Below are positions 1 through 64,000 of a stretch of DNA of 64,000 nucleotides, piece after piece. Position numbers and translations under genes: made by a program. Positions within the stretch are counted from its first letter, which is position 1, and each line of letters begins with the position of its first letter. The notes beneath the pieces are model-generated. The model saw nothing but the letters and a program-made list of their open reading frames with translations, ran no database searches and was not told the DNA's origin. This DNA comes from Lentisphaerae bacterium GWF2_49_21 (GTDB lineage: Bacteria; Verrucomicrobiota; Lentisphaeria; Victivallales; GWF2-50-93), in NCBI GenBank assembly GCA_001804805.1, contig MHBH01000054.1, positions 1-64,000 of the forward strand, in the 5' to 3' direction.

Positions 1-2
1 TT

Positions 3-686
3 ACGGACGGAGCATGTTACCATATCACCCACAGGTGCCATGGGCGCAAATTCCTGTTCCGGTTTCAGAAGTACCGGGACTTCTATGTCCGGCAGTTGTT
101 TGAGATGAAAAAACGCTACAAGGTGGATGTCCTGGACTACATGGTCACGAGCAACCATGTGCATCTTCTGGTCACCGCCAGGAAAGGCGTGGAAATATCT
201 GAAGGACTGCGCTTCATCCACGGGCGTGTCGGACAGTGGCACAATGGTCAGAGGAGCGGTGAAGGCGCATTCTGGGCAGGCCGGTTTCATTCGACGAGGA
301 TTCAAAACGGCGAACATCTCGGACGCTGCCTGTTCTATATTGACCTGAACATGGTCCGCGCCGGGGCTGTCAGGCATCCGCGTGAATGGAAGCACGGTTC
401 GTACGGCGAATTCATGGGCATACGCAGGCGCTGCCGGGTCGTGAATTTGAAGAGACTGTTGAAATGTCTCAAGACTGGGAATGCAGGAATGTTCCGCGAT
501 TGGTATGTCAGGACTCTTGAAGAGAAGCTCAGGGGCTTGAAAATGGAACGCGCTGATTTCTGGAGCAAGGCGGTGGCGGTGGGGGATCCGGACTGGCTTG
601 GGAAGAAGGCTGGCGAATGCGGCTTGAAACGGTTCCGGATTGTCAATTCCGATTCAGTGCATTATCTTATCGGAAAATGCCCGTGA
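3..686 (+). CDS. REP-associated tyrosine (Y1) transposase, 5'-truncated by window edge
   Basis: The frame is open from base 3, so the gene begins before the window; only the C-terminal 227 residues are seen. The signature HUH metal-binding motif is present (NHVHLLV), followed by the RAYT hallmarks FWAGRFHSTRIQ and a CLFYIDLNMVRAG segment with HPREW after it. RAYT proteins are single-strand DNA nucleases of the IS200/IS605 superfamily, normally immobile and linked to REP palindromes. Four copies of a short repeat lie directly downstream (793-958), as expected for such a gene. An internal TTG at 96 could be mistaken for a start, but homology continues upstream of it. Family assignment is firm; activity is unknown. 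Confidence 0.88.
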   Translation, partial: TDGACYHITHRCHGRKFLFRFQKYRDFYVRQLFEMKKRYKVDVLDYMVTSNHVHLLVTARKGVEISEGLRFIHGRVGQWHNGQRSGEGAFWAGRFHSTRIQNGEHLGRCLFYIDLNMVRAGAVRHPREWKHGSYGEFMGIRRRCRVVNLKRLLKCLKTGNAGMFRDWYVRTLEEKLRGLKMERADFWSKAVAVGDPDWLGKKAGECGLKRFRIVNSDSVHYLIGKCP

Positions 687-1127
687 AACCATTGAGTTTA
701 TTAACTTGATATTCTATCGAATAAATACTTGATATAAGATGCAAATATGACAATGCTCAGCCTAATTATGAGTGTGTATTTTTGTAAAGATGGTGCCAGA
801 CCCCGTATCGCCAGAGTGCCAGACCCCGTATCGCCAGAGGCTTAGGCTTCAACTTCCGGAGTCAGAAGGAGGAAAAGGAATTAATCAGTTCAAAACCCGC
901 TTAACTTAGCGCCATTCGTGCCAGACCCCGTATTGAGAGTCCAGACCTCGTATTGAGAGTGATAATCAGGCAGTTATCACGTGCCCGGGCGGATGATATT
1001 AGTGGGCATAATTTCCTTTATAGGCTATATTACTCATTAAGATAATACCAGTAAAGTCCACGGGTTTAATGATGGAAAGCATGTTGATTATTCTCTTTCT
1101 GATAATTTTATTGCCAAGGTGTGAAGC
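687..1127. other. Intergenic region between RAYT and Fic gene
   Basis: No coding frame is convincing here. The stretch holds the REP-like repeats at 793-958 and, near its end, an AT-rich leader to the Fic gene (an AAGGTG-like ribosome site about 7 bases before the ATG). No RNA gene was recognised. Confidence 0.5.
793..958. repeat. Four copies of GTGCCAGACCCCGTAT-type repeat
   Basis: Copies lie at 793-815 and 816-838 (identical 23-base tandem units ending TCGCCAGA) and at 918-938 and 939-958 (ending TTGAGA; the last is slightly degenerate). The core TGCCAGACCCC sits next to a RAYT gene, the arrangement known for REP sequences and their dedicated transposase. Seen directly; the link to the transposase is inferred from proximity. 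Confidence 0.75.
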
Positions 1128-1928
1128 ATGGATTATGAATCAATCATCAAGGAAACAGATTCCCTGTTAAAGGAAATCAACTCGTTGCGCCCCCTTGAAA
1201 AGGTGGAACTGGCGCAATTGCGAGAATATTACAGGATTGGACTCACGTATTCCAGCAATGCAATCGAGGGTAACTCCCTGACGGAAACTGAAACCAAGGT
1301 TGTTATTGAAGACGGATTGACAGTCAATGGAAAACCTTTGCGTGATCATCTTGAGGCTGTAGGGCATGCAGAAGCGTTCAGTTTACTGTACGCTTCCACA
1401 TCTTCAACAAAAATAAGCGAAGATATCATAAAAAAACTTCACCGTGTCTTTTATCATGGAATTGATGAAAAAAATGCGGGTGTCTATAGAAATGTCAGGG
1501 TTGTTATAACCGGAACTGACTATCTTCCGCCTTCTCCAGAGAAAGTGCCAGACCTGATGAAGAAGCTTGTTTCCAGAATACCAGAGATTGAAAAGAAGAA
1601 TCATCCCGTAGTAGCCGCAGCCGATCTTCATACGGAGTTTGTGAATATCCACCCCTTTGTCGACGGGAACGGCAGGGTGTCGAGACTGCTGATGAACATG
1701 GTTCTTATTAAATATGGATATCCTGTTGTCATCATTCCACCCACCAGAAGGAGGGAATACATATCAGCTGTGATGAGTTCCAATTTTGGAAACTTCAATG
1801 AAATAAGAACTCTTGTCGCCGAAATGTCACGGGAAAGCTGCCGGGACTATTTGAGAATGTTTTCAGAGAAACAAACAAGAGGCGTGATAAATCCCGGCTC
1901 AAAAGGGATGAAAATCACTCCATATTGA
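1128..1928 (+). CDS. Fic/DOC family protein (class II, N-terminal inhibitory helix)
   Basis: A 266-residue Fic protein. The catalytic motif HPFVDGNGR is complete at residues 175-183, so the protein should transfer AMP (or another nucleotide moiety) to a hydroxyl of a target protein. An inhibitory-helix motif of the S/T-x-x-x-E-G-N type (SNAIEGN, residues 43-49) lies near the N terminus, marking an auto-inhibited class II Fic enzyme. The usual C-terminal winged-helix domain of longer Fic proteins is absent or very short. It stands alone, with no partner antitoxin gene visible on either side. Target unknown. Confidence 0.93.
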   Translation: MDYESIIKETDSLLKEINSLRPLEKVELAQLREYYRIGLTYSSNAIEGNSLTETETKVVIEDGLTVNGKPLRDHLEAVGHAEAFSLLYASTSSTKISEDIIKKLHRVFYHGIDEKNAGVYRNVRVVITGTDYLPPSPEKVPDLMKKLVSRIPEIEKKNHPVVAAADLHTEFVNIHPFVDGNGRVSRLLMNMVLIKYGYPVVIIPPTRRREYISAVMSSNFGNFNEIRTLVAEMSRESCRDYLRMFSEKQTRGVINPGSKGMKITPY

Positions 1929-2367
1929 ACTTTCCCGGGAGTTCCAGCCGAATATTCATTTGCCGACACTGATGTTTGCCACGATATATGTTGATCATAG
2001 TATATTTGGAAGACGGTGCCATTCCAAGCAAGTGAATGATAAGCCATGAGACGAGCAGATAATATACAGTTAACCTCCCTCTCCCCCGTTGGTCATTCGG
2101 GGGATCTCTCATCCGCATTCGCTCCTTCGGGCAGAACCAGCTGCGGAGTGCGGCAGCCTTCGTCGGAAAAGTGCGTATGGGACTATGCCCCCGCATAATC
2201 GCGTGGATTATGCGACGCGGTCCGAGCACCTACGGTCTCGGACTTTTCCGGTCAGTTCATCCCGAGACTCGCAGACGTGCTCGGGATGATGCCACATTAG
2301 CCGGAAATGCATGTGTTTTTGACCCTTTACACCGGATAGAATTTTCAACTAAAAATTATATCTACCC
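1929..2367. other. Intergenic region rich in hairpins
   Basis: Several reading frames stay open on both strands here, but they result from palindromic, GC-rich sequence and carry no recognisable protein. The only structure seen is the hairpin cluster at 2083-2287. Confidence 0.5.
2083..2287. repeat. Cluster of four or more short inverted repeats (REP/BIME-like)
   Basis: Perfect stems are visible at 2083-2088/2098-2103 (CCCCCG), 2192-2200/2206-2214 (CGCATAATC), 2220-2226/2237-2243 (GTCCGAG) and 2259-2266/2280-2287 (ATCCCGAG), each with a small loop. Consecutive hairpins between genes resemble bacterial interspersed mosaic elements. A stem with the same GCATAATC core recurs at 4171-4196. No transposase is adjacent; family unknown. 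Confidence 0.6.
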
Positions 2368-2545
2368 TTGAATGTTATATCATATAAGGATCTTTTCGCC
2401 ATCAGGATCACTGGTTCCAGGAACATCAGGATATTTTACGTCTATATGCGGAATGACGAAGTATACGGCATCCACGCATATGCAGATTGCAAGACGGCTG
2501 CACACCTCGCAGTCGAATCTTGCAAGGATCGAGCGGGTGCAGAAT
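2368..2545 (+). pseudogene. Remnant of a HigB/HigA-type toxin-antitoxin pair
   Basis: Frame 2368-2488 reads DLFAIRITGSRNIRIFYVY then HAYA, which matches the middle of Gp49/RelE-like (HigB) toxins, where a similar segment (LxELRI...YRIFYFY...LLHGF) is typical. At 2480 another frame takes over with ARRLHTSQSNLARIERVQNI, the helix-turn-helix core of the partner HigA/XRE antitoxins. Toxin C terminus, antitoxin N terminus and both ends are missing, so a deletion has joined two gene fragments. Seen in translation; the family match is from memory of the motifs. Not expected to make a functional protein. Confidence 0.55.
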
Positions 2546-2627
2546 ATATTTTTCTGTTTTTTCAATTGTCAATAGAATATTCCTCAAATCAGGCTTATAT
2601 TATTTATTCATCAAAACCGGAGTATAA

Positions 2628-3554
2628 ATGTTTGCGCTAGGGATCGAAGAAATAGGTTCGTACATTCCCCATGGAAGGATCTCGAATTATTCCCGCAAGG
2701 AGAAGTTCGGGATAACGGACCAGTTCATTGAGGAGAAGATTGGTGTCCAGGAAGTTTCCATCAAGGAAGCGACCGAGGAAACATCCGATCTCTGTGTCCG
2801 GGCATACCAGAACCTCAGGATCAAGATTGATTTAAGTCCCGATGACATTGAAGTCGTTATAGTTGTAACACAGAATCCCGATTTCAACATCCCCCACGTT
2901 TCCGCCATGCTTCATGGAAGCCTAGGATTCAAGTCTTCATGCGCCTGTTTCGACATATCCCTTGGATGCTCAGGCTATGTATATGCCCTGTCGATAATAC
3001 AATCATTCATGCACGCCAACGGATTGAAGAAAGGATTGCTTTTCACTGCAGATCCCTATTCCAAGATAATCGACAAGGAAGACAAGAACACATCTCTTCT
3101 TTTTGGCGATGGCGCCGCAGTCACTTTGATTTCCGACAAGCCCCTTTATACTACAGGAAAATTCACTTTCGGGACAATGGGCAAGGACTACGATGATTTG
3201 ATCTGCCGTAACAAGAAGCTTCACATGAACGGCAGGTCCGTATTCAATTTCACAGCCAAAGTTCTTCCAGATGACATTCATAAGGTTTTGAAGATCAACG
3301 GGACAGAAATAAGCAAGATAGACAAATTCGTATTCCATCAGGGCAGTAAATTCATAGTGGATACTCTTACAAAGAGAATCGGACTTCCGCCGGAAAAGGT
3401 TGTTTTTAACGCAAAAAGCTTCGGAAATACTGTTTCCTCTTCCATACCAATCATCCTTGAAAAGGAAATCCACGAAAAACAAAACCGACTTATGGTCATA
3501 AGTGGCTTTGGCGTAGGTCTTTCATGGTCGAGCGCTGTCATCAAAAGAGCATAA
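2628..3554 (+). CDS. 3-oxoacyl-ACP synthase III (FabH/KAS III-like)
   Basis: A 308-residue thiolase-fold condensing enzyme. The full catalytic triad is visible: Cys114 (LGCSGYVYAL), His237 (FHQGSK) and Asn267 (SFGNT), spaced as in FabH. Such enzymes condense acyl-CoA with malonyl-ACP. No other fatty-acid gene is nearby and the gene lies just before a glycan locus, so a role in making a dedicated acyl group for sugar N- or O-acylation, as for FabH-like genes in some LPS loci, is possible but inferred. A ribosome site (GGAG) lies 6 bases before the ATG. A housekeeping FabH copy cannot be excluded. Confidence 0.9.
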   Translation: MFALGIEEIGSYIPHGRISNYSRKEKFGITDQFIEEKIGVQEVSIKEATEETSDLCVRAYQNLRIKIDLSPDDIEVVIVVTQNPDFNIPHVSAMLHGSLGFKSSCACFDISLGCSGYVYALSIIQSFMHANGLKKGLLFTADPYSKIIDKEDKNTSLLFGDGAAVTLISDKPLYTTGKFTFGTMGKDYDDLICRNKKLHMNGRSVFNFTAKVLPDDIHKVLKINGTEISKIDKFVFHQGSKFIVDTLTKRIGLPPEKVVFNAKSFGNTVSSSIPIILEKEIHEKQNRLMVISGFGVGLSWSSAVIKRA

Positions 3555-3619
3555 ATTTTCATAAAATCCCCCGAAATACACTTGCAATTTGCCGATGAGG
3601 ACCTAGTTTAGTTTTCGAA

Positions 3620-3639
3620 CTTTTACAGTTTTGTAAAAG
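3620..3639. promoter_or_regulatory. Palindrome upstream of the GbsR-like gene, candidate operator
   Basis: CTTTTACA at 3620-3627 and TGTAAAAG at 3632-3639 form a perfect 8-bp inverted repeat with a 4-base spacer, ending 10 bases before the start codon of the regulator gene. Dimeric MarR/GbsR proteins commonly bind such sites in their own promoter. The dyad is seen; its use as an autoregulatory site is inferred. Confidence 0.5.
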
Positions 3640-3649
3640 CTTAAAAACT

Positions 3650-4135
3650 ATGCATACAGGAACTGAAAAAGCGAAGAGGCATCTCGTCGATGCCGCAGGC
3701 AGGATCAGCCAGGACTTCGGCCTCAGCCGGATTTTCGGCCAGGTCATGGCCGCCATCTACCTGCACGAAGGGCCTTCCTCGCTCGACGACATCGGAAAAG
3801 AGCTCAACCTCAGCAAGGCTGCAATAAGCATCGCCACCCGCCAGCTGGACAAGCTCGGTGTGATCAGGCAGGTCTGGATCAAGGGCGACAGGAAGACCTA
3901 CTATCAGACATCCGACCATCTCGCCTCCACCCTCCAGAAGGGGATCATGGAGCTTCTCAGGAACAAGCTCCGGATGACCGACGAGATCCTTGAGGAGGCG
4001 AAAAACTGCCTCAAGGAATCCCATGACACCACAGAAAAGAAATTCCTGGAAAATCAGATTGAACGGGCCCGCAAGATCCATAAGAGGGTGGACGGACTTA
4101 TAAACAACCCCCTCATCAAAATGGTAAGCGGATAA
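3650..4135 (+). CDS. GbsR/MarR-type transcriptional regulator
   Basis: A 161-residue winged-helix protein. The core (about residues 30-80: IYLHEGPSSLDDIGKELNLS then SIATRQLDKLGVIRQVWIKG) is the helix-turn-helix and wing of the GbsR subgroup of MarR regulators, followed by a charged helical C terminus suited to dimerisation. It lies directly upstream of the glycan cluster, and members of this subgroup are found next to polysaccharide and osmolyte genes, so control of the cluster is plausible but unproven. The palindrome at 3620-3639 suggests autoregulation. The coding region runs into the hairpin at 4132-4167. Confidence 0.88.
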   Translation: MHTGTEKAKRHLVDAAGRISQDFGLSRIFGQVMAAIYLHEGPSSLDDIGKELNLSKAAISIATRQLDKLGVIRQVWIKGDRKTYYQTSDHLASTLQKGIMELLRNKLRMTDEILEEAKNCLKESHDTTEKKFLENQIERARKIHKRVDGLINNPLIKMVSG

Positions 4136-4167
4136 AATCAGACCGCCGGCATGCTGTCTGATTTTAT
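4132..4167. terminator. Hairpin over the stop codon of the regulator gene
   Basis: ATAAAATCAGAC (4132-4143) pairs perfectly with GTCTGATTTTAT (4156-4167) around a 12-base GC-rich loop. The stem includes the stop codon and has A on one side and T on the other, so it could act as a two-way terminator separating the regulator from the glycan operon. It lacks a strong GC stem plus U-tract, so this is only suggested. Confidence 0.4.
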
Positions 4168-4170
4168 GAA

Positions 4171-4196
4171 TCGATTATGCCGTTCCGCATAATCGA
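4171..4196. repeat. Short perfect hairpin, TCGATTATGC arms
   Basis: TCGATTATGC (4171-4180) and GCATAATCGA (4187-4196) form a perfect 10-bp stem with a 6-base loop (CGTTCC). The GCATAATC core also occurs in the hairpin at 2192-2214, suggesting a small repeat family. The rest of the 4136-4411 gap holds nothing else clear beyond a weak promoter candidate. Confidence 0.5.
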
Positions 4197-4336
4197 TGGG
4201 GCGAAGCACGGAAAGACAAATTCGAAACTCAATATTCAGAATATTAATTGATACGTTTGGCAATGAAAAAATCTACGATCTGATTCTCAACACGAAGCCG
4301 GAAAAATGAAAGACTGTTCTCCATTCCAAGCCTTGC

Positions 4337-4364
4337 TTGAAACCTAATACTTAACACATAAAAA
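4337..4364 (+). promoter_or_regulatory. Weak candidate promoter for the glycan cluster
   Basis: TTGAAA (4337-4342) and TAAAAA (4359-4364) are 16 bases apart, about 48 bases before the pseB start. The -10 match is poor and AT-rich sequence gives chance matches; listed only because this is the one sizeable gap before about 35 kb of closely packed genes. Confidence 0.25.
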
Positions 4365-4411
4365 CATGCCTCCCAATGATTTTAACTTAAAACTAATCTA
4401 AGGAAATTAAC

Positions 4412-5422
4412 ATGTTCAACGGAAAAACAATCCTGGTCACCGGCGGAACGGGTTCATTCGGCAAGAAGATAGTCAAGACCATCCTTGAGAGATACAATCC
4501 GAACAAACTCATTGTCTTCTCCAGGGATGAACTCAAGCAGTATGAGATGTCCCAGGCATATTCCGACACAAAATATCCATGCATAAGATATTTCATCGGC
4601 GACGTAAGGGAGGAGGCCAGGCTTGAAGACGCCTTCCGGAATGTCGACTATGTCATTCACGCCGCGGCCCTCAAGCAGGTCCCTGCATGCGAATACAATC
4701 CCTTCGAGGCGATCAAGACGAATGTCCTGGGGGCCCAGAACATAATCCGGGCCGCAATCAAGCAGAAAGTGAAGAAGCTGATCGCCCTCAGCACCGACAA
4801 GGCTGCAAATCCGGTAAACCTCTATGGTGCCACGAAACTATGCTCCGACAAGCTTTTTGTCGCCGGAAACTCCATGAGCGGAGATCTGAGCACGATATTT
4901 TCAGTCGTGCGATATGGCAACGTCGTCGGCAGCCGCGGTTCCGTGATTCCTTTCTTCCTCAAGAAAAAATCTGAAGGGATCCTGCCCGTGACCGACAGCA
5001 GGATGACCAGATTTTCGATAACCCTGCAGCACGGGGTTGACTTTGTACTTGACAGGCTTGACCACATGCATGGAGGAGAGGTGTTCGTCCCTAAGATACC
5101 GAGTTACAAGATCCTTGATGTTGCGAAAGCCATCGCGCCCGATGCTAAAATAAAGGAGATCGGAATCCGTCCCGGCGAGAAACTGCACGAGCTGATGATC
5201 CCGGAAGACGATGCAAGGCACACCATCGAGTTCAACAATTACTACGTGATCCAGCCGGACTTCATCTGGTGGAACAAGAAGGACCATCTCCTCGGGAAGG
5301 GCGGGAAATTATGCCCTTCCGGATTCTCCTACAGGAGCGACACCAACAGCGACTGGCTCACGGTTCCCGCCATAAGGAAGCTGGTGGACGATTTCGTGAA
5401 GGAGCGTCCGGAGTACAGGTAG
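4412..5422 (+). CDS. pseB: UDP-N-acetylglucosamine 4,6-dehydratase (inverting), PseB
   Basis: A 336-residue extended SDR protein. It has the NAD(P)-binding TGGTGSFG at residues 10-17 and the family signature LSTDKAANPVNLYGATK with Tyr138 and Lys142. This combination marks the inverting 4,6-dehydratase/5-epimerase that starts CMP-pseudaminic acid synthesis from UDP-GlcNAc. AAGGAA precedes the ATG. The remaining Pse enzymes follow, but the intervening element at 5423-5981 separates this gene from pseC. Confidence 0.95.
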   Translation: MFNGKTILVTGGTGSFGKKIVKTILERYNPNKLIVFSRDELKQYEMSQAYSDTKYPCIRYFIGDVREEARLEDAFRNVDYVIHAAALKQVPACEYNPFEAIKTNVLGAQNIIRAAIKQKVKKLIALSTDKAANPVNLYGATKLCSDKLFVAGNSMSGDLSTIFSVVRYGNVVGSRGSVIPFFLKKKSEGILPVTDSRMTRFSITLQHGVDFVLDRLDHMHGGEVFVPKIPSYKILDVAKAIAPDAKIKEIGIRPGEKLHELMIPEDDARHTIEFNNYYVIQPDFIWWNKKDHLLGKGGKLCPSGFSYRSDTNSDWLTVPAIRKLVDDFVKERPEYR

Positions 5423-5981
5423 AAGTTCGGAAGTTCGGGAATGCGAAAGTTCGAAAGTTTAAAACAAATAAAAATATGGATAATAGAGAATTTAAATTAA
5501 GCTTGGAAAAGCGTACTAAGGCTTTTGCAATTGCTATTGTTCAGTTCTGCATATACCTGCGAAAACTGAATCTTCCGGAAGCTTTAATAAACCAGCTGCT
5601 GAAGGCTGGAACAGCGATAGGATCTAATTATCGCGAGGCGAACAGGGCTGAGTCGAAAAAAGATTTTATCCACAAGATCGGCATAGTTGAAAAAGAAGCA
5701 TCTGAAACAGAATTCTGGCTGGAAGTAATAGATGAAAGCCGCATCCTTGACAAGACTGCATCGGAGGAATTGACTCCTCTTTTGAAGGAATCAAAGGAAC
5801 TCCTGGCTTTATTCACATCAATATCGAAAAACAGCAAAAGGAAGGAAGAAGTTCGTGAGTTCGAAAGTGCGTAAGTGCGGAAGTTTCAATAATCAAACTC
5901 TTGAACTATAGACTCTACAGCTTTCGCGTTTTTTATTTATAACTTTCGCATTTTCAAACTCCCGAACTTTCGAACTTAATT
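5423..5981 (+). mobile_element. Intervening element 1: four-helix-bundle gene in inverted AAGTTCGA arrays
   Basis: The element starts on the base after the pseB stop and ends on the base before the pseC ATG. The left array (5423-5460) is a run of AAGTTCGG/AAGTTCGA/AATGCGA-type units. The right array (5941-5977) is the same motif inverted. 5423-5440 and 5960-5977 can pair over 18 bases with one G-U. More forward units at 5849-5887 make a second, local hairpin with the right array. The payload is the gene at 5476-5874. The architecture matches rRNA intervening sequences (long stem, ORF in the loop), but here it sits in a biosynthetic operon. See also 45548-46076 and 47931-48396. Confidence 0.75.
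5476..5874 (+). CDS. Four-helix-bundle protein (23S rRNA IVS/S23 family), copy 1
   Basis: A 132-residue protein starting MDNREFKLSLEKRTKAF. The family core GTAIGSNYREANRAES...HKIGIVEKEASET..WLE is intact. These all-helical proteins are encoded inside 23S rRNA intervening sequences of Leptospira and others and are structurally related to the Avd protein of diversity-generating retroelements; their biochemical role is unknown. The frame stays open well upstream into pseB, but homology begins at this ATG, so this start was chosen. The last residues (VREFESA) are encoded by the repeat array itself. About 88% identical to the copy at 45617. Confidence 0.88.
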   Translation: MDNREFKLSLEKRTKAFAIAIVQFCIYLRKLNLPEALINQLLKAGTAIGSNYREANRAESKKDFIHKIGIVEKEASETEFWLEVIDESRILDKTASEELTPLLKESKELLALFTSISKNSKRKEEVREFESA

Positions 5982-7106
5982 ATGATTCCCTACGGCAGAC
6001 AATCCATCGACCAGTCGGACATCGACGCGGTCGTCGAAGTCCTCAAGTCAGACTTCATCACCACCGGTCCGAAGATCGCCGAATTCGAACAGGCGGTCTG
6101 CGCCTTCACAGGTGCGAAATTCGCAGTTGCCGTCTCCAGCGGTACTGCCGCCCTTCATTGCGCGATGTTCGCAGCAGGAATAAAACCGGGAGACGAGGTG
6201 ATTGTCACTCCTATGACTTTCGCCGCCTCTTCGAACGCAATACTGTATTGCGGCGGGACACCGGTTTTTGCGGATGTCATTCCCGGCACTCTTCTTATAG
6301 ATCCTGCGCAGGTCGCCAGGAAGATCACAGGGAATACGAAGGCCGTGGTTGCGGTGGACTACGCCGGACAGCCATGTGATTACGACGCGCTCAAGGACAT
6401 ATGCTCGAAACACGGCCTTGTCCTCATATCCGACGCCTGCCATTCCATGGGAGGCGGATACAAGGGCAGAAAAGTCGGAACGCTGGCTGACATGACGGTC
6501 CTCAGCTTCCATCCTGTCAAGCATATTACGACCGGAGAAGGAGGGATGATACTCACCGACAACGCCGATTTCGCCGGAAAGATGAGGATGTTCAGGGGCC
6601 ATGGCATAACGACCGACTACCGCCAGCGCGAGGAGAAGGGTTCATGGTTCTATGAGATGGTCGACCTCGGCTACAATTACAGGATCACTGATTTCCAGTG
6701 CGCCCTCGGGATCAGCCAGCTGAAAAAACTGCCTGGCTGGATTGAAAGAAGACAACAGATAGCTGAAGAATACGACAGCGCCTTCAAGAGCAATTCTTCA
6801 ATAGTTCCAATCTCCAAATCACCAGAGGTCTCCCATGCGTACCATCTTTACGTTGTCAGGATTGAAAAGGCCGGCAGGAATAATATTTTCACGAGACTCA
6901 GGAATGCCGGAATCGGCGTCAACGTCCATTACATCCCAGTACACCTGCACCCCTACTACAGGAACAAGCTTGGCACAGGAGAGGGGCTTTGCCCGGTCGC
7001 AGAAGAAGCATACGGACACATCATTTCCCTCCCGATTTTCCCGGGAATTGGAGACAAGGATATCAAACACATAGTAGAAACTATAAAACAGGAAGTGGAG
7101 CTATGA
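5982..7106 (+). CDS. pseC: UDP-4-amino-4,6-dideoxy-N-acetyl-beta-L-altrosamine transaminase, PseC
   Basis: A 374-residue DegT/DnrJ/EryC1/StrS aminotransferase. The PLP lysine is Lys180 in FHPVKHITTGEGG, a form typical of PseC; the SSGTAALH phosphate-binding loop is also present. It converts the 4-keto product of PseB to the 4-amino sugar. No Shine-Dalgarno is visible because the sequence before the ATG is the right arm of the intervening element. The stop overlaps the next start (ATGA). It contains one GCGAANTTCGC palindrome at 6114-6124. Confidence 0.95.
   Translation: MIPYGRQSIDQSDIDAVVEVLKSDFITTGPKIAEFEQAVCAFTGAKFAVAVSSGTAALHCAMFAAGIKPGDEVIVTPMTFAASSNAILYCGGTPVFADVIPGTLLIDPAQVARKITGNTKAVVAVDYAGQPCDYDALKDICSKHGLVLISDACHSMGGGYKGRKVGTLADMTVLSFHPVKHITTGEGGMILTDNADFAGKMRMFRGHGITTDYRQREEKGSWFYEMVDLGYNYRITDFQCALGISQLKKLPGWIERRQQIAEEYDSAFKSNSSIVPISKSPEVSHAYHLYVVRIEKAGRNNIFTRLRNAGIGVNVHYIPVHLHPYYRNKLGTGEGLCPVAEEAYGHIISLPIFPGIGDKDIKHIVETIKQEVEL
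6114..6124. repeat. GCGAANTTCGC palindrome, site 1
   Basis: GCGAAATTCGC inside pseC, read in frame as GAKFAV. First of nine copies of this 11-mer in the window. Confidence 0.7.
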
Positions 7107-7720
7107 CCTACAAGACGGAACAGGAAAAATTCTGGGCGGGTAATTTCGGCATGGACTATATAGATCGCAACAAGGGTGAAGAATGGGTTGCCAGCAACAT
7201 CGCACTGTTCTCGAAAATCCTAGAAAGGACAAGATCTGTTTCTTCGGTCCTTGAACTTGGTGCGAACATAGGGTTGAACCTGCAGGCAATCCACAGCCTC
7301 CTGCCCAATGCCTCGATTACTGCAGTGGAAATAAACAAGGAGGCCGTAAAGGAACTGCGCAACTTCGACTACATAAATGCCAGACACTCCTCAATCCTTG
7401 ATTTTAAACCATCAGGGAAATGGGATCTTGCCTTCACCAAAGGAGTGCTGATCCATTTAAATCCCGATGTCCTTCCTGAAACATACGATCTGCTCTACAA
7501 GGCAAGCAGACGATACATTCTGGTCTGCGAATATTACAACCCCTCGCCGGTGGAGATTACATACCGTGGGCACAGCGGGCGTCTTTTCAAACGCGACTTT
7601 GCCGGTGAAATTCTTGAACGGCATGGTGATCTCACCCTGGTGGACTACGGCTTCTCATATCACAGGGATCCCAACTTCCCGCAAGGCGACATCTCCTGGT
7701 TTCTCATGGAAAAATCATGA
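7103..7720 (+). CDS. Pseudaminic acid biosynthesis-associated methylase
   Basis: A 205-residue class I SAM-dependent methyltransferase-like protein. The nucleotide-binding motif VLELGANIGLNL is at about residues 47-58, and the TEQEKFWAGNFGMDYIDRN N terminus is characteristic of the small methylase family found within pseudaminic acid operons. The substrate is not established for this family. It overlaps the pseC stop and the pseF start by 4 bases at each end, so translation is probably coupled. An in-frame start farther upstream is open but would overlap pseC heavily; the ATG at 7103 gives the family's normal length. Confidence 0.88.
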   Translation: MTYKTEQEKFWAGNFGMDYIDRNKGEEWVASNIALFSKILERTRSVSSVLELGANIGLNLQAIHSLLPNASITAVEINKEAVKELRNFDYINARHSSILDFKPSGKWDLAFTKGVLIHLNPDVLPETYDLLYKASRRYILVCEYYNPSPVEITYRGHSGRLFKRDFAGEILERHGDLTLVDYGFSYHRDPNFPQGDISWFLMEKS

Positions 7721-8442
7721 ACGGCAAAACTGGCAACCAAAACACCTCGAATATTGCAATAATCCCCGCAAGGGGAGGAAGCAAGCGAATTCCAGGGAAA
7801 AATAAAAAGGTCTTCTGCGGGAAGCCTATGATTTCCTATTCCATTGCGGCGGCAAAGGCTTCCGGGATATTCAATAGGATAATTGTCACTACGGACTCAC
7901 AGGACATAGCCTCCATGGCCACAGGATATGGTGCCGAAGTTCCTTTCATGCGGCCGCCGGAACTTTCCGACGACCATGCCAGCACTGATGCCGTAGTACT
8001 GCATTCCCTAGACTGGATCAATGCAAACTGGGGCCAGGCCGACTATATCTGCTGCATTTATTCCACGGCACCTTTTGTAAGACCCGAATATCTGAAGGCT
8101 GGACTGGAAATTCTCGTTCGGGAAAAAGCCACATCCGCATTTTCTGTCACATCCTTCCCCTACCCGATTTTCAGGGCGTTGAAAATTGAAACCGACGGCA
8201 GGCTCAAGATGTTCTGGCCGGAGCACCGTATGACACGTTCACAGGATCTTTCCGAGGCATACCATGATGCTGGACAGTTCTACTGGGCGGACGCCAGGAA
8301 ATATGCAGCGGAACGAAAGCTCTTTTCGTCCGATGCCGTACCAGTTGTGCTGCCCCGCAAGCTGGTCCAGGACATCGACACTCCGGAAGACTGGGAACGG
8401 GCCGAAGCAATGTACAAGGTCCTTTTCGGACAGGAAAAATGA
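7717..8442 (+). CDS. pseF: Pseudaminic acid cytidylyltransferase, PseF
   Basis: A 241-residue CMP-sugar synthetase. The N-terminal CTP-binding signature IIPARGGSKRIPGKN is complete, as are the later EVPFMRPPELSDD and CCIYSTAPFV segments. It activates pseudaminic acid as CMP-Pse, the last step of the pathway. Position between the methylase and PseG/H, with 4-base overlaps on both sides, supports PseF rather than a sialic acid enzyme. A second cytidylyltransferase lies at 18948. Confidence 0.93.
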   Translation: MNGKTGNQNTSNIAIIPARGGSKRIPGKNKKVFCGKPMISYSIAAAKASGIFNRIIVTTDSQDIASMATGYGAEVPFMRPPELSDDHASTDAVVLHSLDWINANWGQADYICCIYSTAPFVRPEYLKAGLEILVREKATSAFSVTSFPYPIFRALKIETDGRLKMFWPEHRMTRSQDLSEAYHDAGQFYWADARKYAAERKLFSSDAVPVVLPRKLVQDIDTPEDWERAEAMYKVLFGQEK

Positions 8443-9956
8443 AAAAAACGCGCGCATCGAAAAAAACAGCAATTGTCATCCGCGCCGACGCATCGGTCAG
8501 GACCGGCACAGGACATGTCATGCGCTGCCTTGCATTGACTCAGGCTCTTGCCAATGCCGGGAAGAATGTCGTTTTAGCGATGGCGGAATGTCCTGAAGCG
8601 CTGACCAGGAAGATAAAGTCCAGCGGCATGTCAACCCAGAAGATAAAGTCCAGGCCCGGAAGCCTGAAGGACGCCGAGGAAACTGCAAAGTTCGCAGCAA
8701 GGAAGAATGCTACATGGGTAGTTGTCGACGGATATATCTTCTCCGACAAGTACCAGGACGCCCTCAAGAAGGCTGGGCTGCGGTTACTGTTCATTGATGA
8801 CTTCGGCCACTGTCCCAGCTATCCATCGGACATAATCCTCAATCAGAACCTTTATGCCGGCACGCATTTCTATCCAGAGACGGCGCCGTTCACCAGGATA
8901 CTTCTCGGAACGCAGTATGTCCTCCTGCGCAATGAGTTTTCACCATATTCCAATTGGAGGAGGCAGGTTCCAGAGAAGGCATCGAAGCTGCTGGTCACGC
9001 TAGGAGGAAGCGATCCGGACAACACTACTCTTAAGATAATAAGAGGGATCAAAGCCTCGAAACTGGGACTGGAGGTCAAGATCGTCGCTGGAGGCGCCAA
9101 TCCTCATCTGAAATCCTTGGAAAAGGAAATCAAAAAATCTCCAAATCTCCAGATTCTTAAAAATGTCTCCAACATGCCTGAGCTGATGGCATGGGCTGAT
9201 ATCGTGATCACCAGCGGCGGAAGCACATGCTGGGAGACATGCTTCATGGGCCTGCCTAACATCATCATATACTGCGCGGACAACCAGAAGCCTATAGCGC
9301 TCAGTCTTGATGAAGCCGGAGCCGCTATCAATCTCGGCCAAAACAGCGAGCTTGTGGAGAAGAAGTTCATCTCAACTCTGAAATCCCTGGCAAACGACTT
9401 CGAAGCCCGCAGCAGGATGTCAGAGAAAGGCCGCCTGCTCGTGGATGGCAGGGGCGCAGACAGGATTATCTACGCGATGGGCGGCCTTTTCCTGAGGAAG
9501 GCGTCTAAGGACGACTGCAAGTTCATATGGGAGCTTTCAAATTCCAAGCCGGTGCGCGATGTCTCCTTCACCAGGGATCCGATTCCATGGGATCATCACA
9601 AGGGGTGGTTTGACAGGACGCTCGCCGACAAGAACTGCTTTTTTTGCATAGCTGAGACAGCCGGAGGAAAACCTGCAGGACAGGTTAGGTTCAGGATGAA
9701 CGGCCCTGATGCTGTGATATCCACCAGCCTTGCGCTAGAGTTCAGAGGGAAGGGATATGGGAGCATACTCATATTCGAGGCGTCAAACGCGCTTTTCAGC
9801 AGCACCGGGGTAAAGACCGTGCATGCCTATATCAAGAATGAGAACAAGGGTTCCTTGAAGTCGTTCCAGAAGGCCGGATTCAGGCAGACGGATCTCGACA
9901 GGTTCGCGCTGGAAAAGGAATCACTGCACCTTATAATGGAGAAACCTGCGGAATGA
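8439..9956 (+). CDS. pseG: PseG-PseH fusion: UDP-sugar hydrolase plus N-acetyltransferase
   Basis: A 505-residue bifunctional protein. Residues 1 to about 340 are PseG, a GT-B-like UDP-sugar hydrolase: IRADASVRTGTGHVMRCLAL near the N terminus and TSGGSTCWETCFMGLP near residue 265. Residues from about 345 to the end are a GNAT domain (LRKASKDDCKFIWELSNSK, then FRGKGYGSILIFEA as the acetyl-CoA loop) corresponding to PseH. The protein would 4-N-acetylate the amino sugar and then release UDP. The two activities are separate proteins in Helicobacter and Campylobacter. A lysine-rich N-terminal extension precedes the core. It overlaps both neighbours by 4 bases. Confidence 0.93.
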   Translation: MKKTRASKKTAIVIRADASVRTGTGHVMRCLALTQALANAGKNVVLAMAECPEALTRKIKSSGMSTQKIKSRPGSLKDAEETAKFAARKNATWVVVDGYIFSDKYQDALKKAGLRLLFIDDFGHCPSYPSDIILNQNLYAGTHFYPETAPFTRILLGTQYVLLRNEFSPYSNWRRQVPEKASKLLVTLGGSDPDNTTLKIIRGIKASKLGLEVKIVAGGANPHLKSLEKEIKKSPNLQILKNVSNMPELMAWADIVITSGGSTCWETCFMGLPNIIIYCADNQKPIALSLDEAGAAINLGQNSELVEKKFISTLKSLANDFEARSRMSEKGRLLVDGRGADRIIYAMGGLFLRKASKDDCKFIWELSNSKPVRDVSFTRDPIPWDHHKGWFDRTLADKNCFFCIAETAGGKPAGQVRFRMNGPDAVISTSLALEFRGKGYGSILIFEASNALFSSTGVKTVHAYIKNENKGSLKSFQKAGFRQTDLDRFALEKESLHLIMEKPAE

Positions 9957-11002
9957 GCTGCTGCATAAAAATCGGCAGGCGCGTGATCGGCTCCGGCCAT
10001 CCCGCCTACATCATCGCGGAAATATCCGCGAACCATGGGCATAAGTTCGAGAAGGCCGTCGAGATCATCGGGGCCGCAAAGGATGCCGGCGCAGATGCCG
10101 TGAAGCTCCAGACCTACACTCCTGACACCATCACTATCGACTGTGACAACGAATATTTCATGATTAAGGGGACCATTTGGAAGGGAAAGAACCTCTATAA
10201 GCTATATGGTGAGGCGTATACCCCATGGGAATGGCAGCCTAAACTCAAGAAGATCGCCGATAAGCTGAAAATAGATCTATTCTCGACGCCATTTGATCCC
10301 GCTTCAGTAGATTTCCTCAGGAAAATGAATGTTCCTGCATTCAAGGTCGCTTCTTTCGAACTCGTCGACATCCCCCTGATCAGGAAGATAGCCCGGGCCG
10401 GCAAGCCGGTAATCATGTCTACAGGGATGGCGACCATGCCCGAGATCTGCGACGCGGTGAAGGCTGCCAGAGCGGAAGGAAACAACCAGCTTGCGCTTTT
10501 GAAATGCACCAGCGAATATCCTGCGGATCCCAACGACATGAATCTCAGGACAATCCCTGACATGAAAAGGAAATTCGGTACAGTTGTCGGGCTTTCCGAC
10601 CACACCCTCGGAATAGCCGCATCGGTTGCGGCAGTGACGCTGGGTGCAAATATTATCGAGAAGCATGTGACCCTTTCCAGGAAGGAGCCTGGCCCTGACA
10701 GTTCGTTCTCGCTGGAGCCTTCGGAGCTGGAGGAGCTCGTGAAGGAGATCAGGACAGCCGAATCAGCTCTTGGGAAAGTGAGCTATACTTTCACCAGCAA
10801 GGAGAAAGCGACAAGGATATTCAGACGTTCGCTATTCGTTATAAAGGATATTGGCAAGGGAGAGCCTTTCACCGGCGAGAATGTAAGGTCCATAAGGCCA
10901 GGACATGGACTGCCTCCAAAATATTTTGACATGGTCATCGGCAGGAAGGCATCCTGCTCCATATCCCGAGGCACACCGTTAAGTAGAAAGATGATAGGGT
11001 AA
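9953..11002 (+). CDS. pseI: Pseudaminic acid synthase, PseI
   Basis: A 349-residue NeuB-family enzyme that condenses the trideoxy hexose with phosphoenolpyruvate. The TIM-barrel part carries IIAEISANHGHKFEKA, FSTPFDP, KVASFELVDIPLI and GLSDHTLG, with IIEKH downstream; the C-terminal 65 residues are the SAF antifreeze-like domain (GENVRSIRPGHGLPPKY). The SFEL and GYGE/GEAYTPWEWQ region fits PseI more than sialic acid synthase, as does its place directly behind PseG-H. It completes the pathway in this window. Confidence 0.94.
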   Translation: MSCCIKIGRRVIGSGHPAYIIAEISANHGHKFEKAVEIIGAAKDAGADAVKLQTYTPDTITIDCDNEYFMIKGTIWKGKNLYKLYGEAYTPWEWQPKLKKIADKLKIDLFSTPFDPASVDFLRKMNVPAFKVASFELVDIPLIRKIARAGKPVIMSTGMATMPEICDAVKAARAEGNNQLALLKCTSEYPADPNDMNLRTIPDMKRKFGTVVGLSDHTLGIAASVAAVTLGANIIEKHVTLSRKEPGPDSSFSLEPSELEELVKEIRTAESALGKVSYTFTSKEKATRIFRRSLFVIKDIGKGEPFTGENVRSIRPGHGLPPKYFDMVIGRKASCSISRGTPLSRKMIG

Positions 11003-11005
11003 AAA

Positions 11006-11941
11006 ATGATAGAAATTGTAAACGACTACAAGAAGGCTTCCTTTGGGGGTTCCATCAAGAATGCGATTTCCTTTTCTTCTAAGCTTGGGGAGATGGCGAT
11101 GCGTGTAAGCAGGAACAAGCTTGATGCAAGATACGATTCCCAGATCAGGAAGCACATCGAAAAGATGAATTCCGGGAAATTCCGTATTTTCCGCCATATA
11201 TACATCGAAACCATCAACAGGTGCAACGGGGGATGCAGGTTCTGCCATGCAAACAGATTTACCGACAAGAGGGAAATGGAGCTGATGGACGAGGGTCTGC
11301 TGGAAAAGATCCTCAAGGAACTGAAGGAAATGGAATTCAAGGGCTGGATCTCGTTCCACAGGAACAACGAACCTTTCCTCGACAAGAGAATTTTTGATTT
11401 TGTAAAAATGATGCGGGAGTCAATGCCAGATGCATTGATAAACATCCATTCAAACGGGACTCTGCTCAACATCGAAAAGATATATAGGATCATGCCACAT
11501 CTTTCATTCCTCAACATCAACAATTACAATGACAAGCTCGAGCTTCATGACAACATCAGGGAGACCGTAGAGCACTTCAACAGGACAAATGAATTTGACG
11601 GCCTGATAAAGGTCTGCCTCAGGAAAGAAAATGAAATTCTCCTTAACAGGGCTTCTTCCGCCCCCAACAGGAAAATGGGATATACCATGAAATCTCCATG
11701 CCTGTATCCGTTTGAACAGTTGAATGTCTGCTCCAATGGGAATATTTCCATCTGCTGCAACGATGCGTTCGAGGATGTTGTTCTCGGGAATGCAGGAGAA
11801 CAGACGCTTGAAGAGATCTGGCACGGCGAAAAGTTCAAGGATATAAGGGATAAGATGCTGATGGACAGGAACTTGATAAAAATATGCGGAAAATGCGACA
11901 TAATAACTCCGCCGACCAGGAATCCCAATGAGAACGACTGA
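11006..11941 (+). CDS. Radical SAM protein with SPASM-like C terminus
   Basis: A 311-residue radical SAM enzyme. The 4Fe-4S cluster cysteines are C73-x3-C77-x2-C80 (CNGGCRFC). A C-terminal set of cysteines (CLYP..., ICCNDAF, CGKCD) should hold an auxiliary cluster, as in SPASM proteins. It begins 3 bases after pseI, suggesting cotranscription, and overlaps the next gene by 14 bases. Members of this type in glycan loci may modify sugars or lipid-linked intermediates, but the substrate cannot be deduced. Confidence 0.88.
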   Translation: MIEIVNDYKKASFGGSIKNAISFSSKLGEMAMRVSRNKLDARYDSQIRKHIEKMNSGKFRIFRHIYIETINRCNGGCRFCHANRFTDKREMELMDEGLLEKILKELKEMEFKGWISFHRNNEPFLDKRIFDFVKMMRESMPDALINIHSNGTLLNIEKIYRIMPHLSFLNINNYNDKLELHDNIRETVEHFNRTNEFDGLIKVCLRKENEILLNRASSAPNRKMGYTMKSPCLYPFEQLNVCSNGNISICCNDAFEDVVLGNAGEQTLEEIWHGEKFKDIRDKMLMDRNLIKICGKCDIITPPTRNPNEND

Positions 11942-13013
11942 GATTATTGCCGCCGGCGGCGACATTGGAGGGGCGATGGCCCTTCTGCCTGTTCTTCGTG
12001 AACTTGACAGGAGAAAAATCGGATTCAGCCTTGTCGACCATGGCATAATCTCCGGAAAATCGGGAAGTGGATGGGAAACCATCACCGAAGAGGAGAGCTT
12101 CTCCTGTTTTGAATCTGGAAAAGCAGGCGTTCTTATCTTCACGACCAGCGTGAAAGACGACTTCCCCCTGAAACTTGCGAGATTCGCTAGAGGTCACGGC
12201 TCAAAGGTCTTCTCCCTTCTTGACAACTGGATGAACTACCGCTACAGGATGGAAATTGATGCCGGAGGATTTTTCCAGCCCGACATGTTCTTTGTCATGG
12301 ATGAATATGCCAGGCAGGAATCTATAAAGGACGGCTTCGATGAAAAAACTGTCGTTGTAACCGGACAGCCTGCCATTGCAGGCCTGAAGGACGAATATGC
12401 CGCATGGCTTTCAAAAGGGGAGGTGATTTTCCGGGACTCGTCAAAGATCAACATGGTTTTCATATCCGAGCCGGTGGAACAGGACAATGGAAAATCAGCC
12501 GCTGACAATCCAAATTTCAGAGGCTACACCGAAAAGACTGCCCTGAAAGCACTATTTGAATCGCTTGAAGGCCTTGCTGGCAAATACAGTCTTTCCATCA
12601 TTCCCCATCCCCGAGAAGACAAGCTCCAACTTGAATCCTTCATCAATGAATTTTCAGGCGGCTCTGATATAAGGATGGGGTCAGGGATCAGTGGAAGAAA
12701 CGCTGTTTTTTCAGCTGATATTGTAATCGGGATGGCATCGATACTCCTTTATGAAGCATGGCTTATCGGAAAGCCCGTTGCAAGCCTGCAACCATGTCTT
12801 AGAAGACCGCATCTCCGCTTCCTCAATCAGGAAGGAATATTATTTTTAGATGTTGAATTGCCAAAAATAAATAATATTTTAAAAAAATGGTTGCAGAATT
12901 TCAAGAAAACAGGCTTCCCTTCGGAAATAAGGGGTGAAGCCGAACTCCACTCCCATTCGGCAGATTATATTGCCGATATATTATCCAACCATCTAAACAG
13001 AAGAATCACATGA
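11928..13013 (+). CDS. GT-B-fold glycosyltransferase-like protein
   Basis: A 361-residue protein with two Rossmann-like halves. The first begins IIAAGGDIGGAMALLPVLREL. The second has LSIIPHPRED at about residue 222 and ADIVIGMASILLYEAWLIGKPV, the pattern of the C-terminal domain of capsule/CDP-glycerol-type transferases and UDP-GlcNAc epimerase-fold proteins. No signature fixes the donor or acceptor. It overlaps both neighbours. Best described as a GT-B-like glycan enzyme of unknown specificity. Confidence 0.7.
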   Translation: MRTTEIIAAGGDIGGAMALLPVLRELDRRKIGFSLVDHGIISGKSGSGWETITEEESFSCFESGKAGVLIFTTSVKDDFPLKLARFARGHGSKVFSLLDNWMNYRYRMEIDAGGFFQPDMFFVMDEYARQESIKDGFDEKTVVVTGQPAIAGLKDEYAAWLSKGEVIFRDSSKINMVFISEPVEQDNGKSAADNPNFRGYTEKTALKALFESLEGLAGKYSLSIIPHPREDKLQLESFINEFSGGSDIRMGSGISGRNAVFSADIVIGMASILLYEAWLIGKPVASLQPCLRRPHLRFLNQEGILFLDVELPKINNILKKWLQNFKKTGFPSEIRGEAELHSHSADYIADILSNHLNRRIT

Positions 13014-14317
13014 AACTTGCTATAAATGGTGGCAAAACCGTAAGAAAAAAACCTTTCCCCGGATACAGGGTGATTGGTAAAGAAGAGAAAAAGGCTGTCT
13101 GCCGTGTCATTGATTCAGGAATCCTGTCGAGATATCTAGGCTGCTGGCATGACGATTTCTACGGCGGTCCTGAAGTACGAATGTTGGAGAAGGAATGGGC
13201 CGAATACTTCGGCATCAGGCATGCTATTTCAGTGAATTCCTGCACCTCAGGCCTATATTGCGCCGTCGGCGCGGTCGGCACAGAACCAGGAGAGGAGATA
13301 ATTGTCTCCCCTTACACAATGTCCGCCTCGGCAACAGCTGCACTTATATACAATGCCATTCCTGTATTTGCCGACATAGAGGAGGATTATTACTGCCTCG
13401 AGCCTGAATCCGTTGAATCGAAGATAACTTCAAGAACCCGCGGGATAATCATCGTTGACATATTCGGCCAGCCTTTCAACCGCGATAAAATCAAGGCTAT
13501 CGCCAGAAAGCATGGACTTTACGTAATTGAGGACGCAGCCCAGGCGCCAGGAGCGAAATTCGCAAACCGCCATGCCGGAACTCTAGGAGATATCGGAGTT
13601 TTCTCCCTGAATTATCACAAGCACATCCATACTGGGGAAGGAGGAATTGTCGTGACAGACAACGATGATCTCGCTGAAAGGGTCAGGCTCATACGGAACC
13701 ATGCGGAATCCGTGGTGGCCGCCAAGAAAGAAAAGAACCTTGTTAATATGCTGGGGTTCAACTACAGGATGACCGAGCTTGAAGCGGCGGTCGGCAGATG
13801 CCAGATCAGGAAACTCAGGGGACTCCTAGATGCACGGCTTGAGAACTGCTGCTACATTGAAGAGCATTTGAAGGGAATACCTGCAATAACGCCCCCCGCG
13901 ATCAGGAAGAACTGTGTCCACTCATTCTATGTCCATCCTTTTAAGTTCAACAGTGAAATTGCCGGTATTTCCCGGGAATCATACATAAATGCCGTCAAGG
14001 CTGAGCTTCCAGAGACCGAGTTCAGGGAAAACCACGGTCCGCTCCTGTCCTGTGGATATGTAAAACCTCTTTATCTCCAGCCACTTTATCAGAAGCAGAT
14101 TGCCTTCGGTTCAAAAGGCTATCCATTCAAAGCTCCTTTCTATAAAGGAAAAACTGATTATAGAAAAGGGTTATGCCCTGTTACTGAAAGAATGCATTAC
14201 AAAGAGCTTTTTTCGCATGAGTTCATGCTGCCGAGCATGAGCAAATCCGACATTGATGATGTCATTAGCGCATTTTACAAGGTCTGGGAGAACCGCCATG
14301 AAATCAAAAACGGCTGA
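13010..14317 (+). CDS. DegT/DnrJ/EryC1/StrS sugar aminotransferase
   Basis: A 435-residue PLP enzyme. The N-terminal GKTVRKKPFPGYRVIGKEE start, VNSCTSGLYCAVGA cofactor loop and NYHKHIHTGEGG lysine motif are typical of the sugar 3- or 4-aminotransferase family. It is longer than PseC because of an extended C-terminal half (VKPLYLQPLYQKQIAFGSKG to LCPVTERMHY). The sugar is unknown; no matching dehydratase is adjacent, so it probably draws on a keto sugar from elsewhere. It contains a palindrome copy at 13553-13563. Confidence 0.9.
   Translation: MKLAINGGKTVRKKPFPGYRVIGKEEKKAVCRVIDSGILSRYLGCWHDDFYGGPEVRMLEKEWAEYFGIRHAISVNSCTSGLYCAVGAVGTEPGEEIIVSPYTMSASATAALIYNAIPVFADIEEDYYCLEPESVESKITSRTRGIIIVDIFGQPFNRDKIKAIARKHGLYVIEDAAQAPGAKFANRHAGTLGDIGVFSLNYHKHIHTGEGGIVVTDNDDLAERVRLIRNHAESVVAAKKEKNLVNMLGFNYRMTELEAAVGRCQIRKLRGLLDARLENCCYIEEHLKGIPAITPPAIRKNCVHSFYVHPFKFNSEIAGISRESYINAVKAELPETEFRENHGPLLSCGYVKPLYLQPLYQKQIAFGSKGYPFKAPFYKGKTDYRKGLCPVTERMHYKELFSHEFMLPSMSKSDIDDVISAFYKVWENRHEIKNG
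13553..13563. repeat. GCGAANTTCGC palindrome, site 2
   Basis: GCGAAATTCGC inside the aminotransferase gene, read as GAKFAN. Confidence 0.7.
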
Positions 14318-14945
14318 TAGCCTGAACTACAGGACTCTTTTCTCAAAATCGAATGAAATCTATGATGCCGCGTCCAGGAGGAAAGCCTGCAAGACGTATC
14401 ACTCGTTATGGACTACCAAGAGCGGTCAATACCACAGGTTTTCTGAAATCCTGCATTTTATCGACAACATGGACTGTTCCATACTTGATATAGGCTGCGG
14501 CAATGGAAGGCTGGTGGAATTTCTCAATTACAATGGCTTTACCGGCAAATACACGGGAGTTGATATAAACAGCAATCTTTTAAAGGAAGCGCGCCATGAT
14601 TTCCCCGGACAGGAATTTGTCAACGCCGATTTCTTCAAAAAGAGAATCCCCCTCCATGATTATGTTGTCATGAGCGGAACCCTCAATGCAAATTTTGGGC
14701 AGGACATGGACTTCGTATTCAACTTTATTAGGAGGATGCATGAGCTTTCAAGGAAGAAGTCCGTCTTTAATGCGATAACCGAATATGTGAATTTCAAGGA
14801 AAAGGAGATGTATTATATCAATCCAGCCGCCCTCATAGAATACACCGTCAGAAACCTCAGCCCTAAATTTGAAATAAGGCATTCGTTCGTCCCATACAAT
14901 TTCACAATGTGCATCCATAAGAACATCAAATGGATACCGTTTTAA
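14298..14945 (+). CDS. Class I SAM-dependent methyltransferase
   Basis: A 215-residue protein with the SAM-binding motif SILDIGCGNGRLVEFL and the following acidic residue in YTGVDIN. The ATG at 14298 has GGAG 9 bases upstream and gives a sensible N terminus; an earlier in-frame ATG (14253) would overlap the aminotransferase by 65 bases. Probably methylates a sugar or lipid-linked glycan, from context only. Confidence 0.82.
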   Translation: MKSKTADSLNYRTLFSKSNEIYDAASRRKACKTYHSLWTTKSGQYHRFSEILHFIDNMDCSILDIGCGNGRLVEFLNYNGFTGKYTGVDINSNLLKEARHDFPGQEFVNADFFKKRIPLHDYVVMSGTLNANFGQDMDFVFNFIRRMHELSRKKSVFNAITEYVNFKEKEMYYINPAALIEYTVRNLSPKFEIRHSFVPYNFTMCIHKNIKWIPF

Positions 14946-14972
14946 AATTAACTTATCACAGAACTTATAATC

Positions 14973-16661
14973 ATGAATAACAAATCATCCAGTGTTTTCC
15001 TTCTTGTCAGGGTTCCTGAAATAGAATACGGCATAAAGACCGGTGATGTCAGAACCAGCGCAAGATCGGCTATTGTCATACCCCTCGGATTTGCCAGCCT
15101 TGCCTCAACAATCAGGGAAAAGACCGATTACAAGGTGAAGGCGGTCGATCTCTACGCGGAGCTGTTTGACAAGCTTGAAGATCTTAGGAACAAGGAAGAA
15201 TCAGAAACCCTCAGATTGATAACCGAAAGTCTTTTTGAATATATTGGGATGCACAAGCCTTCTGTCATAGGTTTTTCAGCCCTCTATATCTTCCAGCACA
15301 AACTGGTAAAAGAGATATGCATGGCGGTAAGAGGGAGATATCCGGACATAAGGATATATGTCGGAGGCTATCCTACCATATCTCCGGAAATGATATTCAA
15401 TGACATGGATGGGTGCTGTGATGTCATATTCATTGGAGAGGCGGAAAATACAGTTGTAAAAGTCCTCGAGGCCGAAAACTCCGGCGCATCCCTCGGCCAG
15501 ATAAACGGGATTGCATTCAAAGACGACAAGGGGGTGCATGTCGTGCACACCCTCGACCTCGTCCAGGATTTAAATTCATTCCCCCTGCCCGCATATGACA
15601 TGCTCCCGCTTGAAAAATACACATCAATAATAGGCCGCAGGGAATTTCCCATAATGACTTCAAGGAGTTGCCCGTTCGACTGCAGCTTCTGCTCCTCCTT
15701 CCTTTATTCCGGGAGGAAGATGAGATTCAGATCCGCCGCCTCGCTGATGGAGGAGATAAGGATTCTGAAAGACCGGTTCGGAGCCGAATTCCTATGGATC
15801 CGCGATGATAATTTCAATGTGAATAAGGAACACGCCAAGGGTTTCCTGCGCAGTCTCATATCAAATAATCTTTTAATGCCCTGGTGTGATTCGAGCTCCT
15901 TCAATGCAAACAGCATCGATGAGGAACTGCTTGATCTCTGCAAGGAGACCCTCTGCAAGGAAATCATTATCGCAGTGGAGTCCGGCTCGCAGAGGGTTCT
16001 CAAGGAAATAATGAAAAAACGCGTCGACCTGGATCATGTGAAAAAAATGGTGGCGCACACGAGAAAGCTGAAACTTCCCGTGACAATCTACTTTGTCGTC
16101 GGCAATCCGGGCGAAACAAAAGAAGAGATACATGAAACCATAGCTTACGCCGGCGAACTCAAGGCGGATCATTATGTGTTCTCGATAGCCACTCCGTTCC
16201 CGGGCACAAGATACCATAAGGTTGCAATTGAAAAAGGATATCTCTCAGATAATCCTGACTACATTTTGACCCTGAAATATATGGGGTCTGTAATGGATAC
16301 GGAGAATTTTACGGCGGAATGGCTCAAGGACACGCAATATGATGCGAACATAAGGCTGAATTTCCTGGAGAACAGAAAAGTCCTGTCATCAGATAAGGAA
16401 CTTATGCTGGAAGGCCTCGCCAGGTATTCAGCAACATATCTACAGTATAATTTCCATGCTGTGGCCAGGCTCCTGGAAGGATATCTGAACATGAGGGTTG
16501 GAAACGTGGAAAAAGGCGGGAGGATCTTCGACAACGTTGAAAACATGCTCAAGAACAAGACCATTTCCGATTCCTACTCGAAATATTTCCTCTGGGATAC
16601 CCCTGCCACAAATGCATATAATAAATGGCTGGCTGAAAAGAAAGGACGGGGCGGCAAATAA
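14973..16661 (+). CDS. B12-binding radical SAM protein (BchE-like architecture)
   Basis: A 562-residue enzyme. The N-terminal third is a cobalamin-binding domain (IGFSALYIFQHK, then YVGGYPTISPEMI, with GEAE at its end). The radical SAM cluster motif is C233-x3-C237-x2-C240 (CPFDCSFC), followed by IRDDNFNVNKEHAKG and a VESGSQRVLKEIMKKR strand. Such proteins methylate unreactive carbons or rearrange substrates. Its place in a glycan operon suggests C-methylation or radical chemistry on a sugar. It starts 27 bases after the methyltransferase. Confidence 0.9.
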   Translation: MNNKSSSVFLLVRVPEIEYGIKTGDVRTSARSAIVIPLGFASLASTIREKTDYKVKAVDLYAELFDKLEDLRNKEESETLRLITESLFEYIGMHKPSVIGFSALYIFQHKLVKEICMAVRGRYPDIRIYVGGYPTISPEMIFNDMDGCCDVIFIGEAENTVVKVLEAENSGASLGQINGIAFKDDKGVHVVHTLDLVQDLNSFPLPAYDMLPLEKYTSIIGRREFPIMTSRSCPFDCSFCSSFLYSGRKMRFRSAASLMEEIRILKDRFGAEFLWIRDDNFNVNKEHAKGFLRSLISNNLLMPWCDSSSFNANSIDEELLDLCKETLCKEIIIAVESGSQRVLKEIMKKRVDLDHVKKMVAHTRKLKLPVTIYFVVGNPGETKEEIHETIAYAGELKADHYVFSIATPFPGTRYHKVAIEKGYLSDNPDYILTLKYMGSVMDTENFTAEWLKDTQYDANIRLNFLENRKVLSSDKELMLEGLARYSATYLQYNFHAVARLLEGYLNMRVGNVEKGGRIFDNVENMLKNKTISDSYSKYFLWDTPATNAYNKWLAEKKGRGGK

Positions 16662-16663
16662 AG

Positions 16664-17890
16664 ATGAAATACAGGATTGTCATAAGGGCTTTCACTTTAA
16701 GACGGGATATCGGCATATCATATATCCTGGCGGAGATCCTCAGGAAAGCCGGATGCGAGGTGTATATCTCCTGCTGCAGGAACTATACAAACGCACTTGT
16801 GAAATGGAAGCCACACGCTGTAATAATTAACACGGTGGGAGCTGTCGACACATCCAAGAGACTTGCGCCTGACGCGAAAATCATCCTCTGGCCCGGCGAA
16901 GGCAGCGAGCCAATAGACAGAGGTGACGCCTACCATTTTGCAAGACTCGGGAATTTCAAGGACATAGACCTTGTACTGTTATGGGGCAAAGCCAACCTTG
17001 ATGCATTTGAAAACCGCTTCGGGAAGAACGACTGCAAGCTCAAAGTATGCGGAAACCCCAAGTTTGATCTCATCAAATTCAGCCCTTCGCCCGTAAAGAG
17101 GAACACCATAGGAATCATCGGCAGGTTCGGCGAGATAAACCTATATGATAAAAAGCCCGGAATATTCATCCTGATGAACACAGACCATCTTGACGTCTTT
17201 AAAATGATATGCGACCAGTTTGTCACGGTAATCAAACTGATTGACTTCATTGTCAAAAACACCGACTTCAATGTCAGCATCCGTCCCCATCCGCACGAGG
17301 CTCCGGAAGGATATTCCAGGATCTATGATGAGTTCGGAGACAGAGTGGAGGTTGACAGCTCCTATGAGTTCTCCCCATGGGCCTCAAGGCAGAAAATGCT
17401 AATTGGCACAGCCTCTTCAAGCTTCCTCGAGGCATATCTTTTAAAGATTCCGGTAATAAGCATAGACCGGCTATCCGGAGCGGACAAGACAGTTGAAGAA
17501 AAGTGCAAGTCCAACACCATGCTTTATTCTATGTCGATAAATCCTTCTTCCTTTGAAGAGCTCTGCCAGCTTGTCAAGTCTGAACCGAAACCCGCTTCAG
17601 ATATAAAGGAGATTGACGACTTCCTAAAATATTTCTCCGAATGGCCCCATGACGGTTCGGCAATAAAGAAGGCTGCAGATACGATTCTATCGCTTCTCCG
17701 TGGAAGCAAATTCAGATTCCACATGAATTACCCTATTGAATATATTGATCTGATTGACTGGTATTATTTCTGGAAATCAACTCTCCTAGGTGGTACAAAC
17801 CATCCGAATTTTAATTATAAGAACGGTTATCACAAGATGCCGCCCGAATACAAGACCATCATCCAAAACGTAATGAGCTGCAGAGACTAA
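16664..17890 (+). CDS. Surface carbohydrate biosynthesis protein (GT-B/CDP-glycerol transferase-like)
   Basis: A 408-residue protein. IRAFTLRRDIGISYILAEIL opens a Rossmann-like half; IRPHPHEAPEGYSRIYDEF and LIGTASSSFLEAYLLKIPVI in the second half are the nucleotide-side motifs seen in CDP-glycerol glycerophosphotransferase homologues of surface-polysaccharide loci. The C-terminal about 60 residues (DLIDWYYFWKS) are an added piece with no known match. Starts 2 bases after the radical SAM gene. Confidence 0.72.
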   Translation: MKYRIVIRAFTLRRDIGISYILAEILRKAGCEVYISCCRNYTNALVKWKPHAVIINTVGAVDTSKRLAPDAKIILWPGEGSEPIDRGDAYHFARLGNFKDIDLVLLWGKANLDAFENRFGKNDCKLKVCGNPKFDLIKFSPSPVKRNTIGIIGRFGEINLYDKKPGIFILMNTDHLDVFKMICDQFVTVIKLIDFIVKNTDFNVSIRPHPHEAPEGYSRIYDEFGDRVEVDSSYEFSPWASRQKMLIGTASSSFLEAYLLKIPVISIDRLSGADKTVEEKCKSNTMLYSMSINPSSFEELCQLVKSEPKPASDIKEIDDFLKYFSEWPHDGSAIKKAADTILSLLRGSKFRFHMNYPIEYIDLIDWYYFWKSTLLGGTNHPNFNYKNGYHKMPPEYKTIIQNVMSCRD

Positions 17891-17906
17891 GCCCACAGGA
17901 GGACAT

Positions 17907-18905
17907 ATGCCTGTAAGCGAATGGAACAAGACCGACTGGGATAATTTTGTTGATAGTTCCCCACAGGGTACTATTTTCAACAAAAGCATATTCCTCGAGT
18001 GCTACGGAAAACCGGTCAGATACATCTCCGTCTTGAAAGGAAATGAAATCCTCGGTGCAATGGCCTATGTGGAATCGGAGAACGGCATAGAAATCAATCC
18101 TTTTCAGATGTACTCCGGATATATCTTCAAAGATCATTCGGATTTGAAGGAATATCGCAGGAACGAGATATGCTTTTACACGGCCGAGGCTGTTTCCTCC
18201 TACCTGTTTGAGAAGTATGAAGAGATCGCATTTTTGAATCACTGGAGCGTCTCAGACCTCAGACCTTTTCTGTGGCACAACTACCACTGCAGGGAAAACG
18301 GCTATTACCATATTGCCCCCTATTATACCAGCCTCCTGGAGGTTGAAAATCCTGAAGACCTGTCGAATTATTGCAAGGGGAGGAAGCATAGCCTCTCAAA
18401 AGGGATGAGGGCAAACTGCACGACGGTTGAGTCGACCGAAATCGGCGTCCTGGACGAGCTGCATACAAAAACATTCGGCAGGCAGGGAATAATAAAATCC
18501 GAGCACGAGCAGAAATATCTCTTGACCATCTGCAGCAACCTCATGAAGGCTGGTAGCGCTAAATTATTCATAACAAGGGTCGGGGACAAGCACGCCAGCG
18601 CCTCCCTGTTCCTGATTGATAGATTCAGGGTCTATTATCTTTTTGGCGCAACAGATCCTGAATACAGGAATTCTGAGTCAGGCACAAAAAACATGTATGA
18701 CTCATTCTGTATGCTAAAAGGACTTATTAACTTCAAGGAAGTTGATTTTGTCGGCATAAACAGTCCTGCCAGAGGCACATTCAAACTGAGCTTTGGCGGC
18801 AGAGTAGTCCGTTGCGACGTAGTAAGAAAAGCTGGCGCTTCTGCAGACAAAGCTGCATCCGGAGCTGCCGGACGGGACGCTTCCACAGAAAACAGTGATT
18901 CCTGA
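17907..18905 (+). CDS. FemAB/GNAT-like acyltransferase
   Basis: A 332-residue protein with a double-GNAT layout. The segment YCKGRKHSLSKGMRANC resembles the K-x-R-x2-I/L-x3 helix of FemAB/BioF2-like proteins, and the second half (SASLFLIDRFRVYYLFGATDPEYRNSESGTKNMYDSF) is typical of that family, which moves aminoacyl or acyl groups to glycans or peptidoglycan. AGGAGG lies 4 bases before the ATG. The last 25 residues are a low-complexity tail rich in Ala, Gly and Ser. Substrate unknown. Confidence 0.78.
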   Translation: MPVSEWNKTDWDNFVDSSPQGTIFNKSIFLECYGKPVRYISVLKGNEILGAMAYVESENGIEINPFQMYSGYIFKDHSDLKEYRRNEICFYTAEAVSSYLFEKYEEIAFLNHWSVSDLRPFLWHNYHCRENGYYHIAPYYTSLLEVENPEDLSNYCKGRKHSLSKGMRANCTTVESTEIGVLDELHTKTFGRQGIIKSEHEQKYLLTICSNLMKAGSAKLFITRVGDKHASASLFLIDRFRVYYLFGATDPEYRNSESGTKNMYDSFCMLKGLINFKEVDFVGINSPARGTFKLSFGGRVVRCDVVRKAGASADKAASGAAGRDASTENSDS

Positions 18906-18947
18906 CGCATCGTATAAAACACCTCAGCATTTGACGTCCGTTATATT

Positions 18948-19682
18948 ATGGAACATGGCAAAACAGCAGTTGCAATAGTGATGGCCAGAGGAGGCTCCAA
19001 GGGCATACCGAAGAAAAACCTATCCCTGCTCCGCGGGAAACCACTGATCCAGCACGCCATTGAGTCGGGATTGAACTGTCCCGAAGTCGACAGGGTCATC
19101 GTCAGTACCGATTCCCCGGAAATAGCTGATGCCGCAAGGAAATGCGGGGCGGAAGTCCCGTTCCTGAGGCCTGCGGAACTCGCACAGTCCGATACGCCCG
19201 ACAGACCTGTAATGGTCCATCTCATCAAGTGGCTGAAGGAAAATGAAAACTATGAATTCGCCTATCTTGTCAATCTGCGCTGCACGACTCCGCTCAGGCA
19301 GCCCTTCCATGTCAGCGAGGCAATGGGCGTAGTGACAGGCTGCGACTGCGATTCCCTGAGGACGGTGGACAAGATCCAGGGGAAACATCATCCCTACTGG
19401 ATGCTGAAGATGGACGAAAACGGATTTTCCGCGCCTTTTGTCGACGGGATAAGCACGGTGAAATACCATCAGCGTCAGCTTCTTCCTCCTGCTTATTCGA
19501 TAAACGCCCTTGTCGATGTTATAAAAGTAAAAACAGCGCTCGAAGCGGAATCCCTTTACGGGAAAAAAATGAAGATTCTCGAAACCGACCCTATTTATTC
19601 TGTAGACATAGATACTGAAGAGGATCTCATAATATGCTCTGCAATAATGGAAAAATTAAATCTGCTGATAAAAAAGAAATGA
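18948..19682 (+). CDS. Acylneuraminate (nonulosonic acid) cytidylyltransferase
   Basis: A 244-residue CMP-sugar synthetase with IVMARGGSKGIPKKNLSLLRGKPLIQHA at the N terminus (CTP-binding motif) and EVPFLRPAELAQSDTPD. It is clearly distinct from the PseF at 7717, so the cell likely activates a second nonulosonic acid, such as legionaminic or neuraminic acid or a variant. A matching synthase lies two genes on, at 20577. No Shine-Dalgarno is visible. Its stop overlaps the next start (ATGA). Confidence 0.88.
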   Translation: MEHGKTAVAIVMARGGSKGIPKKNLSLLRGKPLIQHAIESGLNCPEVDRVIVSTDSPEIADAARKCGAEVPFLRPAELAQSDTPDRPVMVHLIKWLKENENYEFAYLVNLRCTTPLRQPFHVSEAMGVVTGCDCDSLRTVDKIQGKHHPYWMLKMDENGFSAPFVDGISTVKYHQRQLLPPAYSINALVDVIKVKTALEAESLYGKKMKILETDPIYSVDIDTEEDLIICSAIMEKLNLLIKKK

Positions 19683-20548
19683 ATAAGATCAGCATAGGGG
19701 CCGGCGACGGCTGGCATAAGGAAGGATGGGATTCCCTGGACAACGCTCCAGCTTCTTTCAAACATCCCGGACAACATTTCGGAACTGCCTGGAACAGCAG
19801 GCTTTCCCATTCTCATTATGACATTGTATTTTGTGCAAATATGCTGGAACATGTCCCAACCTCCAAAGTTGAGAAGGTATTTGCTGAATTCAATAGGATC
19901 ATGAAGATCGGCGGATTCATCAGGGTGACCATGCCCGACCTGAAAAAAGCGGCTGAAGCATATGTAAAGAACGACAAGGAATACTTTTCCAAGGGACAGA
20001 TCCATAAATCCGACCATCTCGGAATTGGTTCAATGTTTCTCAACATAATGATATCCCCAGGACACGACACTGTCCTTATGAGCCGTGACTTCAATGAAGT
20101 GCTGGGAGGATATGGGCATGTCACATCATACGATTTTGAAATGCTCAAGACTTATTTCGAAAAATGGGGGTTTGGAGAGGTCAGGCAGACCGGATTCTGC
20201 ATGTCGGCAAATGAGGAGCTCCGTGAACGACAGCGCATCTCCGCAAACGGCAAATACTATCCCGTAGATGATGAAAATGCCCAGAAGGAAATGAGTAATT
20301 GCCCACAGGAATGCTTTATCACAGGTTTCGACAACCAGCCGGAGCATTCGCTTTATGTCGAAGCCCGGAAGACAAAGGAGATCCCATACAGCATTGATCT
20401 GGAGTTCGACTATAACAAACGCTACAAATGCGATGACATAGTGACAAGGATAAAGCTCTCGGTGATGAGGATTTCATGCCACATCATTGATCTGTGCCTT
20501 GTAAAATCGGGTCTCTTGTCGCTTGCCAGGAAGATAAGGGGGAGATAG
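19679..20548 (+). CDS. SAM-dependent methyltransferase-like protein
   Basis: A 289-residue protein. The N-terminal half has HYDIVFCANMLEHVPTSKVEKVFAEFNRIMKIGGFIRVTMPDL, the typical methyltransferase core of strand 4, helix and strand 5; the glycine-rich motif I (ISIGAGDGWHKEGW) is shortened, as in small type-11 methyltransferases acting on predicted SAM sites. The ATG at 19679 overlaps the cytidylyltransferase stop and is preferred to a start 45 bases earlier. The last 40 residues are basic with a hydrophobic stretch and may contact the membrane. It separates the cytidylyltransferase from the NeuB-like synthase. Confidence 0.78.
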   Translation: MNKISIGAGDGWHKEGWDSLDNAPASFKHPGQHFGTAWNSRLSHSHYDIVFCANMLEHVPTSKVEKVFAEFNRIMKIGGFIRVTMPDLKKAAEAYVKNDKEYFSKGQIHKSDHLGIGSMFLNIMISPGHDTVLMSRDFNEVLGGYGHVTSYDFEMLKTYFEKWGFGEVRQTGFCMSANEELRERQRISANGKYYPVDDENAQKEMSNCPQECFITGFDNQPEHSLYVEARKTKEIPYSIDLEFDYNKRYKCDDIVTRIKLSVMRISCHIIDLCLVKSGLLSLARKIRGR

Positions 20549-20576
20549 TTCAAAGTCCCAAGGAAAGGATATTTCT

Positions 20577-21617
20577 ATGAAATGGTTCGACAAAAACATT
20601 TTGAGGAACAAGCATGTCTTCGTGATCGCCGAAGCCGGTATAAACCATAACGGCGACTTTGATCTCGCCCTCCAGCTTGTTAAAAAGGCGAAGGAGGCCG
20701 GAGCCGACTGCATCAAGTTCCAGACATTCAGATACTCCTCCAGCGAGTCGAAGAATTCCACAATGCCCGGATATTTCACCGGACGCCTCAGCTGCAGGAC
20801 AAAGAAAGACTGGTATGATTCCATAGAATTCTCCCTGCAGCAGTTCAAGGACCTCAAGGAATACTGCGAGGAGATGGACATAGCCTTCCTTTCAACGGCA
20901 TGCGACATCGAAGGTCTTGAAATCCTCAAGGAAATCAAGGCGGAGGCGATAAAGATAGCATCTGCCGACATGAACAACGACTATCTGCTTTCAGCCCTGG
21001 GCAGGACCGGAATACCGGCCATTTTCTCGACCGGCATGTCAACACTGGCAGAAGTCAGGCATGGCCTTGACACATATCTGTCGAACGGTGGTACTAAATT
21101 CGCGATGACCCAGTGCACTTCCCAGTATCCAACTCCTTACGAGGACATAAATTTGAAGGCGATGGAAACATTGGGCAGGGAATTCAAATGCCCCATCGGC
21201 CTTTCAGACCATAGCGAAGGCATCTATATCCCGATAGCTGCCGCCGCGATGGGCGCGAGAATAATCGAGAAGCATTTCACGATAAGCAGGGATCTTCCAG
21301 GCGTGGATCATCCGGCTTCCATCGAACCTGCGGAACTTGCGGAGATGGTAAAAGGAATAAGACAGGTCGAAACCGCCCTCGGCACAGGAAGCAAGACTGT
21401 ACAGAAGGCCGAACTGGACAATGCCAAACATATGAGGAGAAGCCTGATGGCCGCATCCGATATATCGGCTGGAACAGTCCTGGAGATTAAACATATCGCG
21501 GCAAAACGCCCGGGCACTGGCCTCCCCCCCTGCATGATGGACAAGATCATAGGGAAAAAGCTGCGTGTTAATCTCAAGAAGGAAGATATTTTCAAACTGT
21601 CTATGTTCTCAAGATGA
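20577..21617 (+). CDS. NeuB-family nonulosonic acid synthase (second)
   Basis: A 346-residue PEP-condensing sialic/legionaminic acid synthase. It has FVIAEAGINHNGDFDLALQL, KFQTFRY, FLSTACDIEGLEIL, KIASADMNN and GLSDHSEGIYIPI with IIEKHFTI downstream, then a SAF domain (VLEIKHIAAKRPGTGLPP). It differs from PseI at 9953 and so should make a different nine-carbon acid. No NeuC/LegG-like hydrolysing epimerase is recognisable in the window, so the six-carbon precursor is uncertain. AAGGAAAGGA lies before the ATG. It overlaps the PHP gene by 4 bases. Confidence 0.9.
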   Translation: MKWFDKNILRNKHVFVIAEAGINHNGDFDLALQLVKKAKEAGADCIKFQTFRYSSSESKNSTMPGYFTGRLSCRTKKDWYDSIEFSLQQFKDLKEYCEEMDIAFLSTACDIEGLEILKEIKAEAIKIASADMNNDYLLSALGRTGIPAIFSTGMSTLAEVRHGLDTYLSNGGTKFAMTQCTSQYPTPYEDINLKAMETLGREFKCPIGLSDHSEGIYIPIAAAAMGARIIEKHFTISRDLPGVDHPASIEPAELAEMVKGIRQVETALGTGSKTVQKAELDNAKHMRRSLMAASDISAGTVLEIKHIAAKRPGTGLPPCMMDKIIGKKLRVNLKKEDIFKLSMFSR

Positions 21618-22318
21618 TAAAACGCCAATTTATTAAAAGATTTAGGAATCTGAAAAAGGATGACCTGCATGTGGACCTTCACATGCATTCCACTTGGACT
21701 GACGGCGCTCTGTCCCTGAGGGAAATTGCGAAAACCGCAAAGAAGATGGGCCTCACCATGATCGCCATGACCGATCATGTAAGAAAGAATTCCACCTACT
21801 GCAAAGATTACGAAGAGGAAATAGGGGAAGTTTCAAAGGAGACAGGCCTGGAAATACTGACCGGATTCGAAGCGAAGGTCGTCAGCGCCAAAGGGGAACT
21901 GGATCTTCCTCCATACTGCAGGCGCGGCAGGCATCTGATCATAGGCAGCGTCCACAGTGTTCCCATGAAAGGGAAGACCGTCCATCCAAAGGATATTTCT
22001 CGGGATGATCTCCAGGACCTTGAACTGAAATATTCCCTTGCGATCATCAAGGGCGGCAAAGCGGACATCCTCGGCCACGCAGGAGGGATGACAATAGGCA
22101 TATACGGCGGTTTCAGCCTTGTTTATCTGGAGAAGATCATACGCACATGTGGAAAGGGAGACACGGCATTCGAGATTAATTCCAGATATCATGGAAGCAT
22201 CATCAGGGAAATATGGGAACTGCTTTCCAGGTACAATCCGCTTGTTTCGTTCGGCTCCGACGCCCACTCCAAATCTGAAATTGGAAACTGCATAAGGATG
22301 GCTGATTCCCTAATATGA
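21614..22318 (+). CDS. PHP-domain metal-dependent phosphoesterase
   Basis: A 234-residue single-domain PHP protein. DLHMHSTWTDG near residue 20 and AMTDHV near residue 57 are the first two metal-binding motifs; GSVHSVP, LGHAGG and FGSDAHSKSEIG give the later ones. PHP proteins of this size hydrolyse phosphate esters such as histidinol phosphate. Coupled by 4-base overlaps to the NeuB-like synthase before it and the ATP-grasp gene after it, it could remove a phosphate from a nonulosonic-acid 9-phosphate; that is inference. Confidence 0.88.
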   Translation: MIKRQFIKRFRNLKKDDLHVDLHMHSTWTDGALSLREIAKTAKKMGLTMIAMTDHVRKNSTYCKDYEEEIGEVSKETGLEILTGFEAKVVSAKGELDLPPYCRRGRHLIIGSVHSVPMKGKTVHPKDISRDDLQDLELKYSLAIIKGGKADILGHAGGMTIGIYGGFSLVYLEKIIRTCGKGDTAFEINSRYHGSIIREIWELLSRYNPLVSFGSDAHSKSEIGNCIRMADSLI

Positions 22319-23289
22319 AAAAGACAAGCATAGGCATAAGCGCCGCCGATTCAATAGTCGGGCACGGCATCATCAAATCCCTTAAGAAGTCCGATCTCAG
22401 GGACAGCATCAGGATAGTTTGTTTCGAATATTTCGAGGGCACGGTCGCCTCCCAGTGGACCGAAAAGACATATATGATGCCTGACATCCTTAAAAGCGGC
22501 GTCTCCAGGGAAAGCTATATTGAAAAACTCATTTCCTCGATCAAAGCCGAAGACATCAAGATCCTTTTTGTCGCCATAGGCTTTGAACTTGAGATGATGG
22601 CGGCCAGCCGTGATCTCATCAGGAAGGAAACAGGCTGTGAGGTCATAGTAAGTTCGCCGGAAGTGATAAGTATCGCCGAAGACAAGTATGAGACATTTAG
22701 GTTTTTAAAAGCTAACGGCCTCCCCTACCCGCTCACCTGGCTTCCCGGAGAGATTGACAAGGCAATATATCCTGCGATCGTCAAGCCCAGAACCGGAACT
22801 GGAAGCAAAGGGGTCTATGTTGTGAATTCAAAAGATGAGCTTTTGAAGAGGCTGTCTGAAATTAAAAATCCTGTCATTCAGGAAAACATCGGTACGAAGG
22901 ACGATGAATACACCTGCGGAGTGATTTATCTCGACGACGAGGTAAAGACATACATCTGCCTCAAGAGATATCTGAAGTTCGGGAACACCATATCGGCATA
23001 TCATTCGAAGAATGCTCCTTCAACCATACGGCCATATATAGAGAAAATATCGCATGCCTTGAAACCTTTCGGACCGTGCAATTTCCAGCTCCGCATTGAC
23101 AAGGACGGAAATCCGAAGCTCTTTGAGATCAATGCCCGTTTCTCTGGTACCACATCGATGCGCCCGTATTTCGGGATCAACGAATCCGAATACATGGTCA
23201 AGCATCTTCTGGGAATGGAAGTCCCTGCAACATCGCTGAAGTATGGAAAAGTCCAGAGATACCAGGAAGACCTTTTTATCCAGGAATGA
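22315..23289 (+). CDS. ATP-grasp domain ligase
   Basis: A 324-residue ATP-grasp protein. It has a pre-ATP-grasp Rossmann domain (GISAADSIVGHGIIKSLKKS), the lid/lysine region YPAIVKPRTGTGSKGVYVV, and the Mg-binding end LFEINARFSGTTS. It would join a carboxylate to an amine through an acyl phosphate. The pairing with PHP and NeuB-like genes suggests amidation or aminoacylation of a sugar acid. It overlaps the PHP gene by 4 bases. Confidence 0.87.
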   Translation: MKKTSIGISAADSIVGHGIIKSLKKSDLRDSIRIVCFEYFEGTVASQWTEKTYMMPDILKSGVSRESYIEKLISSIKAEDIKILFVAIGFELEMMAASRDLIRKETGCEVIVSSPEVISIAEDKYETFRFLKANGLPYPLTWLPGEIDKAIYPAIVKPRTGTGSKGVYVVNSKDELLKRLSEIKNPVIQENIGTKDDEYTCGVIYLDDEVKTYICLKRYLKFGNTISAYHSKNAPSTIRPYIEKISHALKPFGPCNFQLRIDKDGNPKLFEINARFSGTTSMRPYFGINESEYMVKHLLGMEVPATSLKYGKVQRYQEDLFIQE

Positions 23290-23290
23290 A

Positions 23291-24166
23291 ATGAAAAAGA
23301 AAATACTTATCACCGGCTGTCTTGGATTCATCGGAAGGAATCTTTATGCGTCGCTTAAAGACAGATATGAGGTCTTCTGCGTCGACTGCGCCGCCAAGCC
23401 TGCTGGAATTCAAAAGAACTATTTCCGTGTCGATCTCCTCGATTCAAAATCCGTCGCCAATTTTGCAGGGAAGGTATCCGGAAAGCATTTTGCAGCAGTC
23501 ATCCATACGGCATTCCTCCTATGCGGAAAGAATGACCGCAGAAGCTTCGATTATTTCAGAAAAAACAATTTGATCACGGAAAACATGATACGTCTTCTGG
23601 ATGCTATCAAATTCGACACCCTTATAAACTTCTCAAGCCTGGCCGTATACCCCGTCAGAAACGGCTCCTTCAGTGAGGAATCGGAGAGCAACATGTCAGC
23701 CAACACCGAATGCCTTTACGGGATCTCAAAGTTCAACTCGGAAATGCTGTTCAGTTTTTTCCTGGGAGGAAAGTCGAAAGTCGTAAACCTAAGGCTGTGC
23801 CAGGTGTATGGTCCCGGAATGCAGGATGACAGGCTGGTCGGAGCATTCAGGAAGGAGCTTTCCGAAAAAAACACGATAACGGTTTATGGCAATGGAAAAA
23901 GAATAAGTAATTTCCTCCATGTCAGTGACCTGTGCGGAGCAGTCAGGACGGTACTTGAAGAACCTGTCACAGGCACCTATAATCTCGGTTGTTCCAGGAA
24001 TATTTCCTATCGGGAACTCGCTGAAAAGATTATTTCCGCCAAGGGAGACAAGTTCTCGAAAATAGTGAAGGTCCCGCAGGGAAGCAGCGCAAAAGCCGCA
24101 ATAGGAACCTTTAAATTTGAAAAGACCTTCAAATATAAATGCAAAACACAGGACTTTGGATTCTGA
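23291..24166 (+). CDS. NAD-dependent epimerase/dehydratase (extended SDR)
   Basis: A 291-residue extended SDR. ILITGCLGFIGRNLY is the NAD-binding motif and YGISK (after ECL) the catalytic Tyr/Lys motif; LRLCQVYGPGMQDDRLV and the DLCGAVRTVLE segment are typical of nucleotide-sugar epimerases. It starts 1 base after the ATP-grasp stop. An in-frame start 48 bases earlier would lie inside that gene. Substrate unknown, probably an NDP-hexose of the second sugar-acid module. Confidence 0.88.
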   Translation: MKKKILITGCLGFIGRNLYASLKDRYEVFCVDCAAKPAGIQKNYFRVDLLDSKSVANFAGKVSGKHFAAVIHTAFLLCGKNDRRSFDYFRKNNLITENMIRLLDAIKFDTLINFSSLAVYPVRNGSFSEESESNMSANTECLYGISKFNSEMLFSFFLGGKSKVVNLRLCQVYGPGMQDDRLVGAFRKELSEKNTITVYGNGKRISNFLHVSDLCGAVRTVLEEPVTGTYNLGCSRNISYRELAEKIISAKGDKFSKIVKVPQGSSAKAAIGTFKFEKTFKYKCKTQDFGF

Positions 24167-24168
24167 AC

Positions 24169-25224
24169 ATGAACACAAAAATCAAAAACATTCTTCTCCT
24201 GCGGTCAGCCGATCTTAAAAGCACGCTGAAGGCGCTTGAACTGCTCAGGATTAAATTCCCTGGAAGCGCAGTCCATGTGCTCGCCCAGAAAAACGCATCC
24301 GAATTCATTTCAGAAAATGCGAAATTCGCAAAGATAATACGGTTCCCGTACCGCGACTTCAACATGGCAGTGCCTGATTCGGCGCTGTCCTCAGTTACCG
24401 CGATGGACATAGCACTTTCCCTCTACAAGAACGACGGCGGCGGATACGACGAGGTGGATGCATTCCTTGTATCACGAATAAAAGCCGGTGCATATGGAAA
24501 CATAAACGGCTCCTTTGAGATCTCATATTCAAAGCTGTCCCCCGGCCGCAGGAAGAAGATCTCCGACAAAGGGATGTCCCTGCTCTACGGCGGAGACACG
24601 AAAGCCATCGCGAGGAGTTCATCCTTCAGCAGGAAATTCGCGTCCGCCAAATCATTTGTCGTATTCTCCGGAGATTCTGAAATAATTGTCGACGAGGGAG
24701 GCGGATTCAGAATGGCACCCGGATCCATCTGCAGGTTCGGATATGTCGCTCCTGACTGGAAGGGAATCCGGGATGACGGAAAGGCGGTTGCAAGGATCCA
24801 GAAAGGTGCGACCTTCGAGATAAATGGCAGCTGCAATTTCTTCAACGGGGTCAGGATAAACCTGTTTCCTGGCGCTAAATTCTTGATCGGGGACGGTTCA
24901 TATATAGCTTTCAACAGCAGGATCTTCTCGGAAAGGGAGATCATCATTGGAAGGAATTGCGCCATCTCGTGGGATGTGGAGATGATGGACACTGATTTCC
25001 ACAGGGTGAGTCTTGCCGATGAGAACATCCGCAGGGACGGGATACATATCGGCGACAATGCATGGATTGGCGCCGGCGTGAGGCTGATAAAGGGAGTCCG
25101 GCTCGGGAACAATGTGATAGTCGCAGCCAGTTCGGTTGTGACAAAATCATTCCCCGACAACTCCATCATAGCTGGAAATCCCGCGCAGGCCGTAGGCATG
25201 AAAAAAGAAAATTTAAGAATTTAA
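24169..25224 (+). CDS. Two-part protein: heptosyltransferase-like N-terminus plus hexapeptide acyltransferase
   Basis: A 351-residue protein. The first about 70 residues (NILLLRSADLKSTLKALELL, then FPGSAVHVLAQKNASEFI) look like the N-terminal Rossmann strand-helix unit of GT9 heptosyltransferases, but the rest of that enzyme is missing. From about residue 190 the protein is a left-handed beta-helix acyltransferase (IIIGRNCAISWDVEMMDTDFH, GDNAWIGAGVRLIKGV, ending IIAGNPAQAVG), the type that acetylates sugars. The middle has no clear assignment. It starts 2 bases after the previous stop and contains a palindrome copy at 24319-24329. Confidence 0.82.
   Translation: MNTKIKNILLLRSADLKSTLKALELLRIKFPGSAVHVLAQKNASEFISENAKFAKIIRFPYRDFNMAVPDSALSSVTAMDIALSLYKNDGGGYDEVDAFLVSRIKAGAYGNINGSFEISYSKLSPGRRKKISDKGMSLLYGGDTKAIARSSSFSRKFASAKSFVVFSGDSEIIVDEGGGFRMAPGSICRFGYVAPDWKGIRDDGKAVARIQKGATFEINGSCNFFNGVRINLFPGAKFLIGDGSYIAFNSRIFSEREIIIGRNCAISWDVEMMDTDFHRVSLADENIRRDGIHIGDNAWIGAGVRLIKGVRLGNNVIVAASSVVTKSFPDNSIIAGNPAQAVGMKKENLRI
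24319..24329. repeat. GCGAANTTCGC palindrome, site 3
   Basis: GCGAAATTCGC in the acyltransferase gene, read as NAKFAK. Confidence 0.7.
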
Positions 25225-25244
25225 ATAACAAGGAGCTCTCTATT

Positions 25245-26336
25245 ATGAAGTATAAGATCCAGCAACTGCTCGAAGAAACCCTCAGGGAGGAACTGCAACG
25301 TTATGAATGCATAAAGAACCGCCAGACGTCCTGTCCTGTGCCTCCTAACCACATCTATGTGGAGCCGACGAACAAATGTTTCCTGAAATGCGTAATGTGC
25401 ACAGACAAGGAGATCCGCGGAAAACCCGGGGAGATGTCCTTCTCTTTATGGAAGAAGATCGTCGACTCCATCGCCAAATACAAGGTGAAGTCCCCTATCA
25501 ACATCATCGGCAGGGGCGAACCGCTGATGAACAGGAATCTCCCGAAGTTCGTGGAATACGCCACGTCGAAGGGACTTGAGACGGCGATAATATCGAACGG
25601 CGTCATGCTTGACAAGAAATATGCCACGGCCCTGCTCAAGGCGGGGATAAACAAGATCCAGTTCTCCATCCATGCATTCAGCAGGGAGACTTATTTCAAG
25701 ATCACCGGCGTGGATGTCTATGACAAGGTGAAGAAGAACCTTCTTGACCTCTTAAAGCTGAACAAGAAATTCGGAGGCAAATGCTACATCAATGTGATGA
25801 GCGTCGAATCCCACATAAACAAGCACGAGAGCGCAGCGTTCCTGAAATACTGGACGCCACGGGTCGACAGGGCGTTTGTAACGCCGATCTATTCCATTCA
25901 GGGCGAAAGCAAGATGGCAAAGGAGTCAATAAAATCCATAGAGCAGAAATCTGGCGTCAAGATTGGCAAGTCAAAGCACAAAGGCTGCGCGTATCCGTGG
26001 TTTTTCCTCAGCTACCGCCAGGACGGCACCATTAATCCATGCCCATATGACTTCAAGACTTTTTTCAATATCGGAAATGCGAATGATCGTGACTACGATC
26101 TGATGAAGGTATGGAACAGCAAGGAGATGCAGAAGTTCCGCCAGAACCATCTCGACGGCGAGTATTCATACTGCAAATCCGTAAACTATACCTGCGAGGA
26201 ATGTGAAGTCCCTCTGGCCTTGCATACATACAAGGGGCTTGACCAGTATGTGAATGACTTCCACATCGTGTTTTCAAGGGAATACGCCTCCATCCTGAAG
26301 ATGGCGGCCGTCTCAGAAGGCGATACAAGGAACTGA
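25245..26336 (+). CDS. Radical SAM/SPASM protein
   Basis: A 363-residue radical SAM enzyme. Cluster cysteines are C45-x3-C49-x2-C52 (CFLKCVMC); GRGEPLMN and the NGVMLD strand follow. The C-terminal part has CAYPWFFLSYRQDGTINPCPYD and CEECEVP, a SPASM-type auxiliary cluster set. The start at 25245 has AAGGAG 9 bases upstream; the frame is open farther back, but that region belongs to the preceding gene. Related in type to the protein at 11006. Substrate unknown. Confidence 0.9.
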   Translation: MKYKIQQLLEETLREELQRYECIKNRQTSCPVPPNHIYVEPTNKCFLKCVMCTDKEIRGKPGEMSFSLWKKIVDSIAKYKVKSPINIIGRGEPLMNRNLPKFVEYATSKGLETAIISNGVMLDKKYATALLKAGINKIQFSIHAFSRETYFKITGVDVYDKVKKNLLDLLKLNKKFGGKCYINVMSVESHINKHESAAFLKYWTPRVDRAFVTPIYSIQGESKMAKESIKSIEQKSGVKIGKSKHKGCAYPWFFLSYRQDGTINPCPYDFKTFFNIGNANDRDYDLMKVWNSKEMQKFRQNHLDGEYSYCKSVNYTCEECEVPLALHTYKGLDQYVNDFHIVFSREYASILKMAAVSEGDTRN

Positions 26337-26343
26337 CATTATC

Positions 26344-27054
26344 ATGGTCAAATCCGGAAAAACAGTCCTTATCACAGGTGCGAACAGGGGCATAGGCCTT
26401 GCACTTGTCGAAAATTATCTTGAGCATGGATGGACCGTCTTTGCATGCACCAGGAAATGCGAAATTCGCAGCCCCCTCTCGAGGCTTCGCAGGAAATTCT
26501 CAAATTCCATCGTGAAGCTGAGGCTGGACGCAACCAATGAAAAGAGCATATCACATGCGGCAAAGGCTGTTTCAAAATATGCAAAATCCCTCGATCTCCT
26601 GATCAACAACGGTGCGGTCTTCCATGACAATGAGAGCATCCTGAAGTTTGATGCAAAAAAATCCGCGCAGTCGTTTGCAACAAACGCCACCGGACCGATG
26701 ATTATCGTCAAGCACTTCATCCCCTTGTTGAAGAAGTCTGAGAGACCTGCAGTAGTGAACATATCATCAATTTCCGGTTCGCTTTCAAGGGTCTCGTCCT
26801 TTTCCGGGCTTTACACCTACAAGGCGAGCAAGGCGGCCTTGAACATGTTTTCAAGGCTCCTCAGCCATGAACTCAGGAAATACGACATCCCCCTCTTCAT
26901 CCTGCACCCCGGACTTGTAAAGACCCGCTTGAATCCGAAGGGAACTATCTCACCTGAGGAATCTGCCGGAAAAATATTTGCAGCAATAGAGAAGCTTGGA
27001 ATCCAGGATTCGGGAAAGTTCATCACATTGGATTCCAAGGAATGCCCTTGGTGA
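26344..27054 (+). CDS. Short-chain dehydrogenase/reductase
   Basis: A 236-residue classical SDR. VLITGANRGIGLALVENYL is the cofactor motif, LINNGAVF the NNAG-like strand, and SSISG followed by YTYKASKAALN the catalytic Ser-Tyr-Lys set. Such enzymes oxidise or reduce a hydroxyl/keto group; in this cluster the substrate is likely a sugar or polyol. It starts 7 bases after the radical SAM gene and carries a palindrome copy at 26459-26469. Confidence 0.9.
   Translation: MVKSGKTVLITGANRGIGLALVENYLEHGWTVFACTRKCEIRSPLSRLRRKFSNSIVKLRLDATNEKSISHAAKAVSKYAKSLDLLINNGAVFHDNESILKFDAKKSAQSFATNATGPMIIVKHFIPLLKKSERPAVVNISSISGSLSRVSSFSGLYTYKASKAALNMFSRLLSHELRKYDIPLFILHPGLVKTRLNPKGTISPEESAGKIFAAIEKLGIQDSGKFITLDSKECPW
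26459..26469. repeat. GCGAANTTCGC palindrome, site 4
   Basis: GCGAAATTCGC in the SDR gene, but in another reading frame from sites 1-3: read as CEIR. Confidence 0.7.
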
Positions 27055-27064
27055 GCAAGTCTTG

Positions 27065-27964
27065 ATGCCTAAACTTAAAATATCCTCCGAAAGAATATTC
27101 ATTTCAACTACCTGCCTGAAGGCCGACATCATGGCATCGGGAGTTCCCGAAGGTGTAAGAGGAGTCGAATTCAGCGGCGGATTCAGCTACAGGCCGGTGG
27201 ATGAATTCAGGAAATGCATAGGGAGCATTAAAGCCTCTGGAACAAACATCCTGATCCATGGATACTTCCCTCCACAGGAGAAAAGCTTCATCCTTAACTT
27301 TGCAAGCAAGGACAAGGAAGTGCTCAGACAATCCATGTCGCTTGCGGACGAAGCGCTCAGTCTGTGTGCAGAGTTCGGAATACCCTACTATTCCTTCCAT
27401 CCGGGATATCTTGCCAGCGGATATGAGAACGGAAAGGGCCATTTCATATTCGACAAGACAGGATTTGACGATTATGCGGACACCCTGACCAGATTCAGCA
27501 GGAACTTTGAAAAGCTTTATGATCTTTCAAAACGGCATGGAATAAGGCTTGCCGTTGAAAATCTCTTCATAAACAGGGGCAATGTCAAAGATTCGCTGAA
27601 CAACTCATTTGAAGAAGTTGACGAACTGATGTCATCACTGCCAGGAGACGTGGGCCTTCTTCTCGATCTCGGGCACATGAACGTATCCGCCAGCTACATG
27701 AATTTCAGCAGGGACGGATTCATCGGCAGATATCTGGAGAAGTTCGGACGGAGGCTTTTTGAGATCCACATGTCGGAGAACAAGGGGGATTTCGACACCC
27801 ATGATCCTCTGACGGCGGACAGCTGGCAGCTCGAGGCGCTGGATAAATTCAAAGACTGCCCCGGTGTTTCAGGCGAAGGGATAAACGTCACCCTTGAATC
27901 AAGGAAGATGGAAAAAGATTTGATAGCCGGGAACATCTCGCTGATAAGGAAGTCCTTAAATTAA
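27065..27964 (+). CDS. TIM-barrel sugar phosphate isomerase/epimerase-like protein
   Basis: A 299-residue protein of the xylose-isomerase-like (AP endonuclease 2) fold. YYSFHPGYLAS, RLAVENLFINRGN, LLLDLGHMNVSA and FEIHMSENKGDFDTHDPL supply the usual His/Glu/Asp metal ligands at strand ends. Family members isomerise or epimerise sugars. The ATG at 27065 lies 10 bases after the SDR stop; an open frame farther upstream overlaps that gene and was not used. Together with the SDR it may prepare a sugar for the nearby enzymes. Confidence 0.85.
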   Translation: MPKLKISSERIFISTTCLKADIMASGVPEGVRGVEFSGGFSYRPVDEFRKCIGSIKASGTNILIHGYFPPQEKSFILNFASKDKEVLRQSMSLADEALSLCAEFGIPYYSFHPGYLASGYENGKGHFIFDKTGFDDYADTLTRFSRNFEKLYDLSKRHGIRLAVENLFINRGNVKDSLNNSFEEVDELMSSLPGDVGLLLDLGHMNVSASYMNFSRDGFIGRYLEKFGRRLFEIHMSENKGDFDTHDPLTADSWQLEALDKFKDCPGVSGEGINVTLESRKMEKDLIAGNISLIRKSLN

Positions 27965-27987
27965 TTGATCATATAGGAGAACAGAAA

Positions 27988-29661
27988 ATGGATGCTTTGC
28001 TTAAGAAAATGATATTCGACGAGAAGGCAACTGTATCAGATGCTATTGAATGCTGCCTGCATGGTTCCAAGAAAGTCGCGTTCTGCGTTGACAGGAAAGG
28101 CAAGTTCCTCGGTCTTCTCACCGAAGGAGATCTTCTCCGGCTCTTCAAGACGGGAGTGAAGCTGACGGACAAGGCAGTCAACCACATAAACAGGAATCCA
28201 ATTATGGCTTCCGAAGAACTCTCCATTTCCGAAGCAAAGAAAATGCTGGGCAGCAGGATACAGATAATCCCGAGGGTGGATGCCAAGGGAAGACTTGTCG
28301 GATATGTCGACATGACAAGCTACGAATACGGATTCATCACAATCAAGAACAAGACCGTGATGATCCTGGGACTCGGCTATGTCGGCCTTACCCTGGGCCT
28401 TGTGATGGCCGATTCAGGATATGCGGTCAAGGGATTTGACGTCAACAAGGGGCTTATGGCGAAACTGAAGAGGAAGGAACCGCCCTTCTATGAAAACGGT
28501 CTGCAGGACCTTCTTGACGACCACATAGACAAGAGGTTCAAGCTGGTCGACTCACCCGAGGGTAATGCCGCGGAAGTCTTCATAATCACCGTTGGAACTC
28601 CGATTGACAAGGAGACAAAGGAACCCAAGATGGATATGATAAGGGGCGCAGCCAAAACTGTCGGCAAGATGCTTTCAAAGGACAACATTGTGATACTTCG
28701 TTCAACTGTAATGATAGGTACTACGAGGAATGTCGTCATCCCTGAACTTGAAAAGGCGTCCGGCATGAAGGCGGGAAAGGACTTTTTCGTGGCGTTCTGC
28801 TTTGAAAGGACTGCAGAGGGACGCGCCTTGAAGGAACTGAGGGTGCTTCCCCAGATCATAGGCGGATATGATGAGAAGAGCTGTGAAATCGCTTCCCGTC
28901 TCTTCAATGAATACACTCCGACAATCATCAAGGTCGACAGTGTTGAAACCGCCGAATTATGCAAGCTGATGGACAACTGCTACCGCGACGTGAGGTTCGC
29001 CTTCGCAAACCAGCTTGCGACGCTGGCGGAAAAAATAGGGCTCAACATCCACAAGGCGATCGACGCGGTTAATCTCAATTACCAGCGCAACAGCATTCCC
29101 AAGCCCTCTCCCGGAGTCGGAGGCCCCTGCCTTACAAAGGATCCTTATATTCTTAACAAGGTTTTCAGGCTTTGCGGAATGGACGCCGATCTGCTCCTCT
29201 CCGCCAGGAAGATAAATGAGACGAGTGTCAAAGTCATACCGTCACGTTGCGATAAGATCCTCAGGGGATCAGGAAAGACTCTGAAAGGCGCCCGGGTTTT
29301 CGTGGTCGGCTTTGCATTCAAGGGCGAACCGGAGACATCGGATCTCAGGGATTCGACAACCCTGTGGTTCCTGGAGAGCCTCAGGAAATATACCAAGGAC
29401 ATAAGCGGATATGATCCTGTGGTCACGTCGGCGGAGATAAAAAACCTTGGAATAAAAGCCGTCGGGATCGAGGATGGATTCAGGAATGCAGACGCCGTCT
29501 TCATAATGAACAACCACCGGTCATATCTCCACTGGAACATCGAAAAGCTCGTGGTGAAGATGAACAAGCCGGCGATATTTTTCGACAGCTGGTACGTTTT
29601 TGCCGAAAGAAACATGGCGCAGTATAAAGACATAATATATACAAGCATCGGGATTGGATAA
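27988..29661 (+). CDS. CBS-domain pair fused to UDP-sugar 6-dehydrogenase
   Basis: A 557-residue fusion. Residues 1 to about 120 are a CBS pair (FLGLLTEGDLLRLF and GRLVGYVDMTSYEYG are the two typical ends). The remainder is a full UDP-glucose/UDP-ManNAc dehydrogenase: ILGLGYVGLTLGLVMADSGY for NAD, VGTPIDKETKEPKMD, and the catalytic Cys381 in GVGGPCLTKDPYIL. The latter form is closest to the WecC/WbpA group acting on N-acetylhexosamines. The CBS pair suggests adenylate- or nucleotide-sensitive control. AGGAGA precedes the ATG. It could supply the uronic acid used by the Wbp-like genes at 59835-64000. Confidence 0.93.
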   Translation: MDALLKKMIFDEKATVSDAIECCLHGSKKVAFCVDRKGKFLGLLTEGDLLRLFKTGVKLTDKAVNHINRNPIMASEELSISEAKKMLGSRIQIIPRVDAKGRLVGYVDMTSYEYGFITIKNKTVMILGLGYVGLTLGLVMADSGYAVKGFDVNKGLMAKLKRKEPPFYENGLQDLLDDHIDKRFKLVDSPEGNAAEVFIITVGTPIDKETKEPKMDMIRGAAKTVGKMLSKDNIVILRSTVMIGTTRNVVIPELEKASGMKAGKDFFVAFCFERTAEGRALKELRVLPQIIGGYDEKSCEIASRLFNEYTPTIIKVDSVETAELCKLMDNCYRDVRFAFANQLATLAEKIGLNIHKAIDAVNLNYQRNSIPKPSPGVGGPCLTKDPYILNKVFRLCGMDADLLLSARKINETSVKVIPSRCDKILRGSGKTLKGARVFVVGFAFKGEPETSDLRDSTTLWFLESLRKYTKDISGYDPVVTSAEIKNLGIKAVGIEDGFRNADAVFIMNNHRSYLHWNIEKLVVKMNKPAIFFDSWYVFAERNMAQYKDIIYTSIGIG

Positions 29662-29667
29662 GATCAC

Positions 29668-30636
29668 ATGAAAAAACAGAAAGTTCTTGTCACGGGCGGT
29701 ACCGGCTTCATCGGGGCCGCATTGGTTAAAAAGCTGGTCGACCTGGGATATCCTGTCAGGGTGTTCGACAACAATTTCAGGGGGAAGAACACCCGTCTTG
29801 AAGGGTATCTCGGAAAACTTGACCTGATTGAAGGCGATATCCGGGACGAAAAGAAGGTCATGGATGCTGTCAAGGGAATGGACATCGTCTACCACCTTGC
29901 GTTCATAAACGGGACAAGGCACTTCTATGAGATTCCCGAGCAAGTGCTGGATGTCGGCGTGCGAGGGGCGCTCAACACCCTGAAGGCGACCCTTGAATAC
30001 AAGCCCGCCCGCTATATCCTCGCCTCCTCTTCCGAGGTCTACCAGACGCCGACAAAAGTACCGACAGATGAGAAGGAGAGGATATTCCTGGACGATGTGA
30101 CCAATCCCAGATACAGCTATGCCGGAGGCAAGATCATAAGCGAGCTCCTGACATTGAATTATCTTAGGAAGTCCACAACTGAACCCGTGATTTTCCGTCC
30201 ACACAATGTCTTCGGTCCCGACATGGGATGGGAGCATGTGATACCAGAACTCCTTGTGAAGCTGGGCAAGTCCACGAACGGTTTTAAAAGCAGGAAGACG
30301 AAGATAGAGATCCAGGGCACTGGCGAGGAGACAAGGGCGTTCTGCTACGTGGACAGCGCCGTTGAGCAGATTGTCCTGTGCTCCGAGAAGGGCGCCGCAG
30401 GCGAGATATACCATATCGGAGAGATGAACGAAATAAGCATATTGCAGCTGATTGAAATGATCGGGAAGGTGCTTGGAATTGACATAGAGACCGTTCCGAC
30501 TCCTCTCCGCAAGGGAGGTACGCCAAGGCGATGTCCTGACCTAGCGAAGATCAAATCCCTCGGATACAAGCAGCCTATTTCATTTGAGGAAGGATTGAAA
30601 CGCACTGTTGACTGGTATAGGAAGGAGAGCAAATGA
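29668..30636 (+). CDS. NAD-dependent nucleotide-sugar epimerase/dehydratase
   Basis: A 322-residue extended SDR with VLVTGGTGFIGAALVKKL, VYHLAFINGTRHFYE, SSSEVYQTP and YSYAGGK (catalytic Tyr/Lys). FRPHNVFGPDMGWEHVIPEL and the RAFCYVDSAVEQI segment are typical of UDP-sugar 4-epimerases and decarboxylases. It starts 6 bases after the dehydrogenase, so it may act on the uronic acid that enzyme makes. Overlaps the next gene by 4 bases. Confidence 0.9.
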   Translation: MKKQKVLVTGGTGFIGAALVKKLVDLGYPVRVFDNNFRGKNTRLEGYLGKLDLIEGDIRDEKKVMDAVKGMDIVYHLAFINGTRHFYEIPEQVLDVGVRGALNTLKATLEYKPARYILASSSEVYQTPTKVPTDEKERIFLDDVTNPRYSYAGGKIISELLTLNYLRKSTTEPVIFRPHNVFGPDMGWEHVIPELLVKLGKSTNGFKSRKTKIEIQGTGEETRAFCYVDSAVEQIVLCSEKGAAGEIYHIGEMNEISILQLIEMIGKVLGIDIETVPTPLRKGGTPRRCPDLAKIKSLGYKQPISFEEGLKRTVDWYRKESK

Positions 30637-31538
30637 CAAAGGCCTCTGCTCCGAAATGCTGCCCTATCTGCAATTCTAAAAAAATAAGCCTCTTCTGGAA
30701 CCGCTGCTGGCGGAGGAATGACATAAAGGTCTACAGATGCGACGGATGTTCTGTAATCTTCCTCAATCCGATGATGGACGATCCGGAATCCGGCAGATAT
30801 TATCTAAATTACGTCTCACATCTCACTACAAGAGGTGTTGCACTCAATGAAACGCCGGAGCAGACCTTCAAGCGGAGGGAAAAGACCGGTTCCTACAGGA
30901 TAGAAATCGCAAGGAAACTTGTGAAACACAGCTTCAACGTACTGGAGATCGGTGGCGGCTGCGGGAATTTTATCGGCGGAATGCTTGACAAGAAACTGAT
31001 ATCTTCCGGTACCCTTGTAGAATCCTGCAGGGAGCATCTCGATTATGCCGGTGGCAAGTTCAATCTGGAATGCCACCAGTCCCTCGAGGATCTTCCTGAG
31101 GGGAAATTCGATGCCATATTCATGTTCCATGTGCTTGAACATATCAGGCAACCCGGCGGTTTTCTGAGGAAATGCTCTTCCCTCCTGAGGAAGAAAGGTC
31201 TTTTCATTGTCGAGGTGCCATGTTCTTCGGATCCGCTTTTATCATTATATGGCTGCGAAGCCTTCAAGGATTTCTATTTCCAGCCCATGCACCACCACAC
31301 CTATTCGGAAAATTCTCTGAGGCATACATTCGGAAAGGCCGGATTTATTCCATCAAGCTTCATATTCCACCAGAGATATTCCCTGTTGAACCATCTCAAC
31401 TGGCTTAGCACAGGCAAACCCGGAGGCAAGCTGGACTTCAATGGCGTCATCGATGATCTGATTGAGAAGCAATACAAGACCAACTTAATTAAAAATAGAA
31501 CTACGGACACAATTTTTGGCGTGTTCGTAAAAAAATAA
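30633..31538 (+). CDS. Methyltransferase with N-terminal zinc-ribbon-like motif
   Basis: A 301-residue class I methyltransferase. The N terminus has two paired cysteines (CPICNSKKISLFW and YRCDGCSVIFLNP), the small metal-binding lead found in many sugar C-methyltransferase-like proteins. SAM motif I is VLEIGGGCGNFIGGML; the FDAIFMFHVLEHIRQPGGFL strand follows. Probably methylates a sugar or glycan intermediate. Confidence 0.88.
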   Translation: MTKASAPKCCPICNSKKISLFWNRCWRRNDIKVYRCDGCSVIFLNPMMDDPESGRYYLNYVSHLTTRGVALNETPEQTFKRREKTGSYRIEIARKLVKHSFNVLEIGGGCGNFIGGMLDKKLISSGTLVESCREHLDYAGGKFNLECHQSLEDLPEGKFDAIFMFHVLEHIRQPGGFLRKCSSLLRKKGLFIVEVPCSSDPLLSLYGCEAFKDFYFQPMHHHTYSENSLRHTFGKAGFIPSSFIFHQRYSLLNHLNWLSTGKPGGKLDFNGVIDDLIEKQYKTNLIKNRTTDTIFGVFVKK

Positions 31539-31552
31539 AAGGGATGGCTGCA

Positions 31553-32653
31553 ATGGAATATATACCAGTGGCAAATGTCATTACTGAAGAAGCCGATGCA
31601 AAAGCTGTTTATGATGTAATCAAGTCTGGATGGATCAGCAAAGGCAGGAAAGTCGACCAGTTCGAAGCTCTTTTTGCAAAGGAAGTAGGAGCAGATGAGG
31701 CGATAGCGGTGAACAACGGAACATCCGCGCTTCATGTCGTCCTTGCCGCCATGGACATCGGCCCTGGAGATGAAGTAATCCTGCCCTCATTGACATTCAT
31801 ATCAACGGCAAATGTCGTCCTCTACCAGGGTGCGACACCTGTCCTTGTCGAATGCGATCCTCGCACATTCAACACTTCAGCGGAGATCATCGAAGCGGCT
31901 ATCACCCCAAGGACAAAGGCTATAATGCCAGTCGACATGAACGGCATGCCCATTGACTATGATGCGATCCTCGCAGTTGGCCGCAAACACGGGATACCGG
32001 TCATAGCCGACAGCGCCGAAAGTCTGGGCGCCATATATAAAGGTAAAAAAATCGGATGCATATGCGACATCCACTGTTTCAGCTTCTTCCCGAACAAGGC
32101 CATAACGACCGGTGAAGGCGGAATGATAACGACAAGGGACAAGAAGCTTTCAGAGCGGATGCGCAAGATACTCAACCAGGGGCAGGACGGCAGATACAAT
32201 CACGTGGAGCTGGGCTACAATTATAGGATGAACGACATCCAGGCGGCATTTGGAATCGTCCAGCTATCAAGGCTCGAAAAGATCATGGAGGCAAAAGTCG
32301 AACTGGTAAAGAAATATACAAAGTTCTTTTCAGGCCACCCGGAAATAACTCTGCCTCATGTCCCTGATTTTGTAACAAGGCATTCGTGGTACATGTATTC
32401 CATACAGGTTGATGAAGGCAAAAGGGATGAAGTGGTCAGGAAGCTGGAAGCCGACAAGATCCAGACCCGCCTGAGCTTCCCTCCTGTCCATATCCAGAAG
32501 TATTATCAGAAACGCTTCGGTTGGAACGACGAGTTCCTGCCTGCAAGCTATCACACATGGAAAAGGCTCATCAATATCCCGATCTGGCCGGGCCTTTCCG
32601 ATTCACAGCTTGAATACATAGCTGAAAAACTCATTAAGCACGTCAATTCCTGA
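31553..32653 (+). CDS. DegT/DnrJ/EryC1/StrS aminotransferase (perosamine synthetase-like)
   Basis: A 366-residue PLP-dependent sugar aminotransferase. VNNGTSALHVVLAAM and SFFPNKAITTGEGGM (PLP lysine) are clear; the MEYIPVANVITEEADAKAV N terminus and length fit the perosamine-synthetase-like 4-aminotransferases. The ATG at 31553 lies 9 bases after the AAAAGGG ribosome site, whereas an ATG at 31544 would be too close to it. Probably acts on a 4-keto sugar, possibly GDP- or UDP-linked. Confidence 0.91.
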   Translation: MEYIPVANVITEEADAKAVYDVIKSGWISKGRKVDQFEALFAKEVGADEAIAVNNGTSALHVVLAAMDIGPGDEVILPSLTFISTANVVLYQGATPVLVECDPRTFNTSAEIIEAAITPRTKAIMPVDMNGMPIDYDAILAVGRKHGIPVIADSAESLGAIYKGKKIGCICDIHCFSFFPNKAITTGEGGMITTRDKKLSERMRKILNQGQDGRYNHVELGYNYRMNDIQAAFGIVQLSRLEKIMEAKVELVKKYTKFFSGHPEITLPHVPDFVTRHSWYMYSIQVDEGKRDEVVRKLEADKIQTRLSFPPVHIQKYYQKRFGWNDEFLPASYHTWKRLINIPIWPGLSDSQLEYIAEKLIKHVNS

Positions 32654-32673
32654 TATTTTCCAGCCACAATCAA

Positions 32674-34287
32674 ATGAGTAAACCTTTCTATTACGATTAT
32701 TTTTCTTTGCGGGTCACTGATCCGGAAGAATGGCATCGTGATTTCTTCTGGCCCGTCTCCCATTCCGAGACGCAGAGAATAAATGGTGACTTTAAAAAAT
32801 TCCATTGTGCTCTGATAAACCGTACAGGAAATACTTTCGAAGGAGACTGCCTGCTGATTGCATATCATATCTCGAGCCGACTCATAGAGGTTGTCAACCA
32901 TTACCTCTCACTTCAGCGGCTTGAAAGTAAAAACTACCATGTCGTCCCAAGCAGCAGGCTAAAACTGATCCCTCTGCTCCAGAAGAATAACGAGCCAGTT
33001 GAATTCAGCCACGCCGGTCTCATAGAGGCAAATTACAGCTCAAGGGTTTCTCTCAGAAATAATGTAAATTCATTAAAGTTCAACTTGGCCAAAGGTACTT
33101 TCTCTCTTCACGGGCAGTTCAATGGCAATATCCATTCAATCGCATCTGCCGGAGTGCTCTGTCATGAATACGTCCATGGATCCAGAGACTGGATAAAGAT
33201 CATATCCTCGGGGTACCTGCTTGATAAAGACTTCCATGATTTGTCAGTTCTCCCAAAAGGATCTTCTGGAACCCTGGAGGTGATGGCGGAGGAGTTTGTG
33301 AAGTTTACATCTGACTACGCCTCAAGGAACCTGGACATCCGGTTGCCAGTGAATATTCTCGATGGCCTTCACATGTTCGTCAAAGGCTATCTTTTGAAAA
33401 TTGCATGTGCATATTCCACTCTCCTTGAGAAAACCTCACATATGAAGATATATTCCTTCCTTTCCTCAACCGCAGGGAGTCCGTATAACAGGGCTCTCAG
33501 CCTGGCAATAAGCAAAAATGGTGGAAAAGTTACAGGATTCCCCCACGGATTCTTCATCTGCCATCATTCCGGTAACAGGCCCGGTTTCCATGAATTCGCA
33601 ACCGTCGACCAGTTCGCAACATATACTCCCAGGAGCATCTCTCTTTTCAAGAAAAACATCGAGACCAATCCGCTGCCTCGTGGCCATTCGATCTCTTTTG
33701 TCAGCGACAACACATCCTTTTTCAAGGATCTGCACGAGTCATGGGACGGCAGAGCTCTTTCCGACAAGATCAAAACAGTCATGATACTCGAATTGTCCAT
33801 GATCCCGGAATGGGCGGGATATTACGCGGCTGAAGCCATGGTGAACTACCACTTTTATTACAGCCTCTGCAGAACTCTCTCGAAAAACGGATATAAAGTC
33901 ATTTTCAAGAGACGTCCGAAGGATCTCTCATGGGATGGCTATAACATTTTTGAAAAGATCCCGAATGTTGAAGTAATCCATGAACATTTTGAAGATCCGG
34001 GGGTGATCGACAGGTGCGATGCCGTTATAATGCAATACGGCTACTCCTCTACACTGAACTGGTCGATGTGCACCAATAAGACTGTAATCTACACTGATGC
34101 CGGATGGGAGCCGTGGTTCCCTGAAGTCTATGATCTCATGAGCAGGAGATGCAGGGTGCTCCACTGCAGCTATGATGAGAGGAACAGGGCGGTATTCAAG
34201 GAGGATGAACTTCTTTCCATTCTTGGGAAGAAACCCGGGCCTCCCGACAGCCAGTATGCAATCAAATATCTCTACCCGCAGGACTGA
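32674..34287 (+). CDS. Unrecognised large protein, GT-B-like C-terminal half
   Basis: A 537-residue protein. The N-terminal half has no recognisable motif (FSLRVTDPEEWHRDFFWPVS, later SRDWIKIISSGYLL). The C-terminal half contains GFPHGFFICHHSG, KVIFKRRPKDLSWDGYNIF and VIMQYGYSSTLNWSMCTNKTV, a layout like the nucleotide-binding domain of capsule or surface-carbohydrate transferases. No signal peptide or membrane segment is evident. Function in glycan assembly is inferred from neighbours. Confidence 0.65.
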   Translation: MSKPFYYDYFSLRVTDPEEWHRDFFWPVSHSETQRINGDFKKFHCALINRTGNTFEGDCLLIAYHISSRLIEVVNHYLSLQRLESKNYHVVPSSRLKLIPLLQKNNEPVEFSHAGLIEANYSSRVSLRNNVNSLKFNLAKGTFSLHGQFNGNIHSIASAGVLCHEYVHGSRDWIKIISSGYLLDKDFHDLSVLPKGSSGTLEVMAEEFVKFTSDYASRNLDIRLPVNILDGLHMFVKGYLLKIACAYSTLLEKTSHMKIYSFLSSTAGSPYNRALSLAISKNGGKVTGFPHGFFICHHSGNRPGFHEFATVDQFATYTPRSISLFKKNIETNPLPRGHSISFVSDNTSFFKDLHESWDGRALSDKIKTVMILELSMIPEWAGYYAAEAMVNYHFYYSLCRTLSKNGYKVIFKRRPKDLSWDGYNIFEKIPNVEVIHEHFEDPGVIDRCDAVIMQYGYSSTLNWSMCTNKTVIYTDAGWEPWFPEVYDLMSRRCRVLHCSYDERNRAVFKEDELLSILGKKPGPPDSQYAIKYLYPQD

Positions 34288-34296
34288 CGAACCGGA

Positions 34297-35781
34297 ATGA
34301 AAATAGCACTCATAAGATTCAAACAGCGCGAAGGGGCCAGATCGAACATCCCATGGCACTTCAGCTTCTACAAGGATATCCTGGAGCCGAAGGGACATCA
34401 TGTCGACATCATCGACGACCAGGTCGAAGATCTCGGGGTCGACCGAATGGTCGGACTCTGCATAGACAAGGCATATGACGTCATCGGCGCAGGCGGGATC
34501 GGAACCACCTACAACCAGCTCATGGAGTTTTCAGAGAAGATTAAACAGAGGAAAAAAGATATTGTAATTGTCGCTGGCGGACAGATCGTGGCCGATTATG
34601 AATTCATAATGCAGACATGCCAGATCGACATCATAGTCCGTGGCGAAGGGGAAATGACACTTTCAAAAATTATCGATGCCCTGGAGCGGAATCTCCCATT
34701 CGACGACGTGAAAGGCTTGGTCTTCAGGAAAAACAGAGAGCTGGTGGTCAATCCTCCGGAGGATCTCATCAGACTGGACGATCTGCCGGACTTCAACTTC
34801 AACAATATCGACATATCTAGGTATGATACTTCTGTCGGGGACATCTACCTGATTGACGAGACGGCTAGGAAGCTCAAGGAAAAGGGTGACAGATATATAG
34901 GGGTATTCCTTGCTAGGGGGTGCCCTTACAACTGCTTCTTCTGCTACAGGCACCTCAAAGGATACAGGGCATATACCCGCGAAAGGCTGGAAAAAATACT
35001 TTCCGGCCTCAAGGAGAAAGGTTTCAGCTTCATTTCATACAGCGACGAGTGCGTCACAGCAAATATCAAGAATCTCAGGAACATCTGTGAGATTTCAAAG
35101 AAATACGACATCTACTGGATGACCAGCGGAAGGGCGGATCATCTAGACGACGAAGTTCTTAAACTTCTAAAAGAAAATAATTGCGTAGGGATCCAGGTCG
35201 GAGTCGAATCATTCGACGACCGCATGCTCAAGGCGATGAATAAAGGTACTTCAGGACAGCAAAACATCGATGCCATGAATTTGATCTACAGATACGGACT
35301 CTATACCGTGCTCCAACTGGTGAATGGTGCTCCGGGGGAAGACAGAAAAACAATTTTGAATACGCGGAAGGGAATGTGGAAGTGTTATTTTAAGCTTGAT
35401 AAGATAGCCTCTGCAATCATGAATCCCTATCCCGGCTCCCCAGCATATTATTATGGCCTTGAAAAGGGATACATCAAGGACAAGGGCTGGATCCACAGGA
35501 ACTTCTCGAGCAAAGGGGAGATCATTGTAAACTTCTCAGATCTGAGCATGCGCGAGCTGAAAACCTGGCAGATATGGCTTCACCTTGAGGCCGGACTCAG
35601 CTTCCGCATGAAGAATAAGGCGTTTCTTTTCAACAAATCATTCCTTATAAGGATGAAGAACTTCCTGTCATGCTATTTGAAGCTGCTCCAGGAACCAATC
35701 AACTTTGCAGCATTCAGCTATTATCTTCTCCTTGGATTCACATATTGGTTGAAGCCAGTCAAAAGTCCGGAACTACAGTAA
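34297..35781 (+). CDS. B12-binding radical SAM protein
   Basis: A 494-residue protein with an N-terminal cobalamin-binding-like domain (KDILEPKGHHVDIIDDQ, YDVIGAGGIGTTYNQ, DIVIVAGGQIVADYEF) and a radical SAM core whose cysteines are C209-x3-C213-x2-C216 (CPYNCFFC). IQVGVESFDDRMLKAMNKG is the usual later strand. It is a second protein of the type at 14973. Reaction unknown; sugar C-methylation or rearrangement is plausible. Starts 9 bases after the previous gene. Confidence 0.9.
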   Translation: MKIALIRFKQREGARSNIPWHFSFYKDILEPKGHHVDIIDDQVEDLGVDRMVGLCIDKAYDVIGAGGIGTTYNQLMEFSEKIKQRKKDIVIVAGGQIVADYEFIMQTCQIDIIVRGEGEMTLSKIIDALERNLPFDDVKGLVFRKNRELVVNPPEDLIRLDDLPDFNFNNIDISRYDTSVGDIYLIDETARKLKEKGDRYIGVFLARGCPYNCFFCYRHLKGYRAYTRERLEKILSGLKEKGFSFISYSDECVTANIKNLRNICEISKKYDIYWMTSGRADHLDDEVLKLLKENNCVGIQVGVESFDDRMLKAMNKGTSGQQNIDAMNLIYRYGLYTVLQLVNGAPGEDRKTILNTRKGMWKCYFKLDKIASAIMNPYPGSPAYYYGLEKGYIKDKGWIHRNFSSKGEIIVNFSDLSMRELKTWQIWLHLEAGLSFRMKNKAFLFNKSFLIRMKNFLSCYLKLLQEPINFAAFSYYLLLGFTYWLKPVKSPELQ

Positions 35782-35801
35782 GGCAGATCAGGAATTTAAA
35801 A

Positions 35802-36953
35802 ATGAAAATACTTTTCAATTTCAAACATCCTTCAAGGGGGCACAAGATAGACTTCAGGCCCATTGCTGCAATGTGGCTAATTGGGTTTGTTCTTTCATTC
35901 GCCGCAATATGCCTCATTTCCTATCTCTTCCATGATTCCATCGAGCCGTCCGACTGGAATGAACAGCTAAAGAAGCTCATCCCCAGGGAGAACATCACAT
36001 TGCGTCACCGCTCGGAAGGATGGGGGGACAGCAGGTTCGGGAAATATGGGATCTGCGGAATTGACGATCTGGCCAAATACAGGTGCCCGAAGATCCTCAT
36101 CTGGGGAGATTCATATGTCCAGGCGCTCCAGATGGACGACAAATACAAGATGGCGCAGGTCTTCACAAGAAACTGGAAATCGGAGGACGGGGGCCGTCAT
36201 GAACTGCTTGCCGCATCCATTGCATTTGGCGGAACAAACATAGCTGATTACTATTTCATGATGCCGTATTACCAGAAGACTGCCGGCAATCCGATCTGCA
36301 ACTTCATCTTCCTTCACAGCTTTGCCGATGTCTCCGCAGACGTGCCTGGAATCTCAAACGCAGTTTTCTCGTCAAAACCCGAGTTCAATCTCAAATTCAA
36401 CTACATCGAACCCGTCATGTGGAAGCAGGACCTGATCCAGCAAATGTCCAATCTGGGCATGGACTTCCTATGGTTCCTCTACAAGGACATAAATTCCTAC
36501 GAGCTCAATTTCCGTCTGGAGACCTTTGAGCAGAAAAAGGGCCATAAGAAGGTGGAGAAGGGAAGCAAGTTCTTTGAGATAAAGAAACCAAATGCAAAAA
36601 TGGTCGAATCATGGGATTTCCTCATGAAAAAGCTCAAGGAGGTGTCAACGGTTCCGATAGTATTCGTCTACTGCCCGGATCTCCCGCAGGTCACAAAGGA
36701 TGAAACAATCCTTGATGACTCCCAGAAGGACTCTGTTCCCGAATTCAGGAAGATATGCAAAAAGAACAATATTGACCTTATAGACATGACACCAGACTTC
36801 ACCGACTTCTACAAGAGCACGCACATCTTCCCCCGCGGTTTCCAGAACTCATGGCCGTATGGCGGACATATAAACAGATACGGGCACGTGCTGACCTCCA
36901 AGGCGATTCAAAACTACATGGAAGAACATATAGATGCTCTTTACCCAGATTGA
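35802..36953 (+). CDS. Membrane-anchored SGNH-like hydrolase/O-acyltransferase partner
   Basis: A 383-residue protein with an N-terminal membrane helix (MWLIGFVLSFAAICLISYLF, about residues 27-46). The SGNH block I serine is Ser104 in WGDSYVQALQ, and the C-terminal GGHINRYGHVLTSKAI provides the late His of the fold. Similar proteins (AlgX/AlgJ-like) act beside MBOAT proteins to O-acylate exported polysaccharides. The next gene is an MBOAT protein overlapping by 20 bases. The ATG at 35802 was chosen because the earlier open frame lies inside the preceding gene. Confidence 0.82.
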   Translation: MKILFNFKHPSRGHKIDFRPIAAMWLIGFVLSFAAICLISYLFHDSIEPSDWNEQLKKLIPRENITLRHRSEGWGDSRFGKYGICGIDDLAKYRCPKILIWGDSYVQALQMDDKYKMAQVFTRNWKSEDGGRHELLAASIAFGGTNIADYYFMMPYYQKTAGNPICNFIFLHSFADVSADVPGISNAVFSSKPEFNLKFNYIEPVMWKQDLIQQMSNLGMDFLWFLYKDINSYELNFRLETFEQKKGHKKVEKGSKFFEIKKPNAKMVESWDFLMKKLKEVSTVPIVFVYCPDLPQVTKDETILDDSQKDSVPEFRKICKKNNIDLIDMTPDFTDFYKSTHIFPRGFQNSWPYGGHINRYGHVLTSKAIQNYMEEHIDALYPD

Positions 36954-38337
36954 ATTCTTCATACTCTTTGCAGGCGTAATAATTTTCCTGCTGCTGGTGA
37001 AAAATCACCGTGCACAGAAAATATTCCTCCTGCTCTTCAGCTATTATTTCTATGCCTACTGGGACTGGCGTTTCCTCTTCCTGCTCCTTGGTTCCACCTG
37101 TATCGACTATACGATAGGAATAGCCCTGGAAAAATCCAAGTCGCCGGTAGAAAGGAAATTCCTGATAGTCGCGTCCCTCATAACAAATCTCGGAGTCCTG
37201 TGCCTGTTCAAATATTTCAATTTCTTCATCGATAATCTAAGGCCGATTCTTGAATCATTCGGATTCAGGCCCACGAACTTGAGCCTTATCCTTCCTATTG
37301 GAATTTCATTCTATACATTCCAGTCTCTAAGCTACACCATTGATGTTTATAGAAGGACTATCAAGCCGTGCAAGGACTTCTTCGATCTCGCACTGTGCAT
37401 CGCTTTCTTCCCCCAGTTGGTGGCCGGGCCGATTGTCAGGGCGTCATATTTCATGCCGCAGATCAGGAGGCCCAGGGAGATGACGCTGCTAAACGCCTAT
37501 TACGGTTTCAGGCTTGTCGTCTACGGGCTTTTCAAGAAGGTCTTCATCGCCGACAACATCGCCATGTTCGTAGACGATGTCTTTGGCAAGCCCGGCATGT
37601 ATTCCTGTACCACCACCTGGCTGGCCGTCCTGGCATATGCCGTTCAAATCTACTGTGATTTTTCCGGCTATTCCGACATGGCGATAGGTATGGCGCGCAT
37701 AATGGGATACAAGTTCAGGATGAATTTCAACCTGCCATACATATCGAGTAACATGAGCGAATTCTGGCAGAGATGGCACATCTCCCTTTCTTCCTGGCTT
37801 AGGGATTACCTTTATATTTCACTCGGAGGAAACCGTCTCGGAACCGTAAGGACTTATGTGAACCTCATGCTGACAATGCTTCTTGGCGGACTCTGGCATG
37901 GTGCCGCATGGACATTCATCCTCTGGGGAGCCCTGCACGGGGCCGCACTAGCCGTCCAGAGGATATTCTCCTTCAAGCGCCTCTTTGCTGAAACTAAGGC
38001 ATCCCAGTTTGCATCATCAACTTTGGGCTGGGCTCTTACCTTTTTCGCAGTTCTAATAGGATGGGTTTTCTTCCGCTCACAGGGTTTTACAGCCTCTTTC
38101 CTCACCCTCAGACAGATGTTTTTCCCTTCCGAAGGCATTATATGGTACCATCCTTTTGTCATAGGAGTAATAATAGCAATGTTCATATTTCATCTTGTTC
38201 ACGCCTTGGAACATGAAAAGATATTCCATCTTGGCCCATTTCAGCTCAGGAGCCCGGCAATTCTTTTCACCATGCTCTGGCTGATAATTGTCTTCCACCC
38301 CAAGACTTTCAATCCGTTCATATATTTCCAGTTTTAA
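36934..38337 (+). CDS. MBOAT-family membrane O-acyltransferase (AlgI-like)
   Basis: A 467-residue multi-pass membrane protein. The MBOAT signature is complete: EFWQRWHISLSSWLRDYLYISLGG with His282, and LGGLWHGAAWTFILWG with the catalytic His322. It should move an acyl (usually acetyl) group across the inner membrane for O-acylation of the glycan outside, with the SGNH protein before it. At least eight hydrophobic stretches are visible. The start overlaps the end of the SGNH gene by 20 bases. Confidence 0.93.
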   Translation: MLFTQIEFFILFAGVIIFLLLVKNHRAQKIFLLLFSYYFYAYWDWRFLFLLLGSTCIDYTIGIALEKSKSPVERKFLIVASLITNLGVLCLFKYFNFFIDNLRPILESFGFRPTNLSLILPIGISFYTFQSLSYTIDVYRRTIKPCKDFFDLALCIAFFPQLVAGPIVRASYFMPQIRRPREMTLLNAYYGFRLVVYGLFKKVFIADNIAMFVDDVFGKPGMYSCTTTWLAVLAYAVQIYCDFSGYSDMAIGMARIMGYKFRMNFNLPYISSNMSEFWQRWHISLSSWLRDYLYISLGGNRLGTVRTYVNLMLTMLLGGLWHGAAWTFILWGALHGAALAVQRIFSFKRLFAETKASQFASSTLGWALTFFAVLIGWVFFRSQGFTASFLTLRQMFFPSEGIIWYHPFVIGVIIAMFIFHLVHALEHEKIFHLGPFQLRSPAILFTMLWLIIVFHPKTFNPFIYFQF

Positions 38338-38355
38338 ACCAAAGGAAACCTGAAT

Positions 38356-39336
38356 ATGGGACTCTCGACTCTTCCACATGTATTGAAGAACCGCGGAATC
38401 GCGGGAACTGCAAGATATCTTTTGAGGGCCAGCCGCTTCTTCGGATGCAGGCTTGTCCCAGGATGCCAGTTCACCAGCTATTCAATATGGGACGGCGAAT
38501 ACAGGATGCTCCTGAACATCCATGACAATGGAATATCAAGGACCCTCGCCTTGAACGGCAAGAGGGAGATGCAGCTCAGGGCCATACTCGAAGAGGAGAT
38601 CAAGCCCGGCATGTGCATATTCGACCTCGGCGCAAACATCGGATATTATGCCGTCTGGGAGGCTCTCCGCGTCGGTCCCGAAGGCAGAGTCTACTGCATC
38701 GAGCCAAGCCCTGCGAACTTCGCACTTCTCCAGAAAAATGTCGAACTCAACGGGATGAAGGACAGGATGGAGATGTATAATGTCGGCGCCGCAGACCGCG
38801 TCGGAGAAGCCGACTTCCACCTCGCTGAATACTCCAACCTCCACACCTTCATGGCGGAACAGTACAAGTTCGGCGACAAGTCCAAGAAACTTCTCAAGGG
38901 GCAGACCATCAAGGTCCCTCTGACAACTGTAAGCGAATTCGCCAAGGGCAAAAGGAAGATAGACCTTATCAGGATGGACGTCGAAGGTTTCGAGGTTGAA
39001 GTCATCGACGGCATGGAGGATGCGTTCAGGAACGATCCGGGCTTCGGCCCGGCAATCTGCTTCGAAACACATTTCCCTAAATATGACGACACCCATCACA
39101 GCATGAGGAAAAGGATCCGCGGTCTTTTCGACAGGGGATACAAGGTGACAAGGATTTCCAGCAACAGCGAAAAGAAGAACCAGCACATCCTCGACATGGG
39201 ATACAAGCCTTATAAGACAATGATGACATCCGATACCCATGTCCAAGGGCTCTACAAGGACATCAAAAACGATGATGCGGAAAAGCTTGTCTGCGATCTC
39301 GGAGGCATCCGCGACGTGCTGCTGAAAAGGGGATAA
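38356..39336 (+). CDS. FkbM-family methyltransferase
   Basis: A 326-residue SAM-dependent methyltransferase. CIFDLGANIGYYAVWEAL is motif I, YCIEPSPANFALLQKNVELNG the second, and IDLIRMDVEGFEVEVIDGM the FkbM-specific segment. Such enzymes often O-methylate sugars in surface glycans. It is the last gene before the transposase-containing interruption at 39562-40171. It carries a palindrome copy at 38713-38723 and the shorter GCGAATTCGC at 38933-38942. Confidence 0.92.
   Translation: MGLSTLPHVLKNRGIAGTARYLLRASRFFGCRLVPGCQFTSYSIWDGEYRMLLNIHDNGISRTLALNGKREMQLRAILEEEIKPGMCIFDLGANIGYYAVWEALRVGPEGRVYCIEPSPANFALLQKNVELNGMKDRMEMYNVGAADRVGEADFHLAEYSNLHTFMAEQYKFGDKSKKLLKGQTIKVPLTTVSEFAKGKRKIDLIRMDVEGFEVEVIDGMEDAFRNDPGFGPAICFETHFPKYDDTHHSMRKRIRGLFDRGYKVTRISSNSEKKNQHILDMGYKPYKTMMTSDTHVQGLYKDIKNDDAEKLVCDLGGIRDVLLKRG
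38713..38723. repeat. GCGAANTTCGC palindrome, site 5
   Basis: GCGAACTTCGC in the FkbM gene, read as PANFAL. A related even palindrome, GCGAATTCGC, lies at 38933-38942. Confidence 0.7.
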
Positions 39337-39535
39337 ACGATACGCGAGCAAAAGCGATAAGTTATTTCTTAGACTCTCTTCCCTTGAAAGCGAATATGCT
39401 AAAGAACTGCTTTGTGAGCTTCAAAGCGTGCATTCAAAATCCATTGCTGTACTTCCTGATAGACATGCTGGGGGGAGCGAACATTTAAAGGAGGATTTAT
39501 GTGAAATCCTCAAAAAACAGTTCATTAACTCATGA
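39326..39535 (+). pseudogene. Possible C-terminal gene remnant
   Basis: A frame without ATG is open for 69 codons between two stops, reading LFLRLSSLESEYAKELLCEL and ending ILKKQFINS. It has a protein-like composition but no recognised family and no start codon, so it may be the tail of a gene destroyed when the neighbouring transposase element arrived. It could equally be chance. Confidence 0.25.
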
Positions 39536-39642
39536 AAATTACAGTCCCATGGGGACGACAAGATAATAGGCAGGCGTTTTAACGCCTGTATAAATGACAA
39601 CAAATAATTCGCATGCCGTCAGGTATGCGATGAATATAAAAA
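39337..39642. other. Intergenic region before the transposase
   Basis: Holds the possible gene remnant (to 39535), the left 28-bp terminal repeat (39562-39589) and a second hairpin (39610-39629) that precedes the transposase start. Nothing else was recognised. Confidence 0.5.
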
Positions 39643-40171
39643 ATGTCCAATAGTTATATTTCAATTTATATCCACGCGGTTTTCAGCACTAAAAATCATG
39701 AACCATTCCTGACATCAGAAATAAGGAACCGTCTTTTCCCATATTTTTGTGGAATTGCAAAATCAAATGATTTTCTCCTTCTTAATGCTGGAGGAATAGA
39801 AAACCATTTACATCTCCTTGTCTCGCTCCGTCAAGACATGGGAACATCCAAGGCTCTTCAGCTTTTGAAAGGTGGCAGTTCAAAATGGATTCATGACACT
39901 TTTCCTAACATGAAGAACTTTGCCTGGCAGGAGGGATATGGTGCATTCAGCATCGGAGTATCGCAGATCAAGGCGACCGAGGACTATATAGCCAAACAGG
40001 AACAACATCACAGGAAATTATCCTTTAGAGAAGAATATCTGGCATTCCTCAAAAAACACAATATTAAATACGATGACAAATATGTTTTTGGATGACATTC
40101 ACCGCATACCTATGGCATGCGTCTTTTGTATGCACGATTGCAAACAGGCGTTAAAACGCCTGCCTATTATC
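39562..40171 (+). mobile_element. REP-bounded Y1 transposase element with perfect 28-bp inverted ends
   Basis: 39562-39589 and 40144-40171 are perfect 28-base inverted repeats beginning GATAATAGGCAGGCG, each itself a hairpin (CAGGCGTT...AACGCCTG). Inside them lie a second pair of related hairpins at 39610-39629 and 40103-40121 (CGCAT-GCC...GG-TATGCG), also in inverted order. The Y1 transposase gene fills the centre. This matches the known REP-rayT-inverted REP layout. The right end stops 29 bases before the next glycan gene. Confidence 0.85.
39643..40095 (+). CDS. IS200-like Y1 transposase
   Basis: A 150-residue HUH transposase. IHAVFSTKNHEPFL starts the fold, NHLHLLVSL is the HUH motif, FAWQEGYGAFSIG is family-typical, and the catalytic tyrosine lies in EDYIAKQEQHH. 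These enzymes cut and rejoin single-stranded DNA at hairpins. It is shorter than, and of a different subgroup from, the RAYT at the left edge. It appears intact. The flanking perfect inverted repeats suggest the element settled recently or is maintained. Confidence 0.92.
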   Translation: MSNSYISIYIHAVFSTKNHEPFLTSEIRNRLFPYFCGIAKSNDFLLLNAGGIENHLHLLVSLRQDMGTSKALQLLKGGSSKWIHDTFPNMKNFAWQEGYGAFSIGVSQIKATEDYIAKQEQHHRKLSFREEYLAFLKKHNIKYDDKYVFG

Positions 40172-40200
40172 AAACCATCCCTCTGGGATTTATAATTAAA

Positions 40201-41280
40201 ATGTCAAAAATCAACGTCCTTACAAACAATTCATGCCCTAACTCCAAGGCGTTCAACTGCCCCCTTCTCGCCTCCAGGCCGTTTTTCGAGGAGAAAGGAC
40301 ATCGCCTTGACTTCCATTGGAAGATTTCGGACAAGGTCCATGAATGCGACGTTCTTTTCATAAATTCCAATGTCTTTAGGACTTACTGGCATGACAGTAA
40401 GTCTTATATTTTTAGTTTTCTCGAGGCTGCAAAGTCGAGAAAAATAAAAATATTATGGTTCGACACTACCGACAGCACCTGGTGCACCCAGTTCGAGGTC
40501 ATGCCATATGTGGATCTCTTCCTCAAGAGCCAGATTTTCAAGGACAGGAAAACATATCTCAGGCGGTTCAGGACCGGCCGTATATTCACTGATTATTTCG
40601 ATGAGCTATACTCCTCCGGCGAAAAGGAGGAGAACTTCCCCCTGCCCCTGGAAAAGGATCTTGACAAGATAAGGATATCCTGGAATACGTGCTTTGAAAA
40701 CTATACTGAATCCCGTTTCGGCATCACTGCCAGAATCAGGCAGAAGGCAAGACCGTTCCTGTCGTCAATGCTCTCCCAGGGATTGGACATCAAATTCACG
40801 CCGTCGAACATCAAGCGGAGCATAAACACGAGCTGCAGGCTCGGTCTTTCGCATTCACGTCCCTCGGTTCTCGCCCACAGGAAAGCCGTCATGAAGATTA
40901 TGGATAAGATGGGAATCCAGACTTCAAAAATTTGCCTTCCAGAATATTTCTCGGAACTGCGGAATTCGCAGATCGGGATAGGCCCGTTCGGAGTCGGGGA
41001 GATCACATTGCGCGACTTTGAAATAATAATCTGCGGTGCAGCCCTGGTTAAGCCCGACATGGCTCATCTGGAGACCTGGCCGGACTTCTTCCAGCCGGAC
41101 AAGACATTTATATCACATAAGTGGGACTTGTCCGACATGGGGGAGAAGATTGCATCAGCGCTTGAAGACAATGACCTGCGGCTCCACATCGCCATGGAAG
41201 CCCAGAAGATATACAGGAACGCAGTTTTGGCTGAAGGGCTTGAGAAATTCGCGGACAGGCTGATAGGACTGGTGAAATAG
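40201..41280 (+). CDS. Glycosyltransferase-like protein (CgeB/GT4-like C terminus)
   Basis: A 359-residue protein. The C-terminal half (GPFGVGEITLRDFEIIICGAALVKPDMAHLE) resembles the donor-binding region of group 1 glycosyltransferases of the CgeB-like type; CDVLFINSNVF lies in the first domain. The ATG at 40201 follows the right end of the transposase element by 29 bases and has no visible Shine-Dalgarno; an in-frame start at 40117 would begin inside the element's hairpin. Donor unknown. Confidence 0.75.
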   Translation: MSKINVLTNNSCPNSKAFNCPLLASRPFFEEKGHRLDFHWKISDKVHECDVLFINSNVFRTYWHDSKSYIFSFLEAAKSRKIKILWFDTTDSTWCTQFEVMPYVDLFLKSQIFKDRKTYLRRFRTGRIFTDYFDELYSSGEKEENFPLPLEKDLDKIRISWNTCFENYTESRFGITARIRQKARPFLSSMLSQGLDIKFTPSNIKRSINTSCRLGLSHSRPSVLAHRKAVMKIMDKMGIQTSKICLPEYFSELRNSQIGIGPFGVGEITLRDFEIIICGAALVKPDMAHLETWPDFFQPDKTFISHKWDLSDMGEKIASALEDNDLRLHIAMEAQKIYRNAVLAEGLEKFADRLIGLVK

Positions 41281-41283
41281 CAA

Positions 41284-42162
41284 ATGACTGGAAAACTCAT
41301 AATTGCATTCATAGCTCTTCTGGCAGATTTAACCTTATCCGCGGAGCTGCCCGCCACGGCTTCCTCCGGCAAGGTCAAAGTTGCAGCAATTCAATGTTAT
41401 AGCCGGATGGGGCAGGTCGAATACAACCGGAAATTGCTGACAGGCCTAATGACTTCCGCCTCGGAAAAGGGGGCGAAAATAATTGTGACTCCGGAATGCG
41501 CTGTACAGGGATACATGGATCCTGCAGGCGGCGTGGCTTGGACGAAACAGGAGAAAAAGGCGGAAGACCGCATGTCCGTAGGAGAATATGCTGAAACTGT
41601 TCCCGGACCGTCGACGGAATATTTCGCCTCTCTCAGCAAAAAGCTTGGAGTCTACCTCTGCATCGGAATGATTGAAAAAGACAAGAAGTCTTTCTTCAAC
41701 TCCCAAGTCCTCCTAAGCCCTGAAGGCAAAATAATCGCCCATCACAGGAAGAAGAACCTGTGGCCGCCCGGTGACGGGCTCTGGGCATCTGAAGGTGATC
41801 TGCCAGTGCAGATTGTCCAGACCGAATTTGGAAAGCTTGGCCTCCTGATCTGCTATGAAATCCATCTTCTGCCCAAAAAATTAGCCGAGGGCAAGACGGA
41901 CATCGCTCTCTATTCCGTAGGCTGGTATGGGCCGAACGAGGACAACTGGTTCTTCATCATCCTTCCCAGGGATTATGTCAAGCCATACGGATATTCTATT
42001 GTGGTTTCAAACTGGTCTGCGGATAAATCATCTGAAGGCTGGGTCGGGATTGGAAGGAGCTGCATAATCAACAGTGACGGAAAACTCCTCTCGTCAGCTG
42101 AAAAGGACAAGGGTGAGGAGATTGTTATTTCGGAGCTGAACTTGAAATCATCCCCAAAATGA
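41284..42162 (+). CDS. Secreted carbon-nitrogen hydrolase (nitrilase superfamily)
   Basis: A 292-residue nitrilase-fold amidase with a signal peptide (LIIAFIALLADLTLSA, about residues 5-20). The catalytic triad is visible as Glu71 (VTPECAV), Lys156 or 157 (HHRKKNLW) and Cys190 (LLICYEI). It would hydrolyse an amide or carbamoyl group outside the cytoplasm. In a locus with four amidotransferase-like genes and a carbamoyltransferase, an exported amidase that trims the glycan is possible but inferred. Starts 3 bases after the previous gene. Confidence 0.88.
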   Translation: MTGKLIIAFIALLADLTLSAELPATASSGKVKVAAIQCYSRMGQVEYNRKLLTGLMTSASEKGAKIIVTPECAVQGYMDPAGGVAWTKQEKKAEDRMSVGEYAETVPGPSTEYFASLSKKLGVYLCIGMIEKDKKSFFNSQVLLSPEGKIIAHHRKKNLWPPGDGLWASEGDLPVQIVQTEFGKLGLLICYEIHLLPKKLAEGKTDIALYSVGWYGPNEDNWFFIILPRDYVKPYGYSIVVSNWSADKSSEGWVGIGRSCIINSDGKLLSSAEKDKGEEIVISELNLKSSPK

Positions 42163-42177
42163 GAGTTGCCACTGCAG

Positions 42178-42588
42178 ATGAAAGGCATATACATCCTGGT
42201 AGTTAATTTGCAGAATGATTCCAAAATAAGGATCGGTTCAATGGGCATCATTCCCTTCCGCAAGGGCACTTATGCATACGTCGGTTCTGCCATGGGAGGA
42301 CTTGAGGCAAGGATAAGAAGACATCTGAGAACCAGGAAAAAGCTCCACTGGCATATCGATTATCTTCTGAAAAGGGCCGTAGTGATGAAAGTCCTTGTGA
42401 AGGGGACATCGTCAAAGTCTGAAGAATGCAGGACTGCCGGACTACTCCAGTCCTTCGGAGCAGCGGCTGTTGAAGATTTCGGATCTTCCGACTGCAAATG
42501 CGCAAGCCATCTCTTTTATTTCAATTCAATTCCTGAACTTCAAATTTCAAACTTTACAAAACATGAAAATCCTGCTTGCATGCAGTAA
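42178..42588 (+). CDS. GIY-YIG-like (DUF123) protein
   Basis: A 136-residue protein. GIYILVVNL and YAYVGSAMGGLEARIRRHL give the GIY...YVG core, and KKLHWHIDYLL is the DUF123 follow-on. This subgroup is known from proteins linked to endonuclease III and is predicted to act on DNA. It is out of place among sugar enzymes. The ATG at 42178 is preferred to a TTG 12 bases earlier. Its end overlaps the next gene by 26 bases. Confidence 0.85.
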   Translation: MKGIYILVVNLQNDSKIRIGSMGIIPFRKGTYAYVGSAMGGLEARIRRHLRTRKKLHWHIDYLLKRAVVMKVLVKGTSSKSEECRTAGLLQSFGAAAVEDFGSSDCKCASHLFYFNSIPELQISNFTKHENPACMQ

Positions 42589-43765
42589 ATATCTGCCGGA
42601 ATATTCAGGCGCCGGATACCGGGCCCACAACCTCTACAGGAGGCTTAAGGCAGTCAATCCTGACATCAGCCTGACGGTCGTCTGCAGTTCTGAAACTGAA
42701 AATGACTGCAGAAAATACGAGTATGATGGAATTGATGTGAACAGAATCGCCTGCAAGCAGTATCCAGTGCTTGACCATGGATTCATCAGACGGTGGCAGA
42801 ACTTATGCAATTTCCATTGTGAAAGCTCGGAGGCAAGTAAGTTCCTGATGGGGCTCGGCGCAAAACCTGATCTTATCCATGTATTTGGACAGAGCTATGT
42901 GACGGTCACGGTAATTGATCATGCCATAAGAAACAGAATACCTCTGATAATTGAGCTGGTCACGGATCTGGAGAGCCCCTTCCAGTATGTACCGTTCCCG
43001 TTGAAATATTTTCTGAAGACGAGGCCGGTGGATAATTTTACATTCGTCTGCATATCTGAGAAGCTGAAAACTCTTTGCCTGTCAAACGGGATCAGCGATA
43101 CTAACATCTGGTGCAGGCCGAATCCCGTCGACGAAAATAAATTCAAATCTGTCTCCCCCGAGGTGAAATGCGAACTTCGCAGGAATCTCACTAAATTCAC
43201 AGGCAATGACAAGCTTATAAGCTACATAGCGAAATTCCGTCCCAGCAAGAACCAGAAGTTCCTGGTTGAGGTCATGAAACATCTTCCGGAATCATTCAAG
43301 CTCTTCATCAAGGGGCCGCTCGTAAAGGAAGGCCCTTTTGCAGAGCGGGACAACAGATATTTCAATGAAACAAGAGAATCAGTGGAACACCTCGGGCTTT
43401 CCAACAGGATACAGGTGGAAGAAGGCTTCTGCGAAAATCCAGAGGGATACTACCAGATGTCCGATATATATGCGTTCCCTTCTGTCTCCGAGGGGCTTGG
43501 CACCCCGGTGCTGGAAAGCCTTGCCTGTGGAGTCCCCGTCGTGGCGAACAATATTCCGAAAGTGACGGATGTCTGGATAAAAGAAGGAAGAAATGGATAT
43601 CTGAGCCAATTGGAGGAAATTGAATTCTCCCATAAGATCATTAAGGCGGTAAAAATAGCAAAGGATGCCCTGCTCGAAGAATCCAAGTCCCTCATGTCTG
43701 AGGCATCAACAGAAATTATCGACAATAAATACATACAAACAATAAAAAGGCTGGCCAAGTCCTGA
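42563..43765 (+). CDS. Group 1 (GT4-like) glycosyltransferase
   Basis: A 400-residue GT-B glycosyltransferase. The N terminus ILLACSKYLPEYSGAGYRAHNL holds the acceptor-side glycine-rich loop; CRPNPVDENKF, ISYIAKFRPSKNQKFL and FPSVSEGLGTPVLESLACGVPVV (the E-x7-E donor motif) mark the second domain. It probably adds one sugar to the lipid-linked chain on the cytoplasmic face. The ATG lies inside the end of the preceding gene. A palindrome copy is at 43170-43180. Confidence 0.92.
   Translation: MKILLACSKYLPEYSGAGYRAHNLYRRLKAVNPDISLTVVCSSETENDCRKYEYDGIDVNRIACKQYPVLDHGFIRRWQNLCNFHCESSEASKFLMGLGAKPDLIHVFGQSYVTVTVIDHAIRNRIPLIIELVTDLESPFQYVPFPLKYFLKTRPVDNFTFVCISEKLKTLCLSNGISDTNIWCRPNPVDENKFKSVSPEVKCELRRNLTKFTGNDKLISYIAKFRPSKNQKFLVEVMKHLPESFKLFIKGPLVKEGPFAERDNRYFNETRESVEHLGLSNRIQVEEGFCENPEGYYQMSDIYAFPSVSEGLGTPVLESLACGVPVVANNIPKVTDVWIKEGRNGYLSQLEEIEFSHKIIKAVKIAKDALLEESKSLMSEASTEIIDNKYIQTIKRLAKS
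43170..43180. repeat. GCGAANTTCGC palindrome, site 6
   Basis: GCGAACTTCGC in the glycosyltransferase gene, read as CELR. Confidence 0.7.
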
Positions 43766-43771
43766 CACCCC

Positions 43772-45547
43772 ATGAATCTTATAAAATACTTCTCGTTTTT
43801 CCTTTCTCTGACAAAAAATAAATTCCTGGTCTTCATAGGTTTTATCTTCACAGCGGCCTTCATGGAACTCATAGCAGGCGGTGTTTTCCTGGCTGTGCTT
43901 GAATTTGAATCTGCAAAACGCGGGAACAACTTCCTGACCAGGACCGTATATTCCATATTGTCCTCGATGCACCTTCCTTCAAAGGAATATGAACTATGTG
44001 CGCTTCTGGCCACGTGCTGCATTGCATTTGCAATTGGAGCATCGGTAATGATCTACTCCAACTGGTTCAGCGCAAAACTGGAGGCCCGCATTTTTATGGA
44101 GCTTCAGGAGGACATGGTTATAAGGCTCTTCGGTGCAAAATTCGAATATTTCATATCAAAAAACATCGGTAATCTCAACAACATCATCGTACACCAGATA
44201 TTCAAGGTGAGTTCTTCCTTCAAGTCCTTTGCAAATATCCTGTCAAATGCCACACTTGCTTCGGCATATCTTGTATATCCTTTGGTACTGGAACCAATAC
44301 TGCCAGTTCTGATGTTTGTGATGACCCTGCCTCTTCTTTTTGCGTTCAGGCACATAAACAGCAAGACAAAATATTATTCCATAAGGAACACGGAGGAGCT
44401 CGGGAAACTCTATGGCATCATCTATCAGATACTCGCCCATTTCAAATATCTCAAAGCCACTGCGAATTACCGGAAAATAGTCAGCAAGCTCCGCGAACAG
44501 AATCTCGGACTGACCTATGTCATGCGCATGCAATCGCTCTGGGGCGCCATAAGTTCCGACGGTTTCAGGCCTGTAGTCATAACTGAAATCTTCATCATTG
44601 TAATATACATGGTCGTTTTCAAGCACCACAGGATCGATTATGTCATCGTCCTGATGGCATTCCTCTACATGGCCTATCAGAAAGTCATTTCAATTCAGGG
44701 AGCCTATCAATCATTCCTTGTATCATCCGGAGCCATACTCGTATATGAGAAAATGAAGTCCGAGCTTTTTGAATCCGATGAAACAAAACTTCTTCCTGGC
44801 AGCGATATGCCGGTATTTACAGGCCCCATAACATTTGAAAATGTGACTTTCCGGTTTGAAAGCAAGGATGAGCCTGTCCTAAAAAACATGAGCCTTGAAA
44901 TAAAGCCCAATACCACCGTTGCTTTTGTAGGCGGTTCCGGAGCCGGCAAATCAACCCTGGTGAACCTCATATGCGGACTCCTGTTTCCTCAAACAGGTTC
45001 CATGAAGATTTCTGGCAAGGATTATAAGACCCTGGATGTTTCCAGGCTCCGTGAATCAATTGGTTATGTAACACAGGAACCGGTAATATTCAATGACACA
45101 GTCTTAAACAACATAACACTGTGGGATAAATCATTCTCGGACAGCATAGTCAGCGTCTCAAAAAGGGCGTCAGCGGATGAGTTTATTGAACAGCTACCCC
45201 AGAAATATGATACTCTTCTCGGTGACAACGGTATTAATATTTCAGGTGGCCAGCGCCAGAGGATAACTATCGCCAGGGAACTTTCCCGTAATACTCCAAT
45301 CCTTATTTTCGACGAGGCCACCAGCTCCTTGGACACCGAGACTGAAAGAAAAATACAGGAAAGCATAGACCAGTCACATGGAGAAAAGACAATAATCATA
45401 ATCGCCCACAGGCTGTCAACCATCAAAAATTCAGACATGGTTTATCTTCTAGAAAACGGGGAAATCATAGAAAAGGGGCCTTACACCGAACTTTATGAAA
45501 AAAATGGCAGGTTCCGCCAGATGGTTGACAGTCAGTCCCTAAGCTGA
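43772..45547 (+). CDS. ABC transporter, fused membrane and ATPase domains (flippase-like)
   Basis: A 591-residue half-transporter. About 330 residues of membrane domain with several hydrophobic helices precede the ATPase domain: Walker A FVGGSGAGKSTLVNL (Lys393), signature NISGGQRQRITIARE and Walker B ILIFDEATSSLD. The MsbA/PglK type of exporter flips lipid-linked sugars or oligosaccharides across the inner membrane; no Wzx or Wzy is seen in the window, so this is the best candidate for export. Its stop is followed at once by intervening element 2. Confidence 0.92.
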   Translation: MNLIKYFSFFLSLTKNKFLVFIGFIFTAAFMELIAGGVFLAVLEFESAKRGNNFLTRTVYSILSSMHLPSKEYELCALLATCCIAFAIGASVMIYSNWFSAKLEARIFMELQEDMVIRLFGAKFEYFISKNIGNLNNIIVHQIFKVSSSFKSFANILSNATLASAYLVYPLVLEPILPVLMFVMTLPLLFAFRHINSKTKYYSIRNTEELGKLYGIIYQILAHFKYLKATANYRKIVSKLREQNLGLTYVMRMQSLWGAISSDGFRPVVITEIFIIVIYMVVFKHHRIDYVIVLMAFLYMAYQKVISIQGAYQSFLVSSGAILVYEKMKSELFESDETKLLPGSDMPVFTGPITFENVTFRFESKDEPVLKNMSLEIKPNTTVAFVGGSGAGKSTLVNLICGLLFPQTGSMKISGKDYKTLDVSRLRESIGYVTQEPVIFNDTVLNNITLWDKSFSDSIVSVSKRASADEFIEQLPQKYDTLLGDNGINISGGQRQRITIARELSRNTPILIFDEATSSLDTETERKIQESIDQSHGEKTIIIIAHRLSTIKNSDMVYLLENGEIIEKGPYTELYEKNGRFRQMVDSQSLS

Positions 45548-46076
45548 AAGTGCGGAAGTTCGGGAATGCGGAAGTTCGGGAGTTAGTAATAAAATAATGG
45601 TGGATTTGACAAAAACATGGATAATCGGGAATTTAAGTTAAGATTGGAAAAGCGTACAAAGGCTTTTGCAATCGCTGTCGTACGATTCTGCATATATCTG
45701 CGCAAACTGAATCTTCCTGAAGCCTTAATAATACAACTCTTGAAGGCTGGAACAGCGATTGGATCAAATTACCGCGAGGCAAACAGGGCAGAATCGAAAA
45801 GCGATTTTATCCACAAGATCGGGATAGTTGAGAAAGAAGCATCTGAAACGGAATACTGGCTTGAGGTAATTGACGAAAGCCATATCCTTGACAAGCATGC
45901 TTCGGATCAGTTGATTCCATTAATAAAGGAATCAAAAGAATTATTATCATTATTCACATCAATATCAAAAACCAGCAAAAAGAGATAAGAAGTGCAGAAG
46001 TTGCAATTTCCAATATTTCGAATTTAAATTACAACTTTCGCATTTTCGAACTCGCGAACTTTAGAACTTCTATATC
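45548..46076 (+). mobile_element. Intervening element 2: four-helix-bundle gene in inverted AAGTTCGG arrays
   Basis: It fills exactly the gap between the ABC transporter stop and the ATG of the first asparagine synthase. The left array 45548-45585 consists of AAGTGCGG, AAGTTCGGG, AATGCGG and AAGTTCGGG units. The right array 46033-46069 is inverted, and 34 of its 37 bases match the right array of element 1 (5941-5977). Left and right arrays can pair imperfectly. The payload is the gene at 45617-45988. No target-site duplication is obvious. Confidence 0.75.
45617..45988 (+). CDS. Four-helix-bundle protein (23S rRNA IVS/S23 family), copy 2
   Basis: A 123-residue protein starting MDNREFKLRLEKRTKAF. 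It differs from the copy at 5476 at about 15 of 123 positions, while roughly 30 codons differ silently (counted by eye), so the protein has been held by selection since the copies parted. The GTAIGSNYREANRAES core and HKIGIVEKEASET segment are unchanged. Function unknown; no Shine-Dalgarno is visible. Confidence 0.88.
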   Translation: MDNREFKLRLEKRTKAFAIAVVRFCIYLRKLNLPEALIIQLLKAGTAIGSNYREANRAESKSDFIHKIGIVEKEASETEYWLEVIDESHILDKHASDQLIPLIKESKELLSLFTSISKTSKKR

Positions 46077-47930
46077 ATGTGCGGTTTCGTTGGAATAATT
46101 TCAAAGAAGAAAAGCCGGTTCCCCGAGAACAAACTCAGGGAAATGACAGGCATGATAACACATCGCGGCCCTGACGATGAGGGTTTCTTCTTCCATGAAG
46201 ACTGGCTCGCGCTGGGTTTCCGCAGGCTGAGCATCATAGATCTGAGCTCCAAGGGACACCAGCCGATGATCTCCCATGACGGCCGTCACGTCATAGTGTT
46301 CAACGGCGAAATCTACAACTACTGCGAAATCCGCAATGAGCTTGAAAAGGAGAATTATCCCTTCCAGTCGCATACCGACACCGAGGTCATACTTGCTGCA
46401 TATCGGAAATGGGGCACGCAATGCATGTCTAAATTCATTGGAATGTTTGCATTCATTATCGCTGATCTCAAGGAGAAAACCGTTTTCCTATCCAGAGATC
46501 AGCTCGGTATCAAGCCTCTTTTCCATTACGAGGATGCTGACAACCATGTCTTCTGCAGCGAGATAAAATCACTCCTTCCGTATTGCAGCCTTGAACCAAA
46601 TCTGAACTCAGTCAACGAATACCTTGTCTTCAGGTCAGTCGTTGGAAAGAATACCCTGTTCAAAAATGTGTTCAGCCTCGAAGCAGGCCATTTTATGGAG
46701 TACAAGGATGGATGTTTTTCCGAAAAGGAATATTTTAATCTATCTGGGACGTTCAAGCCTGACTATTCAAAATCATTTGAAGAAGCCTGCACCGAAGTTG
46801 AAAAGAGCCTTGAGGAAAGTGTAAGGCTCCATCTAAGAAGCGACGTTGAACTTGGTGTACAGCTCAGCGGGGGCGTCGATTCAAGCCTGATCGCTGCGAT
46901 GGCGTCCCGGCAGGTCAGAAAAAAGTTCCATACCTTCTCCATCTCTTTCAAGGAATCATCTTATGATGAGTCTGAATATCAGAAACGAGTGTCCTCAAGA
47001 TATAACACGGAACATCACGATTTCCCGATGGGTGAAGGTGATTTCACAGATCTTCTCATGAAATCGTTATGGTATTTTGAACATCCGATCAACGATCCAA
47101 ATTCAGTATGCACGTATTTCCTGGCGGAAAAGGCCAGGAAATACATAACTGTCATGCTAGCCGGAGAAGGCGCCGATGAGTCCTTCCTCGGATATTCAAG
47201 ATTTCTTCCTTCGTCGATAAGGACACTCAGGACAAGGTCATTCCTGCATAGGAATCCGGCAATCCGCGAAATCTTGTTCAAACTCACAGGAAAGAGCATA
47301 TTCAATATAACCCGGTATAATCCGGCAATGTATGTCCTTTCCTACTCGGATCTCAACCTGACTGACAAGCTCCTGAAAGGCGACGATTCATCTTTTACTG
47401 GAAGATTGAAGGCAATTGAGGAGGCAGGAGGAGATGTCTTGAATGAAGCGCTTCTCCAGGATCAGGATTGCGATCTTGCGCAATGGTTCTGGCGCGCGGA
47501 CAGGATGGGGATGGCGGCCTCAATGGAGCTCAGAGTCCCGTTCTGCACTGTTCCCATGTTCAGGCTTGCCAACTCAATACCCTATGAAATGCGAGTGTTC
47601 AATGGGGAGAGGAAGGCCGTATTGAAGAAAGTGGCGGAAAAATATATCGACAACGACCAGATATACAGGAAGAAAATCGGATTCGGAACGCCAATCGACG
47701 TCTGGTTGAACCGGGAAGGTCCTTATAGCAGGCTGTATTCAGCAACAGTTGAATCCAACAGCTTTAGATCCCGTTCCTTTATTGATCAAAGCCACTTCAA
47801 CCATATTTATTCCTCCCATAAAAACGGTTCATACCGGGAAGTCAACAGCGGATATCTCTGGACATATTTCAACTTAGAACTCTGGCACCGGATCTTCTTC
47901 GAGGATGGATGGAAGAGTTTGTGTATTTAA
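46077..47930 (+). CDS. asnB: Asparagine synthase-like amidotransferase (glutamine-hydrolysing), copy 1
   Basis: A 617-residue class II amidotransferase. The nucleophilic Cys2 (MCGFVGIIS) and RGPDDEG/NGEIYN segments form the glutaminase domain; the synthase domain has the PP-loop SGGVDS at residues 264-269. Such genes in polysaccharide loci often amidate sugar carboxylates rather than make asparagine. Two more AsnB-like genes follow almost directly and a fourth lies at 56653. The ATG immediately follows the right arm of element 2. Confidence 0.92.
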   Translation: MCGFVGIISKKKSRFPENKLREMTGMITHRGPDDEGFFFHEDWLALGFRRLSIIDLSSKGHQPMISHDGRHVIVFNGEIYNYCEIRNELEKENYPFQSHTDTEVILAAYRKWGTQCMSKFIGMFAFIIADLKEKTVFLSRDQLGIKPLFHYEDADNHVFCSEIKSLLPYCSLEPNLNSVNEYLVFRSVVGKNTLFKNVFSLEAGHFMEYKDGCFSEKEYFNLSGTFKPDYSKSFEEACTEVEKSLEESVRLHLRSDVELGVQLSGGVDSSLIAAMASRQVRKKFHTFSISFKESSYDESEYQKRVSSRYNTEHHDFPMGEGDFTDLLMKSLWYFEHPINDPNSVCTYFLAEKARKYITVMLAGEGADESFLGYSRFLPSSIRTLRTRSFLHRNPAIREILFKLTGKSIFNITRYNPAMYVLSYSDLNLTDKLLKGDDSSFTGRLKAIEEAGGDVLNEALLQDQDCDLAQWFWRADRMGMAASMELRVPFCTVPMFRLANSIPYEMRVFNGERKAVLKKVAEKYIDNDQIYRKKIGFGTPIDVWLNREGPYSRLYSATVESNSFRSRSFIDQSHFNHIYSSHKNGSYREVNSGYLWTYFNLELWHRIFFEDGWKSLCI

Positions 47931-48396
47931 AAATTAGAATTTAGAAAACAACCAATTAAGAAAAGGAGGAGAGATAGCATGATAGGATCCTCAAAGAAAG
48001 CTGATCTTGAAAGAAGAACAAAATTATTCTCAATTAATCTTATTAAGTTTATTTCCGTCCTCCCTCGCTCCAATATTAATGATGTCCTTTCATATCAGCT
48101 ACTGAAATCTGGAACTTCCATCGGGGCAAACTATCGTGAAGCTAATCGAGCCGAATCGAAAGACGATTTCAAACATAAAATTGGAATTGTCCAGAAACAA
48201 TCTTCAGAAACCCAATATTGGCTTGAACTGATGGACGAAACAGATTTGTTCGACAGATTCCAATTCCTGCCCTTGTTGAAGGAATCCTCCGAACTTCTTG
48301 CAATATTTACTTCAATAGGCAAAAAATTAAACTGTGGTACTGTACTTTAGAATTAATGTTTTCTAATTTCTAAATTCTACTTTCTAAATTGAAATC
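47931..48396 (+). mobile_element. Intervening element 3: four-helix-bundle gene in inverted AATTTAGA arrays
   Basis: It fills exactly the gap between the stop of the first and the ATG of the second asparagine-synthase gene. Left array 47931-47950 (AATTAGA and ATTTAGA units) and right array 48357-48390 (inverted AATTTAGA units) are complementary: TAGAATTTAGAA at 47935-47946 pairs perfectly with 48368-48379, and AGAAAACA at 47943-47950 matches 48357-48364. The unit differs in sequence from elements 1 and 2 but keeps the pattern AA-N-TT-N-GA. The payload is the gene at 47979-48350. Confidence 0.7.
47979..48350 (+). CDS. Four-helix-bundle protein (23S rRNA IVS/S23 family), copy 3
   Basis: A 123-residue divergent member starting MIGSSKKADLERRTKLFS. 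It keeps the family core GTSIGANYREANRAESKDDF and HKIGIVQKQSSET..WLE, but elsewhere differs greatly from copies 1 and 2. Unlike those, it has a strong ribosome site (AAGGAGG, 47963-47969), so it is probably translated on its own merit. Function unknown. Confidence 0.87.
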   Translation: MIGSSKKADLERRTKLFSINLIKFISVLPRSNINDVLSYQLLKSGTSIGANYREANRAESKDDFKHKIGIVQKQSSETQYWLELMDETDLFDRFQFLPLLKESSELLAIFTSIGKKLNCGTVL

Positions 48397-50250
48397 ATGT
48401 GCGGAATACTTGTACATATTGGCGATGAGGTAATCACCTCCGGGCATTACGCCCTGGAGATAATAAGGCATCGCGGACCGGACGCATTCGGGGTAGTTAA
48501 CTTCGAGACTAACCTTGGCCCGATGTCATTCGGACATCGCCGCCTTGCGATAATTGATCTCGATCCCAGGTCCAACCAGCCGCTTTCATATGATCATGGT
48601 GATTTCTGGATCGTCTACAACGGGGAGATATATAACTATCTTGAGCTCAAAAGGGAGCTGAGTTCGTCTGGCTGCGAATTTCGCACGCAATCGGATACTG
48701 AGGTAATTCTCGCCGCCTACCAAAAATGGGGAAAGGAATGCCTGAAGAAATTCAACGGCATGTTCGCCTTCTGCATCTACGAGAAGAAGAATCAGAAGCT
48801 CTTTTTTGCACGGGATCGTTTTGGAATCAAACCGATGTATTTCTGGAACAAGGCCGGGATCTTCTGCGCCGCTTCCGAGATAAAGCAGTTCTGCTGCATA
48901 CCCGGATTCCGGGCGGAAGTCAACATGGGAAAGCTTTATCATTTCCTCAACAGCAGCGATTTCGACTATGACGATGAAACCCTATGGAAAGGCGTGCAGG
49001 AACTCGAGCCCGGATCCTACGCTGAAATTGACTTCTCAAAATGGAGGCCCGGACGCCCATTCAAGACTGAAAAGTGGTACGAACTCAATTTCCGGCGTAC
49101 ATCAAGCATCAAATATGATCATGCCGTTGAAAGGTTCCAGGAACTTCTGACTGATTCCATCAAGCTCAGGCTGCGGGCGGATGTACCGGTAGGATTCCTT
49201 CTCTCCGGAGGACTTGATTCTTCATCGCTGGTAGGGATGTGTACAAAGATTCCAAGGAAAAGCGATGCAACACTGAAAACCTTTTCCTCCTGCTATGAGA
49301 ACAGCCCGGTGGACGAAAGGAAATACATCAACGAGGTTCTCAAGCATACCGGAGCAATGTCCTCGCTGCACTTCCCAAAGCCTTCTGAAGTCGCGGATTA
49401 TCTCGACCTTGTCATATGGCATAATGACATACCGGTAAGGCACGGCTCGCCCGTTCCACACTGGCTCCTATATAAGCATATCCAGGAAGACAATGATTTC
49501 AGGAAAGTCATAATCGAAGGCCAGGGTGGCGACGAGATAATCTGTGGATACAGGGATTTTTTCTGGAGCATGATCTATGATCTGCTCAGGACCAAGAAAA
49601 TCCCCCAGTCACTCCTGCAGCTCATCTCCCTTCGCAGGAAACATGGATACAGTCCAAAAATCATCCTCAGGAAATTTGGCAGGCTCGCATTCCCCTCATT
49701 TGTGAAATATCCTGCTAATCCCGCAATCAATGCCGAAGCAATTCTCGATTCAACAAAAGTTCCTGAGATTCCTATCCGAAGGGAACAGCCTTCTGTCAAG
49801 GATATGCACAAGGCCAGACTCCAAATCCTGAGGTATATCCTTCACAACGTCGACAGGAATTCAATGGCACATTCGAGGGAGACCAGAGTTCCTTTCCTCG
49901 ATTACAGGCTTGTGGAGTTCTGCGTAAACCTGCCGGACAGATACAAGATCAGTAACGGTACTACTAAACGTATTCTGAGAACTGCCATGAAGGACATTGT
50001 TCCGGAAACTATTATAAACAGGGGTGACAAACAGGGTTATTCGAGCCCAATCCCATCATGGCTCGGAAATGAGATAAAACCGTTCTTCATGGACAATATC
50101 AACGACGCAGCCAATCTACCGTTTGTAAACAGGGACATCGTCCTGCAGGGTGTGGGAGAATTTTATGATGGCAAACGCACCTTCGATCCTGTCTGGTGGA
50201 ACTTGATCACAACAAACAGATGGTTGAAAATATTCAGGATGTCGGTATAG
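48397..50250 (+). CDS. asnB: Asparagine synthase-like amidotransferase, copy 2
   Basis: A 617-residue class II amidotransferase with Cys2 (MCGILVHIG), RHRGPDAFG, NGEIYNYLELK and the PP-loop SGGLDS from residue 270. It is intact and clearly different in sequence from copy 1, so this is not a recent duplication. The ATG directly follows element 3 and has no visible Shine-Dalgarno. The product is probably an amidated sugar in this context. A palindrome copy is at 48674-48684. Confidence 0.92.
   Translation: MCGILVHIGDEVITSGHYALEIIRHRGPDAFGVVNFETNLGPMSFGHRRLAIIDLDPRSNQPLSYDHGDFWIVYNGEIYNYLELKRELSSSGCEFRTQSDTEVILAAYQKWGKECLKKFNGMFAFCIYEKKNQKLFFARDRFGIKPMYFWNKAGIFCAASEIKQFCCIPGFRAEVNMGKLYHFLNSSDFDYDDETLWKGVQELEPGSYAEIDFSKWRPGRPFKTEKWYELNFRRTSSIKYDHAVERFQELLTDSIKLRLRADVPVGFLLSGGLDSSSLVGMCTKIPRKSDATLKTFSSCYENSPVDERKYINEVLKHTGAMSSLHFPKPSEVADYLDLVIWHNDIPVRHGSPVPHWLLYKHIQEDNDFRKVIIEGQGGDEIICGYRDFFWSMIYDLLRTKKIPQSLLQLISLRRKHGYSPKIILRKFGRLAFPSFVKYPANPAINAEAILDSTKVPEIPIRREQPSVKDMHKARLQILRYILHNVDRNSMAHSRETRVPFLDYRLVEFCVNLPDRYKISNGTTKRILRTAMKDIVPETIINRGDKQGYSSPIPSWLGNEIKPFFMDNINDAANLPFVNRDIVLQGVGEFYDGKRTFDPVWWNLITTNRWLKIFRMSV
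48674..48684. repeat. GCGAANTTCGC palindrome, site 7
   Basis: GCGAATTTCGC in asparagine synthase copy 2, read as CEFR. Confidence 0.7.
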
Positions 50251-50252
50251 CT

Positions 50253-52082
50253 ATGGATTCTGCTGAATTCAAACCTGTATTTTCAATACCATCTTTTCTT
50301 TTGTCGCTAAGCGACAAAAGAAAAGATATAAAGGGAACAAAGAACATTAATTTTTCCGTGGAAACGGAAAAATTAAAGCTTTCTCTTACCTTTTCGGATG
50401 TCAATCCTCCCCCTCTCATCAAGGAGATCGGAGACAAATGCATAATCCTGCTGGGAAGCCCGGTCATCGGTGACAGGATCGATCGGGAAAAAGCCGTCAA
50501 GACGGTTTCCGAGGACACAAATCTTCCAGAAAGGCTCTCCAAGGAGATAAACGGTGAGTTCCTATTTATAATTTTCAATCGCGCCAACGGCGGATTGAAA
50601 ATTATAAATGACAGGTTTACATCGATTCCCTTTTATTACTGCCATAATAAGGTTTCAGGAGAATTTCATGCCACTCCATATTTCACAAGCGTTTGGCAGA
50701 TCAGGAAAACGCTTGGCCTGAAGATCAACCAGGAAGCATTATGCGAATTCCTTTTCTTTCAGAGGCTTCTCGGGACAAAGACATTCCTTCACGATGTCCT
50801 GTTCCTGCCTGACGCCTCAATTCTCGATGTTGAAGGCAAAGAACTTTCCTTGGAACGTTATTGGCAGAGGAACTACCAGAAGAACAATGCTTCATTGGAA
50901 GAAAACGCCTACAGGCTCGCGGAACTTGTGGAGAGATCCGTCAGGAATAAGACTAGCGATGGTAAACGCTATGGCCATTTCCTAAGTGGCGGGATGGATT
51001 CGAGATCAGTGCTTGCTGCATTCGAGAAGAACTTCCCTACTTGTTTTACAGCCACCATCTCTGAAAACCGCGAACTTCGCACTGCCAGAGAAATTGCGCA
51101 TACAAAAGGCGCGAAACATATATTCCTAAAGCTTCATCCAGAACATTATTCCCAGATACTCGAGCCTTCGGTCAAGATCATAGGGGGGATGTACAACTAT
51201 GACCATGGGATCTTCCTCGGATTCAGCGAAGTGGTGAAGCAGAACGCCGACGTATGTTTTCATGGTCACGGTTTCGACTACATGTTCCAGGGCATGTATA
51301 TTCCTGGCAAACCAGTTGTCCTCGGTGGCAGGACACTTTATTACAAGACCCTGCTTGAACTTCCGGACGACCTTGTCTCCTTCTTCATTTCTAATGTCTC
51401 CTACAGGATAAAGCAGGCGGACATATGGAGTTTCATACGGACGGAACGGCGTCCCGGACTCCAGTCCTTCCAGCGTGAAAGCATCTCAACAGTTCTTTCC
51501 GAAGGTAAAAACCTGACCGATTCATCAAATGATCTATGGGAATACCTTACCTTCCACCATCTGTCGCGGCACTACAGCTATCCGAACCATGCGACAATCG
51601 CAACGCTCGCGGAACAGAGGGTGATCTCATTCGACAACGACATATTCGACCTTTATCTTTCATTGCCGGTCGAACAGCGTTTCACCGGCAGGATCGAGAA
51701 GAGATGCCTGGAAGTACTTGATCCGCGCCTTGCTGAAATCTGGAGCGCCAATACGAATCTTCCGGTGACAGCCTCGGCTTTCACTCAGACTGTCTACCAG
51801 CTTGCCGGCGCCGTCAAACGCAAAATTTTCCCAAAAGATGACAAGCCTGAATGGATGGAACGGACATGGCCCTCCAGGGAACACGCGCTCCGCAACCAGC
51901 CTGGGCTTAAAAACGCCGTGATCGACCTGTGCAAGTCTGACACTCTCGAGGAAGCTGGATTCCTTGACGTCCAGAAGATCAGGGGAGAATTTCCACGCTG
52001 GCTCAACGGAGAGAACATCCCAGGCATCAGTGGAGACCTTGTCCAGACAATGCTTACTCTTGGCACTTTCTTGAAAATTTAA
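50253..52082 (+). CDS. Asparagine synthase-related protein lacking the glutaminase cysteine (copy 3)
   Basis: A 609-residue protein starting 2 bases after copy 2; an upstream in-frame ATG at 50196 would overlap that gene. The C-terminal synthase domain has the PP-loop SGGMDS from residue 245. The N-terminal domain keeps the glutaminase fold trace (GEFLFIIFNRANGGLKIINDRF) but does not begin Met-Cys-Gly, so it probably cannot use glutamine and may depend on ammonia, another subunit, or do adenylation only. A perfect 17-bp palindrome lies inside the first 25 codons (50291-50327). Confidence 0.85.
   Translation: MDSAEFKPVFSIPSFLLSLSDKRKDIKGTKNINFSVETEKLKLSLTFSDVNPPPLIKEIGDKCIILLGSPVIGDRIDREKAVKTVSEDTNLPERLSKEINGEFLFIIFNRANGGLKIINDRFTSIPFYYCHNKVSGEFHATPYFTSVWQIRKTLGLKINQEALCEFLFFQRLLGTKTFLHDVLFLPDASILDVEGKELSLERYWQRNYQKNNASLEENAYRLAELVERSVRNKTSDGKRYGHFLSGGMDSRSVLAAFEKNFPTCFTATISENRELRTAREIAHTKGAKHIFLKLHPEHYSQILEPSVKIIGGMYNYDHGIFLGFSEVVKQNADVCFHGHGFDYMFQGMYIPGKPVVLGGRTLYYKTLLELPDDLVSFFISNVSYRIKQADIWSFIRTERRPGLQSFQRESISTVLSEGKNLTDSSNDLWEYLTFHHLSRHYSYPNHATIATLAEQRVISFDNDIFDLYLSLPVEQRFTGRIEKRCLEVLDPRLAEIWSANTNLPVTASAFTQTVYQLAGAVKRKIFPKDDKPEWMERTWPSREHALRNQPGLKNAVIDLCKSDTLEEAGFLDVQKIRGEFPRWLNGENIPGISGDLVQTMLTLGTFLKI
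50291..50327. repeat. Perfect 17-bp palindrome inside a coding sequence
   Basis: ATCTTTTCTTTTGTCGC (50291-50307) and its exact complement (50311-50327) flank TAA. It sits within the N terminus of the asparagine-synthase-related gene, in frame, encoding SFLLSLSDKRKD. It resembles in-frame palindromic elements of other genomes, or an mRNA hairpin that could limit translation. Seen directly; role unknown. Confidence 0.85.
51070..51080. repeat. GCGAANTTCGC palindrome, site 8
   Basis: GCGAACTTCGC in the asparagine-synthase-related gene, read as RELR. Confidence 0.7.
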
Positions 52083-52145
52083 TTCGATTATTTCCTTTTT
52101 TGATTTAAAATTACTTATAACCCATTTAACGAGGAAACATATCCC

Positions 52146-53909
52146 ATGCATATCTTAGGAATAAACACAGGGCTTAATTCATCCGCGATCCTGATGAAGG
52201 ACAACAAGATTGTCTTTGGAATCCAGGAGGAACGCCTTTCAAAGATAAAGAACCAGCCCGGATTTCCGACGTTGTCCATCCAGGCTGCGCTCAAGGCCGG
52301 CGGGATTACCCTCGACCAGGTAGACAAGGTCTGTGTTGCTGGAAAAAGTTCAAAGATCCCGCACAGCAGGAACGAAGATCTAAACAAGTTCCATGACAGG
52401 TATGGGGAGATAAAGAAGATCTGGTTCGGTGATCGCGAGAACATTTTTGCGAAACTCGCGCAGAAGGGGCTCCAGAAGTTTGCACATGCCGAAAAGAAGG
52501 AGAATATAAAGAAGCTTGATGATTATCTTGAAGAATACCATCTCACTTCAAAACATGAAAGATTCGACCATCATCTCTGCCACGCCTCTTCAGCCTATTA
52601 TGGACTTGCAGAGAATAAAAATGACAAATACCTGATCTTCTCCTTGGACGGCGGTGGCGACGGCAGGACCAGCGCAGTCTATATCGGGCATGAGAACAAG
52701 CTTGAGGAAATCGCTGCATCAGATTCATTTTCTCCCGCCTGCCTCTACGCACACATAACATACATAATGGGATTCATGCCACATGAACATGAATATAAAC
52801 TGATGGGGCTCGCCCCTTATGCACAGCCGAAATATGCGGATATCGCAAAGGAAATGCTTTACCAGTTCATAGGCTTCTCCGATGAAAATCCTCTAGTATT
52901 TACTAATACCCCGAAATATCAGGATCTCCGGAATTCGGGGAGCCCGCAGAAGCAGCAGCTGATCCATGACCTCTACAAGTCGGTACTCGGTGTGCGCTTC
53001 GACACCTTGTCCGCCGGACTCCAGCTGCTCGCAGAAGAAGTCGCAATCAAATGGGTGAAGGCAGGAATAAAACAGACGGGAATAAAGAAAGTCCTTCTCA
53101 CAGGCGGATTCTTCATGAATGTAAAGGCCAACAAGCTCATATCCGAAATTCCTGAAGTCGAATTTGTTAACGCATTCCCTTCCTGCGGTGATGAGTCGAA
53201 CGCCTTTGGAGCAGCCTTCCTCGGGTACCAGAAGCTTCGGAAGGAAAACTCACCGGAGATTGTGTTCGAAGGATGCTGTGTAGGAACAGAAGCCACATTC
53301 GACATTGAAGAAGCCATGAACAAGTATAAGGACAAGGTCAGCTTCGAGAAGGTTGCAGACATTAACGGGAAAGTCGTGGAACTCCTGATCGCAAGGAAGA
53401 TCGTCGCAAGATGCTCCGGAAAAATGGAATTCGGCGCAAGGGCTCTTGGCAACAGGTCCATCCTCGCCTCCCCAGACGACATGAGGATCATAAACAAGAT
53501 CAATGCGGCAATCAAGAAGCGTGACTTCTGGATGCCGTTCGCACCGGCGTCAATGGAGGACAAACTCGACCTGGTTGTCGATGTGCCAAATTCCCTCAAG
53601 AAATCCTATTCTCCATACATGATGTTCACGTTCGATGTAAAACCGGCGATGTACGACAAGATTGTGGCAGGAATACATCAAGCGGACAAGACTGCACGCG
53701 CTCAGACCGTCAGTCAGAAAATCTATCCTGAATTCTATGATATAATTTCAAAATTCTTCCAGAAGACTGGAATACCTACGGTTCTCAACACATCCTTCAA
53801 CCTGCACGGCTTCCCGATAGTCCAGGGCGCATGCGACGCCATAGATGTCTACCTCAACTCGGAACTTGACGTTCTGGTCGTCGGGAATTACCTGATAACC
53901 AGGAAATGA
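52146..53909 (+). CDS. Carbamoyltransferase (NodU/CmcH family)
   Basis: A 587-residue enzyme. The N-terminal ILGINTGLNSSAILMKDNKIV strand and DHHLCHASSAYYGL (metal/adenylate site) belong to the Kae1-like carbamoylation domain; GARALGNRSILASPDD and VLNTSFNLHGFPIV are typical of the C-terminal part. It uses carbamoyl phosphate and ATP to carbamoylate a hydroxyl, as in O-carbamoylated Nod factors and sugars. GAGGAA lies upstream. It follows the AsnB-like genes by 63 bases, with nothing notable in that gap. Confidence 0.93.
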   Translation: MHILGINTGLNSSAILMKDNKIVFGIQEERLSKIKNQPGFPTLSIQAALKAGGITLDQVDKVCVAGKSSKIPHSRNEDLNKFHDRYGEIKKIWFGDRENIFAKLAQKGLQKFAHAEKKENIKKLDDYLEEYHLTSKHERFDHHLCHASSAYYGLAENKNDKYLIFSLDGGGDGRTSAVYIGHENKLEEIAASDSFSPACLYAHITYIMGFMPHEHEYKLMGLAPYAQPKYADIAKEMLYQFIGFSDENPLVFTNTPKYQDLRNSGSPQKQQLIHDLYKSVLGVRFDTLSAGLQLLAEEVAIKWVKAGIKQTGIKKVLLTGGFFMNVKANKLISEIPEVEFVNAFPSCGDESNAFGAAFLGYQKLRKENSPEIVFEGCCVGTEATFDIEEAMNKYKDKVSFEKVADINGKVVELLIARKIVARCSGKMEFGARALGNRSILASPDDMRIINKINAAIKKRDFWMPFAPASMEDKLDLVVDVPNSLKKSYSPYMMFTFDVKPAMYDKIVAGIHQADKTARAQTVSQKIYPEFYDIISKFFQKTGIPTVLNTSFNLHGFPIVQGACDAIDVYLNSELDVLVVGNYLITRK

Positions 53910-53928
53910 AGATTTCCACAAAATCTAT

Positions 53929-55461
53929 ATGCGATACGCCATAATCTCCGATCTACATGCCAACAGGCCTGCATTGAAATCTGTCCTTGCGGACATCGCA
54001 AGCGGTGACATAGATGAAATAATCTGTCTCGGTGATATTGTCGGATACGGTCCCAGCCCTGCGGAAGTCCTTGAAATAGCCTATTCGAAGATCCATCATT
54101 TCATCCTTGGAAACCATGATGCCGTCATAGGCGGCAAGCTTTCTCCGGACTGCTTCAATGACAATGCGAAGAAGCTGATCGAATGGACTTGTAATTCGCT
54201 GGACAGGAAGGCCGCAAAGTTCTTCAACTCACTCCCTCTCGACGCCAAAGGGGGGAATTTCAGATGTGCGCACGCTGAATTCTCAAATCCCGGAAGGTTC
54301 GGATACATCCTCGAACCAGTTGATGCCGAGGACTCGTTCAAATCATGCCCCGAGCAGGTCCTTTTCGTAGGACACAGCCATGTCCCTGGGCTCTTCGTGA
54401 TGGGCGACAGGCGAGTCGCGCACTGGCTCGAGCCAATGGATTTCGGCATCGAGGACGAGAAGAGATACATCGTAAATGTCGGCTCCGTCGGCCAACCCCG
54501 CGACAATGACATCCGCGCCTGCTACTGCATCTTCGACACGGAAAAAAAGGATGTACTGTTCAGGAAAGTCGCATTCGACATTGAAGAATACATCAGCGAA
54601 CAGAAGAAGAACCGCCTCCCTGAGACTGCAACCTATTTCATCGACATCTATCACAAGCAGGCACCGCGTTCTATCAGGGACATAATCGATTTCCACAGGG
54701 TAAGCGTAGAAAATTCCGTCAAAACCGGAGCAGAAACCGCCAATCTGCAGAAGGCCGTATCAAGCCTTAAGAAGACCAGGCTGGTGCTCCTCATCCTTCT
54801 CGTAATTTCCGCGGCATTCCTTTTCATTCTTGTCTTCTTCTATTCGTCGGAGAAGACAGCTGCCGTCAAGGCGAAAAGAGAAGCTGATAATGCGAAAAAG
54901 AACCTTGCGGACGCCAGCAAGGAGATTAAAAAACTTCAGAAGACCGTCTATGGAAGCATGTCCTTGTCCGCGGCTATTCCCCCCAAGGGCGAGGTCCAAC
55001 TTGAAATTCCCAGCTTGAACTCGCCTGTTTCACAGTCCAATCCTCTCAAGGGCTGGGTGATACAGCTGGAAAATCCGGACACTCAGAAAATTTCAGTTGA
55101 GAAATCCGAAGGCCAGAACATATTGCGTTTGAGCTCTGGAAATCCCGGTGAAATTTCCATCAGTTCCAGGGCGACACCCGTTTACAAAGGCATGAGGTTC
55201 GGCGTTGAGGGCTACGTCAAAAGCGAGAACTTCTCTTCAGGAAACGTGGAAATGCTATTGGAACAGATAGTCCCTGACGGAACAAGGAAAACTGTCTATC
55301 TCACCTCAATCGACGGGGTCAGGAATTTAGACAAATGGAAGTGGAAATCAATGACAGAAGAAAAGCCTATCCAGGAAGACGGCAATCTTTTTCTTACGAT
55401 CCGGGGCCAGTTCAAGGGGGATATTCTGCTCCGCAAGTTCAGCATAAAGAGGGTTGACTGA
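53929..55461 (+). CDS. Membrane-anchored metallophosphoesterase with extracytoplasmic C-terminal domain
   Basis: A 510-residue multidomain protein. The N-terminal calcineurin-like phosphoesterase has ISDLHAN (residues 6-12), LGDIVGYG, GNHDAV and VGHSHVPG, the full metal-ligand set of the YfcE type. A single membrane helix spans about 285-307 (LVLLILLVISAAFLFILVFF), then a coiled coil (about 308-345, Lys/Ala/Glu heptads) and a last about 160-residue beta-rich domain with a carbohydrate-binding-like look. The membrane helix would put the phosphoesterase inside and the C-terminal domain outside. Function unknown. Confidence 0.82.
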   Translation: MRYAIISDLHANRPALKSVLADIASGDIDEIICLGDIVGYGPSPAEVLEIAYSKIHHFILGNHDAVIGGKLSPDCFNDNAKKLIEWTCNSLDRKAAKFFNSLPLDAKGGNFRCAHAEFSNPGRFGYILEPVDAEDSFKSCPEQVLFVGHSHVPGLFVMGDRRVAHWLEPMDFGIEDEKRYIVNVGSVGQPRDNDIRACYCIFDTEKKDVLFRKVAFDIEEYISEQKKNRLPETATYFIDIYHKQAPRSIRDIIDFHRVSVENSVKTGAETANLQKAVSSLKKTRLVLLILLVISAAFLFILVFFYSSEKTAAVKAKREADNAKKNLADASKEIKKLQKTVYGSMSLSAAIPPKGEVQLEIPSLNSPVSQSNPLKGWVIQLENPDTQKISVEKSEGQNILRLSSGNPGEISISSRATPVYKGMRFGVEGYVKSENFSSGNVEMLLEQIVPDGTRKTVYLTSIDGVRNLDKWKWKSMTEEKPIQEDGNLFLTIRGQFKGDILLRKFSIKRVD

Positions 55462-56651
55462 TGAAAATCGCGCATCTCATAGCACAGTTCTATCCGTATC
55501 TCGGAGGGGCGGAGATATGCGTCCACAATATCTGCGAGAGCCTGTCCAAGGCAGGCCATAGCGCTACAGTCATAAGCACCACCCCTGCCCCGGAGTCAAG
55601 ACCGGAGATAAGCTATGAAGTAATACACATATTCAACAGGACCTGCGGACTTCTAAGAAAATTCCCTGCTGCCGGCAAATTTTATCTCGAGCATAAGCTT
55701 TCAAGTCTTCAGGAGAAGCATCGCTTCGATCTCTGGCAGGTCACCATGGGATATCCCCTTGGCATCTACGCCGTGGATTTTTTCCGTAAAAACAAAATCC
55801 CCTGTGTCCTGCGATGCTGTGGGGAGGACATCCAGAAATACCATGAAATAGGCTACGGATATCGCCTTGATGAGAAAATAGACAATCTTGTCATGGAGAA
55901 ATATCCCTTGTTCGACGGTTTTGTCGCCCTGACCCCGAGCGTCAAAGAGGAATATCTGAAGCTTGGAATTCCGGAAAAGAAGATCCATATCATCCCAAAC
56001 GGAGTTGACACTGCGAAATTCGCGGAGATCAAAGCCGGTCTCGACAGGAAAGCAGTCAGAAGGAAATTCGGTCTTGATGAAAACAAGACATTGATTCTGA
56101 CTGTCGGCCGATATCACCCTAAAAAGGGATTCGACTTAATCCCTCAGACCGTAAAAATGCTTAAGGCAAAGGGATTGGATTTCCAATGGGTCGTCGCAGG
56201 AAAGAACACTTCTGAAATACTTGGAAAATTCCCTGAGAGCGCTGTTGAAATCAAAACCATTGAAAATATGGCAAAATCCGGAGGAGAGGTATTCTCCCTT
56301 CCCTCTTCCGAACTGATTGAGCTATACTGCGCCGCAGATATCTTCGTCCTTCCGACACTGATAGAGACCTTCGGGATGGTTCTTGTAGAGGCCATGGCGG
56401 CTGGACTGCCCATAATAACAACTGACGCTCCAGGCGTCAGGGATGTGATATTGGACGGTCTAAACGGTCTCAAGGCGCCCGTTGGAAATCCCGAAGCGCT
56501 CGCGGAAATGATCTTTAAGCTCATCAATGACAAGGAACTTTCCTCCAGTCTGTCAGAAAATTCAATCAATCATGCAAAAGACTTTTATGAGTGGGAAAAG
56601 GTGACCGGCAAGTATATAGGTTTATATAAAACACTAAAAGGCCATTCTTAA
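55461..56651 (+). CDS. Group 1 (GT4) glycosyltransferase
   Basis: A 396-residue GT4 enzyme. KIAHLIAQFYPYLGGAEICVHNI (acceptor-side loop), IPNGVDTAKFAEI, LTVGRYHPKKGFDLI and LPTLIETFGMVLVEAMAAGLPII (E-x7-E) are all present. Its first base is the last base of the preceding stop codon. Probably one of the glycan-assembly transferases. A palindrome copy lies at 56013-56023. Confidence 0.94.
   Translation: MKIAHLIAQFYPYLGGAEICVHNICESLSKAGHSATVISTTPAPESRPEISYEVIHIFNRTCGLLRKFPAAGKFYLEHKLSSLQEKHRFDLWQVTMGYPLGIYAVDFFRKNKIPCVLRCCGEDIQKYHEIGYGYRLDEKIDNLVMEKYPLFDGFVALTPSVKEEYLKLGIPEKKIHIIPNGVDTAKFAEIKAGLDRKAVRRKFGLDENKTLILTVGRYHPKKGFDLIPQTVKMLKAKGLDFQWVVAGKNTSEILGKFPESAVEIKTIENMAKSGGEVFSLPSSELIELYCAADIFVLPTLIETFGMVLVEAMAAGLPIITTDAPGVRDVILDGLNGLKAPVGNPEALAEMIFKLINDKELSSSLSENSINHAKDFYEWEKVTGKYIGLYKTLKGHS
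56013..56023. repeat. GCGAANTTCGC palindrome, site 9
   Basis: GCGAAATTCGC in the GT4 gene, read as TAKFAE. Confidence 0.7.
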
Positions 56652-56652
56652 T

Positions 56653-58566
56653 ATGTGCGGGATCAGCGGTTTCTTCAATTACTTGAATCCTGCAGGCAGG
56701 GATATTCTAGACAGGATGAACATGTCGTTATCCCATAGAGGGCCTGATGGCGAGGGGAGTTTTCTTGAAAACGGGACCGGACTTGCACACCGCCGCCTTG
56801 CGATAATTGATATTGCTACTGGAATGCAGCCCATGCATTCGCAAGACGGCCGTTATGTAACTATTTTTAACGGTGAAATCTATAATTATTTAGAGCTCAG
56901 GGATGAACTTGTAAAACATGGCTGCAAGTTCAGGACAAATTCCGATACGGAGGTTATCGCCGAAAGCATTAGAATCTGGAGCATCGGGGAAGGAATTAAA
57001 AAGTTCAGAGGAATGTTCGCCTTTGCAGTTTTTGACAGGATAGAAAGGACTCTGTATCTGGGCAGGGACAGAACCGGAATAAAACCTTTGTATTGGTCAG
57101 AAAAAGGCGGAAGCCTTTTTTTCGCTTCAGAAATCAAAGCTTTGCTTACAATTCCCGAAGTGTCAAGGAGAGCCGATTTCACCGGACTGAACGATTTCCT
57201 CACGCTTGGCTTTCCAATACCACCAAAGACCTGCTGGCAGGATATATCCAATTTCCCTCCTGCCCATTATGGAATAGTCCGGCATGGGGCTGATTCCGTT
57301 CTCAAAAGATACTGGAAATGGGAAATTTCCAAATCACCTATTTCCGAGGATGAAGCAATCGACAAGGCAGTAGATGTCCTATGCAGATCCCTGAAATTCC
57401 ATATCCGTTCCGACGTGCCTCTGGGAGCATTTCTTTCAGGAGGAATTGATTCTTCCCTTCTCGTCTATCTCATCACCAATAATAGGATAAAAGAAAAACT
57501 CAGCACATTCAATGTTAAATTTCCCGAGTTTTCCTTTGACGAGTCACAATATTCCGAAGAGATTGCACGAATTTGCGGTTCCAACCACCACGTCATCGAA
57601 GTATCGAAAGGCTCACCGGACATGCTTGAAAAAGTCCTTTCCCAGTATGACGAACCTTTCGGCGACAGTTCATCTGTACCAACATATCTGATAAGCGCTG
57701 AAATGAAAAAACACGTCAAGACTGTCATATCCGGGGACGGAGGAGATGAGCTTTTCGGAGGTTATGATCGAATCAGGTATGTGTCGTCCATTTACGGGCT
57801 TAGAAATCTCCCCATGAAAGACATCCTGTGCAACATGCTATCGTTTAATTCCTCATTTCTAGGAAGTGAAAAACTTAGGCAGTTTAGGAAGGCAATTGCT
57901 TTTTCAAAGGTCGGAATACCGGAATTGTTCTGTCTCCTCCATTCATATTTCACTGAAGAAGAAAAAATAAGAATGTGCAATAAATCTTTTCTGCTTCAGG
58001 TGAAAGACGACCCCACCTGGTCTAGGATGGAGAAATTCATCCCCAATGATAAAGAGACTGGCATCGGGAACATGCTTATGGGTACTGAATTAAACCTTAA
58101 CCTCCAGGCGGATTATTTGAGAAAAGTGGATATTGCAAGCTCAGCCCATGGCATAGAAGTCAGAGTTCCTTTCCTTGATAATGAAGTCATTGACTTTGCA
58201 GCTAAGCTCCCTATCGGAATGAAAATCAGAGGTAAAGAGTGCAAATATCTTCTGCGTGAAATCATGAGGAAGAATGTCTCATCTATTATAGGGAACAGGA
58301 GGAAGCAGGGATTTGGCATCCCGTTTGACTCATGGAGCAAAGGTTCTCTCAGCACATATATAAAGGATCTCCTGTTTTCTCAGAAAGACGGTGAAGGCAT
58401 ATGGAGGATTCTAAACAACAAGAAGACTGTCGTTTCGCTTTTCGATAAATTCACAGATCCGAGTCCCGTGAATTACAGCACTCTGAGCAGGCACCAGATT
58501 TACCAGAGGATATTCATGCTTTGCGGAATTCAGGTTTGGATGAACAAACACAATCCGGAATTATAA
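56653..58566 (+). CDS. asnB: Asparagine synthase-like amidotransferase, copy 4
   Basis: A 637-residue class II amidotransferase. Cys2 (MCGISGFFN), SHRGPDGEG, NGEIYNYLELR and SGGIDSSLLVYL are intact, and it is the most classical AsnB of the four in length and motif order. Starts 1 base after the glycosyltransferase. It may make asparagine or amidate a sugar acid. This gene and the next look somewhat richer in A+T than their neighbours (by eye). Confidence 0.93.
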   Translation: MCGISGFFNYLNPAGRDILDRMNMSLSHRGPDGEGSFLENGTGLAHRRLAIIDIATGMQPMHSQDGRYVTIFNGEIYNYLELRDELVKHGCKFRTNSDTEVIAESIRIWSIGEGIKKFRGMFAFAVFDRIERTLYLGRDRTGIKPLYWSEKGGSLFFASEIKALLTIPEVSRRADFTGLNDFLTLGFPIPPKTCWQDISNFPPAHYGIVRHGADSVLKRYWKWEISKSPISEDEAIDKAVDVLCRSLKFHIRSDVPLGAFLSGGIDSSLLVYLITNNRIKEKLSTFNVKFPEFSFDESQYSEEIARICGSNHHVIEVSKGSPDMLEKVLSQYDEPFGDSSSVPTYLISAEMKKHVKTVISGDGGDELFGGYDRIRYVSSIYGLRNLPMKDILCNMLSFNSSFLGSEKLRQFRKAIAFSKVGIPELFCLLHSYFTEEEKIRMCNKSFLLQVKDDPTWSRMEKFIPNDKETGIGNMLMGTELNLNLQADYLRKVDIASSAHGIEVRVPFLDNEVIDFAAKLPIGMKIRGKECKYLLREIMRKNVSSIIGNRRKQGFGIPFDSWSKGSLSTYIKDLLFSQKDGEGIWRILNNKKTVVSLFDKFTDPSPVNYSTLSRHQIYQRIFMLCGIQVWMNKHNPEL

Positions 58567-58573
58567 GAGCAAT

Positions 58574-58589
58574 CCTTATAAATATAAGG
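58574..58589. repeat. Small hairpin between amidotransferase and glycosyltransferase genes
   Basis: CCTTATA (58574-58580) and TATAAGG (58583-58589) are perfect complements with a 2-base gap, followed by a short T-containing run. It could attenuate transcription in the 35-base gap, but it is short and AT-rich. Confidence 0.3.
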
Positions 58590-58601
58590 GCTTTCTGAAT
58601 T

Positions 58602-59732
58602 ATGGAAATCAAAATAACAATTATTTGCCTTATTGGCCAGCTCGGAAACGGAGGCTCTGAAAAACAGCTTTATCTTTTTCTGAAATATCTCGACAAAGAC
58701 AAATACTCTCCCGTTGTCGTTGTAAGCTCAATATGCACTGAAAGCCGATGGGAGAAACAGATCAGGGATGAACTTTTAGTACCCGTCATATTCCTTGGCA
58801 ACATACCAAAGATATTAAAGTTCGTAAAATTCGCCTGGCTGGTTTTTAAAAAAAGAGCAAGTATTGTCTTCTCCTGGAGCTTTTACACCAACGCATTCTT
58901 CATTGTATGTCCCGGCATCAAATTCATCGGTTCCCTAAGAGGGGATCTTTTCATAGCAAAGTCTCAAATCGGCCCTGTAAATTACAAATATTCCCTAAAG
59001 CCAAACTATTTCGTTGTAAATTCAAGATTTCTTGCCAAAGAACTGACGCTTGAAGGAATTCCAATGGAAAATATTTCAGTAGTTTACAATATGTTTGTCC
59101 ATGAACACTGCTCAGTTGAACCCAGCAAAAGAGCCGAAGAGAGAAACATCCTGAGGAAAAAGATGGGGATACCTCAGGATGCAGTTGTTGTAGCTGGAAT
59201 CGGACGGAACTCATTTGAAAAAGATCTACCATTTTTCCTTTCCGTCTTTGAAAAAGCAAGTTCATCCGATAAAATTATTTTCGGTCTGCTCATAGGCGAC
59301 ATAGACAAAAGCATTAGAGATAAAATCCGGGAGATGAATCTCCAGGACAGGTTCGTCCTCACAGGTGAAGTGGAATCAGCCCGCAAAATTCTTCCCGCCG
59401 CAGATATTTTCTTTCTAAGCTCCGTCAGCGAAGGAATGCCAAACTCCTTGATTGAGGCTATTGATGCTGGCTGTGCCATTCTTGCCACAGATGTAGGCGG
59501 CGTATGGGAAATCCTCGAACCACTCGGAACTGATATCACAGGCAAGATAATAGTATCTGACAGAGAAGTGCCTTCCGCCTCCGACAAACTCCTTTTCCTG
59601 TCTCAAAATCCTTGTTTCAGGAAAAAAATCATGGAGGGCAGGATGAAGATACTTGAAAGGTTCAATCCTGACAAGATAATGAAAGATTATTGCATGATAC
59701 TGGAGCATCTCTCCCCTCCAGATCAGATGTGA
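58602..59732 (+). CDS. Group 1 (GT4) glycosyltransferase
   Basis: A 376-residue GT4 glycosyltransferase. ICLIGQLGNGGSEKQLYLFLKYL supplies the acceptor loop (GNGGSE), VAGIGRNSFEKDL the domain-2 strand and LSSVSEGMPNSLIEAIDAGCAIL the donor-binding E-x7-E motif. It is the last glycosyltransferase in view. It may be followed by a new transcription start, because a 96-base gap precedes the Wbp-like genes. Confidence 0.93.
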   Translation: MEIKITIICLIGQLGNGGSEKQLYLFLKYLDKDKYSPVVVVSSICTESRWEKQIRDELLVPVIFLGNIPKILKFVKFAWLVFKKRASIVFSWSFYTNAFFIVCPGIKFIGSLRGDLFIAKSQIGPVNYKYSLKPNYFVVNSRFLAKELTLEGIPMENISVVYNMFVHEHCSVEPSKRAEERNILRKKMGIPQDAVVVAGIGRNSFEKDLPFFLSVFEKASSSDKIIFGLLIGDIDKSIRDKIREMNLQDRFVLTGEVESARKILPAADIFFLSSVSEGMPNSLIEAIDAGCAILATDVGGVWEILEPLGTDITGKIIVSDREVPSASDKLLFLSQNPCFRKKIMEGRMKILERFNPDKIMKDYCMILEHLSPPDQM

Positions 59733-59834
59733 TGAACGGAAAAAGAATCCTCCAGTTCTCGTTAATGATTTTGAGTTTTGGCTGTACGGAATATATTAAA
59801 TATCAATCTATATCCTCAATAAGGTAAAATGATC

Positions 59835-60839
59835 ATGAAAAACACCGCACTTATCGGAGCCGGATACTGGGGAAAAAACATAGCCAGGAGCCTCCATGAA
59901 CTTGGCGCCCTCAAGACTGTCTGCGATTCATCCGACGCGGTCAAGGCGAACCTCGGGAAACTCTATCCCGACGTATCGTTCACAGGAGATCTGAAATCCG
60001 TACTTTCGGATGGAGAAATAAAATCCGTATTCATCGCCTCTCCTGCGGTAATGCACTACCAGCAGGCGTCCGAGGCGCTCAAGGCCGGGAAGAATGTGTT
60101 TGTCGAAAAACCCCTTTCATTAATAGTCGAAGATGCCGAAGAACTCATTAAACTGGCGGAATCCCTGAAGAAGATCCTCTTTGTCGGCCATATACTCCAT
60201 TATCATCCCGCCGTCATCAAGATGAAGAAGATCATTGCCGATGGAACAATAGGCAAGCTCCAGTACATCTACTCCAACCGACTCAATCTCGGCAAGATCC
60301 GTACCGAGGAGAACATACTCTGGTCTTTCGCCCCACATGACATTTCCCTAATTCTCAGCTTGACCGATGAAAATCCCTCATATGTCAACTGCGCTGGAAG
60401 CTATTTCCTCAGCCCAGGGGTCGCCGACATAACCATGACCAATCTGAAGTTCCCGTCCGGCATCGGCGCCCATATATTCGTAAGCTGGCTAAATCCTTTC
60501 AAGGAACAGCGCCTGATCGTGACAGGCTCAAAGGGAATGCTAGTCTTTGAGGACACTAAACCGACTGACGAAAAACTCATATCCTATTCACATACTATCG
60601 AATGGAAGAACAGCATCCCTATCCCGCAGAAGGCAGAACCTTCCTTCATCAAAATCTCAGATATCTGGGAGGAACCCCTCAAAGCCGAATGCAGCGCGTT
60701 CCTGAAAGCCGTTGAAACCGGCAAGGAACCTCTCACATCTGGCAAAGAAGGGCTCAAGGTCCTCAAAGTGCTCAAGGATTGCCAGACATCAATAGAAAAA
60801 CAAGACAGGTCCTCTCCTTGTAAGGGTTCCTTAGTGTAA
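59835..60839 (+). CDS. wbpB: Gfo/Idh/MocA-family oxidoreductase, WbpB-like
   Basis: About 334 residues. ALIGAGYWGKNIARSLHEL is the NAD-binding motif, VFVEKPLS the EKP motif with its substrate lysine, and HILHYHPAVIKMK the later active-site region. It matches the UDP-GlcNAcA 3-dehydrogenase (WbpB/WlbA) step, supported by WbpD-like (60945) and WbpE-like (63208) genes downstream. An ATG 6 bases earlier (59829) is also possible; AAGG at 59821 fits the later start. The stop lies next to REP-like hairpins. Confidence 0.85.
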   Translation: MKNTALIGAGYWGKNIARSLHELGALKTVCDSSDAVKANLGKLYPDVSFTGDLKSVLSDGEIKSVFIASPAVMHYQQASEALKAGKNVFVEKPLSLIVEDAEELIKLAESLKKILFVGHILHYHPAVIKMKKIIADGTIGKLQYIYSNRLNLGKIRTEENILWSFAPHDISLILSLTDENPSYVNCAGSYFLSPGVADITMTNLKFPSGIGAHIFVSWLNPFKEQRLIVTGSKGMLVFEDTKPTDEKLISYSHTIEWKNSIPIPQKAEPSFIKISDIWEEPLKAECSAFLKAVETGKEPLTSGKEGLKVLKVLKDCQTSIEKQDRSSPCKGSLV

Positions 60840-60884
60840 AACAGGCGTCCAGCCTGTTTCTTGACGACAGCCGGGACGACTGTC
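60839..60884. repeat. Solitary REP-like hairpin pair
   Basis: AAACAGGC (60839-60846) pairs with GCCTGTTT (60852-60859), and GACAG (60866-60870) with CTGTC (60880-60884). The CAGGCGT core recalls the hairpins of the transposase element at 39562-40171. It begins at the stop codon of the oxidoreductase gene. Confidence 0.6.
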
Positions 60885-60944
60885 CTACATTCTTAAGAAT
60901 ATCGGAAAAACATTTGCTGTAATTATCAGAAAGGATATTTAAAC

Positions 60945-61598
60945 ATGGCAACTCTTCCTTATTTCGTACACGAGACTTCATATGCAGACGAAGGCGCAGT
61001 AATCGGCAAAGGCACGAAGATCTGGCATTTCTCACACATCTACAAGGGCGCGGTCATAGGTGAGAACTGTATCATCGGACAGAACGTCAGCATCGCCGAC
61101 GGCGTGAAGATGGGCAACAACGTGAAGATCCAGAACAATGTATCCATCTATACCGGCGCTATCGTCGAAGACGACGTCTTCTTCGGACCGTCATGCGTCC
61201 TGACAAATGTGACAAATCCCAGAAGCCAGGTCCTGCGCCACTCACTTTACGAGAAGACCATCTTCAAACGCGGAACTACCATCGGTGCAAACGCCACCGT
61301 CGTCTGCGGAATCACGCTCGGACGTTATAGCTTCATAGCCGCCGGCGCCGTAGTTGCAAAGGATGTTCCGGACTACGCCCTGATGATGGGAGTCCCTGCA
61401 AAACAAAAGGGCTGGATGAGCCGCCATGGGCACGTCCTCAAGAATCCCGACAAGGACGGCGTCATGACCTGTCCGGAAAGCGGATTCAGATACAAGGAAG
61501 TCAAGCCGGGCGTCCTCAAATGCCTTGATCTCGACGAGGAATCTCCCCTGCCCGAGGAAAAGAAGGTCGGCAAGAAGACCTACGATGAGTTCAAATAA
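60945..61598 (+). CDS. wbpD: Hexapeptide-repeat N-acetyltransferase, WbpD/WlbB-like
   Basis: A 217-residue left-handed beta-helix enzyme. IGKGTKIWHFSHIYKGAVIG, IGQNVSIADGVKMGNNVKIQ and VCGITLGRYSFIAAGAVVAKD are the repeat turns. It matches the acetyltransferase that finishes UDP-2,3-diacetamido-2,3-dideoxy-glucuronic acid. A C-terminal extension (PDKDGVMTCPESGFRYKEV) is typical of this group. AAGGAT lies before the ATG. Pairs functionally with 59835 and 63208. Confidence 0.92.
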   Translation: MATLPYFVHETSYADEGAVIGKGTKIWHFSHIYKGAVIGENCIIGQNVSIADGVKMGNNVKIQNNVSIYTGAIVEDDVFFGPSCVLTNVTNPRSQVLRHSLYEKTIFKRGTTIGANATVVCGITLGRYSFIAAGAVVAKDVPDYALMMGVPAKQKGWMSRHGHVLKNPDKDGVMTCPESGFRYKEVKPGVLKCLDLDEESPLPEEKKVGKKTYDEFK

Positions 61599-61616
61599 AT
61601 TCCGGACGGAATTTAT
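61595..61616. repeat. Hairpin over the end of the acetyltransferase gene
   Basis: ATAAATTCCG (61595-61604) and CGGAATTTAT (61607-61616) form a perfect 10-bp stem that includes the stop codon. Could be a terminator-like or stability hairpin; no T-run follows. Confidence 0.4.
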
Positions 61617-61667
61617 GATTAAATTGAAAATTGGCATAATGTCAATATTATTTCGAGACAATTAGTA

Positions 61668-61682
61668 ATGCCGTAAGGCATG
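61668..61682. repeat. REP-like core ATGCCGTAAGGCATG
   Basis: This 15-base near-palindrome matches 39613-39627 (ATGCCGTCAGGTATG) in the transposase element except for two bases, so it is probably a solitary member of the same REP family. It lies 15 bases before the next gene. Confidence 0.55.
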
Positions 61683-61696
61683 TTAGTTATTTAAAC

Positions 61697-62476
61697 ATGA
61701 AATGCCTATACTTCATTTTCATATTGTTCATCCTTTCCCAAGCAAGCATCTTTGCTGACGAATATAAGGAAACAACCTTTAAGGATACAAACTACAGGAT
61801 CTACATTACCGATCCCCTGAAGATTGAACTTTACTGGAAGGATAAAAAGACAGAGAAGCCGCTGCAACGTTTTTCAAAAGTCCAGGCAATCATAGAAGCA
61901 GGCGGACGCAAGGTCGTTTTCATGATGAACGGTGGAATTTTCGACCAAGGGAATCTCCTTGGCCTTCACATTGAGGATGGAGCAATCTTAAATCCTCTAA
62001 ATCTCAAGGATGGCGACGGAAATTTCTATCTCAAGCCCAATGGTGTATTTTTTGTCGATTCTGATGGAAAAGCAGGAATCATGGAGAGCAATGAGTATTC
62101 CAAATCAAATATCCAGCCTAAAATCGCGCTTCAATCCGGTCCTTTGCTTGTCCAAAACGGCAAGATACATCCCAAATTCGATCCCGCATCGAAAAACCAC
62201 AAGCACCGCAATGGAGTCGGCATCGGCAAAGATGGAAAGATTGTCTTTGCCATAACAGAGACAGGAGAAAAGCAGAAGAAATTTCCCAGCCTATATGACT
62301 TCTCGGAATTCTTCCTGTCATTGGGCTGCGACAATGCGCTCTTCCTGGACGGTGATCTTTCGATGATGGTTGTAAATCCTGAAGGGAAAATAAAAGATGG
62401 AAACCTGCTAGGCGCGATCATCGCTGTATCTGAAAAAAATGCGAAGAAGGTGGAAGAACCAGACAAAGCCCCTTGA
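61697..62476 (+). CDS. Secreted phosphodiester glycosidase family protein (DUF2233)
   Basis: A 259-residue protein with a signal peptide (CLYFIFILFILSQASIFA). FMMNGGIFDQGNLLGLHI, KPNGVFFV, ALQSGPLLVQNGKIH and LGCDNALFLDGDLSMMV are the conserved blocks of the NAGPA-type phosphodiester glycosidase family. It would cleave sugar-phosphodiester linkages outside the cytoplasm, for example removing a GlcNAc cap or editing a phosphoglycan. Its presence inside the glycan cluster is notable. Preceded by a REP-like hairpin. Confidence 0.87.
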   Translation: MKCLYFIFILFILSQASIFADEYKETTFKDTNYRIYITDPLKIELYWKDKKTEKPLQRFSKVQAIIEAGGRKVVFMMNGGIFDQGNLLGLHIEDGAILNPLNLKDGDGNFYLKPNGVFFVDSDGKAGIMESNEYSKSNIQPKIALQSGPLLVQNGKIHPKFDPASKNHKHRNGVGIGKDGKIVFAITETGEKQKKFPSLYDFSEFFLSLGCDNALFLDGDLSMMVVNPEGKIKDGNLLGAIIAVSEKNAKKVEEPDKAP

Positions 62477-62522
62477 ATGAATTCACTTTGACATTATAAT
62501 ATAACCATAATAGTTACATTAT
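62473..62522 (+). promoter_or_regulatory. Promoter and dyad of the toxin-antitoxin genes
   Basis: TTGAAT (62473-62478) and a perfect TATAAT (62495-62500) are 16 bases apart. The inverted repeat ATAATATAAC (62496-62505) and GTTACATTAT (62513-62522) overlaps the -10 region, and ATATAACCA is repeated at 62499-62507 and 62521-62529. This is how autoregulated antitoxin promoters look. Seen; regulation inferred. Confidence 0.55.
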
Positions 62523-62538
62523 ATAACCAGAGACGACA

Positions 62539-62787
62539 ATGAAATCGATAACCGTCAGAAATATTCCGGATGAAGTTCTTGAGACTGCCAAGATGCTTTC
62601 AATAAAGGAGCGCAGAAGCCTCAACAATGAGATTCTAATCCTTTTGGAAAAAGGGCTGGACAGATCTGCTTATCCTGCCAATCAACTTTCAAGGCAGAGC
62701 CGAGTCAAGGAAAGCTTTGCCATGTACCGGGATAAAAAGCTTCTCAAATCCCTTTCCAACGATAAAAAGATGGAGCGTGAATTTTGA
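62539..62787 (+). CDS. Ribbon-helix-helix antitoxin (FitA/VapB-like)
   Basis: An 82-residue protein. The N-terminal KSITVRNIPDEVLETAKML and RSLNNEILILLEKGL form a ribbon-helix-helix DNA-binding fold; the C-terminal basic tail would bind the toxin. It overlaps the PIN toxin by 4 bases. The dyad upstream fits autoregulation. Confidence 0.9.
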   Translation: MKSITVRNIPDEVLETAKMLSIKERRSLNNEILILLEKGLDRSAYPANQLSRQSRVKESFAMYRDKKLLKSLSNDKKMEREF

Positions 62788-63194
62788 GCGGTCTTAAACC
62801 AATTATCCTAGACTCCTGGGCTGTCCTGGCATACCTTCAGGGCGAGCCATCTGCAGAAAAAATAAGTTCTTTAATTTCAGGTTCACAGGAAAACAAATAT
62901 AAAATCCTGATGAGTGTCATCAATCTCGGAGAGGTGTGGTATATAATTGCCCGTGAAATTTCAGAAAAAGAGGCAGATGCGGCAATAAGCACAATTGTCA
63001 ATTGGGGAATTGAAATCAGGGATGCAGACTGGCAGATTGTCAAAGAGGCGTCGCGTTTCAAATCGAAAAACAGGATTTCATATGCTGATTCATTCGCCGC
63101 GGCACTGGCGAAGATGACAAATGGAGAACTCGTAACAGGTGACAGGGAATTCAAAACCCTGGAAGCTGAAATACAAATAAATTGGTTAAAATGA
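62784..63194 (+). CDS. vapC: PIN-domain toxin (VapC family)
   Basis: A 136-residue PIN ribonuclease. Acidic metal ligands are visible in IILDSWAVLAYLQGEP (Asp near residue 9), INLGEVWYII (Glu) and SYADSFAAALAKM (Asp), with LVTGDREF as the fourth. It should cut RNA and be blocked by the antitoxin gene upstream. The start is a TTG overlapping the antitoxin stop. Placement inside a glycan operon may stabilise the locus. Confidence 0.9.
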   Translation: MSGLKPIILDSWAVLAYLQGEPSAEKISSLISGSQENKYKILMSVINLGEVWYIIAREISEKEADAAISTIVNWGIEIRDADWQIVKEASRFKSKNRISYADSFAAALAKMTNGELVTGDREFKTLEAEIQINWLK

Positions 63195-63207
63195 AGGAAT
63201 AGCTCAA

Positions 63208-64000
63208 ATGAATGTTCCATTGCTTGACTTGAAGGCCCAGTTCAAACCCATAAAAGACGAAGTAATGAAGGCCGTAGAGGCCGTCTTCGAATCCCAGCAG
63301 TTCATCAACGGACCGCAGGTGAAGGAGCTTGAGAAGCAGATCGCCGCATACACCACATGCAAGTCGGCGATAGGAGTCTCCAGCGGCACCGACGCCCTGC
63401 TCTGCGCGCTCATGGCATTCAACATCGGGAACGGTGATGAAGTTATCACCACCCCCTTCACATTCTTCGCTACCGCCGGCTGCATCTGGAGGACAGGCGC
63501 AAAACCGGTGTTCGTCGACATCGATCCAAAGACCTACAATATAGATGTCACCAAGATCGAGAAGGCCATCACGAAGAAGACCAAGGCCATAATCCCCGTA
63601 CATCTCTTCGGACAGATGGCCGACATGGATCCGATCATGGAGATCGCGAAGAAGCAAAATCTATTCGTGATCGAGGACGCATGTCAGAGTATCGGCTCGA
63701 CATACAAGGGGAAACAGGCAGGCTCCATCGGAACTGTCGGTTGCTTCAGCTTCTTCCCGTCGAAGAATCTCGGCACGGCGGGCGACGGCGGAATCATCAC
63801 CGCACAGGATCCAGTCCTCGGAGAGAAGCTCGAGATTATGCGCGGACACGGTTCAAAGCCAAAATATTTCCACCAGGTAGTCGGCGGAAACTTCCGTCTC
63901 GACACCATCCATGCCGCAATCCTCATAGTGAAGCTCAAATATCTCAATTCATGGTCCGAGGGGCGCCGCAAGAACGCCGCAAAATACAATGAGCTGCTGA
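63208..64000 (+). CDS. wbpE: DegT/DnrJ/EryC1/StrS aminotransferase, WbpE-like, 3'-truncated by window edge
   Basis: The first 264 residues are in view; the gene runs past the right edge. VPLLDLKAQFKPIKDEVMKA and FINGPQVKELEKQIAAYTTC are the WbpE-like N terminus; SSGTDALLCALMAF and SFFPSKNLGTAGDGG (PLP lysine) the cofactor sites. It would aminate the 3-keto sugar made by the WbpB-like enzyme, before acetylation by WbpD. It starts 13 bases after the toxin gene, so that toxin-antitoxin pair sits inside this pathway. Confidence 0.93.
   Translation, partial: MNVPLLDLKAQFKPIKDEVMKAVEAVFESQQFINGPQVKELEKQIAAYTTCKSAIGVSSGTDALLCALMAFNIGNGDEVITTPFTFFATAGCIWRTGAKPVFVDIDPKTYNIDVTKIEKAITKKTKAIIPVHLFGQMADMDPIMEIAKKQNLFVIEDACQSIGSTYKGKQAGSIGTVGCFSFFPSKNLGTAGDGGIITAQDPVLGEKLEIMRGHGSKPKYFHQVVGGNFRLDTIHAAILIVKLKYLNSWSEGRRKNAAKYNELL

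Follow-up and report, generated by a model that had tools for sequence, protein, structure and literature searches.

The window analysed here, a stretch of 64,000 nucleotides from Lentisphaerae bacterium GWF2_49_21 (contig MHBH01000054.1), carries three elements (1, 2 and 3), each consisting of one S23/IVP gene between inverted arrays of 7-8-nt units and filling the gap from the stop codon of one gene to the start codon of the next. They are probably copies of a mobile element that lacks a transposase, resides at operon junctions and is related to the intervening sequences (IVS) of rRNA; its arms would pair in RNA. The initial annotation had proposed mRNA intervening sequences or a mobile element; this idea is supported by empty sites, by the arms found at S23 loci elsewhere and by the occurrence of the same element at unrelated junctions.

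Layout of the three window elements

The features of the three junctions are collected in Table 1. The three S23 ORFs score 58.6, 58.5 and 58.0 bits with PF05635 (cut-off 33.8) and 74.6, 72.1 and 73.7 with TIGR02436 (cut-off 24). Within each element, S23 is the sole ORF of 90 aa or more in the list, with no transposase encoded there. The flanks are protein genes and not rRNA, and no Rfam match was obtained in the window.

Table 1. Genes and arms at the three junctions, in window positions.
Feature	Position	Strand	Remark
Upstream gene, junction 1: PseB, UDP-GlcNAc 4,6-dehydratase	4412..5422	+	TIGR03589 over cut-off
Element 1, left arm, array of 8-nt unit (AAGTTCGG-like)	5423..5471	+	from the base after the PseB-like stop (5422)
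Element 1, S23/IVP four-helix-bundle gene, 132 aa	5476..5874	+	profile match
Element 1, right arm, inverted array	5929..5977	-	ends 4 nt before ATG at 5982
Downstream gene, junction 1: PseC aminotransferase	5982..7106	+	TIGR03588 over cut-off
Upstream gene, junction 2: ABC transporter permease/ATPase	43772..45547	+	many such families matched
Element 2, left arm, unit family of element 1	45548..45581	+	from the base after the ABC-transporter stop (45547)
Element 2, S23/IVP gene, 123 aa	45617..45988	+	profile match
Element 2, right arm	46039..46070	-	ends 6 nt before ATG at 46077
Gene between elements 2 and 3: asparagine synthase family	46077..47930	+	TIGR01536 over cut-off
Element 3, left arm, 7-nt unit (ATTTAGA-like)	47925..47947	+	overlaps asparagine-synthase stop codon 47928-47930
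Element 3, S23/IVP gene, 123 aa	47979..48350	+	profile match
Element 3, right arm	48357..48390	-	ends 6 nt before ATG at 48397
Downstream gene, junction 3, 617 aa	48397..50250	+	31% identical to G001 orthologue of the 46077-47930 gene

The elements had been described as sharing one architecture with a unit of about 8 nt. Inverted arrays and an S23 gene are indeed present in all three, but element 3 is built from a 7-nt unit (TTTCTAA) whose sequence has no relation to the 8-nt unit found in elements 1 and 2. The latter are two copies of one element, with 80.7% DNA identity and unrelated flanks. The arms of element 1 (5423-5471/5929-5977) are 80% complementary and the longest among the inverted pairs reported (arms at most 2.5 kb apart); the 3' end of its S23 gene overlaps an array copy in direct orientation (5848-5884). 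The left array of element 2 is made of a 16-nt double unit in 1.9 exact copies, and the arms of element 3 (47925-47947/48367-48389) are 91% complementary. Left arrays were said to begin at the upstream stop or one base after it, which holds for elements 1 and 2 but not for element 3, the arm of which overlaps the stop codon; the claimed 3-7 bases between right array and next ATG agree with the 4, 6 and 6 nt measured.

The gene downstream of element 3 is probably a distant relative of the asparagine synthase family gene that precedes this element, because of its identity to the G001 orthologue of the latter. For the ABC transporter gene, no family exceeded its cut-off among the 25 matches listed.

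For each element, the inverted-arm score of the flanks was reached by none of 200 dinucleotide shuffles. Chance palindromes or an assembly artefact, which might be suspected in a draft genome of 91 contigs, can be regarded as refuted by these shuffle tests, by the recurrence of elements in named isolates of several phyla and by orthologous empty and filled sites.

Arms and orientation at other S23 loci

A search for inverted short arrays bordering S23 genes outside the window found significant arms at 55 of 80 named S23 loci from more than 10 phyla, versus 4 of 118 neighbouring control genes (Fisher p ~2e-24), which rules out chance as the origin of the arms. When the loci were grouped into shared junctions by similarity of the neighbour genes, 61 distinct junctions were obtained, 43 of which had at least one significant-arm locus. 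No significant arms were detected by the arm test at the other 25 named loci. The genome of the window has significant arms at 9 of its 14 S23 loci (5 without), and its relatives at 15 of 29 (14 without). As the units differ from locus to locus, it was ruled out that one fixed repeat sequence marks the element. No rRNA match was obtained in the 14 of the 80 named loci that were scanned.

The neighbours at each junction, and the strands they lie on, were assigned by ORF length and not by annotation. In 45 codirectional significant-arm loci, the median distance was 3 nt from the upstream stop to the left arm and 7 nt from the right arm to the next called start. Among the named loci with two neighbours, S23 was codirectional with both in 65 of 75 and never antisense between codirectional genes, versus 51/89 and 9/89, respectively, for control genes in the same loci. 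In a second set, the ratio of sense to antisense S23 between codirectional genes was 25:2. Two of the 43 loci from the window's genome and its relatives were scored antisense (L002 and L023), the call for L002 being doubtful because, by eye, a + strand frame lies just downstream. The neighbouring genes form pairs of unrelated function (pseB|pseC, sdhA|sdhB, gmk|nadD, ArgE/DapE-like|argH). This placement may reflect either insertion aimed at junctions or mere survival there.

Empty sites, movement and possible exchange

Comparison of orthologous junctions, as proposed by the initial annotation, revealed that empty-site alleles exist. At sdhA|sdhB in Flavobacteriaceae (best 30 of 60 genomes), the gap was at most 20 nt in 21 genomes and an S23 element was present in 3, one of them the query's own genome. 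In view of these empty sites, S23 cannot be a host gene fixed in the operon. No target-site duplication was seen by eye at this junction, where empty gaps are mostly 7-16 nt and the filled and empty sites available for comparison come from different species, and no excision product was found. One insert (L281) holds an ORF without S23 similarity, and four short ones (L260, L266, L273, L275) look by eye like arrays alone, failed the arm test and were not counted.

At the NdpA junction of Flavobacterium (best 50 of 60 matches; 48 readable, L214 and L229 having no NdpA match in the slice), S23 or a remnant of it was found in 22. In the junction searches, L184 and L258 are the queries' own genomes. 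Remnants occupy the junction in L131, L208, L211 and L212, and a broken S23 with significant arms kept is found in L208, L212, L217 and L131; 3 of 7 broken or remnant elements have no significant arms left. Of 56 cases, 11 had inverted arms lacking S23, and in two of these 11 the arms were a CTCTCC-type repeat. In addition, two species of one genus were found to have different elements at one junction.

These observations bear on whether the host has domesticated S23 and its hairpin to adjust how strongly the downstream gene is expressed. In favour of such a regulator are purifying selection on S23 (median dN/dS of 0.137 over 82 pairs), the filling of the same junction in many species and the sense orientation. 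Nevertheless, this explanation appears distinctly unlikely: sdhA|sdhB is empty in most relatives read, the gene pairs are functionally unrelated, broken S23 genes persist between significant arms, and the element at one junction differs between congeneric species.

The same element was also recovered at different junctions, with homology restricted to the element itself. Besides window elements 1 and 2, this concerns locus G000:C61 and the pseB|pseC junction of G001 (80.4%), and L145 at sdhA|sdhB and L181 at gmk|nadD (74%). L139 and L178 are 81.8% identical over a stretch that starts at the S23 ATG and continues for about 50 nt beyond the stop; for L178, comparison of flanks was confined to the upstream one. 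Such element-only homology at unrelated junctions shows movement as a unit, and mobility is well supported.

The S23 proteins of the NdpA junction group into a single 24-member clade (96/88), inside which two subclades are moderately supported (87/69 and 92/83). On the NdpA gene tree (23 full-sequence rows), the S23 subclade switches 6 times (bootstrap 5-7), and the starred branches alone force 2 switches; these counts consider the two subclades alone and leave out L222 and L217. This suggests that one element can take the place of another at the same junction without regard to the adjoining gene. Few of the branches carrying this exchange are strongly supported, and short tracts recombining by the ordinary homologous route could account for it.

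The two arms of an element covary. For 24 NdpA-junction elements, from which L217 was left out because its S23-tree row is a wrong ORF, the score between an element's own arms was 15.9 versus 10.7 between species, a difference reached in 0 of 10,000 permutations; the same test within each of the two subclades gave 221 and 8 of 10,000. Arm type mostly follows the S23 subclade (22 of 24 elements; L141 and L124 are mixed). Both arms of one element therefore stay matched while the unit is free to change.

RNA folding, known systems and arrays without S23

When element 1 was folded as RNA, as the initial annotation had advised, its arms paired and closed the element in the minimum free energy (MFE) fold, and the same was obtained for all three window elements (z -4.6, -2.6 and -2.4). 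The path from stop to start in these folds was only slightly better than in shuffles (median 16 versus 23). Since this fold-distance test is weak, the bridging of stop and start by the stem is something that we only infer.

In 23S rRNA, IVS with an S23/IVP ORF occur for example in Coxiella and Leptospira, and rRNA IVS, inserted in 23S or 16S genes, are excised by RNase III without ligation. The Coxiella 23S IVS is described in PMC4990558 as having a terminal stem of 28 bp and an S23 ORF whose ATG is preceded by two or three tandem heptamers, and as being cleaved by RNase III in vitro. The window elements resemble rRNA IVS in that a long terminal inverted repeat encloses, in its loop, a single S23 ORF of about 120 aa, and resemble that of Coxiella, as presented there, in having short tandem units before the ORF. 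They differ in lying between protein genes of operons, in having arms made of locus-specific short-unit arrays and in being present in several copies per genome.

By analogy with rRNA IVS, the following scheme may be proposed. The element would be read as part of the operon mRNA. By pairing, its arms would close it with a long stem, at the base of which the upstream stop and the downstream start would come to lie near each other, and RNase III would probably cut this stem. Insertion into essential operons would thereby be tolerated, as in the case of rRNA IVS. The conserved S23 protein, a relative of Avd, may bind the arms or the hairpin and in this way help the element to propagate itself, the strand chemistry being presumably performed by host repair, replication or recombination.

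Avd of the diversity-generating retroelements is a four-helix-bundle homologue of S23, according to PMC10053308, and the S23 protein of L118 matches the PHROG 'Avd protein of DGR' at 4e-11. S23 could accordingly be imagined to act like Avd with a reverse transcriptase (RT) encoded elsewhere: the window's genome has four RVT_1 matches, all on contigs other than the window's, and sense-only orientation would fit insertion at the RNA level. This is nevertheless unlikely, for RVT_1 gave no match in 6 of 15 S23-bearing genomes, three of which have 9, 9 and 11 S23 genes, and the three window S23 proteins have no PHROG match. An absolute requirement for RT is ruled out by these 6 genomes. Unlike diversity-generating retroelements, moreover, the elements have no RT on the window's contig. 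No PADLOC family was assigned to five S23 proteins, and a viral-contig search with the element-2 S23 gave no relative.

Like insertion sequences and MITEs, the elements end in inverted repeats, recur at unrelated sites, and have empty sites and gene-less derivatives. They are distinguished from them by the lack of a transposase, of a common terminal sequence and of any target duplication seen, and by their nearly sense-only placement at gene junctions.

Short intergenic arrays were already known, as an unexplained phenomenon. The available text of PMC2670836 and PMC4679880 presents the STRR of cyanobacteria and the TAACTGA arrays of Beggiatoaceae as intergenic 7-nt direct repeats, STRR being able to form hairpins and TAACTGA arrays lying mostly just upstream of a start codon; it mentions neither S23 genes nor mobile units, nor any matched inverted pair flanking a gene. 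The arrays described here resemble them as short direct repeats of intergenic regions, but their units are of 7-9 nt, differ per locus and are arranged in the elements as inverted pairs. No description of S23 elements with inverted arrays at operon junctions was found in literature searches.

Tentatively, the elements may represent a categorically new class of bacterial mobile element present in many phyla, free of transposase and RT and encoding one Avd-like protein, with ends that have no set sequence but are matched inverted arrays of any short unit, and with sense insertion where translation stops and restarts. The rRNA IVS would be its rRNA-borne branch, and solo arrays such as STRR and TAACTGA its gene-less remains. 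The more general model of a mobile element at operon junctions would find a place for a large orphan family, so far named merely 'four helix bundle protein' or after its rRNA location, and would tie it to two old puzzles, the rRNA IVS and the short intergenic arrays of cyanobacteria and other bacteria. If this model holds, the gene junctions of bacterial operons harbour intervening sequences that can be removed and that move with no transposase, and both RNA processing and mobility could be tested in ordinary laboratory strains.

Conversely, the arrays might come first, STRR-like arrays spreading by slippage and template switching and S23 genes settling as passengers inside inverted arrays, perhaps via recombination between like units. 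Same-unit arrays do outnumber S23 genes in the window's genome, where just two of the array patterns yield 50 and 94 matches (overlapping ones included) versus 14 S23 matches. TAACTGA arrays occur in 10 of 198 Bacteroidota genomes, and at 11 of 12 places inspected there no S23 lies within 1.5 kb; the single place with S23 nearby is too little to claim a link. The S23-less arms of the NdpA junction and the published descriptions of STRR and Beggiatoa arrays, in the text available, point the same way. We consider this order of events somewhat unlikely in view of the contrast between S23 genes and their neighbours in matched inverted arms, of the agreement between arm type and S23 subclade, and of the copies at unrelated junctions, which have both S23 and borders in common. 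As S23-less arrays are common, arrays as such are not tied to S23; the initial annotation had regarded arrays unrelated to S23 as fatal to its model, and this objection applies in part, as an array can exist without S23.

Returning to the mobile element favoured here, inverted pairs were scanned in 460 kb of the window's genome (60 kb of the window plus 20 stretches, each 20 kb long), which gave 83 pairs versus 1 in shuffles. Fourteen of the 83 have periodic arms, two of these being window elements 1 and 3; element 2 was missed. Five pairs have gaps of 878-2380 nt, from which nothing firm on other cargo can be said. Array units of 7, 8 and 9 nt are dispersed in this genome, and in the elements they are arranged as inverted pairs.

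Inverted arrays around S23 genes

The element found at operon junctions is real, widespread and mobile. At all three places in the window, one gene matching the S23 profiles PF05635/TIGR02436 lies between inverted arrays, and the whole fills the gap between two same-strand genes, as the initial annotation had described. The arm score of each element was reached by 0/200 shuffles; for element 2, the left and right arrays were both found by sequence reading and array search. Because elements 1 and 2 are 80.7% identical with unrelated flanks, they are copies of one element. The common unit of about 8 nt that had been proposed holds for these two copies, but in element 3 the unit is another one, 7 nt long. 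Elsewhere in the window, an IS200/IS605-family transposase gene is flanked by 45-nt inverted arms containing a GGCGTTTTAACGCC hairpin.

Coordinates of the elements and of accompanying features (window positions unless a locus is named)
Feature	Span	Left arm	Right arm
Element 1	5423-5981	5423-5471	5929-5977
Element 2	45548-46076		
Element 3	47931-48396	47925-47947	48367-48389
Transposase region	39545-40188		
Transposase gene	39643-40095		
Two TTTAGAA elements with extra gene (L058)	7140-9120		
Acido-Lenti-1 RNA, first match (L108)	3495-3540		
Acido-Lenti-1 RNA, second match (L108)	4068-4113		

In the own genome, 14 PF05635 matches were obtained, 10 of them exceeding the cut-off, and significant inverted arms were present at 9/14. 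Elements 1 and 2 excepted, the units vary by locus (e.g. GGTGTCR, GATACTT, AATGTCC, GGGGCGAGTGCGAG). Genome-wide searches for arrays of two units gave 50 and 94 hits, counts that include overlapping registers and thus correspond to fewer distinct places; the reversed patterns gave 0. Among 19 array loci picked from the best matches, those that could be judged by eye were intergenic and without S23. Arrays without S23 thus exist, and the objection that arrays are unrelated to S23 genes applies in part.

Four own-genome loci (L011 to L014) encode longer S23-like proteins. L013, with significant inverted arms, and L011, scoring under the model cut-off, match a 'four helix bundle suffix' model; L011 also has a weak likeness to a topoisomerase C-terminal part, and the ORF end at L012 seems, by eye, to be overrun by array-like sequence. 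At L066, L068, L079, L089 and L004, other GC-rich palindromic repeats containing CGGCTTCGC or GCCGCGGC, plus CCTGCCCC...GTGGGG-like ones, were seen by eye within or beside arrays.

A cross-species scan with one genome per species gave at least 586 confirmed S23 relatives, and the best 80 of them went into the analysis. According to record titles, these belong to Bacteroidota, Nitrospirota, SAR324, KSB1, Desulfobacterota, Bacillota, Elusimicrobiota, Verrucomicrobiota, Lentisphaerota, Planctomycetota, Acidobacteriota, Spirochaetota, Fibrobacterota, Patescibacteria groups and Pseudomonadota. Inverted short arrays do border S23 genes elsewhere: arms were significant at 55 of these best 80 loci, against 4/118 other genes of the same loci. 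When loci sharing a junction were merged, 43 of 61 junctions had at least one significant locus. Among the loci with significant arms, 45 are codirectional; in these, the median distance is 3 nt from the stop to the left arm and 7 nt from the right arm to the next called start.

Placement is nearly always in the sense orientation. S23 was sense with both neighbours in 65/75 two-neighbour loci and antisense between codirectional genes in 0, while control genes of those loci were sense in 51/89 and antisense in 9/89 (65:0 vs 51:9, Fisher p 0.001). Counted over 43 loci from the own genome plus relatives, there were 25 sense and 2 antisense cases, one of the latter doubtful. Targeting of junctions, or survival there, may underlie the location of the elements between genes. 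Locus L038 (G025:C135) has long open frames of 462 and 278 aa with repeated S23 matches, and its inverted arrays are very long too (arm score 74), suggestive of a tandem duplication of S23 units. In a KSB1 genome (L108), two Acido-Lenti-1 RNA matches lie close to the S23 gene.

RNA folds, the S23 protein and known relatives

Each of the three window elements is closed by its arms in the MFE fold (z -4.6, -2.6 and -2.4). These three and 44 elements from named loci all had an MFE below the shuffled mean (47/47), but stop and start lay only modestly closer to each other along the fold than in shuffles (median path 16 vs 23); the stem would bridge the upstream stop and the downstream start. The nearest anatomy is that of rRNA intervening sequences (IVS), but the junction elements do not have the location that defines an IVS. 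The available portion of PMC4990558 describes tandem heptamers ahead of the S23 ATG in the Coxiella rRNA IVS, as in junction elements, and because the anatomy is the same we infer that RNase III would cut the element transcript.

The S23 gene is under purifying selection (median dN/dS 0.137, 82 pairs), so the protein has some function. It would play a part in the transfer of the element. Solved-structure relatives are 2RLD and 2GSC. One S23 protein, from locus L118, hits the PHROG that represents Avd of diversity-generating retroelements, a homology described in PMC10053308 (available part); the three window proteins gave no PHROG match. A general requirement for reverse transcriptase was ruled out, as 6/15 carrier genomes had no RVT_1 match, three of them with 9, 9 and 11 S23 genes.

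Searches of an open-licence library with few subscription journals found no account of S23 elements placed between the genes of operons. In the portions available, rRNA inserts with S23 ORFs are described from CPR bacteria (PMC11270868), STRR are hairpins of unknown function (PMC2670836), and PMC10910872 and PMC11637426 contain mentions only. TAACTGA arrays lie mostly directly upstream of start codons, with no mechanism given, in the accessible part of PMC4679880, where the term S23 is absent.

Movement and occupancy of junctions

Four pairs show movement, their homology across different junctions being limited to the element: elements 1 and 2 of the window; G000:C61 and the pseB-pseC junction of the same-genus genome G001; L145 (sdhA-sdhB) and L181 (gmk-nadD); and L139 (beside a thiolase gene) and L178. 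In the last pair, where the flank comparison covers the upstream side, the common stretch runs from the S23 ATG to ~50 nt beyond the S23 stop.

All three window junctions are occupied in G001, two by different elements and the third by an orthologous one, beside which G001 also has one more gene and a truncated copy. Next to the asparagine-synthase gene, G001 has an element from which most of S23 is gone, although both arms, by eye, are retained. Alignment of G000:C15 with its G001 counterpart gave blocks of mostly 93-97% identity, 84% in the block running into the element and ~63% for the intervening S23, with a different array unit. At L058 of G001, an extra gene unseen at window junction 3 is flanked by two TTTAGAA-unit elements, the first with both arms and without most of the S23 gene, as if recombination between like elements added or removed the intervening gene.

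Presence and absence at the same site were observed, and the empty alleles that had been called for were found. For sdhA-sdhB, 60 genomes were searched and the 30 closest to the query read: the stop-to-ATG distance was <=20 nt in 21, an S23 element of 437-447 nt was present in 3 (one being the query's own genome), and 6 held other content, including four short array-like inserts failing the arm test. The cross-species scan gave 5 further filled junctions of this type, one being the query locus. For the Flavobacterium NdpA junction, 50 of 60 matching genomes were taken and 48 were readable; an S23 element or remnant occurred in 22/48, the rest including short gaps and palindromes that lack S23. 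Seven elements at this junction are broken or remnants; four of them retained significant arms and three did not.

Possible exchange and arm matching at the NdpA junction

In an 89-protein S23 tree, the NdpA-junction proteins, one wrong ORF excepted, form one clade (96/88) with two moderately supported subclades (87/69 and 92/83). The arm types CAAAG and CTAAG follow these subclades in 22/24 elements; L141 and L124 combine a CAAAG arm with a CTAAG arm. In the gene tree of NdpA (23 full-sequence rows), 6 subclade switches were counted (bootstrap 5-7), of which the strongly supported branches alone force 2, and one sister-species pair (94/96) carries opposite subclades. S23 identity was uncorrelated with NdpA identity (Spearman 0.11, p 0.09, 253 pairs). 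Since subclades switch and S23 identity does not track that of NdpA, an element lineage bound to this junction seems to pass between species independently of the adjoining gene. Short-tract homologous recombination would give the same picture.

Arms match within elements. Over the 24 filled NdpA junctions, the own-arm match was 15.9 against 10.7 between species, reached in 0/10,000 permutations. Part of the excess is the difference between subclades; within the two subclades, 221 and 8 of 10,000 permutations reached the observed value. Arm pairing is retained while arm sequence is not. Quasi-palindrome correction by template switching could match arms without selection. Another palindromic repeat, CCCTCTCC...GGAGAGGG, was seen at this same Flavobacterium junction in three species (L198, L199 and L201).

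Follow-up and report, generated by a model that had tools for sequence, protein, structure and literature searches.

The CMP-legionaminic acid pathway (LegB, LegC, LegH, LegG, LegI and LegF; PtmE and PtmF in Campylobacter) places a NeuB-family synthase and a CMP transferase in a surface-glycan locus. The same holds for a gene module at positions 18948-25224 of the window, the stretch of 64,000 nucleotides (positions 1-64,000 of contig MHBH01000054.1, GCA_001804805.1) from Lentisphaerae bacterium GWF2_49_21 that was analysed here. Four legionaminic loci (L025, L039, L087 and L088) also hold the same PHP-ATP-grasp-SDR cassette as this module. However, its synthase shares a NeuB clade of its own with that of G012, a genome from another family of the same order; neither genome has LegG or NeuC above cut-off, and the LegB and LegC scores of the module stay under the cut-offs. 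The CMP-pseudaminic pathway employs the same enzyme classes, but the second synthase and transferase pair of the window fails the PseI and PseF cut-offs. The bacterial Neu5Ac pathway (NeuC, NeuB, NeuA) is set apart by the absence of NeuC and by a NeuB score under the equivalog cut-off. Neu5Ac-9-P and Kdn-9-P routes are represented by NANS/NANP and bacterial HAD counterparts. They resemble the module in having a synthase without NeuC and an adjoining phosphatase-like gene, whereas here there is no NanE, a PHP protein replaces the HAD phosphatase, and the PHP family also occurs where a 9-phosphate is impossible.

The three cassette families are found in the same order in pSymB-type loci of Sinorhizobium, where PHP, ATP-grasp (SMb21227 in S. 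meliloti) and SDR genes lie beside cysQ-nodQ-cysD (33% identity to the window protein for PHP, 37% for ATP-grasp). These loci differ by the absence of NeuB and by sulfate-activation and sulfotransferase neighbours, and no function for the three genes is reported in the literature that we found. ATP-grasp genes also occur in other glycan-tailoring loci: in a C. difficile CDR20291_0245 mutant the flagellin glycan halts at a trisaccharide, before the sulfonated peptidylamido-sugar (PMC5207246), and Shewanella sfmE belongs to a flagellin-glycan locus (PMC3765264). Both are described as ATP-grasp_4 proteins with other partner genes, and PHP is unreported. In the open literature we found no paper joining legionaminic acid and a PHP domain (an earlier mention in the amidoligase review of Iyer et al. 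2009 is possible); those joining legionaminic acid and ATP-grasp concern other loci, and no description of the PHP-ATP-grasp-SDR cassette was found. With middling confidence we favour the view that the module represents a second NulO branch joined to a portable, amide-ligating cassette that acts outside NulO ring synthesis.

Organization and conservation of the module

The ORF list and profile searches confirmed every gene and family named in the sequence-only reading, all on the + strand, and added a methyltransferase that it had overlooked between the cytidylyltransferase and NeuB. The first gene (18948..19682; PF02348, CTP_transf_3, 80 bits) encodes a CMP-sugar synthetase, a NeuA/PseF/LegF-like cytidylyltransferase that is not PseF. 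It is followed by the class I SAM methyltransferase (19679..20548, alternative start 19634; PF08241 25.5 bits), which is 45% identical to its G012 counterpart, and by the NeuB-family nonulosonate synthase with a C-terminal SAF domain (20577..21617; PF03102 274 bits, PF08666 33 bits). The cassette comprises a stand-alone PHP-family metallo-phosphoesterase (21614..22318; PF02811 52 bits), an ATP-grasp ligase of PRK12767 / CPSase-like type (22315..23289; NF009402 261 bits, cut-off 218) and an extended SDR, an epimerase or ketoreductase (23291..24166, ATG start; PF01370 105 bits) that retains its YxxxK motif (Y143, K147). The hexapeptide acyltransferase (24139..25224, alternative start 24169) matches PF00132 (38 bits) in its C-terminal part only; its N-terminus is a domain of about 200 residues without known family. 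Coupling by overlapping ends, as originally described, holds for the ATGA 4-bp overlaps between CMP synthetase and methyltransferase (19679-19682), NeuB and PHP (21614-21617), and PHP and ATP-grasp (22315-22318), but not between methyltransferase and NeuB or ATP-grasp and SDR, where gaps of 28 nt and 1 nt are found.

The conserved block extends past the initially proposed end at 25224, reaching at least the dehydrogenase that starts at 27988. It continues with a radical SAM/SPASM protein (25245..26336; PF04055 64 bits, PF13186 38 bits), a short-chain dehydrogenase (26344..27054; PF00106 131 bits), a xylose-isomerase-like TIM barrel resembling sugar isomerases/epimerases (26996..27964; PF01261 79 bits) and a fusion of a CBS domain with a nucleotide-sugar dehydrogenase (27988..29661; TIGR03026 352 bits, cut-off 189.8). 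The true start of the TIM-barrel gene is probably downstream of 26996, its alignment with G012 opening at residue 30.

Conservation of the NeuB-PHP-ATP-grasp order in other genomes had been proposed as a check, and the order is indeed kept in G012. Both genomes show NeuB and the methyltransferase, then PHP, ATP-grasp, SDR, acyltransferase, radical SAM, short-chain dehydrogenase, TIM barrel and CBS/dehydrogenase, the G012 block being known from a single 13.8-kb contig with the CMP synthetase out of view. The radical SAM/SPASM protein is the most conserved of the block (70% identity), ahead of the acyltransferase (55% across its length), the TIM barrel (45%) and the short-chain dehydrogenase (39%). 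Of the CBS/dehydrogenase fusion, the last block gene seen in G012, the N-terminal 75 residues are 57% identical to the protein at the contig end. In neither genome did the block show a gene for PIG-L or for a PseA-type amidotransferase.

The second synthase and its acceptor

A complete set of pseudaminic acid genes (PseB, C, H, G, I, F) lies upstream at 4412-11002. The pair encoded there exceeds the PseF and PseI cut-offs with 320 and 490 bits, while the second pair remains below them (122 versus 205.7 bits for PseF, TIGR03584; 265 versus 340 for PseI), in agreement with the first impression that the two pairs are distinct. The closest solved relatives of the second CMP synthetase are CMP-Neu5Ac synthetases. 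The second NeuB has the barrel, the SAF domain and the conserved motifs, with SpsE, PseI and NeuB as solved relatives, and carries D131 at a position that is E in the majority of LegI and PseI proteins. A second, non-Pse synthase and CMP-transferase module of NulO type without NeuC is therefore confirmed, on firmer ground than before.

That no NeuC or LegG was visible in the window had been noted already, and a counterpart outside the window had been named as evidence that would speak against the module. A genome-wide profile search found none above cut-off in the whole 95%-complete genome, where the best TIGR03568 match, a WecB-like gene at C54:69606 that we ruled out as NeuC, reaches 72 bits against a cut-off of 235.9. 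The best match in the G012 genome is 47 bits, whereas all four genomes containing both the cassette and LegI have NeuC/LegG above cut-off. In bacteria the 9-phosphate route usually draws its ManNAc-6-P from NanE. This enzyme gave no match (PF04131) in our genome or in G012, with control genomes positive, so that supply of ManNAc-6-P through NanE was dropped; these absence calls are based on genomes 91-95% complete. Among the known NDP-sugar hydrolases of NulO type, PseG alone was identified here. No known supplier of the starting sugar for the second synthase was found in the genome.

A divergent legionaminic or neuraminic synthase whose acceptors come from a NeuC/LegG that is distant or unassembled, alongside a cassette for ordinary legionaminic tailoring, could account for part of these data. 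The synthase comes near the TIGR03569 cut-off (367.7 versus 399.65 bits), the cassette does occur in true legionaminic loci, and the genome is 95% complete. However, the synthase is just 36-42% identical to the LegIs of the same order, many of which have LegG adjoining, and in the tree it forms a separate clade with the G012 NeuB (support 100/99); together these place it outside the LegI-type synthases. NeuC is lacking in two genomes of different families, and the LegB and LegC models score well under cut-off for the nearest window genes at 29668-30636 (144 versus 475) and 31544-32653 (288 versus 420), which belong to related families. We thus regard a divergent synthase of this kind as unlikely.

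The PHP-ATP-grasp-SDR cassette

The PHP protein has the metal ligands of its family (HxH...H...E...H...H...DxH): in an alignment of ten rows H23xH25, H55, E86, H114, H155 and H218 are invariant and D216 nearly so. Its predicted model (pLDDT 94) has the PHP domain of PolX, YcdX and histidinol-phosphatase as nearest folds. In the ATP-grasp protein the ATP/Mg residues are present, with K157, E271, N273 and R275 invariant in the alignment, and the nearest folds of its model (pLDDT 92) are 2PN1 (CPSase-like), L-amino acid ligases, PurK and PylC; the alignments for both structure models left out the Sinorhizobium row.

The PHP gene adjoins ATP-grasp in all strong-class stand-alone PHP relatives whose neighbourhood was read (the window, L025, L038, L039, L047, L051, L087-L091 and L122), and an SDR is the third gene in the window, L025, L038, L039, L047, L087 and L088. 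The four LegG-bearing legionaminic loci mentioned above, from three groups, contain LegC, LegG and LegI together with the triad. Conversely, PHP-ATP-grasp occurs without NeuB in the stretch read of L047 (Sinorhizobium), L051, L090 and L091, loci that include Bacteroidota. The PHP-ATP-grasp(-SDR) cassette is portable, recurring independently of NeuB in bacteria that are not related to one another, and its probable role is to attach an unusual group to sugars of the cell surface. Genes for amino-group remodelling lie nearby in several loci, namely PIG-L de-N-acetylases in L087, L088 and L089 and a formyltransferase in L087 and L047. PHP matches from Bacillus, Gemmatimonadetes, a Planctomycete and one of the Campylobacterales were set aside as PolX-type frames of 444-737 aa. 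A phage origin of the cassette was dropped, phage matches being absent and the sole viral contig match being a 557-aa PolX-type frame.

The loci without NeuB, among them the Sinorhizobium cassette with its adjoining sulfate-activation genes, could mean that the cassette builds another sugar within the glycan, such as an amide-bearing reduced 6-deoxyhexosamine, and that its adjacency to NeuB reflects a shared polysaccharide operon with no direct NulO role. However, the cassette lies beside or near NeuB/LegI in six loci, and in L087 the triad sits directly between LegC and LegI, closer than chance neighbours in a large glycan locus would be, which makes a separate sugar quite improbable.

A route of Neu5Ac-9-P or Kdn-9-P type, with NeuB taking a hexose(amine)-6-phosphate, PHP stripping the 9-phosphate and ATP-grasp amidating the carboxylate, would fit the overlap of the PHP start with the NeuB stop, the phosphatase-like fold (YcdX, histidinol-phosphatase) and the missing NeuC, and in a Kdn-9-P-like form from mannose-6-phosphate would require no NanE, but it is very improbable given that NanE was found in neither genome and that the same two families occur in LegG-bearing and NeuB-less loci. 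From the chemistry of its pathway, the legionaminic product must be 9-deoxy, with neither a 9-hydroxyl nor a 9-phosphate to remove. A role of PHP as NulO-9-phosphatase, which the sequence-only reading had put forward as a possibility, is thus improbable; we rejected it as the leading interpretation because the cassette is found in such loci and in loci without NeuB. The second suggestion of that reading fared no better: ATP-grasp need not amidate a NulO carboxylate, because PHP-ATP-grasp also exists without NeuB, as well as in legionaminic loci with LegG.

A possible pathway and its meaning

For a second NulO branch joined to an amide-ligating cassette, we infer the following scheme. The NeuB of the small clade would condense a six-carbon acceptor with PEP, giving a product that the second cytidylyltransferase would activate with CMP. 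The acceptor, apparently not made via NeuC/LegG or NanE, may derive from the Pse branch through PseG or, alternatively, be made by the SDR and TIM-barrel enzymes that the block itself encodes. ATP-grasp enzymes are also capable of amidating carboxylates or of forming thioesters, carbamates or acyl phosphates, and some PHP enzymes are nucleases or hydrolyse other kinds of bond. Here, the ATP-grasp protein would most likely activate a carboxylate with ATP and ligate it to an amino group of a sugar or nucleotide precursor, forming an amide; PHP may remove a phosphate from, or trim, the group or the sugar that enters the ligation, and the SDR could set a keto/hydroxyl centre. Together with the methyltransferase and the acyltransferase, the cassette might decorate the second-branch NulO or a neighbouring sugar in the same surface glycan. 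More tentatively still, the new NeuB clade may make a NulO from an acceptor obtained without NeuC, LegG or NanE, and the group that this NulO bears would be installed by the PHP-ATP-grasp-SDR cassette, a hitherto undescribed set of genes moving among the legionaminic loci and the non-NulO surface-glycan loci in several phyla.

Bacterial sialic-acid-like sugars vary by their side groups, and the prediction of their structures from genomes rests on few genes. A three-gene tailoring cassette common to legionaminic loci of three groups and to surface-polysaccharide loci of rhizobia would provide one more modification that can be predicted, and two genomes with a synthase but without a known acceptor-making gene suggest that nine-carbon acids are also reached by a route not yet described.

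A second module behind the pseudaminic set

The window contains a long run of surface-glycan genes, all on the + strand, in which a complete pseudaminic set stands first: PseB (from 4412), PseC (5982), a Pse-associated methylase (6989), PseF (7717), a PseG carrying a GNAT domain (8439-9956), apparently PseG fused to PseH, and PseI (9953), with PseB, PseC, PseF, PseG and PseI scoring above their curated cut-offs. The second module follows from 18948. ORF and family searches of the window recovered every gene that a sequence-only reading had named there (cytidylyltransferase, NeuB-like synthase, PHP, ATP-grasp, SDR epimerase and acyltransferase), together with one that it had overlooked, a methyltransferase gene located between those for the cytidylyltransferase and NeuB. 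ATGA start/stop overlaps occur at the cytidylyltransferase/methyltransferase, NeuB/PHP and PHP/ATP-grasp junctions. The second synthase/cytidylyltransferase pair is indeed distinct from the Pse pair, falling below the PseI and PseF cut-offs; its NeuB is also under the NeuB cut-off (368 versus 400 bits).

Strong PHP matches outside the window were limited to two genomes, G012 and G021, in a search of 100 relatives that was then extended to 137 genomes from the order and 388 from the phylum. The gene order in G012, which belongs to another family, matches that of the window (NeuB, methyltransferase, PHP, ATP-grasp, SDR, hexapeptide acyltransferase, radical SAM, SDR, TIM barrel, CBS-dehydrogenase), with one extra, weakly GDSL-like gene between NeuB and the methyltransferase. 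The module is thus conserved between two families and is longer than the interval first assigned to it (18948-25224), which stops short of the conserved downstream genes. Within the block, conservation is highest for a radical SAM/SPASM protein (25245-26336; 70% identical in G012). The nucleotide-sugar dehydrogenase at 27988-29661 is an unusual fusion: its N terminus bears a CBS pair similar to the CBS region of PtmE guanylyltransferases (26%, 7e-10). Elsewhere in the glycan cluster are three more radical SAM genes (11006-11941, 14973-16661 and 34297-35781), two of them of the B12-binding kind, and three large ORFs with no Pfam match (32674-34287, 35670-36953 and 11928-13013); an MBOAT O-acyltransferase (36934-38337) and a FabH-like ketoacyl synthase (2628-3554) lie near its two ends. 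Past the end of the window (L040) are genes of pseudopilin type, which may point to the PVC group.

The synthase and its acceptor

The NeuB proteins of the window and G012 group together in the tree (100/99), separate from the LegIs of the order, to which they are 36-42% identical. The conserved NeuB motifs are intact; Asp131 takes the place of the Glu found in most LegI and in the PseI, as it does in three other members of the order. As the sequence-only reading had noted for the window, NeuC/LegG is missing: none scored above cut-off in either genome (91-95% complete), and NanE had no match in them. The acceptor is therefore unexplained by the known NeuC, LegG or NanE routes, given this completeness. 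The only known hydrolase of nonulosonic acid (NulO) type identified is PseG, in the window; NeuC was above cut-off in four of four genomes with legionaminic genes and the cassette (PHP, ATP-grasp, SDR).

A third NeuB-family gene of the window's genome (G000:C73:56819-57661; 8820-9662 of locus L041) encodes 280 aa without a SAF domain. It adjoins a methyltransferase and a CMP-transferase 38% identical to the one at 18948, and further neighbours are class III aminotransferase-like, glyoxalase-like and radical SAM-like genes.

The PHP/ATP-grasp cassette beyond the module

Contiguous PHP, ATP-grasp and SDR genes occur in legionaminic loci of G021 (L039), a Bacteroidetes MAG (L025) and two Campylobacterota genomes (L087 and L088). 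All four loci also have LegC, LegI and LegG; those of L025 and L039 add LegB, PtmE, LegF, a PseA-type amidotransferase, HisH and HisF. These names rest on homology to one another and known motifs, the NeuC/LegG assignments being confirmed by TIGR03568. The order in L087 is LegC-PHP-ATP-grasp-SDR-LegI-LegG. Legionaminic acid is a 3,5,7,9-tetradeoxy sugar, and hence has neither a 9-hydroxyl nor a 9-phosphate.

On Sinorhizobium pSymB-type plasmids the three families again occur in the window's order, but with no NeuB in the stretch read; the neighbours are cysQ, nodQ, cysD, a sulfotransferase gene and a formyltransferase gene. The S. meliloti ATP-grasp protein SMb21227 is listed without function (PMC12542648). 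PHP adjoins ATP-grasp without the SDR in L051, L089, L090 and L091, of which L089 is a 7.2-kb contig whose missing NeuB carries no information. An ATP-grasp neighbour lies beside every strong-class stand-alone PHP relative whose surroundings were read; G1000, which belongs with L090 and L091 in one class, and the 390-aa frame of G1029 lie outside this set. The remaining PHP matches at E<=1e-20 were PolX-length frames, and a weaker stand-alone PHP (L042; G020:C100, about 9069-9737) has no ATP-grasp within 19 kb.

The earlier proposal that PHP could remove a 9-phosphate from the NeuB product and ATP-grasp could amidate a carboxylate is not supported: because the pair occurs in legionaminic and in NeuB-less loci, it does not act primarily as NulO-9-phosphatase and NulO amidase. 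It may have a special role in the window.

A model for the cassette

The ATP-grasp protein exceeds the PRK12767 cut-off and keeps the ATP/Mg residues, and its predicted fold resembles 2PN1, L-amino-acid ligases, PurK and PylC. The PHP protein keeps its metal ligands, with a predicted fold like those of the PolX PHP, YcdX and histidinol-phosphatase. In several phyla, PIG-L de-N-acetylase genes (L087, L088 797-1474, L089 739-1374) and formyltransferase genes (L047 4283-5194, L087) lie near the pair, those of L087 within 3312-4846, which suggests amino-group remodelling. In the most economical model, a carboxylate would be ligated to an amino sugar, and PHP and the SDR might prepare the partners; reaction, substrate and step order are all putative. 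This combination of genes was absent from the open literature searched, which did not take in the 2009 amidoligase review. Its component families are already known, and the whole may be regarded as a variant of known NulO and surface-sugar loci.
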